In this document: piece by piece, positions 1 through 64,000 of the stretch
How the letters are laid out: each line of letters begins with the position of its first letter
Position numbering within the stretch: the first letter of the stretch is position 1
From: Xanthostigma xanthostigma
Lineage: Eukaryota; Arthropoda; Insecta; Raphidioptera; Raphidiidae
Reading direction: 5' to 3'
Assembly (NCBI GenBank): GCA_963575645.1
Contig: OY754465.1
Coordinates: 60,907,901-60,971,900, forward strand
DNA length: 64,000 nt
Position numbers and translations under genes: made by a program
Notes under the pieces: generated by a model
The model's database searches: none
What the model was told of the DNA's origin: nothing
The model's input: only the letters and a program-made list of their open reading frames with translations

Positions 1-129
1 AGCACACGAAACGTCATCGTCAGATATACCCCCGATGTACACCGTGCAACCCTGATCCTCGAGTTATATAGTGTATTATTTAGATCGACTTTGTGCTGCG
101 TTTACCAACAGCACGCCAGTACAAATAAG

Positions 130-338
130 TAGAGATGCCACGAATATTCGGCTACTTTTTTTAATACTCGGTATTCGGCCGAATTTCAAATTATGAATTG
201 AAACAGGTCGTAACTTGTCATCCGCGAAATGCACCAATATTTTGTCGAACATTCGGCCGTCGAATATTCGGCGCTTCGGCCAAGAACGTGGCCGAATATC
301 CGGTATTCGGCAAAGTCATTATACTCATGGCATCACTA
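130..338. mobile_element. hAT-like MITE with 8-bp target duplication
   Basis: The ends are imperfect terminal inverted repeats (TAGAGATGCCA on the left, TGGCATCACTA on the right). They are flanked by caaataag (122-129) and caaataaa (339-346), a 7/8 match to an 8-bp target duplication, which is typical of hAT elements. The inverted relative of the surrounding repeat at 4985-5125 carries the uninterrupted site once (5085-5092), so this is a true insertion. The interior is rich in the motif ATTCGGC and its complement. Confidence 0.75.
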
Positions 339-639
339 CAAATAAACATCTATCACCGTCATATGCTAGAAGTGTTCACTGAATCTATCTCATTCAGTCA
401 ACACCTTCGACGACTTTGACTCGGCCGTACGTATGTCGTAGATACACAAACCCAGCTTATGGCAGTAGTGACAAGTGTTACAGTGTATATTGTAGTTTGT
501 TCTTAACAATGTTTGAAAAAAGTTAACAATTAAAACATCGTAAACATGCATAATATGATTATTAGTTTAATTAACCTCTCCTCATTCCCAGTCCGAGCTA
601 GGAGGTATAACCGGTATCACTAGAGTGACCTGTGCGAAT

Positions 640-1215
640 TATTCGCACTAAATAAGTTTAATAATTATCACTTTACAAAATTATTTTTTAAATATGATTG
701 CAGGTATTCAATTCGTTTCTAATTTTGCACACTGCTTATAACGTTCTTCTTTTTGTTGTATTACAATATGAAGCTCAGATGACAGATCGAAGAAATATTT
801 TACTAAAATTGTCATATGGAGGCGCAAGTAGCAAAAGTGTTGAACTAAGCCGTCAGATGGCATCATGCAGCATTGCTGTGACGTTGTTCAGCGTTGCTCG
901 CTGTTTCAAAATTAAAGCCGTCAGATGGCAGTATGCAGTATTATGTCTGTTGTATTACAATATAAAGGTCAGATGACAGATTGAAGTGTTGACGTTGTTT
1001 CAAAATTAAAGCCGTCAGATGGCAGACGTTGTTCAGCGTTGCTGTATTTTAATTAATTTACAAAAACAAAAGCAATAATATTTTTTTTAGTTGTCGATGT
1101 CAGTAGAGCAAGCAATTATCTGTAAAATGATATATAATTTATGTGGAGAAATTGTGAGGTTTTTTCTAAAAAGGGAGGCAAACATCTTAACCTTAGCGTA
1201 TTAATATATATGATT
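640..1215 (+). repeat. Left member of a near-identical inverted pair
   Basis: It matches 10070-10650 on the opposite strand with only scattered differences, including a shared 92-codon open frame (698-976). It contains internal short tandem repeats around the motif GCCGTCAGATGGCA. No transposase similarity was seen. The open frame is probably incidental. Confidence 0.7.
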
Positions 1216-1739
1216 TAGGCAACACCTGCGACGACTTTGACTCTGCGATACTTTTGTCGTATATACACAATACACGTACATAATACATGACACATTATTG
1301 GCAGACCACTGTTACAGTACATTTTGTAGTTGCTTGTCAACAGTGTTATAGAAGGTAACTTCGGTTGACCCTGCAGAACACCAATTTAAAATGTTCAAGA
1401 GCCGCCACTGGTTTACAATAATTCTTCCGGTTTAGGTTCAGCTGCCTACGAGCCGGACTTTCACCTACGGAAGAAAGGTTGTTGACCGTGACTATATTTC
1501 AAACATCTATTTCGATTTGAATTTGGAATCGGTTGAAGGAAATGGTGGTAAAAAGCTTTATAAGTAAAAACGCGGCTCTACTTCCTGAACACGAATCAAG
1601 CATCCATTTCGATTATTTGCAATGGCGATTAGGGATGCCACCCATCCGAGTTTGACGAGTGTATGTCCGCGCTCCGGGTTTAGTTAAGAGCATTGCATTA
1701 TACTCCTCGTTTCGAATTCTCTCTTGCACTACTAGAAAC

Positions 1740-2227
1740 TAGTGATGTGCCGGATCGTTAAAAATGTATATCCGCGTATACGGATCTGAATACGGATTTT
1801 TGGTTTCAAGATCCGCGGATACGGATCTTAACTTTCTTAGAATACGCGGCGGTAAATATTGCACATCGACCTTTGGAAAGAGACTATCTGTTATTGGAAA
1901 AAGTTATTGACCTCTTTAAGAGTTAACTCTCATAACAGATTGTCTCTTTCCAAAGATCGATGTGCAATATCTCATTATAAAGATAGTTGATTTAGTACCT
2001 TTGAGTTATGTAATATTAGTATGGTACTCACTACGATAAATGTTTGCAATATAAAGGTGCCAAATACGATTTAAAAAAATAAAAAATAATCTGAATGGAA
2101 TTTAACAGGTTTTCATTATTACCTAATCACCTAATAGGTATATATAAAATTTCAGCTATGAATTGAAAATTAATAAGGTAAAAGATCCGCCAAAAACTAA
2201 CGGATACGGATATCCGGCACATCACTA
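1740..2227. mobile_element. hAT-like MITE, TAGTGATGTGCCGG family, copy 1
   Basis: The inverted termini are TAGTGATGTGCCGG and CCGGCACATCACTA. The body is full of GGATACGGAT / ATCCGCGGAT motifs. It is closely related to 14504-14956 and 16350-16880. No clear 8-bp duplication flanks this copy (ctagaaac versus attttaat). Confidence 0.75.
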
Positions 2228-3141
2228 ATTTTAATGCATTTCTTTCAACATTTGATGACGTTTTTATCCCTCTTAGTAGTACACTCTTACCATAATAATT
2301 AAGAGTACCAAATATATTAGAAACCAATTGGTTTAGTATACTGATGTAATAATTTAATTATATATTATCAATCGTATCAAATTTAGTAAGAAAAAAAGGC
2401 CATTTTGGGTCTAGCACCGATGATTTTTCAACTGATTTTTACAAGCTCTTGGATAAGAGCCTAGGAACTGGGGCAACGCCATATTATAGACAAACCGCTC
2501 GACAAATAAAGAAATACTGTAAAGATGCTGACGTTTATTACAGCTTGCGTTTTTTCCCCCTCGATCTCCGAGTTTACTAGCAAATGGCGTCATTTTAGTG
2601 TCATCGACATAAATTAAACAGGAGGTCGAAGAGTTTGGGGTGCTCCGCCTTATCCTTCAGTAGTCTTTTTCGTCTGTCCATTCAAGTCGAAGGCCATTAA
2701 TAACAAATCAACCGCATCATTTATTCTCACACCTTGATTCCGACTTCGGTGTCGTTCGATTTCTGAATATCGAAAGAGCAACGAAAGGACGCACGCATGT
2801 TTACACTATTTTGACTCCTACACAGAAGTCAGCAAGTAATTTATGGCGAACGTTTTCGAACTCCCTGCCTTCTAGATTTATGTGTGTGATATTTTATATA
2901 TATATATATATATACACGCACAGCGCGCGGGGTAGGCGAATGGCGGCAGCGGCGGCACAATGCCTCTAACGGCGAGCGACGGTATCATGAAATGGGAACT
3001 CAACAAATGACCACCCCAACCAATAACCATTACTCTCTTTTCAGATAAAGAAAACAAATATCGCTTTGATTCTTTAGTCAACTTATTATCCTAATTGAGT
3101 CTTTGCATGTTTTTTGTGCTATATTAATAGCAGCAACTCAA

Positions 3142-3500
3142 TCTATATTAATATTAGAGAAACAATTTGTATTTTTGTTTGTAATGAATAAACTCAAAAA
3201 CTACTGGACAAATTTTAAAAATTCTTTCACCAATAGAATGCTACATTATCACTGAGTACTTAACATAGGCTATATTGTTAATCGAGTTAAATTAGGGATC
3301 CCCGATCCCTATACGAAAACTCCAATAATGTAACCCAAGGTGCAAAAAATACATAAAAACTTTTGAACGGTAACTCCGATCATCGTAAAATTTGGACACA
3401 ACATTCATCTCGGTAAGCTAAGATGAACGTGCGTACTCATGTTTCCCCATCCCCCAATCGTTCTTTTGCACCTGGATGAAACCGGGACGGACCGCTATAG
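3142..3500 (+). mobile_element. Helitron-like (Lep1-type) repeat
   Basis: It starts with TC after an A (TCTATATTAATATTAG), runs through a TTTGTTTGTAATGAATAAAC segment and ends with the GAAACCGGGACGGACCGCTA motif shared with 30271-30290. These are terminal features of lepidopteran non-autonomous Helitrons as I remember them. The 3' end is slightly degraded (CTATAG rather than CTAG). Confidence 0.6.
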
Positions 3501-4657
3501 TCATATATAAATGTGGGAAGAAAAAAAGTTGTGTTGTCGCTTTGAGTGTGTTAATTCGCACAAATTATGATAAAACATATATCGTTCTCTTCGTTTTAAT
3601 GAGGGCAAGTGCCCAACATAATGTCTCATAACTGTGAAATCGATTCAGAAGAAATATATCGACAATGAATTACGGTCACCACTTGGCGACCACTAATATA
3701 AATAAAAATGTAAATGTTTGTTCAAAATCTTAAACCTCCGAAACTTCTTCACCGATTGCTTTGAAATTTTGACACAACGTTGGATTCGCATACGCGCGTA
3801 TTTTATATACGCTAGGAAAGTATCTTTTGACAGGCGACTTTTGCGCCCTCTCGTGGTTATTTTCTCTAACCTTAGTGTCATATGTTATACGTGCATTTTA
3901 ATAAGGATTAATTGTCGAATAAAATGGATAAAAAGCTATCAAATCGGAAGTGATGTGTTGTTGATTGTAAAGATACACCAACTAAACATCCAGAATTACA
4001 ATTCCACCGTTTTCCTGGATTTTCTTATGAATTAGAGAGAAAAAAATGGACTGCAGCAGTACGTCGTCAAGGATAATAATTAAATATTTTGTTAACAAAA
4101 TTAAGATTTAAAAATTTTAGAAAGTAAAAATGTATATCATTTATGTAGTTTTTTTACTGACATTTTGCGTAAATATTTTTTTTTATAATTAAGAATAACG
4201 CTGGTTTCCATGCGTTTGTAAGTTTTGGGTGAAACCCCTTTTGGAAAAAATCAAACACGAGATAGTGCGAAGGTCGCGTGTCAAAGATACTTTCCTAGCG
4301 TATACCTTTTATATAGATGTCACACCTGTGACAGGTGAAAACAATTTTTTTTTTAAAACAACGCCATCTGTTGGACGTTAAGGCACCACACGCTATACTA
4401 AAATATTTTACAGCAACGGGAGCGTCATCTGAATACAACACCATCTGTTGGACGTTAAAGCAACACAAACTACTAAATATTTTCAAGAATTCAGACGCTA
4501 CTTCCTGCAATAACAATTTAAGAGTGTCCCGCTGTGAGAAAAAAAATAAATGCAGGTCACGTTAAGTATAACACCCGATGGGCATAGTAGTGTTGAGTTT
4601 GCAGTTGCACTCCTTTACCCTGACGCCGTCGATCGGCACACATAGCGGCGCGGCATG

Positions 4658-4690
4658 TATATAATACAAGCGGTCGCTCGCTGGCTTCAG
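4658..4690 (+). promoter_or_regulatory. Core promoter: TATA box plus initiator
   Basis: TATATAA begins at 4658 and a TCAGAC initiator places A+1 at 4689, 31 nt downstream, which is canonical TATA-Inr spacing. It precedes the orphan exon at 4796-4888. The surroundings are locally G+C-rich compared with the flanks. Confidence 0.5.
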
Positions 4691-4795
4691 ACAGTTATCT
4701 TCCTTTCCTACCCTTCAGTGAGTATCGATCTCTCGGAACAGAACTAACGGCCTCATGCCTTGGGCGTTGTTACAGAGTACTGGTGCAGTACCACC

Positions 4796-4888
4796 ATGGC
4801 TACGCTACTTTCTTATACTGCTACGTCACCTCTCAGGGGCGGATTTAACAGCAAGGTCAGTAAGCTGGGAAAGGTCGAAAGGAAAGAG
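4796..4888 (+). CDS. Orphan first coding exon (31 codons), gene unknown
   Basis: The ATG at 4796 has an excellent context (ccaccATGG). It opens a 31-codon frame beginning MATLLSYTATSPLRGGF and stops exactly in phase 0 at a good donor (GAG|gtgaga, 4889). A possible upstream splice acceptor (ttacag, ending 4775) and a TATA+Inr promoter lie just 5'. I recognise no family and found no following exon. It could be the start of a real gene with a long intron, or a relic that kept its promoter. Composition is more G+C-rich than the flanks, as expected for coding sequence. Confidence 0.35.
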
Positions 4889-4984
4889 GTGAGAATTTTA
4901 AATAAAGTTTTTGTTGCGTGAGAAACGCTGTTATCTAACGTTTATGCCCATAGGCGGCTCGTCAAAATTTCAAATACAGAATAT

Positions 4985-5125
4985 GTAACACTAGTCACTA
5001 CTGCCATAAGCCGTGTATGTACGACACGTATCGCCGAGTCAATGAGATTCAGTAAACACTTCTAGCATATGACAGTGACAGATGCTTATTTGTACTGGCG
5101 TGCTGATGGTAAATGCAGCACAGAG
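4985..5125 (-). repeat. Inverted copy of the repeat at 90-470 (empty site)
   Basis: This segment is the reverse complement of sequence at roughly 90-129 plus 339-470, without the 209-bp insertion at 130-338. A weaker third relative lies at 1212-1340. The family is unclassified. Confidence 0.6.
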
Positions 5126-5554
5126 CCGTAAAAAATATTCAACAAAAAGAGCAAGGCCAGAGTGGCCACAGAAAAATAATTTCAAATTTCCCTGCTAATT
5201 CCAGGTTTTCCAGGAAATTTATTATACTTTTCCATAATTTGAATACCTTATTTGTATATGATCGAGATATTTAAAGTTTTAATTGAAGTCATTTTTTTGT
5301 ACTTTATCAAATCGAAATTGATCATTAAAATAATTTTCTCGCATACAAAATTTTATCTCTTAAACTAAACCTTCTTTATACTGTACAATCATTAGTTAGA
5401 GATATCGATGGTAAAAAACCAAAGGTTACTATTTACTTAATCGCCGATATCTCAGCGATAAATAGTCGCATAGCAAACAAGAAATAGGTACAAAATTGAA
5501 TCTTGAACAACCAGGCTCAATGACCAGGTTTTAATAAAGTTTGGAAAAACTGTT

Positions 5555-5880
5555 TTTTATTACTCATAGGGGAAAAGTGGTATGTTTACGCACGCTGTTA
5601 CAGTTAAAAAGTAGCTATTTTCATTTGCGTGCGGAAACTTTATTTGTCGCACTGAAATTATTGTTTGCCGCACGCAAATTCAGAGTTACCATAGTTACCA
5701 ATACAATAATAATTTTAACTGAATTTTCAACTTTTTAATGATTTAATTTCAATTTTTATTACTTCTAATTTCTTTTTTTAATTCGTAATAAAATTTTAAT
5801 TCAATTTAATTCGTAATAAAAAATAGTATGTGCAACTCGTGCGGCAGTGTCGCACTAGTTGCACAATATACTATTTTCGA
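5555..5880 (+). repeat. Dispersed repeat, copy 1 (partner 35855-36245)
   Basis: It shares the stretch from TACTCAT..GGGAAAAGT through GCACAATATACTA with 35855-36245 at high identity. The latter copy has an extra inserted segment near 35980-36075. Class unknown. Confidence 0.6.
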
Positions 5881-6524
5881 GCCTGAAGGTAGTTTTAGAA
5901 CAACAAAAAAATTTTAAAACTTGAAATATAAACTCCAAAATGCTATTTTTCCCTGATACTTTGTAAAATACCCTGATATTTCCAGGTTGCATTAAATTCC
6001 CTGATAATTCCAGGTCTTTACTCGTATAGTGCAAATATATATTTATTCTACAAGTAGCTATTCTAACAGACATATTGCTTGGTGAATTGAAAGTAAATTT
6101 TACTCGAAGGAATAAATTTGTTCCAAGGTTAGTAACTTCTATCTTTAATAGTGTTCAATGAATATGGGCGACGATTAAAATTGTAAATCCATCCCTGTCA
6201 CTCAAGAGCTGAACAGAGAACATTGAGATGAAATAATATTTGTACAGTCTACACTTCACTTCATTCACCCCTATAGACTATAGAGTAAGAGTACATATAA
6301 GTCGTACTTGTCAACCTGTAGAGAATTTATCGAGAGAAAACAGCATCGCGCGCTCTCGCTTCACCGGCTCAATTGCTCTGTCACGTCACTTACCTGTTCA
6401 GTTGCGATTGTAAAGTAAAAACGCTCGACAAACGACATCAAAATCGTCCACCAATGCCCATATTCACCGAACATTATTAAAGATAGAAATTACTAATCTT
6501 GGAACAAATTTAATTCGTTATTCA

Positions 6525-7285
6525 GCAACCAAATTATCAGGTAAAATAGTTAGCTGAAAAATAAATACACACTGCACTATACTCCTTGGTATTTTTCACC
6601 CAAAAATCCGACCGATGGCATTAGTGTAAACGTCAAACTAAAATAATAATGTTTTATCCTAACCCAATTGCACACAAAACATCTTTAATGTTTTACAATT
6701 ATACACTTCACAAAAGGTTAATAAACAACACAAATAAATTCACAAGAACAAACTGTAGATATAATACTCCACGTTTATAGGTTAGGTATTATGATCTATG
6801 TGGCGGCCATTATTATTTTATCAAGCGAATAAACATTTATACCCGAGAATTTGGACAGAATAGACTTATACCTGCAGAAAATTTACTTTCAATTCATCAC
6901 GCAAATTATCAAGTAGAAAAGTTAGTTAAAGAACAAATATACACTGCACTATACTCCTTGCTCTTTTTGTTGGATATTTTGAAGTTCACCCAAAAATCCG
7001 ACCGATGGCGTTAATGTAAGCGGAAAAAAGTTTCACAAAATAATAATGTTTCATCCTAACCCGATTGCACACTAAACTTTCACTAACTTTAATGTTTTAC
7101 AACTATACACTTCACAAAAGGTTAATAAATACATAAATAGATTCACAAGACCAAACTGTAGATATAATACTCCACGTTTATAGGTTAGGTATTATGATCT
7201 ATGTGGCGGCCATTAATATTTTATCAGGCGAATACATAGTTATACCCTGGAAGTAAGACAGAATAGATTTATAGCTGCAGTAAAC
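6525..7285. repeat. Tandem direct duplication, about 375 bp per unit
   Basis: Units 6525-6900 and 6901-7285 are diverged direct copies. Landmarks in both are actgcactatactccttg, aaaaatccgaccgatggc and tgatctatgtggcggcca. An inverted pair (6110-6175 against 6445-6520) lies just upstream. No coding content was seen. Confidence 0.7.
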
Positions 7286-7544
7286 ATAATTATGGTTGGT
7301 GAAATGAATTATCGTTATTTATTCGGAGGAATAGTTACCTGAAGAACAATTGAGCCGAACAAATAACTACTTACGTTCGGTGAATATGGCCATGACAAAT
7401 TCTCCGTTCATCAGAAATATCAGATTTCTGATAGTGTTCAAAATAAAACGTAGGTACTCACTCTCTATACGTATTCCTTCTAATACAGTCGAGGCTAATG
7501 ACATAAATTATCTATAATCTACAATCTTATCCACACTTCTAAAG

Positions 7545-8320
7545 GCCACTGCACACGAGGCTGGTTTTACCGTTGAAATCATTGCTGCGGGACTTGCGCT
7601 GGCTACGTGCCTGTTTCTCTGCTGGTTTTGAGCAAGAACTAATCAGAAAACAGTATCTTGTCACGTGGACGACATAGGCAAACGCCCACAAACAAACATG
7701 GCGTCATATAGTGTGCGTTTAGTTCAGAGACAATCAACGTTCATTTTTTGTCACTGCGCGCGCACCAACCCCCATCTAAAATTTACAATCAGCTTCAAAC
7801 CACGTATCGTAAGAAGCGAACACATAAAAGTCATCACGAAGTTCAGCGCCATAACACACCTGAAATCTAGCGGCAAAACTAGCCTCGTGTGCAGAAGGCC
7901 GCTTCACACGAAGCTTTAAACACTGCTGGAACTTCTCATGGCCGGCAGGCTGGCTACGAAGATGGAAATGACGTCACTGCGGGCTCGCCTGCTACCTCGC
8001 AAGATAGATTTTAAAATTAAACAGGAGCTATTTTTTTTACTAGGTCCTCTGCTTGCTCTGAGCAAGAACCAATCAGGAAACAGTATCGTGTCACGTAGAC
8101 GACATGAAAAACGCCCACAAACCAGCATGGCGTCATTCTGCTCAAACAACAGACACGTTTTGCTATGTGTTTATTTGAACTGTCACTGCGCGCGCACCAG
8201 ATCTATCCACAAAGCAAGTTTGAAAAGACGTCTCGTGTAAAGCGAGCATATAAAACCAGCGCTAGAAAACTAGTAGTCAAATCTAGCGGCAAATCCAGCC
8301 TCGTGTGCAGCGGCCTTAAC
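7545..8320. repeat. Dispersed repeat with two partial units
   Basis: Two related units (about 7545-7910 and 7905-8320) share 'cagtatc.tgtcacgt.gacgac', 'aacatggcgtcat' and 'aaatctagcggcaaa' type landmarks. A further diverged copy lies at 50375-50750 in a GLTP intron. TIR-like ends read roughly GGCCGCT..CACACGA. Unclassified. Confidence 0.5.
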
Positions 8321-8737
8321 TCGTTAATTGACCGAAACTATACGACCCCGAATCGGATGATCTGTATTCGCTTACCCTGACAAAAACCGTAATTGTGTTA
8401 TCTACTATACGTATATATAAGTGCATGGCTAACGAGTTAGCTACTTTAGATTCATCACATCGCAGACATCGATGCCATGACTGTGCCACATCGTCACCTC
8501 TTGATGCCCGTCATCTTCTCTTCCTCCGTCTTACAGAGGGGGCGCAGCTCACTGCACTGCCTACCTCGAAACATTCTACTTATATATTGAAGACTTAGCA
8601 AGCAAGAAGCTAACGTCGCAACTTTTTAAATCATAATTCATAACGACATAGATATTGATTCGAGAAAAATTACCATAAAGTGAAAATTGATATTTTCGTT
8701 TATGCAAACAAAATTTAAAAAACTCCAGTCAATTGGG

Positions 8738-9120
8738 CGACGGGACCATTCCAACTTCAAAAATATTGACATTTGATATAGTATAATAAAGAAAAGAAAA
8801 TTTATGATATCGCGTGAGGTGACATGGGTAATGGCTACTATTCAATTCGTTGGCATGGTTACCTATACATAATATGTTCCACGTCATGTAAAAATTAATC
8901 AAAGCATGCTTAACTAGTTTATTTCTGACAGATCTACAGAACAAAAGAACAGCTGATTTTTTATTTCCAAAATACTTCTGAAACTACAAAGTTTAGAAAA
9001 AAAATGTTCAACGAAACTTTCTTGAAAAAAATAAATAGAATAAAAAGCCGTTATGAAAAGAATATTATTATTATATAAAAAAACACCTTTATAGCATATA
9101 TATCTTCTGCGCATGCACCG
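8738..9120 (-). repeat. ACCATTCCAAC repeat, copy 1
   Basis: Reverse-oriented relative of 11433-12025 and 47878-48675. All share the ends ACCATTCCAAC.. / ..GTTGGAATGGTCCCGTCGC, a block around GATCTGTCAGAAATAAACTAG and a CATGCGCAGAAGATATAT-like stretch. Unclassified. Confidence 0.6.
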
Positions 9121-10069
9121 ATTTTCCCCAAGAAAACTATCCCAGTCTTGGTCTTACCAATATTAATTGTATATAATTTATACCTATAAAAAACCTTGAT
9201 GATGATAATATTTAGAAAAATTATTAAAAAGACGTAACAGGTTAAATGAGCAAGGCCAAGAGCAAGACTAGAAGTATTTGAGCAAGAATTAGATCAGTTT
9301 TGGTCTTGGCCTTGCTTTGCTCATCAGTCATCACTAATCGCAATCGAAAGCGTGTTCTACAATTCGCAATGTTAATATGTTTGTGTTTGCATCTGCGATG
9401 GGCACTATATAAGCGTAACCTGAGGCCGGAGAACTTTGAAGACAATGTATATAGGACTTTGCTGTTAAATAGTTTCATGTTGTAACCACAACGGACTGTA
9501 GATGACATGTACTATATTCTGCAGGACATTATAATTTGTGGAATACCGACAAGGGCTATAATATAATTCTACTCAGGCCTTTAGAGAATGACCCACATTC
9601 GCGATAATTATGTTGCTGTGCATGTTTCAATCAGGGTTGGATTTTAAGCGTTTGTCTTCGACGAACCAAGAATAATTTTAATTTTTGTCACGTAATGCCC
9701 GTATATAGTGGCAAATTCAATTGAATAAATTATATACGAATTAAGTTCTGGGTTCAAAAAATGCATATTTAAAAAGCTGGCCAAACGACCATCGGACTCA
9801 TGCGCTGATGGTTCCATATTATGAAAATCCCAAAAAATTGTAAAAAAATGAGCAAAAACAGTTGTCCGAAATCGAACCAGTAATCTTCTGCTTTCAACAT
9901 AAGCGCTCTTAACCACTCGTCTACCAAACGTGCTTATTATCAGAATTTTCTAGTTGTCCTCAAATATAGTATCCTTGACTAAACTTGAGCTTTTGAACCG
10001 ATTCAAAACAAGTTCTGAATTTATTGGAACGAAAAAACTGTTACACAAATCTTTTACATCATAATATAT

Positions 10070-10650
10070 ATTAATACGCTAAGGTTAAAGATGTTTGCCT
10101 CCCTTTTTAGAAAAAAACCTCACAATTTTTCCACATAAATTATATATCATTTTACAGATAATTGCTTGCTCTACTGACATCGACAACTAAAAAATTTATT
10201 ATTGCTTTTGTTTTTGTAAATTAATTAAAATACAGCAACGCTAAACAACGTCTGCCATCTGACGGCTTTAATTTTGAAACAACGTCAACACTTCGATCTG
10301 TCATCTGACCTTCGTATTGTAATACAACAGACACAATACTGCATACTGCCATCTGACGGCTTTAATTTTGAAACAGCGAGCAACGCTGAACAACGTCACA
10401 GCAATGCTGCATGATGCCATCTGACGGCTTAGCTCAACGCTTTTGCTACTTGCGCCTCTATATGACAATTTTAGTAAAATATTTCTTCGATCTGTCATCT
10501 GAGCTTCATATTGTAATACAACAAAAAGAAGAATGTTATAAGCAGGGTGCAAAATTAGAAACGAATTGAATACCTGCAATCATATTTAAAAAATAATTTT
10601 GTAAAGTGATAATTATTATACTTATTTAGTGCGAATAATTCGCACAGGTC
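10070..10650 (-). repeat. Right member of a near-identical inverted pair
   Basis: Inverted partner of 640-1215. Both end near a gcgaataattcgc palindrome. The pair are either two insertions of one element or the arms of a composite structure of about 10 kb. Confidence 0.7.
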
Positions 10651-11432
10651 ACACTAGTTAATTTGTAATCATTAAGAAATATCGTCTGGCCGCAACTCCG
10701 TCACTGGTTCCCTGTTAAAATGAGCGCTTGGTTGAATGGATGGACAACTGACAAGCATTTGCGTTATCTCAGCTGACAATAGCCATAGAATGAAGTTAAT
10801 AAATGCGACACATTTAACACTCACTAACTCCCGCCGAACGCACTTAAGCTGCACTCTAAACTTTAAAAAGTCATTCACCTACTTGATTTCGTTAGTGACG
10901 ACAATGAGACTGTTAGGGTAGCAATCAATTCCCATCATAGGGCGTCGATTTTTTAACCGAACATTCGGAAAATACCGTCTTCTTCAATGATGATGATGAG
11001 ACTTTGTTTTTGTAACAAACCGAGATTTTACGTCGTTTCCCTCGAACATTTCACATCGAATGCTTTCTCGTCTCATTTTCAACGACGAAGATGAAAGCCT
11101 CAGCAGAATGTAGTTACTTTTTTAAAGACCCATTCATGAAACTATAAGGAGAATGACGTTTTTGATAAAGTAGTTTAAATTCCAAATATTCATACCTATA
11201 GAATTTTGAATTTTGTTATTTTTTTTTTTAATATCTAAGATAGATAGATAAATTTTTATTTACAATTTTATATTTACAAGTATTTACATTTTCTCAGTGT
11301 ATATTTACAAAATTTTCCAACTGATTTTGTGTTGTGTTTAATTATTAATTACAAAAATTATTGTTTTGATTTTAATTATAATGCTGTAAAAAAAAGCGGA
11401 GAAAAAAAACAGTACTTTAATATCTAAAGATT

Positions 11433-12025
11433 TTACCATTCCAACCCACAAATGGGGAATGGTAGGTACTAGTTTAGGTCAAAAATCACTTTTCAAAAAT
11501 TTTACAATATCTTTCCGTTTTGAGGTCCCCCGAATCCAAAAAACATATTTTTGGAAAAACTCTGTGCGCCTGTTTGTTTGTCTGTTAGTCCGTGAACACG
11601 ATACAGGTCAAACGGATGAGAGGATTGAGACCAAATTTTAGGAGGATGTTTGTTATGTAAATATGAAGAGCCCTATTGTTTTTTGGGGAAAATCGGCGTA
11701 TACGCAGAAGAGATATATGCTATTCAATTTATTTTTTCAAGAAAGTTTTGTTTAATTTTTTTTTCTAAACATTATAGTTTTGGAAATATTTTGAAAATAA
11801 AAAAAAATTAGCCGCTCTTTTGTGTTATGGATCTGTCAGAAATAAACTAGCTAGGCATGCTTTGATTAATTTTTACATGACGTAACCATGGCAACGAAGA
11901 GCAAATATATTGAATACTAGCCATTACCCGCGTCACCTCACGCGATATCAGAAATTTCATTTTCTTTATTATAATCAAATGTCAACATTTTTGAAGTTGG
12001 AATGGTCCCGTCGCTGGAATTTTTT
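11433..12025 (+). repeat. ACCATTCCAAC repeat, copy 2
   Basis: Runs from taccattccaacccacaaat to gaatggtcccgtcgctgg. It includes a block reading like CTGTGCGCCTGTTTGTTTG..AAACGGATGAG. Partial relatives are at 15240-15425 and 34945-35000. Confidence 0.6.
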
Positions 12026-12839
12026 AATTTCCCTTGTTGAAATGCCAAAGCCAAATAGTAACATGTTGCCATTAAGTATTTTAATTCTTTAAATTATTCT
12101 AATGAAGTTCGTTACATTTTTCGAACCAAAATGGTAAATTTTGTATTTTTATTTGTTTGATAAAGAACTTTTAAGTTTATTGTGCCAGAAGATGGCTATT
12201 TGTGTTTGTTGTCTTGTATTTTTCTATTTTATAAAAATTGACTTTATGGTTAATTAAGAAGACTGAACACTTGTTTGGCATCATAACTGCCAAATGATAA
12301 GGCTTGTTTTTAATTATAATGTAAGGTTAATTAGTCGAATTTTTTTAATAACAAAGTTAGTCCAGCAAAATATAATGCCGAACTTTTCTATTTTTGGGCC
12401 TGGCAAGTGGCAACCCTACCCCGTATGAAGTTAATTATCACATCACAAGTTGTACACATTTTTTAGGATGCATATTTTTATAATTAAAAGTAAACATTAA
12501 ACAGTAAATGGCGGTACATAATATTATATATAAAAGAAAAAGTGGTGGTGAGAGAGAGTAGGTTCTATATGTAATTTCCACTCTGAAGTATTTCACCCCT
12601 CTGTTCAACGATACGCCGTTTACCCCAGACGTTGTAAACACAGTCGCCGAGTGCGCGGGTTGATAAATGATATCATATCCTCTTCACCGCACTAGGCCAG
12701 AGCCCCGAGGCCGAGGGCAAGGCACCCGCACGTACGATCTGACGTGTCGGTCTCTTTTACAGTGAAGCTACGCTTAAAGACCGCCCGCCGCCGCGTGTCT
12801 TTTTCAACTTCAAATTAAGAAGTTTCACATATTTTTTTA

Positions 12840-13200
12840 AAGTGAAACTTTTATTCTATCGCCCCGAATTTTTCTGACCGTCTGTTGCATGTCGCATTAC
12901 AGGCGGCCGCGGAGTAGGGGTAAAGTGAAAGGCGTTCGGAGTAGGCGCTCGGTAGAGCAGCCAAGGCCAATATGGCGGCGCCCATGGTTAGCATCAGCTG
13001 ACCGTGTAGTATGTATAACACATAGTCAGTCTGTCATGCGGGCAAGTGCTGTACAGTGTTTACATGTTTTTATTCGTGTATTCATGTGAATATTGTTGTT
13101 TATAATTAATCGTGATGGATAAGTGTCTACAATCCAACGCCTACAATCCAATAAAAGTTTCACTTGTGTCGTGGTTTCTTAAAACCACACAACTGTTTTT
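12840..13200 (+). mobile_element. GTGAAACTTTTATT-ended element, copy 1
   Basis: Inverted motifs GTGAAACTTTTATT / AATAAAAGTTTCAC bound a CpG-containing core. The element continues 3' to ..ACCACACAACTGTTTTT. It is nearly identical to 58619-58975 on the opposite strand, so it is mobile. No transposase frame was seen. Confidence 0.65.
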
Positions 13201-13275
13201 TACTTTTAACCACAGTCCTAAAAACTATGAAATTAATAGCGAAAGAGTATTTGTGAAAACATGCTACTTCAAAGT

Positions 13276-13554
13276 TTATGGTTGACAATCCTCCGCGTCC
13301 TGCCGTTCTCGGTACGGGTTGCGTAATGCGGCACAAGTGTCATATTTGTAGCAACTAAGAATATAGCAAGTCATGAAAGCAACACCCAATTTATTAACAA
13401 TTTCAATCGTAGGAAGTTGGACAGTGAAAATAAGAGAATTAATTTTCAACTTCCCACGATTTAAATTATTCATAAGTCGAGGATGCAAATAGTGAAACAA
13501 TTTAATGTAACGTCGATTTTGAAGTTTCACATAAATCTGATTTCTTAAATTCAT
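13276..13554 (-). CDS. Hypothetical 92-codon ORF downstream of heat-shock promoter
   Basis: The frame starts MNLRNQIYVKLQNRRYIKLF and ends ..AEDCQP. It lies about 590 nt downstream of the predicted start (14144) of the heat-shock type promoter on the same strand. I recognise no family, and the preceding leader is A+T-rich with many stops. It may be coding, or the transcript may be a heat-inducible non-coding RNA and this ORF incidental. Confidence 0.2.
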   Translation of the reverse strand: MNLRNQIYVKLQNRRYIKLFHYLHPRLMNNLNRGKLKINSLIFTVQLPTIEIVNKLGVAFMTCYILSCYKYDTCAALRNPYRERQDAEDCQP

Positions 13555-14140
13555 TTAACTACAATTACTATACTAATATGGCCGACCATATACGTCGATC
13601 AGTCCCGTTTGCGACCCCACGTACAAAAAAAATTGAATACTTATTCCGTGGAATTTAAAGATATGGAAAGAATATTAAATGTAACAAAACTGTTCTAATT
13701 CGTGGTGAAAACTATTTACAATAACACACAAAAGTACTTCTCTAACGTAACAGAAACAAAACAACAAATTCAGACGAATAAAATAAAAAAATAAGTAATG
13801 AAGAATACAAAGTCACTATTTATGTACACAAAATATTTACAACAATAAACACACAATAGTGTTTAAAAAAATATCTTATTGACAAATGTTTGTACTCTAT
13901 ACATGATTTATAAATTTAATTGTATTGACATATTTCACAGCTTTTTAGCTACAAATGAAATAAATAAATATCTTATCTTATTTAGCACACTTATCTATTA
14001 ACTATATACAAGAGATTATTTATGTTACACCAGATTTTATATAATTGAAATCGACGGTCTATTATTTCGCACTCCGCACTAGTTATTTATTTCGCATACG
14101 TGTTTGACTATGAACTCACTAACACGAAATCTGAGTGTCC

Positions 14141-14330
14141 GACTGATTCACCGAGCTCGCATGGTCGTATTTATATGTGCTGGGTATACTTTCGAGGGAT
14201 TTCTGGAATGTTCTGTTCGTTTCTTATACCTGCATTCATTGTTGTTGCGAGTTTGAGATTTGGCTTCTTGCCACCACAAAAACTTTTATACCTGAGTGCG
14301 TTATTGTTGTCTTCGAGAGCATTCGACAGA
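14141..14330 (-). promoter_or_regulatory. Heat-shock type promoter (HSE + TATA + Inr), leftward
   Basis: On the minus strand TATAAATA (14175-14168) is followed 31 nt later by a TCAGTC initiator with A+1 at 14144. Upstream is a perfect three-pentamer heat-shock element, TTC/GAA/TTC at 14201, 14206 and 14211, with another correctly phased TTC at 14191. A second module lies farther upstream: TATAAAAG at 14290-14283 with a one-mismatch HSE (TTC/GAG/TTC at 14312, 14317, 14322). Exact spacing in both core elements and the HSE makes chance unlikely. No heat-shock protein gene follows, so the driven transcript is unknown. Confidence 0.65.
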
Positions 14331-14503
14331 AAGCAGTGACGCATCACCTTTCGTGTAACAATAATAAGAAAAATCGCAGGATTGTTGACAAAAATATTAG
14401 ATTTATTTAACGTGACGTTTCGTCTATAGATTTAGACTTTTTCGAGTACTTTCCAGATGTAATTTACGAACTTATATTTTTAATCTACAAATTTAGTTAT
14501 AAC

Positions 14504-14956
14504 TAGTGATGTGCCGGATCGTTAAAAATGTATATCCGCGGATACGGATCTAAACTTTCTTAGAGTACGCGGCGGTAAATATTACACATCGACCTTTGGA
14601 AAGAGTTAACTCTCATAACAGATTGTCTCTTTCCAAAGATCGATGTGCAATATCTCATTATAAAGATAGTTGATTTAGTACCTTTGAGTTATGTACTATT
14701 AGTATGGTACTCACTACGATAAATGTTTGCAATACCTATAAAGGTGCCAAATACGATTTAAAAAAATAAAAAATAATCTGAATGAATTTTAGCAAGTTTT
14801 CATTATTACCTAATCACCTATATATATTTAAAATTTCATCTATGAATTGAAAATTAATAAGGTAAAAGATCCGTAAAAGATCCGCCAAAAACTAACGGAT
14901 ACGGTTCTTTCTTCTCCCTCGGATATCCGCGGATACGGATATCCGGCACATCACTA
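14504..14956. mobile_element. hAT-like MITE, TAGTGATGTGCCGG family, copy 2
   Basis: Complete element with inverted ends and a perfect 8-bp target duplication gttataac (14496-14503 and 14957-14964). Confidence 0.85.
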
Positions 14957-15590
14957 GTTATAACGCATTCGTAGCATCTGCAAATGTACATATCATTTTC
15001 TTATAAAAACAGATGTGTCAACTGTCAAGTGGACTTCCACTGTACAACGTATCTATAAGATGTTCCATAACCATTCTTCGATTATTAATTCACAAGTTGC
15101 GAAAATTTACAACTAAGCTTTACAACCATTTAAATACTTTATTTGAGAGCATTAACAGATTGACCTTAATCAGCGACGGATTTAACTCTTCGGTGCACTA
15201 GATTTTTATAGTGAACAGTGTCCTAGTTTCTTATATCATTCCAGCATTATAAGTGTCGGAATGACACTTATTTAGGTCACAGTCACTTTTCAAAATTTTA
15301 CAATATTTTTTTCATTTTTATGCCCCTCGAATCCAAAAGCATGAAAAACCTGTGCGTCTGTTTGTTTGTGAACATGGCACAGGCCAAACGGATGATCGGA
15401 TTGAAACCAAATTTTGGGAGGTAAATAGCAAGGGCCACGACAGATGGAAGAAGACGTTTTTGTTGCGGAAATGAAAAGGCTTTTTTTTTGCTCTCCAAAT
15501 TTTTGGCCCACGGTCAAATTTTCTTCATTAATGTGGCCCGACGATCAAAAGATTTGCCCGCCCCTGCTATACAATATAATATATTGTGTT

Positions 15591-16333
15591 CTATACCCGA
15601 ATTCGGTCAATGACCGAAATAATTGCGCAAAACTAGTTTTGACCAACAAATGTTGCCCAGACCCAAAATATTACATTTAAACGGGTCTTGAGTGTTATGA
15701 AATGAGCAAAACTAGTTTTGCACATTTTCAATTGGTCGAAACTAGTTCTGTCCATTTCTGAACGGACAGTATTAATAGGTATGGCATCGGAATCTTCTTT
15801 GCGTTTTTTAAGTAACTTTTCCACTTCAATGATACTTATTATATCAAAGCTAATTATTCTTCTATGTATTGTTTAGCAGACAGAGGTTTTAATAAATTTG
15901 CTTTCTTAACCTCACTCAGTGTAGTAAGGTAATTATGTTTCATCATAAAATTATGTTTCAGAAGCCTCCAATAGCCGATCTAGTTGAGACTAGAATTCAT
16001 CTTGCATTTTTACTTAATTATTATACTGAATATCCCACTTTTTCTTTTATATTAATTATAACATTCAGGAGAACAATTCAATAGGTAAACAAGAACATAA
16101 CCCTACTTTAGTTCGGGTTCGAACGTTGATTGAATAAAACAAGCAGAGCTAGTACTGTCCATTCAAAAATGGACAGAACTAGTTTTAATCAATTGAAAAT
16201 TCGCAAAACTAGTTTTGCTCATTTTATAACACTCAATACCCGTTTAAATGTAAGATTTCGGGTTTGGGCAATACTCGTTGATGAAAACTAGTTTTGCGAA
16301 TTTTTTTCGGTCATTGACCGAATTCGGGTATAG
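15591..16333. mobile_element. Foldback element with about 190-bp inverted arms
   Basis: The left arm (15591-15780) and right arm (about 16145-16333) are inverted copies starting CTATACCCGAATTCGGTCAA. Both arms carry several AACTAGTTTTG palindromes. The spacer of about 360 bp shows no coding content. Mobility class unknown. Confidence 0.7.
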
Positions 16334-16349
16334 ACCGTAACATATAGAT

Positions 16350-16880
16350 TAGTGATGTGCCGGATCGTTAAAAATGTATATCCACTGATACGGATCTGAA
16401 TACGGATTTTTGGTTTCAAGATCCGCGGATACGGATACGGATCTTAACTTTCTTAGAGTACGCGGCGGTAAATATTGCACATCGACCTTTGGAAAGAGAC
16501 TATCTGTTATGGGAAAAAGTTATTGACCTCTTTAAGAGTTAACTCTCATAACAGATTGTCTCTTTCCTAAGATCGATGTGCAATATCTCATTATAAAGAT
16601 AGTTTTTTAGTATCTTTGAGTTATGTACTATTGGTATGGTACTCACTACGATAAATGTTTGCAATATAAAGGTGCCAAATACGATTTTAAAAAATAAAAA
16701 ATAATCTGAATGGAATTAAACAGTTTTTCATTATTACCTAATCACCTATTTATATAAAATTGCATGATATTTCATCTATGAATTGAAAATTAATAAGGTA
16801 AAAGATCCGCCAAAAACAACGGATACGGATCTTTCTTCTCCCTCGGATATCCGCGGATACGGATATCCGGCACATCATTA
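16350..16880. mobile_element. hAT-like MITE, TAGTGATGTGCCGG family, copy 3
   Basis: Complete element with inverted ends and a perfect 8-bp target duplication atatagat (16342-16349 and 16881-16888). It is inserted 16 bp from the end of the foldback element. Confidence 0.85.
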
Positions 16881-18133
16881 ATATAGATTAAGAACAAATG
16901 AATATTTCTATATCTTGTGAGCCAGCCTGTAGGAATGCGCAGTGTTCGGGGAGCGCATTGTGTTCTTTTCTTATATTTCTTTCAACTTTGAAAGGATACC
17001 CATACCTATATTTTCTGTTAGGTACCTACATGAAGTAGAACACGGTGGCTATACCTATGCCGTCAGCTTAAACTTGCCTACAGGTATTTTGCCGAAGAAA
17101 AATTGTCCACATAATCATTTATTATTTCAACAGAAAGAAAATTCTGGCAGTAAATTTCGTGTCGTAGTACTTGAACCTTTACAGAGATACTAAAACTTTC
17201 CCTCCACGATAATTCTTTTACGCCTTTCTTTCCGCACTCATTCTAATTCCCTTATTCATTTTTTCTCTCTCGCTAATACAAAAATATCGTTTTCAATACG
17301 CACATATTTATTTATTAATCGATTTTGTATGGGTTTAGTTGTATATAAATAGAAATGTTGGGGTTTCTTTTTTATGGTTTTCTCACCGTCTTGAAAGCAT
17401 TTTGCCTACAGACAAAAATTCGAGTTTTTGTTTTGAAAAAACAATATTTGACGATCATTGTTAATTTATTTATGGTCACCAACAGCCGGGTTTTCTTTAG
17501 ACCTAGTACCAATTCATATTTTCACTTTATTTTTTAATAAGTTGATACTTTGACCAATTTTTGGGTTAGAACCTGAGAATTAGGGGTTAATGTCATACCT
17601 AAGTATAGGTAATTAATTATTATAAAATTTTGTGCCACTTATATTTGTTGGCATATTACTTATATGAGTTTAACCAAAATAAAAAATCGTGAAATTTTAA
17701 ATCATCCCTATTATACAAACCACTACATGCATCAATTTTAATCATTAAAAAAATTGTAAAAAATACTATTTATTTCAGTAATATGAAAAACTGATAATAA
17801 ATAAGATAATATATTTAATTCAGAATGCCTTCATCCCTTAGTCAAAAGTCAGTTTTACCACGCCTGTTATAAAAGAATCGATTTGGTTACCCCATTTCAG
17901 TCGCCTGAAAATAAACTGCGGTGTCGCCGCTGAACCTTCGATGTCCTTAAAAAAAACCATCATCAATTTATATATATCTAAAATACGACCGATCGTTAAT
18001 CAATTGTTATATTGATCACGTACGCAATCAATCAATAATACCCATTCATGTAAAGAATCGATCCGCAACTCGCGGCCAAACTCCTCTAAACACACACGGC
18101 TTGATTTTCAAGTTTAAAAAGCAATCAACTTAC

Positions 18134-18182
18134 CAAACACTGTGAGAAAAGAAAGGAACAGCATTAACCACGTAAAATCCAT
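18134..18182 (-). CDS. First coding exon with signal peptide, gene unknown
   Basis: The ATG at 18182 opens MDFTWLMLFLSFLTVFG, a classic hydrophobic signal-peptide core, and runs 49 nt to a strong donor (TTTG|gtaagt) in phase 1. A possible second exon, 17945-17891, follows a T-rich acceptor (ttttttttaag) and keeps the frame (GHRRFSGDTAVYFQATEMG) to a weaker donor (gtaacc). The protein would be secreted or a type-I membrane protein running leftward. No further exon could be assigned. A CpG-rich promoter-like zone lies upstream at 18590-18920. Confidence 0.4.
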
Positions 18183-20119
18183 TCCGTTTTTTATATCCTT
18201 TTTCTTGTCCTCAAGCAGTTAGGGTATGTTGAACCACAAGTTTACATTATTTCAGTTTTGATGTCACAGTTGAAATGAAAGTTAAATGTCAAAACTACAC
18301 TGGTGCACTACACATTTGATGAATTATTGTAGTTTTTATAGCTACAGTCAACGCATAGCAGGCATTCGACATTTCATAATAAGAATTGTCTTTCAACAAG
18401 GAACGGTGCGCGACCGTCTCTTGTCATTTAACAAACGAACGTTCAATTGTTCCGAAACAATCGCCAAGCGATAAGCGGACTAATCCACTGCGGGCGTCAA
18501 TAACAACCAATTATTAAAATAGTACAGTTTTGTGATCGACATGTGCGTGAGCGAAACGCAACTAACAACAAGAAGACATGCCTACATAGCGAACGATCGC
18601 CCGTCCGCGGACCACTGAACTGAATTCAACTACCACGGTGGTGGTGGTGGTGGCAGGCGCTAGTATTGACCGGTCGAAAAGACACACACACACGCACGTT
18701 TCGTATAGCGCTTGCTCCAGACCGTGCCGCTGCGCGCCGCCGCCCTCTTCATCTCCCTAACCCACAGAACTTGTGAATTCCGTCTCTTTTCTGCCCGCGT
18801 CTCGACAACGCGGCGCCGTCTCAGTCGCTCCCCCGCTCATGCAGGTGTCGGTACATGAAAGATCGGCGCGCATCGGACGTACACGTCGCACCGCATGCCT
18901 TCGCGTTTGTTACGTAATCTCGCTCTTTCTCACTTTGATACAGCGTTTCTCTGTTCTACGGATTCACTCACAACAATGCATTTATGTGGGTTGAATTGAT
19001 AGTACTATTGCCTACTATGCGCTATAAATTACATAATCTCGGTACATACACTATTTACTTCGGTGTGATGTAAGCAATGAGCGGTCGGAATTAACCGCAA
19101 TCAAAGTCTCGTAATCAAGTAAATTTTATTGCTGACCTAAATCGTCCTTCCCCCCCTAACTTAGGGTCACTGTTTATGGACAAATTTTAAACGTCCCTTT
19201 AATTTTTTATTTCCTTTCAAAGTGCACCAATTTACAGGTCGTTTCAACACCAAATTAAGAGTTCAGTTACACAGCTAATCTAGTTTTCCCATGCTTATCC
19301 CTTAACTTTTTCTTTAGATGTGTTTGTCGGTGTAGTTCTGATCTGGTTTTAAAGCATTTGCTGTAGAGATGGGAAAAACGGGTCTTTTTAGTGATCTGCA
19401 TCTTTGCATCTGGATCCCTTATGTGAGCCGGTTCAAAAAGAGCCGAGTTCTGAATGTTATTTGTGTCAACTGAGCCACTAAGTTAGTTGAGTAAATCATA
19501 TCACGTAATATTATGCCAGTGACTGACTCACATATTATAAGGCGGGGTTTTGCAGGTTGCTACTTGCTATGTTACAGAAAGCATATTACAATATGCAATA
19601 CAATACCTTAAATAGTTGTGACTTAAGTGAAACACTGTAATAACTGTACCGCCTGTGCGTAGTGTGTGCACTGTATAGTTGTTGATTGTATAATGTATAC
19701 CTGTATAGAATGCATAGCCAAACATATGATGCATGAGTCTTTTTGAGCTGACAGATACTTATTGCTTCTGTGTGTTGTCTCACTGAGTTATGCGCATCCG
19801 TTGGCTCAAAAAAAATGAGTCGGCTCTCACGGATCTTCTGTCGGAGTAGGCTCTTTGAACCTGTTCAGATCTGAGTTACCCAACACTAATTTGCTGGTCT
19901 ATAGAACTCATTGGACTGTCAGAACTGCGCGTTTATTGGTTAATTTCTCGGAAGGAAGGAAAACCTCTTATTCACTGAATACAAAGCTGAGTCACGAGGA
20001 ATTCGAAAATGAACAGGAAAAAATTCAGTTATCAAACAAGACTTCCAATTGAAAAATTAAAAATATCCATAATTTTTTAAACGTTTATTTATACTGTAAA
20101 AAAACAATACATGTTTTTC
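18183..20119. other. Intergenic: CpG-rich promoter zone, then hAT MITE
   Basis: The 18590-18920 stretch is markedly CpG-rich with poly-purine and CACACA runs. A minus-strand TCAGTG initiator-like motif occurs near 18615. This fits the promoter or 5' UTR of the leftward signal-peptide exon. The rest, apart from the MITE at 19364-19888 and the poly(A) end of MRM3 (AATAAA on the minus strand near 20084-20089), shows nothing identifiable. Confidence 0.4.
19364..19888. mobile_element. hAT-like MITE with perfect 8-bp duplication
   Basis: The ends TAGAGATGGG and CCCAACACTA are imperfect inverted repeats. The target duplication atttgctg is exact at 19356-19363 and 19889-19896. No transposase frame. 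Confidence 0.8.
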
Positions 20120-23100
20120 TTACCCTACTATATTTGAAACGCGTTCTGTAGACGTTCTTTTATTTAACAACAGCTGTCTTTTTATTTCGAACAGAATAAT
20201 ACCTAACGCCGTTCCCGTATTCAAACTTTCGATGCCGTTCGACAGCGGAACGTGAAGTCTCAAACCGGAGTTATCGAACACCACTGAATAAGCCTCCTCA
20301 CTAATGCCCTCCGTTTCGCCCCCGATTACAATGACGATCGAATTTAAGTTGTTAAACACAACGTCGAAATGTGATACAATTGGTATTTTCATTATTTCTT
20401 CAATTGTAATCTTGCTATCGGTGCACTCGTCGGTTATATCGGGTTCCGCTAAATCCGTTTCCCCTGCTGTGTCTTCTACCGGGTTTTGTTGTTCGGGTAT
20501 TTTATTCAAACTCTGCAAAGTTACACTACTTTCTGCAATAAACACAGCCGACTCTCCATTTACGTACTGATCTATGTCGGACCATTCAAAGTCTTTTACG
20601 ATCGGCATACGGAAGTGTGCTCCAGCCGCGCTGCGCAACACTTTGGTGTCCCACAATCCGACCGTTCCTGAAAGAAAACAACACGAACCATGCAGGGCAT
20701 ATCACACGATTTAGAACATAGGGAAAACACTGTATGATCTACATTAATAATTTCGTTGAGGGTTACGGTAAACTTGACTGAAATCTATAAAAAATTCGAA
20801 TACAGTGTAAACTCTTTATAACGAAACTCAAGGGACCGAGCATTTTTTATCGTTATAGAGAGTTACCGTTATATGGAGTGAAGAAAGAAAAACAACCAAA
20901 TTAACAATAATCTTCAATAATCTTCACAAAATTAATTTATTCCAAACACATATACCTATAGTTTGTTAAATTTGCCTGACGTTTTTCGCTATACCAATAT
21001 TTGTTTTGTATTTTAAGTATCTTATGCATGCCTTGGGATGTGGTGGAATAATCTTCATTAAATAATAGGAATTTTTCGATAAGTTTGGCGTCATCAAGTG
21101 CTTGTTGAATAGATGGTGATAGTTCAGAATGGTCCTCTTTATGTCTGTAAACATTTGCTGACGCCTAAATATGAACATATTTCTTCGTAATAGAGAATGG
21201 CTGTCGCGTTATAAAGAGGGTATTAATGTATAGGTTTTAAGGTAAACCAACCAAATCGTAAAAATTTCGACGTTATAGGGAGTTTTTCGTTATAACAAAG
21301 GACGTTATAAAAAGTTTACACTGTACTCGTATAGTAACGATAATAAAAACAAAAATGACAATTATTTCATATACACACGTCTGTGTCAATAAAACAGTTT
21401 ACTGTCAAATGCTGTTTTATCCACAATTTGATTTACATTCTCGCTCACTGCTCACCCCCTTTTAATCTCAGTGTAATTATATAGTCTCCGTTAGAAGAGG
21501 TACTGAATGAATTTTTCAAATCGGTCCTGCAGTTCCCGAGGTTATCCGCGACAATCAAACGAGCATGCAAAATTTTCCTCCACATAAATAATGGCATAAT
21601 AGTATATTGTGCGACTAGTGAGAGAAAGAGAAGATTCCATGAGCGTGAAATTTGCCGCACGAGCGTAGCGAGTGCGGTAACACGTGAGTGAAATATTCTT
21701 CTTCAATCAATAGTCGCACATAATACTTTATTCAACTAGCACGAGTAATATGTAAACGGGGCCCTGATAAAAGAGGGAGAAATAATAAATCACTTCATTG
21801 ATTGACGTACCTACCGCCCTCGATGCACACAAGATGGCCCTGACTTTCATATATACAAATCGCTACCGCGTTCCTATTGGTCCAGTAACTATGCAGTAAT
21901 ATATTACCATACAGTTTCGGCTCATTATTCGCACTCTACACGTCAACATGAAGTAATTTATTATTTCTCCCGAATTTAGCCCCGAAATTATATATTACTC
22001 ATGCGAGTTGAATAAATAAATTAATTAACCTTTTGTTAAGAGCATTTGTTGACAGCCAACAGCGGCGGCAGTTCTTAAAATAGCCCCTAAATTCCCCGGT
22101 TCTCTGACGTTGTCACAGATTACTGTAACCGGTATGGTGTCTTTAGACGGTTTGTGGTTTTCTGTGTTTGGCATTTTAAATATACCTGCGAAGTTGAAAT
22201 ACAGTTGTGAGATTATTATTTGTATGCACCGATTTTTTAAAATTTCATCTTTATAATTAGTGCAGGAAATTCCTGCTTTACGAATTTCCATCCATACGAG
22301 TTCTATTACTTCCCATCTCTTCTACGATATGAAAGTATTGGAGTCAGTTCGAGTTTCTTTTCTCGACATTTTAATAGATCTTCACGTTTTGATATCCTCG
22401 ATATTGTTTAAGATCACGCATGCGCGGTAATAATTTTACTCCGATATCGTAAAAACTAAACTTTCTAGTAAAATCAGTTCAGGGAATGCTGAAATATTTC
22501 AAGAAATGTTCTTGAGATCGCATATTAACGTAGGCATGTGTTTTCATTCACTCGGAACGAATACTCGTAAAGCCAGGAATTACCTTTAGGCATACATAAT
22601 TTGGTAATCAGACTATGTTCCAACCTCTTTGAGAACAGTAATATTATTATCACAGTTATGCGCAATAGCTAAGACGCAACTGTTTTGTTTTTGTTTCGTG
22701 CGCATGCGTCGATTTGCACTGTTTTGTGGCTTAATGCCTCCACTACACACGTGGCCAGCACCGCCACTTACAGGCACTCACGATTGTGTAGAGGGCATAT
22801 TCGTCGGTGCGTGGACATAATCGCCTGTAATCGGTTGATTGTCGGTACATCAAAGGAATGCGTGGCCAGCATCGTGCGCCCGTACACACAATCGGACCGG
22901 CACGATTGTGTGGAGGGCTAGGCAATCATCGCGGCGATGATAGGCACTTATTTGAGTGGCGGTGCTGGCCACGTGTGTAGTGGAGGCATAAAGAACAATT
23001 CTAAATCTGTTCTAATCTCGGTTGGAACACGTTTTAGCTACTGCACATGACTGTGACGATAATATTACAGTTCGCAGACAGATTGGAACAGAGCTAATAT

Positions 23101-24006
23101 TACTTTGATTTAATTTGTTTTTGAGTTTGGAGAAATATCATAATAGCGTTAAATTTTACCCATAATTCCTGGACACGTAGTAAGATCCGACCACATCTTC
23201 ATTTCTTTATACGGTACTTTATACATTTGCACTCCCGATTTCGGCAACTCGTCTTTGAAAAATTCTACGTCTCGGTTACGACTAAACAAAAGTGTTTGAA
23301 GTTCGCAGCCCGCCATCAACCCATCTCGAATGAGACGTTTTCCTTCTAATAATATAGAATCCATTTTTTCACGACGTTTTCTACTTTTTACTTGAAGCAT
23401 TAGCTGACTGAAAAATATAAAAATCAAATTCCATTAATGACTGTTTAGTCTCGTGCATATTTAAAAATGGAAACAATGCCACGGGCTTCTGTAGAACTAT
23501 TATAAATGAAATATATTTTATCATACACACCCTATTTTTGTTGTGTCTTTCAATATGTGTTCATAAGATAATTCACCGTTTTCTTTGAAAGTATGATTTT
23601 CTACCAATACATTTTCTTTCTTACTTATATTTTTTTTCTTTGTCGTCTTACGTTCCTTGTTGTATATTTTGTTTAAATTAGTTTTTATTTCAAGCTCATC
23701 AACATCAACTAAATTAGGTGAATCAAAATTTAGATTCACTGGTTTCATCGGTTTTCGAGGACTTCGTTCATGTTCAACTTCGTCGTCGAAATTGGACTGT
23801 CGATTCATATCGATAACTTTAGAATTATTCTTTATAATTTGTGGTTTGCTTTTTTCTTCTCCGGGAATAATTACTCTTCGCGGTGTTCTGTGTGCCCATC
23901 TTGAATAATAACATACATTTTGATTACAAACAACTGGACTTCTTATTAATTTTCCGATAATCCGGAAGCCGTATGTAGCCATCGTATTCTTTAAACCGGC
24001 ATTCAC
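20120..24006 (-). CDS. MRM3: Mitochondrial rRNA 2'-O-methyltransferase 3 (MRM3)
   Basis: SpoU-class methyltransferase that modifies the mitochondrial large rRNA (Gm1370 in human numbering). Exons on the minus strand: 24006-23531, 23407-23160, 22185-22030, 20667-20120; phases close to 475 aa plus stop. Family signatures are clear: motif 1 DNVREPGNLGAILR (residues 266-279), motif 2 around VIGGETEGISEE (409 on) and the knotted motif 3 VPLSNGIESLNTGTA (433-447). The basic N-terminus reads as a mitochondrial targeting region; the start could be Met1 or Met9. An acidic, poorly conserved insert separates the substrate region from motif 2. It is divergent from SF3B1 with 311 bp between starts. Introns carry a pogo-type MITE and a nested inverted-repeat element. 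Confidence 0.93.
20803..21323. mobile_element. pogo/Tigger-type MITE in MRM3 intron 3
   Basis: The ends CAGTGTAAACTCTTTATAACG and its inverted relative (cgttataaaaagtttacactg) are flanked by TA duplications (20801-20802, 21324-21325). This matches the TA target and CAGT termini of pogo-like Tc1/mariner elements. Only short frames inside, so non-autonomous. Confidence 0.75.
22613..23093. repeat. Nested inverted-repeat elements in MRM3 intron 2
   Basis: The outer degenerate inverted arms (22613-22675 against 23029-23093, starting TGTTCCAA) enclose a second, near-perfect pair: ATGCCTCCACTACACACGTG at 22734 and its complement ending 22988. The inner pair is about 37 bp long. The inner element lies between tta and taa-like flanks, compatible with a PIF/Harbinger-size target, but this is not proven. 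Confidence 0.6.
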
Positions 24007-24317
24007 TTAACACTTTACAGCGAATCACTCAGAAGGGAGTTTTATACACACGCACTCTAACTGTCATCAATTTATTCTGATTTGAGCAGAAAAACATACA
24101 AAAAAATATTTCAACTTGCGGATTGATGTTGCAACTTTAAACTTGAAATAACCTAACTTTATTTTAAGTTTTTTCTTTTGAGGTTATAATTGTGAGATCA
24201 GATCTATGGTTAAGTATGGAGGGTATCCATAGTTAATAGTTTACTACTTCGTATGTTAGTGGAATTTATTTATAAAAGGTTTCTACGCTGACAGTTATCA
24301 AAAGTAAACGAAGTAAA
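24007..24317. promoter_or_regulatory. Shared MRM3/SF3B1 upstream region (311 bp)
   Basis: The only sequence between the start codons of two divergently transcribed housekeeping genes, so both promoters and leaders must lie here or overlap the 5' UTRs. No TATA box or named motif stands out. Confidence 0.55.
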
Positions 24318-27300
24318 ATGGCTGAAATACCAACTACACACGAAGGTTTGTAATTATTTATTATTTCATATTATGTTTCCCGTAATTCATTTTGAATCTT
24401 GATATATTTATATTCTTTCCGTAGTTCAAGGAATACCTTAATACCTAATATGTATCCCAAATTTAATGGGTCGCAAACTGACAGACGATTCGATACGTCA
24501 AAACATAATTTACATACTTTTTTTTTCGTTTTAGATATTGAAGCACAAATTCGAGAAATCCAATCAAAAAAGAAAGATGTTGCTGAGAATGGTGAAAAAG
24601 GTGTAGGATTAGGAGAGAGTGGCTATTTTGATAGTGATATTTACGATGGCGGCGGAGGAAAGAGTAAGTACGAAGGATACGTAACATCGATAGCAGCAAA
24701 CGATGAAGTCGATGATGACGAAGAAGATGTTCCGTACAACCAGAAGAGATCGGGGTTCGCTGCGCCCATCGCTCCTCTCAACGATATCGCTCAGGTAATC
24801 CGACAGATAATTAAAATATTTATTTTGCCTCTGTACGATACAAAGAAACTTGTCGATATACAAAATATTTAAAATCTGTGATATTACAGTGACACTACGC
24901 ATTAATTTATTTAACTGTAGATGTTTGATTTCTGACGAAATATGTTTGTCGTGTTCATTACTAAACTACAGCTAGACAGGACTGTTATGCTTACAGAACT
25001 TATTTGGGTCTCGTAATCTTGCATATGATCAAGATTGTCCTTAGCAAAGAGAGCACATGCATTATGTCAGAGATAAAAGATTGTAATAAATGTTTACAGC
25101 TGTTACCGTAACCTATTTTACAAAAATATTCATGCATCGATCCGACAGACTATAGAATTGGGTTTTTCAAAAATGACTAAGCTGTGCCTTAAACAATATT
25201 AATAAATGATTTTTAATTTCAGAGTGAAAAGGATTACGATCCATTCGCAAGCACACGTCGGCCGACGATTGCAGAGAAAGAGGATGAGTATAGACAAAAA
25301 CGCAGAAGGATGATCATTTCTCCGGAACGTTCTGATTTGTTTGCCGACGGTTAGTTCATCCCAATATACTTCTCGACTAGATTTAGATTTTGTAGTTGAA
25401 CTTTATGTCGTTTTGATCAAGTTTTCCTTTTTGTCATTGTTTATCGATGATTTGTTTGATAGTTGGGGTTTTTGAGTGTTGATGAATGCTGTGTGAGTGA
25501 GATAGTAGAGTCAGTTGTTCAAATATTCTTATTTTAAATATTATGTATATATCTTACGAAAAAAAAGTTAACTAATGCACTTCCATTTTCTTTCCCCGTT
25601 GAGGGCTCCGACAGGCACTCGACGCACAACGGAGGTCGTTCTCTCTGTGTATATCGACACAACTTTATCGTCACCGTCGATAAATGGACTGTATTTACAT
25701 AGTAATCGACATTCGACTCGTTACTTTTAATTATGTCGGAATAATTAACAGTAATTGTTGTTTTTTACATTTATTTTGATTCGTTCAAAGTTTTTGTTGG
25801 GTAAGGATTTGTTGGAAGAAGCTATTTAGACTCAAAAGTGTGAAAGAGAGAGTGAATTTGACAGAAAATTATTAACTACCCCAGCTTATTTCTAGGTTCG
25901 CTAAGTGGCTTTGGAAGCTAAGGTCAGCAGTGGACAGAAATGGGACAGACCCGAACGTACGTATTTCTTTTTGAGTACCGTTTTCACACATGTCAAACGT
26001 TCGCTTCTTGTATTACTGTTTGTTTGTTTTCTCATGGAATCGTTGCCGACAAAATTACGTTTGTACCTTTTATTAAACGTTTTTAGTTCACTTACCATAA
26101 ACAATACAAATACAATTAGTTAAAAAAGCTCCTATAACCCCAATTAAAACAATAAACCTAAAATTATCGAGATAAAGGTGATTTTTAATTTAGCTAGTAG
26201 CGTTTTATACTCTTAAACTGCGTCCAATATGTTTTATTCATCAATAAAGACAATATTGTGTATGCAATATGCATTTTTAATTGAGATAATACTTTATAAA
26301 TCGAAAACAATTTTCGAAAAGAAAAACCTATTTAATTGTTGAAAATAAAAAAAAAAAAACAAACAAAACAGAAAATCGATTTGGTTTAAAGTATAGTAAC
26401 TAAAATGTTCAGTTTATGTTTCCGTTATAGAAAACTCTGTCCTACATTTTCATATTTATAAATAAGAATTGATTGGCAACTGTGTTTTTTTAGCAAAATG
26501 ATTATTATTGTCTCTAATGTATTTCATATTATATGCTTTGAATTAATATATCTTATCTTAAGGTAGTTCACTCGGTACAATCAACGCTAAAAGTGAAGTC
26601 TATATTAAACATAGAGAAACACGAGACATACAGCCAATTCATTTTCACTATGCATATTTACAGCGTCGTCAGTATTGTAATTAGACATAAAACGATATGA
26701 CATCTGGTGACAGAAATTTAAACCATAACCACATTACAATTGACACGTTGTTTGTATGACTTTATGCCATATGAAAAATGGCGGATTCGACATTACATTT
26801 CACTCCGCCAACATATCAATTTTCAATAGCTGAAAATTTTATACTTTCTGAAGTTAAATTTTAAACTAAACGTGAAATAACCTCAAATTTTTAATTACAT
26901 TTTCTTCGCAACTTTATAACTGAGTTGTTTTTTTACAAAATTCTTGAAAATCGTTTTCAAGTTAAAAATGTGGTGTTTCTCGACGCTCAACATAGGAAAT
27001 ATGTATTAAAAGAACAAATAACTCAAATTCGGCATTCTGAAATTTTAACAGCTGTTAGATAATATTGCTCTCTATAAAATGTTCGAATCGACCGAAGAAA
27101 AGCGATTATCGAGTGTATACTGCCTGAACATTAAATATGCGATCGAGGGACAGGGTTTGGTGTGTGAGTAGAACATGTGTGGAGACGGTGCGTTGATCAG
27201 AGAAGTTTGTGGAATTTAAAAGAGTTTTAATAAATGAAAAATACTACTACATTGGCTAGGCATTTCGTTTCGTCTTTGAGCGTGTAGTTTAGCTTGTAGT

Positions 27301-27942
27301 TGATAGGACATGCGCGATATAAAATGTACTAACTGTTGCGCTTTGCGTGACTTTGTCTTGCGTTTTGCAGGTGGAAAAACGCCAGACCTCGGCTCGCGAA
27401 CTTACACAGAGATCATGAAAGAGCAGATGCTCAAAAGCGAGGAAACTGAGGTAAGAAAAAAAAAAATCATTATCGTATTCATCTGTCACTGTGTTTGTAC
27501 TAAATTTTTTTTTTTTTTTTTTTTTGTGGTAGCTGCGTAGAAAAATATTGGAAAAGGCAAAAGACGGGACGCTGAAGGTATCTAACGGGGACAGTGTAAA
27601 AACAGCTCCGAAGAAACGCGGTCGTTGGGATCAAACAGTTGAAGATTCGCCGGCGCCAGCGAGAAAGAAGGCCACATTGGCAACACCGAACAATGCCGGT
27701 GCTACGCCCACATGGGATGATGTAAGTTCATTTGAATTACAACCCTATCGATAGTGTTTAATTTGATCGATGCGTTTTTTAACTTCCCGCTTTAAAAAAA
27801 AAAAAAAAATTATTTTTTTTTTCAAAAATCGGGAAGTTATTGGTTTCACCCCGATTTTCGAAAATTGAGTTTTCGCCAGATCTCGACGTTTTGAGGTCCT
27901 AGGAAGCTATTGAAACTATTTTGGCGATGATGTCCGTAGGGC

Positions 27943-27995
<53 letters not shown>

Positions 27996-30900
27996 ATGTA
28001 TGTATGTAAACCTTTTATATCTTTTGAACGGAGTGTCCGACTGAAACGCGGTTTGCGGCATCTGACGTGATCTTGGTAAACTTAGACTTCCTGAAAATTT
28101 GAAGCGATTCGGCTCAAAAAATTTTGAGAAATCTTAAAAAAACAACTTTCAAAAATTTTTAAATACTTGTTTTTGTAAAATATTTTCTAAACTACTAAAC
28201 CGATTAATTCCAAAATCTAATCCGCTCTTCTCCTTAACAAACTGCGTCGATTTCCGCAAACCGCATCAAAATCGGTTCATTTGTTCACGAGATACCGTGA
28301 ACGAAAAAATCGTAAAAAAGTGTTTTTTTAAAATGACTCTTAAAATTGTTATCAGATCGATTTTTTTGTAATAAATTACTTTCTTAGGCTATAAAAAAAC
28401 TGTGTCGATCGCTGCAAACTAGATCAAAATTGGTTCATTTGTTCATGAGATAGCGTGAACGAAAAATTAGGAAAAAAGTAATTTTTTATAATTACTCGTA
28501 AAATTCTTATCAAATCGATTTTTTTGTAATAATTAACTTTCTTAGGTTAAAAAAACTGCGTCGATTGCAGCTAACCGCATCAAAATCGGCTCATTTGTTC
28601 ACGAGATATCGTGAACGAAAAATTTGTAAAAAAGTGTTTTTTTTTAAATTGCTCGTAAAATTCCCATGAGATCGATTTTTCTGTAATAAATTACTTTTTT
28701 AGGTTAAAAAATTGCGTCGACTGCCGCAAATCGCATCAAAATCGGTTCATTTGTTCATGAGATATCATGAACAAAAATTTCGTAACAAAGTGTTTTTTTT
28801 TTTTTGAGCTCGAAGAGCTAAAAAATAAACTTCTTGCTATATTTTATATGTTTTTGAGCGTTTTGAACTCGAAAATAGCGGGAAGCTACAGGGATGGCCT
28901 GCTGGGTCAAACTTCTTTTCAAATTTTTTTTTTATAGCGAACTCCAGCCGATCACCGCTGGGATGAAACACCAGGACACAAAGGCAGCGAAACGCCGGGC
29001 GCTACGCCGGGACCGAGTACTCGAATGTGGGATGCAACTCCAGGACACGCGACTCCGGGTGCGGTGACTCCAGGCCGGGAAACGCCCGGACACGATAAGA
29101 GTACCAGCAGAAGAAACAGATGGGACGAAACTCCGAAAACAGAAAGAGGTTCGTGTTGTCGTACCATGTACAGTTTGTGGTGTAAACTTGAACATAATAA
29201 AAATTGGACTTTATTGTTTTCAGAAACACCTGGCCACAATAGTGGTTGGGCGGAAACACCGCGTACAGACAGGGCTTCCGGAGGAGATCTCATTCAAGAA
29301 ACACCGACTCCAGGAGCCAGTAAAAGACGCTCGCGTTGGGACGAAACGCCTTCTAATCAGATGACGCCACAAAGTGTAATGACACCTGGAGCTATGACAC
29401 CGCAAACTCCCCACGGAACACCGCATGCTACACCAGGTCACACGCCTTCCATGGTTCTCACACCTGGCGGCGTAAGTAGTACAGAATATTTTATTACAAA
29501 TCTAAAAATCGGTTTAATATTCGCTAGTAAATATTATTCTTCTGCGAAACGTAGCGTTCGTCTTTAGTTCATCTTATACTAATATATAAAGCAGAAGAGT
29601 TTGTTTGTTTGTTTGAACGCGCTAATCTCAGGAACTACTGTTTCGAATTGAAAAAAAATTTTTTTTGTTGGATAGCCCATTTATCGAGGAAGGCTATAGG
29701 CTATATAATATCACGCTACGACTAATAGGAGCGGAAAATCAATGAAAAATGTTGCAGAATGTCAGTCAAAATTTTTCACAATATACTTATATTCAGGTGA
29801 AATGCCCTAACTGAATATCCCAATATTAGCGGCACACGCATAGTAGCTCGATTAGCTCAGTCGGTAGAGCGCTCGACTCTTAATCTCAGGGTCGTGGGTT
29901 TGAGCCCCACCTTGGACGAATATGTTTTTTTTTTTCTACATTGCTTTCTTCTAAGGCTATCATTTAAATTTATTTTAGTTTAATTTAATTTAATAAATCT
30001 AAATAATAGCTCATTTGAAAACTATTACAGTACCTATATATAAAAATAATTTTCCTACAGTGTTTTCAATTAAATATTTATTATATTTTATTAATTATAC
30101 AGTAATAATTGATTTAAAAGAAATAATTATGACTTAAAAAAAATATTTTCATCAAAAATGGAGGTTTGAGTTTAAAATAAGTAATAAAGCATGGAACTAC
30201 CGAAAACTGCAAAAAATTTGAACCCGACATTCATCTCGGTAAACCCCATTCGTTCTTTTGCACCCGGGTGAAACCGGACGGGACCGCTAGTTTTAGAATA
30301 AAACTTCTACTTTGTAATTCTAATAGTTATTTAATGTTTAGTCGACGCCTGTTGGAGTGAAAGCCATGGCGATGGCTACGCCAACACCGGGTCATCTTGC
30401 CTCGATGACGCCTGAACAGCTGCAAGCCTATCGATGGGAACGAGAAATTGACGAGAGAAACAGACCTTACACCGACGAGGAGCTGGACGCAATGTTCCCC
30501 CCGGGATATAAGGTGTTACAGCCTCCGGCCGGATACGTACCGATTCGTACACCTGCTCGGAAGTTGACAGCGACTCCGACTCCTATCGCAGGGACTCCAG
30601 CTGGCTTCTTCATTCAAAAAGAAGACACTAGTGCAAAATATATGGATAATCAACCAAAAGGCGCCAACTTGCCGTTCATGAAACCCGAAGATGCACAATA
30701 TTTCGATAAGCTACTTGTCGATGTGGACGAGGAATCGTTGAGCCCCGAAGAACAAAAGGAACGCAAAATTATGAAACTGTTATTGAAAATTAAAAACGGA
30801 ACACCTCCCATGCGTAAAGCGGCTTTGAGACAAATCACCGACAAAGCTAGAGAGTTTGGAGCGGGGCCGTTATTTAATCAGATATTGCCTTTGCTTATGA

Positions 30901-33900
30901 GTCCGACGCTTGAAGATCAAGAAAGACATTTGCTCGTCAAAGTTATAGACAGAATATTGTATAAACTGGACGATTTAGTCAGACCGTATGTGCATAAGAT
31001 TCTTGTTGTTATTGAACCGTTGCTTATCGATGAAGATTACTACGCTCGCGTCGAAGGCAGAGAAATTATTTCGAATTTGGCGAAGGCTGCCGGTTTGGCT
31101 ACGATGATTTCGACTATGAGGCCGGATATCGATAACATCGATGAGTACGTGCGAAATACGACGGCCAGGGCGTTTGCCGTCGTCGCGTCAGCTTTAGGAA
31201 TTCCGTCGTTACTTCCTTTTTTGAAAGCCGTATGCAGAAGTAAAAAATCATGGCAAGCGAGACATACGGGTATAAAGATCGTACAACAAATCGCTATCCT
31301 GATGGGCTGTGCTATTTTGCCTCACTTGAAGTCTTTGGTTGAAATCATTGAACACGGCCTCGTCGACGAACAACAAAAAGTTCGTACGATTACCGCCTTG
31401 GCCATAGCGGCGCTAGCCGAGGCCGCTACGCCGTACGGTATCGAAAGTTTCGATTCGGTTCTCAAACCGTTGTGGAAGGGTATCCGAACGCACAGAGGAA
31501 AAGGGTTGGCGGCTTTCCTTAAAGCCATCGGTTATTTAATACCTCTCATGGACGCCGAATACGCCAATTATTACACCAGGGAAGTGATGTTGATTTTAAT
31601 TCGAGAATTTCAGTCTCCCGATGAAGAAATGAAAAAAATTGTACTAAAAGTCGTGAAACAGTGCTGTGGCACTGACGGTGTTGAATCACAATACATCAAA
31701 GAGGAGATCCTGCCACATTTCTTCAAACATTTCTGGAATCACAGAATGGCTTTGGACAGAAGGAACTATAGACAGTTGGTTGATACCACCGTTGAAATCG
31801 CCAATAAAGTCGGTGCTTCCGAAATCATCAACAGAGTTGTCGATGACTTGAAAGATGAAAACGAACAGTATCGTAAAATGGTTATGGAGACGATTGAGAA
31901 AATCATGGGTAATCTCGGAGCTGCCGATATCGACTCTAGATTAGAAGAACAACTTATCGACGGCATTCTGTATGCCTTCCAGGAACAAACCACAGAAGTA
32001 AGTGTTCTATTTTTAATTTTCAGGTAACGCTTGTTTATTTACTTGTTTATTAATATGTTTATTTTTGACGTGATAACGTCTTATAAATTGATGAAACACC
32101 AGCTGCACGCACGAAAAAGTGTAACGTTCCGCCTGACCCTGTGCGTGCAAGCGAGAGCGCAGTATAAGCGATAGAGAGTCGGTAAAAATATAGTTTGACA
32201 GCTACTAAAATTTAGGTTATGTATTATTAAATATGATATTCGAGCGGAATACGTTATCACGTAAAACTATCGTCCGTAAACCGACTTTACAGACAACCAA
32301 TTTTTTTTTTTCAGGACGTCGTCATGTTGAACGGTTTTGGAACCATTGTCAACCAACTGGGCAAACGAGTCAAACCGTATTTACCACAGATTTGCGGTAC
32401 GATATTGTGGCGATTAAACAACAGATCGGCAAAAGTGAGACAACAAGCGGCCGATCTTATTTCCAGAATAGCCGTCGTAATGAAAACTTGTCAAGAGGTA
32501 AGTTACTCGCGTTTCATTTTTTTTTTACACGCTTTATATTAGTTTCACTTGTAAGTTTGTTTGTATGTATGCATGCATGTATGTAAGTATGTATGTTTGT
32601 TTGTAATCTCGTTTGGACTACAGCAAGTGGTTTATTACTGTTAGTATGTTATGCCACTACTGTAAGAGCAATCGTTGACCGAGCGGTCTAAGGCGCTAGT
32701 CTTTGCTGACGTCAACTCTCGGAATCACGGGTTGTGGGTTCTGATCCCGACCACGCCGAAATAAAAAATTTGTTTTTTTTTTTTTTTGGCAAATTTTTGA
32801 CAATAAATGGAACTAAAAAGTGGAAAATAAATATAGTTTAAAAAAAACTAAAAAACACGCTTTATATCAAACTAAAAAGTGAAAAATAAATATGGTTTAA
32901 AAAAAACTAAAAAACACGCTTTATATCAAACTAAAAAGTAAAAAATATTTTATTTAAAATAAGCTTAAAACAATAATGAATAAAAAACACTAGTATTATT
33001 GTGAAAAAAGCGTGGGGCGCTCGATGTACGAAAATGTGGAACAAAGCGCCCCACGCTTTTTTTTCACAATAATACTAGTATTTTTTATTCATTATTGTTT
33101 TAAGCTTATTTTAAAAAAAATATTTTATACTTTTGAGTTCGATATAAAGCGTGTTTTTTAGTTTTTTTTTAAACTATATTTTTTTTTTGTTTATTGTGCA
33201 TTTGTTAAAGATTTTGTCTTTTGTTCACAGGAAAAATTGATGGGACATTTAGGTGTAGTGCTGTACGAATACCTCGGTGAAGAATATCCCGAAGTATTAG
33301 GTTCGATTTTAGGAGCGTTGAAAGCGATCGTAAACGTCATCGGAATGACAAAAATGACTCCTCCAATCAAGGACTTGTTGCCGCGTTTGACGCCCATTTT
33401 GAAAAATAGGCACGAAAAAGTTCAAGAAAACTGTATCGATTTAGTAGGTCGCATTGCAGACAGAGGTCCAGAATATGTTTCGGCGAGAGAGTGGATGAGA
33501 ATATGTTTCGAACTTTTGGAACTGTTAAAAGCTCACAAAAAAGCCATCAGGCGAGCGACCGTCAATACATTCGGTTACATAGCGAAAGCGATCGGTCCGC
33601 ACGATGTGTTGGCAACACTGCTGAACAATCTGAAGGTTCAGGAGCGTCAGAATCGTGTTTGCACGACAGTCGCCATAGCTATAGTGGCCGAGACATGTTC
33701 CCCGTTCACTGTCCTACCGGCTCTCATGAACGAGTACAGAGTTCCCGAACTGAACGTTCAGAACGGCGTGCTCAAGTCTTTGTCGTTCCTTTTCGAGTAT
33801 ATCGGTGAAATGGGCAAGGATTATATATACGCCGTGTGTCCGTTACTTGAAGACGCGCTCATGGACAGGTAAGTCTTTTTACACGCTTTATATTAACTTC

Positions 33901-36820
33901 ACTTGTAAGTTTGTATGTATGTATGTATGTTTGTAACTTTCATTTGGACTACAGCAAGTGGTTTATATAGCGGTATAATATGCCAGCACAGTAAGTATCC
34001 TGGCAGCCGTGCGGTCTAAGGCACGGGTCTTCGCTGACGTCAACTCTCGGCATCGGTCGTGGGTTCGAATCCCGTCCATGCCGAAAAAAAAAATTGTTTT
34101 TTTTTTCGGCAAATTTTTGACAATAAATCGAACTAAAAAGTGGAAAATAAATATAGTTTAAAAAAAACTAAAAAACACGCTTTATTACAAACTAAAAAGT
34201 GAAAAATAAATATAGTTTAAAAAAAACTAAAAAACACGCTTTATATCGGACTAAAAAGTAAAAAATATTTTTTTTTAAAATAAGTTTAAAAAGCGTGGGG
34301 CGCTTTGTTCCACATTTTCGTACATCGAGCGCCCCACGCTTTTTAAGCTTATTTTAAAAAAATTATTTTTTACTTTTTAGTTTGATATAAAGCGTGTTTT
34401 TTAGTTTTTTTGACGTGATAACGTCTTATAAATTGATGAATCACCAATATTATAAATTGATAAAACACCGGCTGCATGTACGAAAAAGTGTAACGCATAA
34501 CGCGTAACGTTCCGCCTGACCCTGTGCGTGCTTTTTGCTAATTTCTCGCTCAATTTAAATCAGATCGGTTTGAAACCAGTCTTAAACGAAAGAGGAGAAC
34601 ATTTTACATAGATTTCGTATAACAGAATTTGCCTAAACAGTTTTTTTATACAAATTTATATAGAAAAATATTTTATACAAATTTATATAGAAAAATAGCT
34701 GTATAAATGCAATGTTGTGTAATGCATGGCGCGACGCGGTCGGTTGTCTTTGTTTGCCGTACATGGAAATTAGAAGCAAACGTATGTCTTGTCTTAACAT
34801 GAAAACGGCTGCATTTCTAATGTTTAATTCAATTTTTTGACATTAGTATATTGTGAAATGCAACGCCTTCTAAGTTAAGTATTGGAATAACTAATTATTA
34901 TTAGAACATAATACTTTGACAGTTGCAAACGTCACTTTTGACATTTCTTATCATTCCGACACCAAGGATAAGCGGATTGAAACCAAATTTTGGGAGGTTT
35001 AGGTTATGTATTACGGAATACGTTATCACGTAAAACTATCGTCCGTAAACCGACTTTACAGACAACCAATTTTTTTTTAAACTATATTTATTCTAAACGA
35101 GATTAGTTTTCGATCGGACAGTTTTTAATGTTTTTAATATTGTTGTGTTACAGAGATCTGGTGCACCGACAGACTGCCTGCGCAGCAATCAAACATATGG
35201 CGCTGGGCGTTTACGGTTTCGGTTGCGAAGACGCTTTAATACATTTGTTGAATTACGTTTGGCCAAATATCTTCGAGACGTCACCGCATCTTGTGCAGGC
35301 ATTCATGGACGCGATCGAGGGCATGCGCGTGGCACTCGGCCCTATCAAAATATTGCAATATACATTACAGGTATGTCGTCATATGACGTAAAAACCACAT
35401 TGTTTTATTAGATAGCTGAGCTGTGAAAGTAACGAGAAATTGTGTACCCGTATGTATTCATTACTTAAAGAACCAGTACCCGTTACTTTCGTATCGTTAC
35501 GTTACTCGGTAATTTTCATACGACATACAATAGTGTACTTAACAGCATCAAGCAATAAGCATGTAGCTTCGCACCAAAGCGCGTCGCATATGTGATACGA
35601 CATGAGTCATGACTTCGTACTTTATGAATACTTATAATAGTATAACACATTGTGTTCGTATAACCGTATCAAACGAGTCGATCTGACATGGATACGAAAC
35701 ATGCGAGTAACGAAATGAATTTGTAAGTAACGATTTGTTACTTCGAGTCAGACGATGTACCCGTTACTCAGTAACGAATACATACGGTTTGTTACAGCTC
35801 TTTTAGACAGCTGTTTAAATTTAAATATCTGGTTAAAATTAATATATTTTTATTACTCATGCGGGAAAAGTAGTATCTTTACGCATAATGTTACGGTTGA
35901 AAAGTAGCTATTTTCATTTGCGTGCGGAAACTTTATTTGTCGCACTGAAATTATTGTTTGCCGCACGCAAATTCAGAGAAAAAAACAAAACAACGGTATT
36001 AATGTCAACGAAACAAATTGTCATTTGAAGCAGATTTGAGGTTAAAATTTTCGATTATGGACTTATTCTTGACAATTTTAACTGAATTTTCAACTTTTTA
36101 ATGATTTAATTTTAATTTTTATTACTTCTAATTTCTTTTTTTAATTCGTAATAAAATTTTAATTCAATTTAATTTAATTCGTAATAAAAAATAGTATGTG
36201 CAACTTGTGCGGCATTGTCGCACTAGTTGCACAATATACTAGTTCTTCATACATGGACCGAAAGTACATACTTTCGACAAAAAGTCTAACATTTACGCAT
36301 TGGTGGGATTACACGCACTGATGCGGGAAGTACGTAGTTCGGGCGGCAGTAAAGAAAAAATAACCTATGAACTGTTGTTTAGATGTCGTTTCCATTGCAA
36401 CTCTATTACATTTTAGCTAATAGTCGCGAACAGCTGTCATTCGTGTTTTTACTTATAACCTCAAAGCTGCTTGCTTGGGGTTTATCTGTGTTTTTATGTA
36501 ATTAATAAGCGTACTTACGACCGAGGTATGAAAAAAAATAGTATACACCACACTGGCCGATATTTGATATTTGCATTGCGTGTCAAACTTTTCGCCCTTG
36601 TAGTGTAATATACTATTTTTACAGCTAACATGTTTTAATGATGCGCTTTGTTTATTTTCAGGGACTTTTCCATCCCGCAAGAAAAGTACGAGACGTATAC
36701 TGGAAAATATATAATTCTTTGTATATCGGCGGACAGGATGCCCTCGTGGCCGGATATCCGAGAATCACAAACGACCCGAAAAACCAATATATAAGATATG
36801 AATTAGACTACGTATTGTAA
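24318..36820 (+). CDS. SF3B1: Splicing factor 3B subunit 1 (SF3b155)
   Basis: Core U2 snRNP protein that clamps the branch-site helix in the spliceosome. Twelve exons close in frame to 1331 aa: 24318-24345, 24535-24794, 25223-25349, 27371-27450, 27533-27721, 28938-29148, 29224-29471, 30342-31997, 32315-32497, 33231-33868, 35154-35370, 36662-36820. The N-terminal third has many TP dipeptides and several U2AF-ligand motifs (RWDET/RWDQT), which bind UHM proteins. From about residue 480 on are the HEAT repeats, nearly identical to the human protein. Lys727 corresponds to human Lys700, the cancer hotspot, and is unchanged; the pladienolide-pocket segment [14 protein letters not shown] is also intact. 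AATAAA signals at 36903 and 36927. Introns are full of repeats, including acceptor-abutting and tRNA-bearing elements. Confidence 0.97.
27947..28007. repeat. (TG)n then (TATG)n microsatellite, SF3B1 intron 5
   Basis: About 38 bp of TG dinucleotides followed by TGTA/TATG tetranucleotides. It is part of a larger intronic repeat. Confidence 0.9.
28235..28800. repeat. Four tandem units of about 160 bp, SF3B1 intron 5
   Basis: Starts near 28235, 28400, 28557 and 28714. Each carries variants of gcatcaaaatcggttcattt followed by gttcacgagat..cgtgaacgaaaaa and a T-rich spacer. Units are diverged but clearly tandem. Confidence 0.75.
29571..30290 (+). mobile_element. Helitron-like repeat in SF3B1 intron 7
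   Basis: Starts TCTTATACTAATATATAAAG after an A. It contains the TTTGTTTGTTTGAACGCGC block common in lepidopteran repeats (from memory). It ends ..GACGGGACCGCTAG before a T, preceded by a short CACCCGGGTG palindrome. TC...CTAG ends between A and T are the Helitron hallmark. It carries a tRNA-Lys-like sequence. Confidence 0.65.
29846..29918 (+). tRNA. tRNA-Lys(CUU)-like sequence, probably pseudogene
   Basis: Exactly 73 nt with a perfect A box (TAGCTCAGTCGG), a near-perfect B box (GGTTTGAGCCC), anticodon loop CTCTTAA (anticodon CUU, Lys) and a T-run terminator after 29922. The T and D arms pair well. The acceptor stem (GCTCGAT/CTTGGAC) and the 5' side of the anticodon stem (CTCGA against TCTCA) have several mismatches, so it is more likely a decayed or captured copy than a working gene. 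Confidence 0.5.
32067..32300 (+). mobile_element. T-tract element copy A, abutting SF3B1 exon 9 acceptor
   Basis: Starts GACGTGATAACGTC after TTTTT (32062-32066) and ends ..CTTTACAGACAACCAA followed by 11 T and CAG|exon 9. The element is about three-quarters of this 317-bp intron. It is sense to SF3B1. Confidence 0.85.
32527..33160 (+). repeat. tRNA-bearing inverted-repeat element, SF3B1 intron 9
   Basis: The ends ACACGCTTTATAT / ATATAAAGCGTGT are inverted. Inside are a TATG-rich stretch, a tRNA-like sequence, repeated aaaaaacacgctttata units and a long hairpin centred on GCGTGGGGCGCT. A second copy starts in the next intron at 33881. Confidence 0.7.
32671..32758 (+). tRNA. tRNA-Leu/Ser-like sequence, degenerate
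   Basis: Has an A-box-like GACCGAGCGGTCTAAGGCG and a damaged B box (GGTTCTGATCC). The anticodon arm does not fold cleanly. Paralogous to 34001-34083. Probably a tRNA-derived module of the mobile element. Confidence 0.35.
33881..34404 (+). repeat. tRNA-bearing inverted-repeat element, SF3B1 intron 10
   Basis: Second copy of the element at 32527-33160, beginning 12 nt after the exon-10 donor. It carries the better-preserved tRNA-like sequence and the same GCGTGGGGCGCTTTG hairpin. Its 3' flanking T-run was the target of T-tract element copy B. Confidence 0.7.
34001..34083 (+). tRNA. tRNA-Leu-like sequence with intact B box
   Basis: GCGGTCTAAGGC resembles the D-arm of class II tRNAs and GGTTCGAATCC is a perfect B box. 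The 3' end TGCCG pairs with 5' TGGCA. The anticodon stem-loop is not canonical, so a functional tRNA is doubtful. Confidence 0.35.
34412..35069 (+). mobile_element. T-tract element copy B, SF3B1 intron 10
   Basis: Same ends as copy A, flanked by 7 T (34405-34411) and 9 T (35070-35078). The interior is enlarged by unrelated A+T-rich sequence. The equivalent site downstream of the tRNA-bearing element in intron 9 (33162-33170) is an uninterrupted run of 9 T. It ends 75 nt before the exon 11 acceptor. Confidence 0.85.
35416..35802. mobile_element. hAT-like MITE, AGAGCTGTAA family, SF3B1 intron 11
   Basis: Ends near GAGCTGTGAAAGTAACGAG and GTTACAGCTCT. Flanks ttagatag / ttagacag (7/8). Interior reads ..ACCAGTACCCGTTAC.. 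as in the copies at 37956 and 49549. Confidence 0.75.
35855..36245 (+). repeat. Dispersed repeat, copy 2 (partner 5555-5880)
   Basis: In SF3B1 intron 11. Shares ATTTGCGTGCGGAAACTTTA, the CCGCACGCAAATTCAGAG block and the terminal GTCGCACTAGTTGCACAATA with the copy near 5.6 kb. Confidence 0.6.
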
Positions 36821-37214
36821 AAATAATATAATTTGTTTGGCGTTTACTGTAGAAGTTGTTGCAGCAAAATTTATATTTATTTTGAATATTGAAAACACCT
36901 GTAATAAAAATTATTTTTAGTGTCAGAATAAAATGACTTGGTCATATTTTATGTTTTTTATTTGCAATTTTTTAACAATCATCAAAACAGCAATAAAAAT
37001 CTAATGCCTTAACTAGAATAATTTACCTCACACACAAACTACAGTATTAGTGAAATGTATTACCGGGGCACAAACTTGGCGTTTGAAACTCGTGTAATTG
37101 TCACACGAGCCGGATTTTCCGGTTATTAGATGTAAATATGTTTTTTAGGTTCCGGTCAAGGCATCAATATTACAGTAATTATGTAATTTACAAAACACCG
37201 GCAAACGTTTAAAG
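36821..37214. terminator. Convergent 3' ends of SF3B1 and CIR1
   Basis: SF3B1 poly(A) signals AATAAA at 36903-36908 and 36927-36932. The nearest minus-strand AATAAA for CIR1 is at 36962-36957, so the two mature 3' ends should meet or overlap slightly near 36940-36955. Confidence 0.5.
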
Positions 37215-40200
37215 TTAGACCCGTCTCTTTTTTTCGGGATATGAATTTTCCTCATGGTTAGCCCTTCTTTTTCTGTCTGTCGAATGCGATCGTCCATTTT
37301 GAGAACTGTGTTTACTTGATTTATGTTTAAAATACTTATCTTTCTTTTCTTTGTCGACACCATTTTCCAGCCTATGTTTACCGGACTCCCTTTCTTTGGA
37401 ATGTTTTTCATCGGTCCTAAACTTTCCCGATGTCCGCTCCAATACGCTCAATAAGGCGTTTCTTCGATACTCAGTGATTTCCGTATCATCTGAATCAATT
37501 TCATTTTTTTCAGATTTTTCTCTCTCATCTCGAAGTTTTGACTTGTTTTTCTTTTTCTCCTTTCTCTTCTTTTTATCCTTATCAGAGTCAGAAAAACTAT
37601 TTCGTAATTTTTTCTTTGATTTGTGTTTTTTCTTCTTTTTCTCCTCTGAGTCTGAACTCTTTTTTGACTTTTTCTTTTTTTTCTTAGCTTGTTCCTCTTC
37701 CGATGATTCCGACGAGTCATCATCGGACGAGCTAGAATCACTAGATTCGTCGTCGCTGTCCTTTGATTTGCTCTTATGCTTTTTTTTCTTACTTTTCTTG
37801 CTTTTCGTTGATTTTTTTGTCCTTTTTTCAAGCTTTTCTAACCTCCTAAAAAAGAAAATCCAAATTCGTATTAGTTTAAAAAATAGCCACAAAATATAAA
37901 AACATTCAGTTTCGAACTTAGTCCATTAGAGCCTGAAGAACACAATCATGCTCAGTAGAGCTGTAACAAACCGTATGTATTCGTTACTGAGTAACGGGTA
38001 CATCGTCTGACTCGAAGTAACGAATCGTTACTTACAAATTCATTTCGTTACTCGCATTTGTCGTATCCATGTCAGTTCGACTCGCTTGATGCGGTTATAC
38101 GTTATACGAACGAAGTCATACCGTATCACGTATGCGACGCGCCTCGATGCGATAGTACACGCTTGATGCTGTTAGTACACGATTATATGTCGTATGAAAA
38201 GTAACGAGTAACGTAACGATACGAAAGTAACGTGTACTGGTTCTTTAAGTAACAAATACATACGGATACCCAATTTCTCGTTACTTTTACAGCTCTAATG
38301 CTCAGTTGCAGAAAGCATTGTCCGAAAATTTGATTTGACAATGACCTTAGATTGTGAACATACATATTTCTCCATATGCAAAGTGTAGTAGAGTTTTAAA
38401 TCGATCCTGCTCGAAAAATAACTGATCGATTGAAACAATATTTTCCTTAAACTGTGCACACATGAATTTAGCATCGTAATTATAGTTTCCACCACAAAAC
38501 AACGTTTGTCTACGCATTTAGATCAAAATTTTACTTCAAACGCGATCTTTTTCTACGTTGAACTATAATTTGTTTTTGTGTGAGTACAATCTAATGTTCT
38601 AGAATCTAGATGACAGGGAGTTTGAATAAGACGTTAGACTTCTTCTGATATATGGAAACTGCGATCATATGATCACAATCTAAAGTCATTATCAAATCAA
38701 ATTTTTTGACAATCCTTTCTGTAACCCAACATCAGACAGTCATAATAGGGTTATTGACAGTGATTAAAATTAAATATAAAACTGTGTTATAATGAAAGTT
38801 TATGGTCTAAAATATCGTTTAGAATTATTATTTTTATTAAATAAGTGCGTTAAACATATTAAAATAAATAAACACAATCACGATTTTCAACCTATGTGTT
38901 ACGTGATTTCAAACACCAATCACAGCGCGTGACGTCATTAATCAGTCAACATGGCCGGTAGCTGTGTGACACTGACTGCCATGTGTATTCGTTATCTCTG
39001 TTCAGTGTATGTTCTCTGGTGTATTCATTGTACTCTGTCAATCATAACCATATGTCACGTTGTACCCGCTTGCTTAATGTTTACTGATTGCCTACTGTGA
39101 CGTAGGCAATCAGTAAACATGGCTGTCAAGGTCAATTGACGTTTTGGCGCAGAATTTAAAGTCAAAATAAAAAACGACTAATAATGAGTCAAATCTGTTA
39201 TATTTATGAGAAAAAATATTTTTTACGGGTACATATACCTTTATTCTTTAATTTTAAATACCTTTTTTTGAAATTTTGTCAATAACCCTATTGCGATGTA
39301 TTTAAATACTTACTTAAGAAGCTTCAACTTTTGTTTTTTCGTTAGTGAGGCCAATACTGTCTTTGGGTCATCGTCATTGTCGCTGTCGTCTTTGCAAGGC
39401 ATGATCAGTTTTTGGTTCTCTCGATGCTGGTTGTGTTCACGCATATTGAAAGTGCTAGTCTTCAGCAACAAACCGTCGTCCAACATCTGCTGCATTAAGG
39501 TCTGTTGATCCAATGAAGGGCCCGCCTCTGCAGCACGGGCTGCACTCATCGATATGCTGTACAGAGGACATTCCTTATCTGGAAACAAATGAAAACACAC
39601 ATTGTTTTACCATCAACAAAATGCGTCGGTTGCTCGATGGCTACGGGTGACGAAACTTACCTGTATTTATGTGGCCCCATTTATGACACTTGATGCAACG
39701 GACATTCCTCACTTGAATACCGAAAGGCTGATCGCGAATTTCAGAGTCACCCTTACAATAACTCTCTCTCGGTGCATTGTATTTTCTTTGCCACTCAAAC
39801 TTGTATTCTGGTTCATTGTCCTCTCTCTCGCGCTCTCTTTTGGTGCCCGGTGGTGGTTCGTACATAAAATTTACACTCAGTTTATCTTTGCTCTCTTTGC
39901 TTAGTATGGCTCTAAAAATGTATAAAGAAACATTAGTTAGATTATTATCGTGGATGAATACACAATATAAAAATATACTGATGAAAATGCGTTGCGTACT
40001 TGTTTTCGTGTAGATCTTGTTCTTTTTCATATTGAACGCGAAGTTCTTCTTGTTTCTTTTTGTAAGCTTCATTTTTTTGTTCTGCCATCCATACCTTAAA
40101 AAACAAAATTAATTATTCGGATGTCTACATTAACGATATTTTATTTGGCAACAATACTTACTCTTTTTAAGTTTTCTCTTGAAGCTGGATGAAAAAATTT

Positions 40201-40233
40201 CTTGCACATATAATTGTTGAACCCTTTACCCAT
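37215..40233 (-). CDS. CIR1: CIR1-like protein (CBF1-interacting corepressor)
   Basis: Nuclear protein linked in vertebrates to RBPJ corepression and to the spliceosome. Exons on the minus strand: 40233-40162, 40094-40000, 39911-39661, 39578-39314, 37845-37215, giving 437 aa. The N-terminus [19 protein letters not shown].. is the CIR_N domain. A CX2CX4HX6C zinc knuckle ([16 protein letters not shown]) follows at the exon 3/4 junction. The last exon is a long Lys/Ser/Asp-rich tail. The last acceptor is a tandem TAGGAG site; the upstream AG adds one Arg and matches the human spacing better. Intron 4 (1.5 kb) holds two MITEs. Divergent from the unnamed gene at 40650, convergent with SF3B1. Confidence 0.9.
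37956..38297. mobile_element. hAT-like MITE, AGAGCTGTAA family, CIR1 intron 4
   Basis: Ends TAGAGCTGTAA / TTACAGCTCTA with a perfect 8-bp duplication atgctcag (37948-37955, 38298-38305). Confidence 0.88.
38744..39292. mobile_element. MITE with AATAGGGTTATTGACA ends, CIR1 intron 4
   Basis: Inverted termini AATAGGGTTATTGACA / TGTCAATAACCCTATT. The interior contains a 20-bp-stem hairpin at 39077-39120 (TGTTTACTGATTGCCTAC and its complement). Target duplication not resolved. Confidence 0.65.
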
Positions 40234-40649
40234 TTTGACAATTTGTTGATTATAAATTTAGATTTAAAGCACATATGTTCATGTAATAACTAACACTGAT
40301 TAAATACAGATTTCAGTCTATTTTTTGCTAATCACAAAAATATTTTGCTCGTTTTCACTCAATTTATAAATCGACAGTCTGTAAAACAAGACTGTCAATT
40401 TTAGTCATCAGGTCAGGGAAGAAAACCATAGACATATCTGAATTTTATAAAAAGAATGTATATTGGCAAAATGTAACATTCGTAGGAACACTTCCGAATA
40501 TCGTATCGTAGATATAATACTGCAGTTGACGGCCATCATAAAGCTTTACATTTATTAACACTAGATTCTGCTCTTGTTGTAAACTGTGAAAATCGCCAAA
40601 TTTAAATATGCACTAGTGATTTACGAAATATTTCGTCGATTTTTATATA
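40234..40649. promoter_or_regulatory. Shared CIR1 / 40650-gene upstream region
   Basis: 416 bp between divergent start codons. A+T-rich, with no convincing TATA or named element; TATATAATG overlaps the 40650 ATG itself. Confidence 0.5.
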
Positions 40650-41915
40650 ATGTACGCTACCACAACCATGGAAGATAATAAAGGCACGTATATTGTTCAG
40701 AACTTACTCGACCCCCACTTACAAACGTTTAATATAAAAACTGAAGACAATGAAGAAATTACGCTTGATCAAAATACAATTATTCTCGAAACAGAGGACG
40801 GTATTGAAACGGCTTATATTCCTTGTGTCGAAGATGGCCAGTTGGTTATGAGACCGATTCCTGTTGAGCTAAGGTCAGAAACACCACAGCATGAAGAAAC
40901 AGATTTTATTATACCTGACCAAATAGATTCGAATGTATTTCCTGACAAAATCGTAGAAGAAAAATTCGTGCCAGAATTAAACGAAGATAAGCTTGTAGTT
41001 AAACGAGAACCAAAATATGTAACATATGGCGGCAAAGTGGTTCGAACCGTACCGATTCCTGAACCGGATAATAAAAAAAGTTCAAGAGTGGCGCCCAATA
41101 CATATAAAAAATTTCTTACAAATAATCGCAATAGAGACAACGGTCTTATAAGATACGGTAGAAAACATTTACTAGTCGATCAGCAAATCATGATTGGTCC
41201 AAAACAATTTAAACAGCAATTGTTAGATTCGTCTGACTTGGTTATGAAAATGGAAATGGCAGCGTCGACGAAGAAACAAATGAAACGCATGATGACCGGT
41301 ATAACTAAACTGTTTGCATACTCGTCGCATCCTTTGCCTGAAAAGCTTAGACCGTTGTACGTTCGGAATTGTACCACGCGTAAACAACCGACATTCGAAA
41401 CAGTCAAGGATATGGAACTTCTACCGGTCGGCTATCAAGTCGAAATCGATCGCAGTAAAATAAAACGCATAACTCGCAAACGCCGATATCCCGAAGCCGA
41501 AGAATATCGGCGTCGCCAGGCGGAGTTAGCTACGCGAATCGTTTCGCCGGCAGACGAACGCAATGTACAAATATTAATAGACGCGGCGAATAGAACTGAA
41601 CCCGGTCAATTCCTTAACATCATATCGAACGACAGCAGTAATTCTGAAGAACAGCAGATAGTCATAATTCACGACGGCCAAGAAACTGCCGAGGACTCTG
41701 CGTACACGCAAAAGAACATTGAAGTTTTATTGGCTGCGGCTGCCGAAAGTCGAGGAGACGACTCTGTCGGCGAGTTCCAACACGTCTTCATCTGCGATAA
41801 TATACAAGAACAATTTCTGGGCGAATCTAATCAGCAGATCATTATCGTCGAAGAAGACGAAAACGGGCAGATATTTCAAACCCAGGCAGGGTCAATATCG
41901 TTGCAGCAATCATAG
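40650..41915 (+). CDS. Uncharacterised acidic/basic protein, 421 aa, intronless
   Basis: A single open frame of 421 codons with clear coding composition. I do not recognise the family. Met1 is at 40650, but Met7 at 40668 has the better context (acaaccATGG). The N-terminal 120 residues are acidic and contain EEITLDQNTIILETEDGIE. A middle stretch (about 155-240) has a helical Lys/Met-rich segment. A strongly basic patch, KRITRKRRYPEAEEYRRRQ, follows near 275, and the C-terminus is acidic and Gln-rich. The layout suggests a nuclear regulator, but this is inference only. AATAAA at 42050. Divergent from CIR1 and convergent with INTS9 (179 bp between stops). Confidence 0.85.
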   Translation: MYATTTMEDNKGTYIVQNLLDPHLQTFNIKTEDNEEITLDQNTIILETEDGIETAYIPCVEDGQLVMRPIPVELRSETPQHEETDFIIPDQIDSNVFPDKIVEEKFVPELNEDKLVVKREPKYVTYGGKVVRTVPIPEPDNKKSSRVAPNTYKKFLTNNRNRDNGLIRYGRKHLLVDQQIMIGPKQFKQQLLDSSDLVMKMEMAASTKKQMKRMMTGITKLFAYSSHPLPEKLRPLYVRNCTTRKQPTFETVKDMELLPVGYQVEIDRSKIKRITRKRRYPEAEEYRRRQAELATRIVSPADERNVQILIDAANRTEPGQFLNIISNDSSNSEEQQIVIIHDGQETAEDSAYTQKNIEVLLAAAAESRGDDSVGEFQHVFICDNIQEQFLGESNQQIIIVEEDENGQIFQTQAGSISLQQS

Positions 41916-42094
41916 TACATATCGCTATAAATACGCAAGACAGTGTTAAATATCGCTCTGTTGTATATTATTTTTATGTAAATAGGCATTGTATTATTAT
42001 TTAAATAATTATTTTTTAGAGTTATATTTCAATTTTAAAAATATATGTAAATAAACAAAAATGCATTCTAAATGATTTTTTATAAAAAAACTAA

Positions 42095-44050
42095 CTAAAA
42101 TTTTCGAAGGCATTTCAAAAGTGTCTGTCTTAATTTCATTCTTAATTCGCTGTCACCTTCGCAAAAAATATGTGTCGAATGATCATCCACTTGAATGATG
42201 GTGTCTTCTTCGGGTAAATGTATAATTATACCACTCGAGCCGGGCTCCACTTTAGCGTCCGTTATACCCTCTTGCGCCAATTTACTAACAAATTCATTCA
42301 CATCGAAACTACCCCATTCATATTTCACGTCACCACCGTTTCCGACAGACATTTTTTTTGTTTTCAGTTTGTTTCTGTCGACTTTCTCTATATGAATTAA
42401 GTTATCTTTCACTTCGAGTTGTCCCGTCACCGAACACAAACTGACTCCGTTTCTGACTTCCCTCGGTATTATTTTAGACGCGACGTCCGGCGATATGAAG
42501 ATCCTGCTCCGTTTACGTTTGATGGGCAATGACACTACGTCGCCCCGTTTGTAAGAGAGAACCGGTCGGTCCAAATAATCTATAATAAGATCGGTCCTTG
42601 CCGGAGCTGAAGACGGCGGTTGCGTGTAGCATTGCGGAACCACCAGAGCACCCGGTTTGAGATCGCGTATCAATTTATTAGCCTGTGTAAAATTCAAAGA
42701 CGTGTCGATTGGACAATGAACAGCCTTTATGGCGACAGGTTGGAACGGAGCCAAAGCTTCGAGATGATCAAAATCCGGTTCGGTAAAAATAATTGTATTC
42801 GCAGCGTTTCCGGCCCACAATTCTACAAAGTGTACAGCGTCTCCGAATCTTAAACTGGGATGGCCGCAGAAAACAACAGCTGGCTGACGGAAATCCGCAC
42901 TGAATCCTTCCGAATGTATGTGCTTGAAGTGCTTTAGACGAGAGTTTTTTACCAGAAACGCGTGCGGAAACGGTTCCTCTGGCAAATAGACTTTGTTCTG
43001 TTTGCCTGTCGATAACCATTCCGCTAGAATATTGGAGTAAGCTAACGATGAGTCGGCAACCGGTGAAATGAAGTACATGGGTAGCTGCGACATTCCTATA
43101 CCGTCCAAATGAGACGACAAGCATTCGAACAGATCGTAGACAACGCCCGATGGATAGCACGGGATCAATACACTTCCGCCGGCTCTAGCTGTCATCGCGA
43201 CGGTCATGCACAACATTCCCAGCATGCCATCTGGATTGGCAAGAGGCGTTTGCGTAAGACCAGTCATTATTAGAACATCAGCGGCACGCAGCGCCGCTTG
43301 ATCCATCGGTCGCGGATGCGTGGTCAGTGTGGAAGATCCGCTAACGTAGGCTATCTTCTCGTGTTCTGTACTCAGTATCCAATTACTTGAACCGAGACAG
43401 TAACCCGAACTGACGGGAATTACTTGCAGGCCTCCATAAATATTTAATTTCTCATCGTATCCCACCATCTGCACTCGCGACAGACTCGAGTTAACAGAAT
43501 TCATGTTATAGATGTGCTTCCAAGTTTTCGGTCGAAGACATTCTGATAACGGAGGTGGTAATATGTGTAGCAAGTTTTTCCACTGAGTTGCCGAGGCTAA
43601 TTTTGGACTTTGAGTTATAAATTCTACCAGTTCTTCCATTAAAAATCGACCAATTTGTAAAGTAGGTTCCGTGGCGTACACCGTTCCATTGAAATCAGTA
43701 CCTTCTGTTATAAAAGGCAATGCCAACATGCACATATAATTCGATATCAATATAACATCAATTTGAGAAAATTCTATCAGTTTTTCTAAAGGGGAACTGA
43801 ATTCTGGCTGAGAATCCACAAACACTTTTCCGCAACATTCTCTTATTTCACCTTCAAGTTGGGTCTCTCCAAGATCTCTTGAATTCCATACTGGTAAATT
43901 TGCTAAGCGTGCACTGGGAACTAAAGGCATTGGCAAAAAGTTCAATATTGTTTGGCATGATAAACCGCAGTCTAACATAACAGTCAACTCTTTAAAACAT
44001 AACACTGAACAAGGTTTATTTGGATCACCACTTAAACAATACAGCTTCAT
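42095..44050 (-). CDS. INTS9: Integrator complex subunit 9 (INTS9)
   Basis: Metallo-beta-lactamase/beta-CASP pseudo-enzyme of the Integrator complex, partner of the INTS11 endonuclease in snRNA 3'-end cleavage and promoter-proximal attenuation. A single exon of 651 aa, close to the human 658, starting MKLYCLSGDPNKPCSVLCFK. The position of the zinc-binding HxHxDH motif reads ISNYMCMLALPF, as in other INTS9 proteins that lack catalysis. The beta-CASP region contains GYCLGSSNWI, VSGSSTLTTHP and FTEPDF blocks, and the C-terminal part (about 550-651) is the INTS11-binding domain. Intronless, unlike most neighbours except the gene at 40650. Start of divergent transcription with the metallopeptidase. 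Confidence 0.95.
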   Translation of the reverse strand: MKLYCLSGDPNKPCSVLCFKELTVMLDCGLSCQTILNFLPMPLVPSARLANLPVWNSRDLGETQLEGEIRECCGKVFVDSQPEFSSPLEKLIEFSQIDVILISNYMCMLALPFITEGTDFNGTVYATEPTLQIGRFLMEELVEFITQSPKLASATQWKNLLHILPPPLSECLRPKTWKHIYNMNSVNSSLSRVQMVGYDEKLNIYGGLQVIPVSSGYCLGSSNWILSTEHEKIAYVSGSSTLTTHPRPMDQAALRAADVLIMTGLTQTPLANPDGMLGMLCMTVAMTARAGGSVLIPCYPSGVVYDLFECLSSHLDGIGMSQLPMYFISPVADSSLAYSNILAEWLSTGKQNKVYLPEEPFPHAFLVKNSRLKHFKHIHSEGFSADFRQPAVVFCGHPSLRFGDAVHFVELWAGNAANTIIFTEPDFDHLEALAPFQPVAIKAVHCPIDTSLNFTQANKLIRDLKPGALVVPQCYTQPPSSAPARTDLIIDYLDRPVLSYKRGDVVSLPIKRKRSRIFISPDVASKIIPREVRNGVSLCSVTGQLEVKDNLIHIEKVDRNKLKTKKMSVGNGGDVKYEWGSFDVNEFVSKLAQEGITDAKVEPGSSGIIIHLPEEDTIIQVDDHSTHIFCEGDSELRMKLRQTLLKCLRKF

Positions 44051-44509
44051 TGTGGTTATGTCTATTGCAAAATTTATGCGCCGTTCTGGTAAATTATTTT
44101 ATAAGATGTCATCAAATGTCTACATCGTTCTTTTAATTAAACACTATCGTTTGCTTTTAAAACATGTTATTTTATCAAAAAACGAAATCACTTCACCGGC
44201 AAAATACTAAGTATTTATTTTTGTCATATTTAAAACTTCTCTTCTCTATGGTCATATATGATTATTTATACTAACGACATCGAACGGAATATATTTGAAA
44301 CCATTAGTTCGAAGAATTTAGCGCTGTTGTTTCCAAGGAGAAAGATTGACAGAAAGAATGGAAACGTCAAAAAAATCCGAAAATAAGTCAGAACACAAAA
44401 ATTACAGCATGCGTTACCTTTATAAATAGCGCTATTAAAGCAAAAATTAATAATTTTGACTGATTTTAATATCCATTATTTATTTAATGTAAATTTCCTT
44501 TTGTCAAAA
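44051..44509. promoter_or_regulatory. INTS9 / metallopeptidase divergent upstream region
   Basis: 459 bp between start codons. A+T-rich, with no repeat or named motif seen. The metallopeptidase start is tentative, so its 5' boundary may move. Confidence 0.4.
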
Positions 44510-47500
44510 ATGGTAAAAGTGACGTTTCTAAAAGATAGAAATTTTCATTGTTATTACCTATTGTTACAAATTTTCAATCGTAATTTGGTCTGTTATAGGG
44601 ATCCAATACAAATACGAATGATAATCCGATTGTTATAACGAATCTACAAGACGAGGAAACAATTCCTTATTCAATATGTTTAATAAAAGGATTTATTCAA
44701 AGTAAAACCGATCTAGCAGGTGAAATAACTACCTACAATCACAGCAATGAAACAGATAACAAAACCAACTGGATTCTGGTTCAGAATAGTTTCAAATGCT
44801 TAATCGAAATGCAAAAAGGAATAAATAAATTAACGATTCAATATTTACATTTTTCGTATAAGTTGAACTTGACGTACCGACCTTTAAACACAGAATACTG
44901 CGTATTGCCCGTTTATATAATATGCGAAGGACACGACGGATATTTTCAAGCACCCCAAAACTGTAAAAATACTCCAGAAGACGCTTGCGCTCGTATCGCT
45001 TTAGGTGCAAAATTAATACAAACAGTGTACGCTGAAAAAATATACGAATCAAATTTAGGTCGTAAAACGTTTCAACTTGAACACGAAATCAACCCCGAAA
45101 TGGGAGAATGCGTTGTTTTTAAAAGCGGTTTAAATATAGACCGAGCAAAGAAAATGAACGAAATGGATCTTTGGATTTACTTCGGAAGAGAATTGATGAG
45201 ATCTACCATTGCAAGCGATAAAAGAAAATATTTAGCATTTATATCTTGCACTTGGTACGACGGTTCAAAACTTGATTTAGATAAAGCGTTAAGTCATGAA
45301 ACTATTGTTAAGATGACTGAAGCACATGCAGCGTTGGGAGGAGGCGGTTTGGCAGTTTTTGGGTCTGCGTGTCTTCATACATGGCCGCAAAATATGGAAC
45401 AAATTCTCACTGCATTTACCGACGATACCAAAATTGACAAGTCAATTTTAATGGACGATAGTTGTTACAGGTATTCTATAAGTTCGAATCTTTGATTAAA
45501 GTCTGATTAGAACTCTTCAATAAATAAAAAAAAAGAATTCTATAAGTTCGTTCCAAGCAGCCGCGAACGGTAATAAAACCGTACACAGTCTTGTTACTGC
45601 GCAAGACTGTCTTGCGCAGTATCGATTTTTGAGCTAGTGCGCAAATTAGTCTTGCGCAGTGATAAGACTGTGCACGGTTTTATTACCGTTCGCGGCTGCT
45701 TGGAACGAACTTTATAAATATTTATTTAGTTCTTTCATTTAATGGTCGTTTTCAGCTTTAATTAACCCAATTCAAAATTGATCCAAAAATATGCGTGATA
45801 CTCTCGCGCGTTAAAAGTGAAACTTCTTAGATTCTAGCATTTGTCGACGATTTTATTATTTCAGGGTCAGATTATGTGGAATTTGTTACCATGGCTAGAG
45901 AAAAAGCTATATACACATAGTACGCACTGCGCATGCGTGTAGAGTGCGCATGACGCTTTGACAGAGAGAGTAGAAACGATTCTCCCACTCTTTCATTCAA
46001 CTACTGGTTGAAGCCGGAGAAGGGGAAGCGTTTCATTTTTCGTCTCATTCAAATCAATGTGCTCTACCGCACCTAATAATTATCGTATTTCTGTATTTCA
46101 AAATGACAGAACTGTAATAGTATTAATAGACGATCGAACTTGGTACGGACCGGACAACGGATATGGTCCGCTCTGTACCAAATCTGCTCGTCTAGACAAT
46201 AGTCTGCGTGTCTGCGCGGTTCGATGGTTTGCACATCATACTTGGTTCGGTTCGTACTTATATCGGTGCGTATGTATACAAGTACGATTGAACTTGATAC
46301 ATATAACCGTATAACGACGTCATTGTAATCCAAAACGTTGTGCAACATGACAGAAATTTTGACAGATAAGTTATATTGTAACAGAGAAGCGCGTAACAAC
46401 GCTCTAGAAATTCTTCAGGAGTGTTATTTAAAATATGATCTTCACTATCAAGCGATTTTATTAACTTCATATGACTAAATTCATCGCGATCTTTCAAATA
46501 GAATTTTGCCCACTCCTTTCTTTTCTTCCTTGTTGTTTGTGGCGGCATTAACGTTGCCGCTAGAACAATCGCAATTTTCGCGCGCTTAATTGGAGGCATG
46601 ATGTTCACGACCTGTGTACACAAAGAGACTGACAGATTCGGTCGTCTGTTGCAACCAGCGAACTTGATCCGCCGTACCATGTCCGCTCTCGGCCCGTACC
46701 ATGTTCGATCGTCTATTAATACTATAAATCAATTCTATTCACCTCTATTTAGTCTTCAAGGTGATTTTTGGCGTGATAACGTCTTATAAATTGATGAAAC
46801 ACCGGCTGCACGCACGAAAAAGTGTCATGTTCCGCCCGAGCGTGCAAACGAGAGCGCGGTATAAGCGATAGAGAGGCACGATCGGCCCAAGCGTCGGCTT
46901 GTACGCATTTCTCTCTCTTCTCGCGTGACGTCAGAGAGTTCATCAATGTTTCTTTATGACGTTATCACGTAAAACTATCGTCCGTAAACCGACTTTACAG
47001 ACAACCAATTTTTTTTTTATTTAAGGGGTACCCACGGAGCGTGCTTTACGACAACATTAGGATCAGTTTGCCATGAACTTGGGCATACGTTTGATTTGGG
47101 TCATACGGAAGACGGTATCATGGATCGTGGATTTGACAACATCGATCTTGTTTTTACTGTGCCAAAAAATGTCATTAGAAAGAGCAACAAATTAAACACT
47201 GTTCGGCCCATTTCGTCTAAAATATCTATGGTTCCGATCATAAGAAATTTCGACGTGTCTTTTGTTCCGGGATGTCAAATTAACAAGCAAAGGACGTCAG
47301 TTCAAAATAAAAAATATTCTACTTCTATGAAACATACAGACATACTCGAATGCAATAAACAAATAAATGACGGAAATGAAATTATTAATTACGAGCTTCC
47401 TGATTTAACGTATTTTACAAGAAACTGTGTTCTTATTCTCTACTATCATAGGTACGAAGAGAGCGTTATTTTCTAACGACTCCAGTTATCGAGCGTCTAT

Positions 47501-47805
47501 AATTTATTCTTCCAGTCGACTTATTCAAAAGTTTTTAATTTTTTTATTATTTTAGATGGTTTAACGCCGAGCAAAATAAAGACAGTCATTTGACGTATAA
47601 TTTCGAGAATAAAGAAATTAGTTCCGGTGCAGGAATAAGAATTGTTGAAATCCGAAGCAGATCGACTGAATTTGTACAAACTTGGTGGGAGTTCATCGGA
47701 ACGAATCGCCGATATAAATTCACTATACCCGATTCAGTACTGAATAATAATTCTGTTCTTTTCGTTGAAGACAGTTACGGAAAAATATTAAAGTATACGC
47801 TATAG
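44510..47805 (+). CDS. Zinc metallopeptidase, yeast YIL108W-like (Metallopep family)
   Basis: Putative zinc peptidase of the family of yeast YIL108W; substrate unknown. Exons: 44510-44512 (ATG only, tentative), 44599-45470, 47026-47451, 47556-47805, giving 516 aa. The frame of exon 2 opens GSNTNTNDNPIVITNLQDEE and has no in-frame Met before residue 72. An exon ending in ATG|gtaaaagt 86 nt upstream restores a start in phase; a different leader exon is possible. The active site HELGHTFDLGH (308-318) matches HExxHxxxxxH and is followed by EDGIMDRGFDN. It is encoded just after an intron whose 3' end is a T-tract element. The last exon has the Trp-rich C-terminal domain. AATAAA at 47856. No signal peptide visible. 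Confidence 0.82.
45545..45715. repeat. Palindromic element, metallopeptidase intron 2
   Basis: Inverted arms of about 50 bp (GTTCGTTCCAAGCAGCCGCG.. and complement) enclose further short inverted copies of CTTGCGCAGT. The 11-mer CTATAAGTTCG also occurs at 45475, next to the exon 2 donor. A small foldback MITE. Confidence 0.7.
46117..46725 (-). mobile_element. PIF/Harbinger-like remnant, metallopeptidase intron 2
   Basis: Inverted ends ATAGTATTAATAGACGATCG / complement (46117, 46725). The minus-strand frame 46620-46410 reads KKRKEWAKFYLKDRDEFSHM.., which resembles the N-terminus of HARBI1-type nucleases. Only this fragment remains, so it is non-autonomous. Confidence 0.55.
46770..47008 (+). 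mobile_element. T-tract element copy C, abutting metallopeptidase exon 3
   Basis: Starts GGCGTGATAACGTC after TTTTT and ends ..CTTTACAGACAACCAA, then 10 T and ATTTAAG|exon 3. Sense to the host gene. With copy E it shares a longer middle (GCGTCGGCTTGTACGCATTT, TCGCGTGACGTCAGAGAG). Confidence 0.85.
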
Positions 47806-49104
47806 AAGAAAAGAAATTGAAATATTTTTTTATAATTTATTTAAATGTTAAAACGAATAAAATGTATCTAATCTAGATTTTACCATTCCAACCCACAAGT
47901 GGGGAATGGTCTAGTTTAGGTCAAAAATCACTTTTCAAAAATTTTACAATATCTTTCCGTTTTGAGGTTCTTCGAATCCAAAAAACATTTTTGGAAAAAC
48001 TCTGTGCGTCTGTTAGTCTGTGAACACGACACCGCTCAAACGGATGAGCGGATTGAAACCAAATTTTGGGAGGATGGTGGGTATGTAAATATGAAGAGCC
48101 CTATAGTTTTTAGGGAAAATCGGCGCATGCGCAGAAGAGATATATGCTATAACGGATTTTTTATATAATAACGGTATACTTTTAATAACGGCTTATTATT
48201 CTATTTATTTTTTGAAGAAAGTTTCTTTAAACATTTTTTTTTCTAAACTTTATAGTTTCGGAAATATTTGGAAAATAAAAAAAAATCAGCCGCTCTTTTG
48301 TTTTGATTGATCTGTCAGAAATAAACTAGTTCGGCATGCTTTGTTTAATTTTTACATGATGTGGAACATATTATTTAGGTAACCATGGCAACGAATAGTT
48401 AATATTATATAAAATTGTGGACCAATTTTTCTCAGACCAATAATATATTGACAAAAAATAAAAAATAACAAATCAATATAACACAAGATGACGTTTCGAT
48501 CCGGATTTGGATTTTCTTCAGAAATATTTAAAAATATAAAAATTAGTTGATATATTATTGAATACTAGCCATTACTCGGGTTACCTCACGCGATATCAGA
48601 AATTTGATTTTCTTTATTATAATCAAATGTCAACATTTTTGAAGTTGGAATTGTCCCGTCGCCCAATTGGCTGGAATTTTTCGGTTAATGTGATACGAAA
48701 TGTGATAATGAAGGGGTAACAACAATGTATTAAATTTTAGTAGTCTTTATGACCTCTAGTAGCGTCTGCCTCTAGCCGTTCTCTGCTCTAGTCCATATTC
48801 CAAGTAGGTCATGTAGAAAAGTTACTACCGACCATACCGACTACGATAATTTTTAGGTTAGGTCATCTGTCAGATCGAAATGTCACTGCACTTGAACTAT
48901 GACAACATACTTTGTTGTAGTTTTTTTATAAAAATTAATAGGCCACATAAATGATTTAATTGAAATATTAATAATTTTATTTTGTGATTTTAATGTAAAA
49001 CAGTTTTATTTATATAAGTGTTATATTTATGTTTTCATAAAATATTTTACGAAATGACATTGTTCAAATTTTAGAAATTAGGTGATTCATTAAAATTCAA
49101 TAAA
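47806..49104. other. Intergenic, metallopeptidase to GLTP
   Basis: Apart from the poly(A) signal at 47856 and the dispersed repeat 47878-48675, the remaining 430 bp before the GLTP start is A+T-rich, with no identifiable element. Confidence 0.5.
47878..48675 (+). repeat. ACCATTCCAAC repeat, copy 3, with nested insertion
   Basis: Same family as 11433-12025, located between the metallopeptidase and GLTP genes. An extra segment of about 150 bp (roughly 48400-48555) interrupts it relative to copy 2. Confidence 0.6.
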
Positions 49105-51263
49105 ATGTCAACGCGCAATGACAATATCGAAGCAAAACCAATTGAAACTTTTTTCATCAAAACGAATTTATTTTTTCCTGATTTAGAAAATAGTAATATC
49201 GACACAGTACGATTTTTAAATTCCTGTAAAAGCGTTGTTGCTTTAATTGGTATGTTTATATTTTGCACTTTAATTAAGCCACCTTTGTGTTTTAACACGC
49301 TCAAGAAATGTTTTCTTTTTTCAGAAAAATTTGGGACAGCTTTCGCGCCCGTTAAATATGACGTGAATGGAAATATTGAGGTATTAATTTTTTAAACGCC
49401 ACAAACACTAAGGTTATTTGGGCCTAGTTGCAATTCAAATTTTCAGTTTATTATTTTTAATAATAAATTGAAAAACATGCATACTTTTAACAATTCGCGG
49501 AATGGAATCTGGGGGCTTGTATAGAGATTACAACAATGAAATTGATACTAGAGCTGTAAAAGTAACGAGAAATTGTGTACCCGTATGTATTCGTTACTTA
49601 AAGAACCAGTACCCGTTACTTTCATATCGTTACTTTTCATACGACATACAATCGTGTACTAACAGCATCAAGCATGTACCATCGCATCGAGGTGCGTTGC
49701 ATACATGATACGATATGACTTCGTTCGTATAACGTATAACCGCATCAAACGAGTCGAACTGACATGGATACGACAAATGCGAGTAACGAAATGAATTTGT
49801 AAGTAACGATTCGTTACTTCGAGTCAGACGATGTACCCGTTACTCAGTAACGAATACATACGGTTTGTTACAGCTCTAATTGATACACGTTTGGCTATTC
49901 TAAAACCCCATTAACTTTGTTCTAGAAATTGACAAGAAAGTACAATGAATGTCCTGATGAATATAAATATTTACAACAGATGATTTTAACAGAACAGAAG
50001 CAAGGCCTAAATACGGCAACCGATGCCTTAATGTGGTTGAGAAGGTAGATATTGATCGACGTAATTTCAGTGGGTTCTTTCGAATTTTACATTTAAATAT
50101 TGTTTTCAGATCGTTGCAGTTCATTTTACGTTTTTTTGAATGTGTCGTCGAAGATAGCAGCAAAAAAAGTCAAAGTCTAGTACCATTTTTAAAAATCGCT
50201 TACTCCAGTACCTTAGAACGATATCACGGTTGGATGGCAAAGCAGCTGTTCAAAGTAAATCGATGAATCGATCTATTATATTTTATTTGTTATAGCAATG
50301 CGCATAAGTAAAATAGAAATTTGCTGTTATGTATTATTATATTGAATGTTTTGCCGTTAGATTCGTTGCTTGATTTCGCTGCTAGGTTCCAAGCCTGCTG
50401 CGACGCAGGATTTCATGATGGCTTTTATGTATTCGCTTTACACGATGCGCGTTCCGAAGCTGGGTTTAGAGCGCGCGCAGTGACAGTTCTAACGTTAACA
50501 AAAGTGGACATTTATTGTCTCTGAACAGAACACACACTATAACGCCATGTTTGTTTATGACGTTTGTTCACGTGACAAGATACTGTTTTCTGGTTGGTTC
50601 TTGCTAAGTCAGCACAGGATTAAGCAAGAAAAATAGTCCTGGTTCTAATTTTGTAATCACACACGTGAACCTGTAGTGACGTCATTTCCATCCTCGTAGC
50701 CAGCACTAATCCAGCGGCAAAACAAGCCTCGCGTACAGCGACTTTAAAACGCAATTTTTTCCAGACTTTTTATTTTCATGAGGTGTCGAGGGACTAGTTT
50801 TTTTGTACTCTGATTTAAAAACTAGTTTGAACGACCTATAAAAAATTATAGGTCTGTGGTCACCCCGAATTTAAGATTCGTCTGTAATTTGATTTTCTTG
50901 AAGTTTTTTCGGGCGTTTTATGATACAAGATCAGATAACGTATTTTTATATCACCAAAAATGAGAAATTTGATGAAAATCTTAAAAGACAAACTAGCAAA
51001 AAATAGTAATTTAAAATAACAGTAAAATAGAACTTACCACTTTGAAATCGGCAAATTGAAATCAGTTGTACTCGTTTCAGGTAATCTCTCGTATGTGTCC
51101 GACTAGGGCAGAGTTGTTCAAGTTGTTATCGGTAGATGACAGCACAAGTAGTGAGGCAATTCTTCAAGACATTACCGTCTTCAACCGGCGATTAAATACT
51201 TGCATTCAGGAATTATTAATTCTTTATAATAATAACGGTTTAGAGACTGATTACACTGTATAA
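49105..51263 (+). CDS. GLTP: Glycolipid transfer protein (GLTP)
   Basis: Cytosolic carrier that moves glycosphingolipids between membranes. Exons 49105-49249, 49325-49380, 49926-50044, 50110-50254, 51081-51263 give 215 aa (human 209). The glycolipid headgroup site is intact: Asp61, Asn65 and Lys68 (VKYDVNGNIEKL), Trp104 (ALMWLRR) and His146 (RYHGWM) correspond to human Asp48, Asn52, Lys55, Trp96 and His140. It ends ..NNNGLETDYTV. AATAAA overlaps the sequence 3 nt after the stop (51266), so the 3' UTR may be very short. Intron 2 contains a hAT MITE and intron 4 an old dispersed repeat. Confidence 0.92.
49549..49878. mobile_element. hAT-like MITE, AGAGCTGTAA family, GLTP intron 2
   Basis: Ends TAGAGCTGTAA / TTACAGCTCTA with a perfect 8-bp duplication attgatac (49541-49548, 49879-49886). 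Confidence 0.88.
50375..50750. repeat. Diverged copy of the 7545-8320 repeat
   Basis: Located in the last GLTP intron. It shares atgtttgtttatgacgt, cacgtgacaagatactgttt and gcggcaaaacaagcctcg type motifs with the copies near 7.5-8.3 kb. Confidence 0.45.
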
Positions 51264-51643
51264 CAAATAAATATATTTTTATTAAAACGCTTGTGGCTAT
51301 TAATTACAAACTTTAAAAAAATAGAGATTCGGAATTGTAGAAAACAAACAACGTCTTTTGCAAAGTTTCTGATTTAATCAAATAAAACATACAAAAATTG
51401 CACTCCGGGAGTGCCGGCAGAAGTGAAAACTTGAATATTAACGTCTTACGAATTTTCGATCAGGTCACGTGTCCTGACGCGAGTTTAACATTTTTTACTC
51501 ATTACAAAAAAAGTGTACAAAAGTTTTCGTCTTACGAATTTTCGATCAGGTCACAAACAAAAAGTGTACAACGCCGCTAAAGAAGTTTTCACTTCAAAAA
51601 TTGTTTTAAAATTAAAAATAACCTTTACGTTTAGGAATTTGCT
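51264..51643. other. Convergent intergenic, GLTP / mRpL16
   Basis: Includes the GLTP poly(A) signal (51266). The phrase tcttacgaattttcgatcag occurs twice (51444 and 51530), a short direct repeat. Otherwise featureless. Confidence 0.5.
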
Positions 51644-54462
51644 TTAGTTATATTTTCCAAACCATTGTCGATCGATAGGTTTTGTCCACTTTTGGCAACC
51701 CAACATATTATTCTGAACCAAAAATTTAAAATTATATGGGTTTATATTTTCTCTTTCGACCCTTTCTTCATATTCTCTTTTTTTCTGTAAGGTTTCGTAG
51801 GAATATGCTTTTGCTGCAAATGGTAAATTAGCCGCAACAATTTCTAAAAAGCGCTTCACTTCGAAATATTCACAGTATCCTGCGACTTCGACAATAACTC
51901 TTCCGGCTTTAACGGGCGTTACATAATGATCGATAGCACCCTTTCCTCCACCCATTCGCTGCCCTTGTCCCTTTTTAGTGACGGGTTGCCACGGAGGGTC
52001 CACGCGCCAAACTGCAAACATTTTCTTTTCATCTAACTCTCTGTTGATCGTAAGACGAATCATTTCAAAGTGACCCCATTTTAAACGACCTCCACACTCG
52101 GCCTACAACATAAATTATCCACTTTAATTCTGAGTCGCAGAAAGTATTATCAGAAAATATGATCTGACAACGGCTTTCGATTGTGACCACATATTTATCA
52201 ATAATTATAAAGTAAATCGAAATAGATTAGATCAAATCAGAAGACGTGAGGCAAGCCTACAATGGCGTATTTAACAGTTTTATTTGAACAATTACCACTT
52301 TGAAATAACATTTTTCGGTAATTATACACTTTCACGATCACCTGGTTTTTTGGCTCTAGAAAATCGAAAAATACATGGATTTCATTGATCTCGGTCTCAA
52401 AAAGTTCCATTTTACGGCGGATTTATGAAAAAAATTAGTAGAAGTAGCTAAAATAAAAATTTTTTTTCTAAAAAATATTTATTTAATTGACTGTCAATTA
52501 AATATACATTTTTTAGAAAACGCAATTCTATTCAAACAATTAACTATCTAATTCGCATACCCCTTTATCGTTCACCCCGGAATTACAATTCGCATACCCG
52601 TTTAAATGCATAAATTGGAACATTCGTGTAAATGTGATTTAGAATGTGAAATAGAATACATTTTAGGCTGTAAAATACCGAAAAATTAACTTTTTTGAAA
52701 TTTTTTTTTTCAAAATATTCATTTTTTTATGTAGATTGCGAAAAAAAATATACGAACTTGATTCCACGACGTCAGAAACAGTTATAAAGGATTATATGTA
52801 GAAAGTCAATTTTTTTTTGCATTTAAAGTCATGAAACTGTGAGAAATATTGATTTTTTCAATTTTCGTATTTTTTTCCATAAATCCGCCATAAAAACGAA
52901 GATTTAAAAAAAAAATTCATCGAAATCGGATGATTTTTAGATTTTCTAGAGCCAAAAAACCAGGTGACCGCGAAAGTGTATAATTAACCATTTTTCTATG
53001 ATTTTTTGATAAAAAGTTAGTTTGAATAAAATATTTTTAACAAAAAAATTGAACCGACTTCAAAATATGCACTAAAAAGTAAAAAATAATTATTATTGTT
53101 ATTTTTGGAGTCGGTGTCAGCCAAAATGAAATCTATTCCGAGAACTAGAGACATGTAAGATTTAAATTGCTACTTTCGAATTCCGATGTGACACCGACTC
53201 CAAAAATGACAATAATTATTATTTTTTTACTTTTTAGTGCATATTTTGAAGTCGGTTCAATTTTTTTGTTAAAAATATTTTATTTTTCTCTTTTTAGTGT
53301 TAGATAAAGTATTGCAATGGGTAGGCCAAGTATGCGTGCCTTTGAAATTTGAGAGTTTCCCTCGATTTCTACGGATTCCACCATCAGATCCTGACTTGGT
53401 TCCGATGGGACCACCTCGGAAGTGCACTCTTTCGAATAAAAAAAAATTTTGAAAATCGGTCCATAATTGACGGAGAAATCGGTGAACATACATAAAAAAA
53501 AAATATACAGTCGAACATAGAACCTCCTCCTTTTTTGAAAATGATATTTTCCAATGTACTAGATCAGTCATTGTTCTTTTTTTTTTTTTTTGTGAGTGCA
53601 ATCGATTATATGATCACAATCTAGATCATTGTCAAATCAGATTATGTAATACCATTGATTAAAACACTAATTAAATCAATGGTAATATGATTAATATAAA
53701 CAAAACAACATCACTTACGACGACTCCATATTGCTTATGTATGAAAGTGTTATGCAATAATTCCGGTCCTCTTAGCAATCTCAAACGTTTTTGCATTTTC
53801 GGAGGCCTCATCGTGGGCGGGTATTGTGGAACTTTGTCAACAAATTTAAGTCTACGTCTTTCAGGAAACTCCATTTCTACAATAATTTTTGTTTAATTAA
53901 TTGCAATGTAATTGAATTTAACGTGTTGTCCGTACAAAATGTTATTTTATTTATTTTCCAACATGAATTTCTCACTTTTTATGATTAAGTACAATTATTT
54001 CAATGTTACAACAAGAGTCCGATCGAAGGCTAGTTTTATAGACAAAGTCGAATTTTGGTTTTTTCTTGCCTTCGGCCGAAGACGAATGTACTGTATAATT
54101 CTAAAATTGCGATGGTTGATACCCATTATTATACACTAACCGCAATTGCTCAAAAACTGAGAAGTATTTTTCCATTTGTTTTTTTTTTAATACTTATTGT
54201 TTGCAATTTACAAAGTTCTATAAGTCATTTAAATAATAGTATCGCTACTTCGCTTATTTAGTAAATTCATAATAACAAATCAATCTTACTCTCATATTTT
54301 ACAGGAGGTGGAAAATATTTTAAGCCAGCCGTCTGTATCGGCATTAAAGATTTTACACCTAAAAAATTAAAAAAAAATATTATGAATACCGTATAAATTT
54401 AAATAAATCACAGTACAGTATATTTACTCACAAGGGAATTTAAAACATCGTACTGCAAACAT
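51644..54462 (-). CDS. mRpL16: Mitochondrial ribosomal protein L16 (uL16m)
   Basis: Large-subunit protein of the mitoribosome, near the peptidyl-transferase centre. Exons on the minus strand: 54462-54432, 54358-54290, 53876-53719, 52102-51644, giving 238 aa (human 251). The first two exons are short but close exactly in phase: MFAVRCFKFP then ..MPIQTAGLKYFPPPVKYE, the usual targeting region and lead-in of insect L16m. The core has KWGHFEMIRLTINRELDE, RMGGGKGAIDHYVTPVKAGR and LPFAAKAYSYETL, diagnostic of the L16 family. The 1.6-kb last intron contains two large inverted-repeat elements. Divergent from UQCRB with 441 bp between starts, so two mitochondrial genes may be co-regulated. Confidence 0.93.
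52319..52986. mobile_element. Inverted-repeat element in mRpL16 intron 3
   Basis: The ends TAATTATACACTTTC / GAAAGTGTATAATTA are followed inward by matching blocks (CACCTGGTTTTTTGGCTCTA and complement, then the GGCGGATTTATG pair). About 670 bp in total, A+T-rich core without coding potential. Confidence 0.7.
53028..53282. mobile_element. Palindromic element in mRpL16 intron 3
   Basis: Arms of about 90 bp (AAAATATTTTTAACAAAAAA, ATTGAACCGACTTCAAAATA, TTTTTGGAGTCGGTGTCA and complements) around a short spacer. Foldback MITE. Confidence 0.75.
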
Positions 54463-54903
54463 TTTATTTATATTTTCTACTTCTTCAAATTAAACTAATA
54501 TTATACTTTCGTCTTTCAACAAACAAGGTTATGTACACAAAAATGTCTTTTGTGGTTATGTACAACCAGAGTATGGAGCACCCTCTATAAACCAGAGGTA
54601 CAACTACAAACTATCATAGAAAAGGAGCAAACAATTTATAGGCTATAGAAGCTAAGATAGAAGCTGTCGGTTTGTGAGGTTATGTAATAATTATCCAACA
54701 TTATTAGAAATTATTCCACCAGATGATTTCAAATCATTTTTTCAACAATAAAAGTGTAATCAAGTGACAGACAGGCAGCTATTGAAAAATTAATTCAGAG
54801 AAAGTTTTCTGTTCAAATACGGAAGAAAGTGATAAAGCCTTTAATTTTTTCAATAAGAAAATATTGAACACCATAAGTCCAGTTAACAGAATTGATATAA
54901 TCG
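54463..54903. promoter_or_regulatory. Bidirectional promoter region, mRpL16 / UQCRB
   Basis: 441 bp separating the start codons of two nuclear-encoded mitochondrial proteins. No TATA box and no repeat recognised. Contains ttatgtacacaaaa / gttatgtacaacca direct repeats near 54530-54570. Confidence 0.55.
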
Positions 54904-55290
54904 ATGGCTTTTGCGATATTAAAACAAAGTAGACAAAATCTGTGTTCTACAAAGTACATTGGAACCAGAGTTTTTGTCTGTCCAATTTTTACATTCGTAA
55001 AAAAAATCGCATTCCATCTTTCAGGCTTTAATAAGTACGGTCTGCTTTATGATGATTTAATGCGAGAGGATGATCCAGATACAGTGGAGGCTCTTCGACG
55101 ACTCCCTCTTCCGCTGAAAGATGAACGAGTGTATCGACAGATACGAGCAATGCAATTGTCGTTAATGCATACCGTTTTGCCCAAAGATCAATGGACCAAA
55201 TTTGAAAATGACATCAGATATCTTAAACCGTATTTGGACGAAGTGGAACGTGAAAAGCAAGAAATTAAAAAGTGGAAAAATAGTCATTAA
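54904..55290 (+). CDS. UQCRB: Cytochrome bc1 complex subunit 7 (UQCRB/QCR7)
   Basis: Matrix-side subunit of respiratory complex III. The frame from 54904 to 55290 encodes 128 aa. The conserved part starts KKIAFHLSGFNKYGLLYDDL and runs through EALRRLPLPLKDERVYRQIR, VLPKDQWTKFENDIRYLKPY to the charged C-terminus, as in insect UQCR-14. The N-terminus (MAFAILKQSRQNLCSTKYIG..) is about 17 residues longer than usual. A cryptic acceptor (tctttcag|gc) occurs at 55023, so a spliced short form is possible, but the uninterrupted frame already matches the family up to KKIAFHLSG. AATAAA at 55338. Head-to-head with mRpL16. Confidence 0.88.
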   Translation: MAFAILKQSRQNLCSTKYIGTRVFVCPIFTFVKKIAFHLSGFNKYGLLYDDLMREDDPDTVEALRRLPLPLKDERVYRQIRAMQLSLMHTVLPKDQWTKFENDIRYLKPYLDEVEREKQEIKKWKNSH

Positions 55291-55590
55291 CTTTGTAGTT
55301 CATTAATACTTGTTTTTCAAAATGTAATCATTTTCGAAATAAATATCATGAAAAGAAATATAATTTTATTTTACTTGCATTCACAATTTATTGCAGAATA
55401 TTGACATGTTAATTTGATTCAAAATTACTCAGTACCTCCATCATAACAAAATTACATACTGCTTCATCTTGATCAAACAATCATCTTCGACCCAAAATAC
55501 CTTCAGTACAATTAATGAATTCGGCCAAAAACATTCGCCAAAGCTCCATCAAAAATATTATGTTCTTTTAAAATTTTTTACTTTTCTTTT

Positions 55591-56142
55591 GACGTGATAA
55601 CGTCTTATAAATTGATGAATCACCAATCTTATAAATTGATAAAACACCGGCTGCGTGCACGAAAAAGTGTAACGTTCCGCCTGACCCTGTGCGTGCTTTT
55701 CTCGAAAACGGCCCTAAAGATTTGGATGAAATTTACTGAAAAGGGATGTTGGGGGGGCAAAAAATCGTTTTAGCTAGGCCTCATCTCTCGAAAAAATCGT
55801 TTTCATACAAATTTTATCATTATAAAAATCAATTTTTTGACGTATGAAAATACTTAAATATTGTAAGTAGGTTTTGGAATTTTATATAAACAATGAAACA
55901 ATTGTTTTCAAAATATTATGACAGTTAATCTTTGAGACTTAAAATAAATACGAAAGAAAGAAAGTTAAAAAAAACAATTATATTATAGGTGGTGAGTAAT
56001 TTTAATAAATAAAATTAACCTAAATTTGAAGCAAAAGATGCAATATCATAGATTCGAATTATTATATAAATTTAGGTTATGTATTACGGAATACGTTATC
56101 ACGTAAAACTATCGTCCGTAAACCGACTTTACAGACAACCAA
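55591..56142 (+). mobile_element. T-tract element copy D, intergenic
   Basis: Starts GACGTGATAACGTC after CTTTTCTTTT and ends ..CTTTACAGACAACCAA followed by 11 T. Its enlarged interior parallels copy B (ATCACCAAT.TTATAAATTG). A ctttatacag acceptor-like motif and a 100-codon open frame follow within 15 nt, so it may also abut an exon of an unrecognised gene. Confidence 0.8.
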
Positions 56143-56742
56143 TTTTTTTTTTTGCTTTATACAGTTCCTTCCTTCAAAAGTGAAAAAAAAACTACTTACG
56201 CTGAAAAAATCACATCCAGTGTGTGTTTTAAAATTTTTAACGAAATATTTTTTTGTAATATCTATAGGCATTTGAGGGAAAATAAAAACTTCAAAATTAA
56301 AAACATTAATATTTTTATTATTAATTTTATATTTATTAAAACTGATGAAGAACAAATGCGTAACTTTAGCACCACTTATAATTTGTACATAAAATTTAGC
56401 TCCAATAAATTTAATATTTTTCCCGATCTTAAAAACAATATGCATGGTGCTAAAGTAACAAAACACTGAAGAAAATACTTTCTTCACGTAGATCATATAC
56501 AGGTAAATATCAGTCTTATTAAACTAGAAATATAACTAATACAACCATTATCACTGTTATTATTGTGCTATTTTCTGGAAAGGGATAAAAATGACACAAA
56601 TAATTTTATTTGTATCTTTAATTTTTAGCGGGAATTTGAGCTACTCAAATGCTGCTTTAAACATATACTAAATAACAGCGAATATAATTCTAGTATTTAT
56701 ATTGATAACAGTATATTCCTTTGAAAACGGGGGCGTTTCTAG

Positions 56743-57138
56743 CAACGGCGGATCCAGGGGGGGGGGGGTCATGACCCCCCCTGAGCTGGTTCCAGGACTT
56801 AGGTGGACCACTAATTGAACATAATGATTTTATTTATATATTTTGTCACCATACAGATTTTATGTAACTACATACCTTCAATATTTAATTAATTTAATAT
56901 AATAGCTTTGTATGATGGCAAACGTTTGGGAACGAACGCATCGAAAATTTGAATTTTACCGCGCCACACTTGCGCGCGCTTGTCGACTACGTAACGTCTA
57001 GCTAGACCTAACCTCAATCGGAATCGGAACGACTAAACTTCAAATCATTATCATAACATAGTTCTAAGTTAAAAAACTAAAATTTCTTGACAACGACTAT
57101 GTGACCCCCTCCTGGCGCCAAAGCTGGATCCGCCCTTG
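56743..57138. mobile_element. hAT-like MITE with GGCGGATCCAG ends
   Basis: Inverted ends CAACGGCGGATCCAG / CTGGATCCGCCCTTG. Flanks gtttctag (56735-56742) and gtttctcg (57139-57146) match at 7 of 8 bases. Confidence 0.7.
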
Positions 57139-57697
57139 GTTTCTCGTTATAACATAATTTCAAAATGATAAAAATTTGTGACAACATAACCAAAATGTTT
57201 TCCAAAAAAAAAACAAAAAAAATATTGCCGCCGTTTTTTTATAGTAGTAAAATATTAAAATAAAACAGTTGAAAAAATACAACAGTCCAGTTATTTTTCA
57301 TAGCCATCTTCACTGTAGTTGAAACAAATGACTGACGTCAACAACTGTTTCATATATAATTTTGTCTACTGAAATTTTCACTCTTTCGGTAAATTCAAAT
57401 GGCACTAACATTTTGTTAATATTATGTTATTTTGTATAACAATTTAAACACTGAAATAATGTAAATTGTAAAATCCAATTATCAAAATATCTATTTTAAT
57501 TAGCAAAATTATTATGACTTAAAATATGTATGTGTATAACAAAGGCATATTTTTCACAACAAATGGCTTGTTTTCTACCTCTCATTTTTGTAAAAAAAAT
57601 ATTATTTTATTAAATTTGTATCGATGACAAAAAAAAAAAACAAACAAACAAAATCAGTAGATTCAGATCAAATCAGAAAAAAATAGATGTTTCACAT

Positions 57698-60600
57698 TTA
57701 AATCTTCAAAAACCACTTTTTCTTTTTTTTATCTTTAATCGGTGACACAGAAATCGTCGATTCGGATTCATCGACGTCTTTATCTGCATCCATATTATTA
57801 CCTTTCGCTCTGGCTCTTTTCTCTTTTTTAATTTTTCTCTTCTCCTTCTTCGAAACTTTAACCGGACTTTGAGACTGTAAGTTAGATTCTTCATCTCTCT
57901 TAGCTGCCAATAGAGTCAGATGTGAACTGATACTCAGATCTTCTTCTGCTTCGCGCAACCGATCCATTTCCAAACATTCAACGATTTCGTTACGCCTTTC
58001 TACGACCTCGACCAATCTGCTAATCAACTCCTCTTCTCGAGCTTTATCCGAATCGGTTTTGTTTTTTTCTGGCTGCGCCATCAAGCATCGGATTTGGTAT
58101 TCCAAATCTGCATGTTCTTCTTCCAATCGCTGTTGTCTACGTCTAAAAAAATTGGTTGTCTGTAAAGTCGGTTTACGGACGATAGTTTTACGTGATAACG
58201 TCATAAAGAAACATTGATGAACTCTCTGACGTCACGCGAGAAGAGAGAGAAATGCGTACAAGCCGACGCTTGGGCCGATCGTGCCTCTCTAACGCTTATA
58301 CCGCGCTCTCGCTTGCACGCTCAGACTCACGCGGAACGTGACACTTTTTCGTGCGTGCAGCCGGTGTTTCATCAATTTATAAGACGTTATCACATCAAAA
58401 ACCATGCAAATCTCGTTTAGACCGAAAATAAGTCACAACGAAAGAATTAAAATTTTATTAGTTTCACACTTACAAGTACATGAGCTCTGCCTGTTTTCTG
58501 AAAAGTTCATTCTTTTCATTTACCAACTCGAACAACTGTAAAACGAGATCTTCAACTTCGGGCGTCATCGAAGAATCTACAATAAATAAAATTAGTGTCC
58601 GATACATAACTGACTAAAAAAAACAGTTGTGTGATTTTAAGAAACCACGACGCAAGTGAAACTTTTATTGGATTGTAGACACTTATCCATCACGATTAAT
58701 TATAAACAAAAATATTCACATGAATACACGAATAAAAACATGTAAACACTGTACAGCACTTGCCCGCATGACAGACTGACTATGTGTTATACATACTACA
58801 CGGTCAGCTGATGCTAACCATGGGCGCCGCCATATTAGCCTTGGCTGCTCTACCGAGCGCCTACTCCGAACGCCTTTCACTTTACTCCTACTCCGCGGCC
58901 GCCTGTAATGCGACATGCAACAGACGGCCAGAAAAATTCGGGGCGATAGAATAAAAGTTTCACTTTCAAAAGCATTGTTCACTTAAACATCGAAAGTATG
59001 ATTTACCGTCACTACTGTTGGGCCCCTCGCACTTCTCCCTAATCAACTGTTCAATCTTGACGCCCTGCTTCTCCAGACCCTGTTGCTGCACCTCAATCAA
59101 TTCTAGCTCGCGCTTCAAATCCTCAATCATCGGCAGCGCTCGAATTTGACGTCTCTGTGGAGGAGCCGGTCTCGGAGGCGCAGGTCCTTTCTTTCGCTTC
59201 CATTTGCCATACATGCTTTTGTTCATTGTTGGAAAACTTGGCATATCATTATCTGACGTCGGACCTAAAAGAAGAAAGATGTTACGGTATAAATTAATTT
59301 GTTTAACAAAATATGCTATTTTTCATTTAGAACAGTGATTCCCAAAGTGGTCTATATCGACCCCTAGGGGTCGACGACAACTTGCAAGGGGTTCATGTCA
59401 GCGGGAGAAAAAATTGGGGGTCTATGAAATGAAAATAGGGGTCAACGATAGTGAATCTCCTAACAAAAAAAATTGGTTGTCTGTAAAGTCGGTTTACGGA
59501 CGATAGTTTTACGTGATAACGTATTCCGCTCGAATATCATATTTAATAATACATTACTGCGCTCTCGCTTGCACGCACAGGGTCAAGCGGAACGTTACGG
59601 CGGAACGTTACACTTTTTCGTGCGTGCAGCTGGTGTTTCATCAATTTATAAGACGTTATCACGTCAAAAAAGGAACAAACTGGACATCGTTAACCGAAGA
59701 GATTTAAGATTAAATCTAACTAAATTGATGCCAAATGTTGAAAATTTATTATTAAAGCATCTCATCCCTCACACTAAAAGCATTTATTTTTTGCTTGGTT
59801 ATTTTATGTAACAGAAAGTAAATTTTAATTTGATTCGTTTAATTTGAATCTAATTAATAAATGTATAAAACTAAACATTTCATACTAAATTTCACTACCA
59901 TTATAAATTCAAATCGTTCAAAGTGAGTAGCACTATACCGGTTGTCAAAAATACATTTGAAATTAATGAATTTGTAAAAAATCAATATTAGATAAGCAGG
60001 GGGTCTACCCAAACCCGAAAAACATGGCAAGTGGTCTACAAGACAAAAAAGTTTGGGAACCTCTGATTTAGAAGGAATACTCACTTATAGTACTGTTCGT
60101 ACTTGAAATCATGCTTTGTCTCGTCCTGTTTTGTTCATCTTTACTGGTCTTGGCTTTCTCCCATTCTGACGAGCCAAGACTTTTGTCTGTTATTTGCTCG
60201 TCGGACACAACCACCAGCTTGTCTTTCAATTCGGCAGGCGTAACGATAGTATCGGTCGCACTCGCTGTAAAATCGGGAGGCGCCGGAGCAGGTCTGTTCT
60301 TGCGTAATTTTGGAGTGACCTTCGGTGAATGTGACTGGAAGTCATGAACAGTACAGGTAATAACCAGAGTCTGATCGACGAAGACAAGTTTCTTTAAATA
60401 AAACAAAAACGAACCACTTACCCTGCTGTGAGAAGGACTCGATGATATGGAACTATGTAAGGACGAATCATCCGCAGCAAAAAGTTCTTTAGCAACGCTA
60501 GGGGGAGGAGGTGCCGGTTTCTTTTTACGTACGGTTCCGCACGGAGTACGTTGGCCACTGCTATTTAGCGACACTGTTGAATCATACGGCGTGCCTATTT

Positions 60601-63156
60601 TACAAAGTGGCTGTCCGACTGCCGACTTTAAGTTCGACTCAGATTTTGCTGGAGTGCTTGATATTCTAATTACGTAATATATTTTAATTTTATATTTGCA
60701 TCAATTTTACAAAACCTGATTATGAAAACAATTTTTACACTATAACTAATAAATAAAAGAACAAGTTTGTATTTGTTACCTCAATATTCGAGAAACAATT
60801 AATTGATTTTAGTCCAAGAGACGGCTGTAGAAAATGTGTCGTCATAAGGTGGACGAACGAAAAAATTAGAGATGATAGTTAAGACCATAATTAAGAAAGA
60901 TCGCTAAAGTTGCCTGCGAAAATCCTGCCGAAACAATGTTTTTTTAATTTGTTTATCAGTTAATAGACCAGTGAAGTTAGCTTTTGACAAGGACAAAATT
61001 AATAACAGAAAACGAATGATGAGGAAGAGAAGAAACTGCCGTCAGAAATAAAGAAACCAAAAATTCAAATGCGTAAAAGGCCGAAGGGCTGTGGGGGGTG
61101 CATTTTAGGGGTCAAACGCGGTTTTTCGTTATTTCCGGCGAAAGTTGGCCTCCAATCGAAAAGAAAAAAATTAAAAACAAAAAACACGGTTTTTTCAATA
61201 TTTCTTTGAATCTTTAAGGTTATGTGAAAAAGTTATATTCATAAAAGTTGTAGATCCTTTTAATACCTACAACATTGCCATACAACATTTTTCGATTGGA
61301 GGCCAACTTTCGCCGGAAATAACGAAAAACCGCGTTTGACCCCTAAAATGCACCCCCCACAGCCCTTCGGCCTTTTACGCATTTGAATTTTTGGTTTCTG
61401 TATTTCTGACGGCAGTTTCTTCCCTTCGTCATCATTCGTTTTCTGTTATTAATTTTGTCCTTGTCAAAAGCTAACTTCACTGGTCTATTAACTGATAAAC
61501 AAATTAAAAAAACATTGTTTCGGCAGGATTTTCGCAGGCAACCTTAGCGATCTTTCTTAATTATGGTCTTAACTATCATCTCTAATTTTTTCGTTTGTTC
61601 ACCTTATGACGACACATTTTCTGCAGCTGTCTCTTGGACTATTTGAAAAATCTTTCATTGCTGAAAACCCTATATTTCTTGAAAACCAAACGTTCAATTT
61701 TTGTTTTAATTTAATAAAATTTCATATTTTTATCTAGAAAGTGTTTCAATGATCGAATAGACCTAACGATTTTTTTTTGTTTCAAATACTGATATACTTA
61801 CATAGTCATTCTCGGTTTAGGTACGGGCATTGTAGTCTTGACGTCATCATCGCTAGGTTCTTCTCCGTCACTCCAAAATGGATTCAAGCAAATTTTTGGC
61901 GCTTCGACAGTTTTCTTTGTTCTTGGACTCGGCACAGGAGGCTTCATTTCCTCTTCATCTTCATCAGAGCTTCCAAACGGATTGGTGCTTTCTTTTTTCA
62001 CAAGTTTTATATCATGGCCATCGTCATCATCTCCAAACGGATTTAATTCTTCAGGGTAAACGTCTGATTCGTCATTTTCAACTACACTATTTGTTACAGG
62101 TGACAAAGTTTCCACTTTGACCGAAAGGTTTTCATTCTCTTCTATACTTTTATCTAACTTTGTTTCATCTGTTACTAAAGATATTTCTGCATCACTTTTT
62201 TGAACTGAATCTAGACCAATATCGTCTGTTTTATTAAATTCGGTTTTCAACTGTTCTGGTTCATTTGTGTTATCTAACTTGTCTAATGAAGGCACTTTGG
62301 GTATTTGAGATTCACATAGTTTATCCGTATCTAATTGATTTGAACTTAACCTAACACTACTTTCTACATTTTGTTCTTGTTGCGACGAAGCATCTTTTTC
62401 GAACATCTGCATTCGCATTTTGACCAGAGACAGTCTTGGATTTGGTAGATCGTCTTTGTTCGCAGCTGCGTTAGTTTCTTTGGTAACCACATTAGCTTTA
62501 TCATCGCTACTTAAACTACAAATTGACGGTACATCGCTATCACTACACTTATAGTTAATTTGTTCGTTATTTACACGCCTTTCCGATTCGCTCTCGGAGA
62601 CGTTCGGAAACGGCAACTCTACATGTTTATTTACACATTGTTCTTCGCCGCGTTCCTCGACGCACTCTACACACGCGTTCACCGCTTCGACAATCGGCGA
62701 CAACTCAGACTCGACCGGAGGAGACTCCCGACCGTCTGTTCGATCCGGTTCGAGCATGTTGCTGTTCATGAAATCGCTCATCGCTTTGGACATTGGAGAA
62801 ACGTCGCTACTATCTTCATATCGCAGCAGTCCTTTCTGCTTCTCTTCATCGCTGAGAGATCGAGTCAGAACCTTCTGTTTCTCCAAGCACGAGTCGACCT
62901 CGTTCTCTGAATGAGCTTTCGTTATTTGAACGTCCTCCTCCTCGTCTGGACACGTCTCGCAACAATACTGACCATCCTCGGTTTCGTAATAGTTGGCGAG
63001 GCTGAGTTGGTGCGAACAACGCGCGCACCGGAAACACGTACGATGGTAGAGGCGTCGACCGACTAAAAGGCGCTCCGCGAGGAACACGGGCAGGCCACAT
63101 CGGCTGCACGGCTCACGTCGTAGGACACCGCCGCCGACACCGCCTTTTGCCGCTAT
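57698..63156 (-). CDS. MICALL: MICAL-like protein (LIM + bMERB), 5' part outside window
   Basis: Scaffold linking Rab GTPases and EHD proteins on recycling endosomes. Exons on the minus strand: 63156-61802, 60665-60422, 60334-60085, 59264-59007, 58576-58474, 58142-57698; phases close over 884 residues. The first exon seen begins with a LIM domain (CSRCGLPVFL..., Cys17/Cys20/His38/Cys41/Cys44/Cys47) and later has three NPF motifs followed by acidic residues (NPFGDDDD, NPFGSSDEDE, NPFWSDGEE), typical EH-domain ligands. Proline-rich PAPPPP, PAPAPP and PAPPRPAPP segments follow. The last three exons form the coiled bMERB domain that binds Rab8-family GTPases, with a basic tail. The calponin-homology domain must lie upstream. 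A bona fide MICAL with a monooxygenase domain cannot be excluded, but the NPF motifs favour MICAL-L. Confidence 0.88.
58152..58396 (-). mobile_element. T-tract element copy E, abutting last MICAL-like acceptor
   Basis: On the minus strand it starts GATGTGATAACGTC after TTTTT and ends ..CTTTACAGACAACCAA, then TTTTTTTAG|last exon. It makes up about three-quarters of a 331-bp intron. Sense to the gene and closest to copy C. Confidence 0.87.
58619..58975 (-). mobile_element. GTGAAACTTTTATT-ended element, copy 2
   Basis: Inverted copy of 12840-13200. It fills about 83% of the 430-bp MICAL-like intron 58577-59006 and is sense to the gene. Its 3' end (..CACACAACTGTTTTTT) again runs into a T-rich stretch. 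Confidence 0.7.
59333..60065. mobile_element. hAT remnant with transposase C-terminal scrap
   Basis: Ends CAGTGATTCCCAAAGTGG / AAAGTTTGGGAACCTCTG with a perfect 8-bp duplication atttagaa (59325-59332, 60066-60073). Downstream of the nested T-tract copy F, the plus-strand frame RRDLRLNLTKLMPNVENLLL resembles the extreme C-terminus of ZBED/hAT transposases. The rest of the gene is missing. Confidence 0.7.
59473..59665 (-). mobile_element. T-tract element copy F, nested in hAT remnant
   Basis: Minus-strand start GACGTGATAACGTC after 6 T, end ..CAGACAACCAA before 8 T. It shares tattaaatatgatattcgag with copy A. It is sense to the MICAL-like gene but about 210 nt from the acceptor, showing that the element moves independently of splice sites. 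Confidence 0.85.
60811..61640. repeat. 830-bp near-perfect palindrome in MICAL-like intron
   Basis: Arms 60811-61161 and 61289-61640 (about 350 bp each) are inverted copies starting AGTCCAAGAGACGGCTG, with a spacer of about 127 bp. Only scattered mismatches were seen. No coding frame. A foldback transposon or a recent inverted duplication. Confidence 0.8.
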
Positions 63157-64000
63157 CTGTGAACAAAATGTAAAGCACTTTTTATACACCGGACTACAGA
63201 ACACAAGAAATTAATTTTAAATTTAAATATTAAAGATATCCCAGCTGTTGCTTGATTACAGTTTACTTCATAATATTTAGTGTGCCAATTGTTTCGACAA
63301 TGGTCATACACAGGATGTGGTCACTTCCTATACTGATTAATTAGAATGATACACGTAACATGACTGACCGTTTCAATGGAGTTTCACGGTTAATTAAACA
63401 ACAAAAATACACGGTGAAGCAGATCAACAAACGAAATCAATACCATCAATCGATCGCAAATGAATAATCACTCAACATCCATGTATGTATCATAATAAAT
63501 ATAAAGAATGTCAAGAAATTTAGATATGAAATTAGAGCGTCTTATCAGAAAATGTTTTTTTCTTTTTATTACAGGAATATTTAAACTCAAGTTAATCGTA
63601 CTTAATTTTTGACTGATAATCTGTAGGTACCACTATTATTATACGTTATCAATACATGTCTAATATGTTACAAACAGTACTTATATGAATCCTGCTTTGT
63701 TTTAATTTATTGATCGCTGCAATTCAACAACACAAAATATACTTCTATTGAGATTTGGCATATGGGCAGAGTTTAGACCAAATGCAATGTCCAATCCGCC
63801 ATTTTTCATATATATAGTAATATTAACAGGATGCAAAATGTATTAATGGTTTAAATTTCTGTCGCTAGATGTCCGATGGTTTTATGTCAAATCCCAATAC
63901 TCTTGAGTACACGAAACAATGAAGTGATTTTCTAAAACTGTCCGAACATCAATTTTATAATCAATACCAATAATATTTAAATTAAAATCCCATTAAACGG
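63157..64000. other. Intron upstream of MICAL-like LIM exon
   Basis: No exon recognised. The segment near 63770-63890 (aatgcaatgtccaatccgcc ..) is an inverted, diverged copy of sequence in SF3B1 intron 3 near 26690-26810. Confidence 0.4.

Follow-up and report, generated by a model that had tools for sequence, protein, structure and literature searches.

A probable non-autonomous Helentron of Xanthostigma xanthostigma that inserts into T-runs, with three copies at splice acceptors

Results

The window, the whole stretch of DNA analysed in this study, comprises 64,000 nt of Xanthostigma xanthostigma (assembly GCA_963575645.1, contig OY754465.1, positions 60,907,901-60,971,900 of the forward strand) and contains six copies of one repeat, all present where the first-pass annotation had placed them. 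Two lie in introns of SF3B1: copy 1, a short form (32067..32300, + strand) at the acceptor edge of its intron, and copy 2, a long form (34412..35069, +) that interrupts a T-run belonging to another repeat and lies 84 nt from the acceptor at 35153. In a PF12044 metallopeptidase gene, copy 3 (46770..47008, +) is at the acceptor edge of intron 45471-47025. Copy 4, also a long form (55591..56142, +), is located on the 3' side of a UCR_14kD (UQCRB-like) gene, and no host intron could be defined for it. A MICAL-like gene harbours copy 5 (58152..58396, - strand) at an acceptor edge and, in a further intron, copy 6 (59473..59665, -), approximately 208 nt from the acceptor. All six had been described as sharing both ends; this was exact for the end CTTTACAGACAACCAA in every copy, whereas the start GACGTGATAACGTC was exact in four only, with one change each in the copies beginning at 46770 and 58396 (-). 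T-runs were confirmed on both sides of every copy, with 4-7 T at the 5' side and 7-11 T at the 3' side.

The anatomy of the element is given here for copy 1. It opens with a 14 nt 5' subterminal inverted repeat (subTIR), ACGTGATAACGT (32067..32080, +), which is palindromic (GACGT-GATA-ACGTC), and an inverted 12 nt copy of this, the 3' subTIR ACGTTATCACGT, is found at 32251..32262 (+). The inverted repeat is placed asymmetrically, at the 5' edge but 38 nt inside the 3' edge, as measured from the 3' subTIR to the end of the last CAA (at least 43 nt when the T-tract is counted), and the termini themselves, GACGTG... and ...ACCAA, do not form an inverted repeat with one another. Within the 3' end lies a hairpin, GTCCGTAAA-CCGAC-TTTACAGAC (32272..32294, +), of 8 pairs with one mismatch among them, and the T-tract begins 6 nt further on. 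Folding of this hairpin as DNA was weak and not significant alone (-2.7 kcal/mol, z -1.3, with 26 of 200 shuffles equally good). The hairpin contains TTTAC, the sole match to yTnAy in the terminal 49 nt of the shared 3' end, and CTTTACAGAC was intact in 93 of 98 copies.

A 33-base core of the 3' end returned 25,861 matches at up to 3 mismatches across the 623 Mb genome, and the same pattern read backwards, used as a control, returned none genome-wide. Exact matches to the 3' and 5' strings of the element were absent from viral contigs, as were exact matches to the 3' string from prokaryote contigs, and the subTIR 12-mer was not found on either strand in the literature searched for a family name. 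A genome search for Helitron_like_N (PF14214) gave 89 matches, of which 7 fall in open frames of 2,103-2,509 aa. One side of one of these seven candidates of >2,100 aa (C10:6816221) was searched, and a matching terminus was not found in its guessed 3' region.

Insertion into T-tracts, as claimed by the first-pass annotation, was borne out by flanks and by empty sites. At least 5 T followed the 3' end in 97 of 98 copies, and at least 4 T preceded 83 of the 87 copies with a located 5' end, which was counted only where TT precedes (11 of the 98 had no such end). Comparison with ten paralogous empty sites revealed that insertion takes place in runs of T5-T10 and adds 3-9 T net. Runs of T5 became 4+6 (L018 and L022), 4+10 (L039) and 4+8 (L074), a run of T6-7 became 5+8 (L013) and a run of T6 became 6+6 (L017), while T8 and T10 became 6+6 (L072) and 6+7 (L056), respectively. 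Two further sites correspond to copies in the window: a paralogue of copy 6 (L006, 94% identity), in which T7 became 6+8, and an identical repeat tail at 33162..33170 (+), in which the unbroken T9 is the counterpart of the 7+9 around copy 2. No duplicated non-T base was present at the ten empty sites used. Weaker or ambiguous alignments were left out of the target rule (L002, L019, L034, L035, L041, L042, L043, L052, L067 and L071); among these, two poorer paralogues in which the site of the copy is occupied by a short T-run, L035 (TT, 71-77% identity) and L067 (T4, 80% identity), oppose a strict requirement for T5, and L042 and L052 agree with it. The target is thus mostly TTTT^T, with a net gain of T. 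Since the ten empty sites show this gain, a T-tract is restored next to the 3' end of the element, as had been proposed; the added T may derive from a T-tail borne by the element or from duplication of target T, and the empty sites fit both.

Three of the five intronic copies are at real acceptors in three genes, as conserved reading frames span the 3' splice sites. The SF3B1 site consists of T11 + CAG (32301..32314, +; intron 31998-32314), and the exon after 32314 is in frame with human SF3B1. The PF12044 site is T10 + ATTTAAG (47009..47025, +); the spliced protein reads MDDSCYR up to the junction and GTHGACF beyond it, and of four homologue alignments P0022, P0010 and P0003 are free of gaps there and P0025 has 23 additional residues. 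At the MICAL-like site, T7 + AG (58143..58151, -; AG at 58144-58143), the exon downstream encodes a bMERB domain. The copies had been said to end exactly at the AG; the gaps from T-run to AG are 0, 1 and 5 nt. Without the element and six T, the three host introns retain 77, 73 and 1,310 nt. A de novo intron at the 46770 copy, suggested by the donor-like GTGATTTTT just upstream, was rejected, as the donor that keeps the frame is at 45471 and gives an intron of 1,555 nt. The adenosine of TTTAC lies 25 (SF3B1), 28 (PF12044 gene) and 20 nt (MICAL-like) from the intron end, and a branch point upstream of the insertion would now be moved away by at least 234-245 nt.

The proposal that copies repeatedly land at acceptors did not extend beyond the window, where 1 of 99 copies, compared to 57 of 2,936 T-runs, preceded coding-like sequence. 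Within the window (n=6) this was the case for three copies, compared to 27 of 662 other T-runs, a share far above that of the outside sample. In the host genes, 3 of 5 copies are near an acceptor (P = 0.038 given sense T5 sites), in a post hoc test whose null uses approximate limits for several SF3B1 introns and omits one MICAL-like intron and the later PF12044 gene introns. The 99 outside copies are the sum of three scoring rounds (92 + 5 + 2). Scores were based upon a codon table trained on approximately 8 kb of window exons, slightly dulled by one piece of 211-215 nt in the wrong frame, and exceeded 3.5 for 7 of 7 known acceptors tried, some of whose exons were in the training set. Under looser matching, 4 of 8 copies in the window and 1 of 93 on C1 were positive, although the extra rows among them (window 30831 and L035:62) lacked a T-run and were rejected as spurious. 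The sole positive outside the window, L049, stays open for 34 codons and matches no Pfam family, and it is doubtful that it is an exon, although it could be a short one. No acceptor preference was found in the wider genome.

The sense orientation noted for the five intronic copies was confirmed in the window but did not extend beyond it, as two intronic copies elsewhere are antisense. At a distance of 30-60 nt downstream of strong donors, 19 copies were sense and 15 antisense, which is no clear sense excess; a repeat-free comparison drops 6 of the 19 sense rows, which share the repeat AGGTAAGTTCC.AACC..., and 3 of the 15 antisense rows, which share another. Separately, the T6 background at donors for the sense pattern was 1,041 forward and 2,149 reverse, and the strands seem to have been counted differently (per start and per end); this background was left out of the strand comparison.

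Discussion

Our study suggests with high probability that this element belongs to the HINEs, the non-autonomous Helentrons (Helitron2-type rolling-circle transposons), and that it inserts into T-runs and reaches acceptor sites as a by-product. The first-pass annotation had not recognized the family, yet its anatomy matches that of HINE/Helentron elements. The identification is based upon the palindromic 5' subTIR, its inverted 3' copy, the 3' hairpin, the T-rich targets and the lack of a non-T target duplication. In the available part of a previous description, the subTIRs of HINEs measure approximately 11-15 bp and in many families are palindromic; one lies close to the 5' end and the other 38-60 bp short of the 3' end (PMC4067079). 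The subTIRs of the element agree in length and spacing, its 3' stem-loop is present with one mismatch, and its sites are T-rich with T on both sides and without an ordinary target site duplication, although a duplication of T only is possible. A canonical Helitron has 5' TC, 3' CTRR with a hairpin, and insertion between A and T. Our element runs from GACG to CCAA and sits in T-runs, and was not assigned to that type.

Other origins were weighed against these data. A MITE of the TIR type (derived, for instance, from a MULE or hAT element) whose target duplications are T-rich would account for the T on both sides and for a net gain that fits a duplication of approximately 5 T, and a subterminal inverted repeat does exist. 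However, this origin is improbable given termini that are not mutually inverted, the asymmetric placement of the inverted repeat, the 3' hairpin and the ten empty sites without a duplicated non-T base. Least probable of all is an introner, that is, an intron-creating transposon adapted to acceptors. The verified acceptors and the uniform sense orientation of the intronic window copies would suit it, but the sequence that remains without the element at the three acceptor edges means that the element accounts for part of the intron only, and these host introns stay intron-sized. The introner-like behaviour previously suggested is also opposed by the single outside copy that precedes coding-like sequence, by the strand counts near strong donors and by the existence of antisense intronic copies.

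For the HINE, we propose that amplification to tens of thousands of copies was presumably driven by Rep/helicase/endonuclease supplied in trans. Insertion would be into T-runs, mostly of at least T5 and mostly ahead of the last T in short runs. In our sample, the element is nearly always preceded by at least 4 T and followed by at least 5 T. As the T-run gains length on the 3' side of the element, insertion into a polypyrimidine tract would still leave a tract beside the AG, and the 3' end of the element would supply TTTAC, which resembles a branch point, 20-28 nt from the intron end. The rebuilt tract and this motif together could allow splicing to persist. The sense orientation at acceptors probably follows from T-run targeting, as it is the sense strand that carries the run at these sites. 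The acceptor positions would then reflect target choice and survival, with no targeting rule of their own.

It is possible, although tentative, that the 3' end (TTTAC, 11 nt and the T-tract) acts as a portable branch point and polypyrimidine tract, which would keep or give acceptor function to a nearby downstream AG. The uniqueness of TTTAC near the 3' end, the conservation of CTTTACAGAC, the adenosine spacing at the three intron ends and the displacement of any upstream branch point are all consistent with such a module. SF3B1, a branch-point-recognition factor, is essential, and intron 31998-32314 must therefore be spliced. However, TTTAC is equally explained by a role in the 3' hairpin, no genome-wide acceptor excess was found, and yTnAy is a degenerate 5-mer branch-point motif. 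Rather more speculatively, a Helentron 3' terminus shaped by selection to terminate rolling-circle replication might double as branch point and polypyrimidine tract and so open sites in essential genes. If true, insertions between an old branch point and its AG, expected to ruin introns, would leave a working acceptor, and a whole class of essential-gene sites would be accessible to the element.

With the assignment to HINEs, this highly abundant insect repeat can be placed in a family and given a sharp target rule. Three of its copies sit at intron ends in host genes that, judged by their reading frames, are unbroken. These acceptor-edge copies, one of them in SF3B1, are natural experiments in the survival of introns with >230 bases between branch point and AG.

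Comparison with known systems places the element closest to the HINEs and Helentrons of Metaseiulus, Culex and Drosophila. In the part of that account available (PMC4067079), these share with it palindromic subTIRs of 12-15 bp, a 3' subTIR 38-60 bp from the end, a 3' palindrome, a non-coding sequence, a T-rich target and a variable number of terminal T, with target modification not seen. The differences, as far as the same account extends, are the number of 3' core matches (25,861) and the near-constant 3' T-run of at least 5. DINE-1/INE-1 of Drosophila, in the portion consulted (PMC2374699), is similar in its 13-bp subTIRs, a stem-loop after the 3' subTIR, a preference for insertion at TT and intronic copies, with hundreds per species; its subTIR sequence differs. 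Alu, in the available part of PMC3629564, is a retroelement that creates new exons with a tract from antisense poly(A), whereas our element carries its tract at the sense 3' edge and lies at acceptors of existing genes. Introners, as partially accessed (PMC9860276), are likewise non-autonomous DNA elements near splice sites, but they constitute new introns, whereas our element sits in introns larger than itself and also outside genes. Taken together, the element looks like a mobile element of the known Helentron (rolling-circle) kind.

Identity and abundance of the element

The six copies in the window (copy 1, 32067-32300; copy 2, 34412-35069; copy 3, 46770-47008; copy 4, 55591-56142; and, on the reverse strand, copy 5, 58152-58396, and copy 6, 59473-59665) were confirmed by inspecting the sequence, with a 3' end that is invariant in all six and a 5' start that is exact in four and altered by one change in two. 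Each copy opens with a 14-nt palindrome, GACGT-GATA-ACGTC. An inverted copy of the 5' subterminal inverted repeat (subTIR), ACGTTATCACGT, lies 38 nt before the element end and is followed by an imperfect hairpin, GTCCGTAAA-CCGAC-TTTACAGAC, then by AACCAA and a T-run; no long open frame belonging to the element was seen in the window copies. The family had been left unrecognised by the first-pass annotation, yet this anatomy fits the published description of HINEs (non-autonomous, DINE-1-like Helentrons), which gives palindromic subTIRs of 12-15 bp, the 3' subTIR being placed about 38-60 bp inside the end, a further palindrome some 8-35 bp in from the 3' terminus, and T-rich targets with varying T numbers and no target modification (PMC4067079). 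Accounts of DINE-1 (PMC2374699) and oyster HINEs (PMC7492417) also agree with it. The element most probably belongs to an established class of mobile DNA, is very abundant and follows a clear T-run rule.

Across the 623 Mb genome (28 contigs; the window is C2:60907901-60971900), the 33-base 3' core at ≤3 mismatches gave 13,015 + 12,846 matches, against none for the same pattern read backwards. The 86 copies with both ends comprised 34 short (<260 nt), 6 middle (340-420 nt) and 45 long (540-700 nt) forms and one of 1,027 nt, and the HINE ends were common to all of them. Median divergence from the majority was 2.2 % for short copies and 16.4 % for long copies, the long set being a mixture, and copy ages are biased because sampling was confined to loci whose 3' core matched exactly. 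At locus L015 (C1:195520-198552), the 3' end carries a small internal duplication (CTTTACACTTTACAGACAACCAA) and nonetheless has T on both sides; this end variant perhaps still moved.

Helitron_like_N had 89 matches in the genome. About 30 were in frames measuring roughly 1,500-1,575 aa and scored the same or almost the same; these were spread over many contigs, some at spacings of 15-27 kb. Seven lay in frames of 2,103-2,509 aa. Judged on frame and score rather than on aligned sequences, the like-scoring frames suggest that Helitrons recently multiplied here in a burst. No autonomous partner sharing the HINE ends was linked on inspection of the 3' region, placed by guess, of one candidate.

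Target sites

The 3' side carried ≥5 T in 97 of 98 distinct copies, the lone exception being L015, where the end duplication hid a T7 from the script. A 5' end, accepted only when TT preceded it, was found for 87 copies, and 83 of these had ≥4 T on that side. Ten empty sites were recovered as paralogues, given here as old run to 5' + 3' T counts: T5 to 4+6 (L018 and L022), 4+10 (L039) and 4+8 (L074); T6-7 to 5+8 (L013); T7 to 6+8 (copy 6); T6 to 6+6 (L017); T8 to 6+6 (L072); T10 to 6+7 (L056); and T9 to 7+9 (copy 2). In six of the seven sites with T5-T7 (L013 taken as T6) the 5' count equals the old run minus one, and the usual cut is therefore TTTT^T. This rule was built from the stronger alignments; among the weaker ones, L035 (TT) and L067 (T4) have shorter runs. 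The net gain over all ten sites is 3-9 T, from either an element-borne T-tail or T duplication.

Copy 2, a long form, and L072, a short form, sit at an identical T-run of one repeat and hence inserted independently; L042 and L071 are near neighbours in another repeat. Copy 2 sits in the terminal T-run of a repeat at 33870-34410, which is related to one at 32540-33170; by eye, both contain stretches resembling tRNA (GGTCTAAGGC) as well as a long inverted repeat around GCGTGGGGCGCT. A repeat starting AGGTAAGTTCCCAACCTAAAAATAGTCATCTGTCAAAATG has been hit by HINEs on six or more occasions, at its T-run or close to it (contigs C1, C2, C3, C4 and C6).

Copies at splice acceptors

Exon mapping and homology revealed that copies 1, 3 and 5 end at real 3' splice sites. 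In the SF3B1 intron at 31998-32314, copy 1 is followed by T11 and CAG; the exon-by-exon map used the human protein as query, with the key exon also identified via PDB sequences. In the intron at 45471-47025 of a PF12044 metallopeptidase gene, T10 and ATTTAAG come after copy 3. The spliced protein reads MDDSCYR|GTHGACF. Of four homologue alignments displayed over the junction, three were gap-free and one, P0025, had 23 extra residues; those homologues of the exon that carry names are from insects, with identities of about 50 % at most where three-quarters of the query is covered, which makes an insect host probable. The same intron holds, by eye, a long inverted repeat at about 45540-45710 (CAAGCAGCCGCGAACGGTAATAAAACCG and its complement), perhaps another transposon. 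In the MICAL-like gene, which has LIM and bMERB domains and matched PDB MICAL relatives, T7 and AG come after copy 5. Two more copies are intronic but farther away, copy 2 being 84 nt and copy 6 about 208 nt from the respective acceptor.

The first-pass annotation had proposed that the element repeatedly lands in acceptor tracts, with all five intronic copies sense to their host, and in the window itself three of six copies do end at acceptors. The three host genes, picked because they contain copies, hold 199 TTTTT points in sense, of which 34 fall in the final 25 nt, and 155 in antisense (14 introns, some limits approximate). Against this background, three or more of five copies would lie close to an acceptor with P = 0.038 when sense points alone are used and 0.0076 when both strands are, and all five would be sense with P = 0.056. 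A coding-score test was positive for 3/6 copies inside the window versus 27/662 other T-runs. The acceptor excess within the window is real, and is the strongest point in favour of targeting. Elsewhere, however, the pattern does not hold: only 1/99 copies outside the window was positive (C1, 1/92; C2 neighbours, 0/7), against 57/2,936 other T5 runs (C1, 24/1,531; C2, 33/1,165; C3/C4, 0/240). Genome-wide, exact 5' ends had a strong donor (AGGTAAGT) 30-60 nt before them 19 times versus 15 in the antisense control, or 13 versus 12 without repeat-sharing rows, where an estimated 10-12 are expected by chance. These near-chance counts indicate that few copies sit at acceptors of short introns with this strong donor, the class of intron that the test covered. 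Antisense intronic copies also exist, between two carboxylesterase gene exons (L010, its 5' start missed by the script) and between domains of a TMEM132 gene (L093:2162), so the rule of always sense, at acceptors, fails for the family. The acceptor cases are true and instructive, but no corresponding targeting behaviour could be detected in the rest of the genome.

How interrupted introns may survive

A branch point originally upstream of the insertion would now be shifted away by no less than the element length, 234-245 nt. Under AG scanning, other upstream AG dinucleotides would make a distant branch point unlikely. Within the final 49 nt of the shared 3' end, TTTAC is the sole yTnAy motif; 11 nt separate its A from the T-tract, and the distance to the intron end is 25 nt in SF3B1, 28 nt in the PF12044 gene and 20 nt in the MICAL-like gene; CTTTACAGAC is intact in 93/98 copies. 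With one such motif and a T-tract at the 3' end, the element itself probably supplies a putative branch point and the polypyrimidine tract, while the host would supply the AG. A search limited to open literature and chosen terms found no report of Helentron insertions at polypyrimidine tracts. The U-tracts of antisense Alu elements are a known parallel (PMC3629564), whereas introners (PMC9860276), to which the copies had been likened, are not, because the host introns here contain more than the element.
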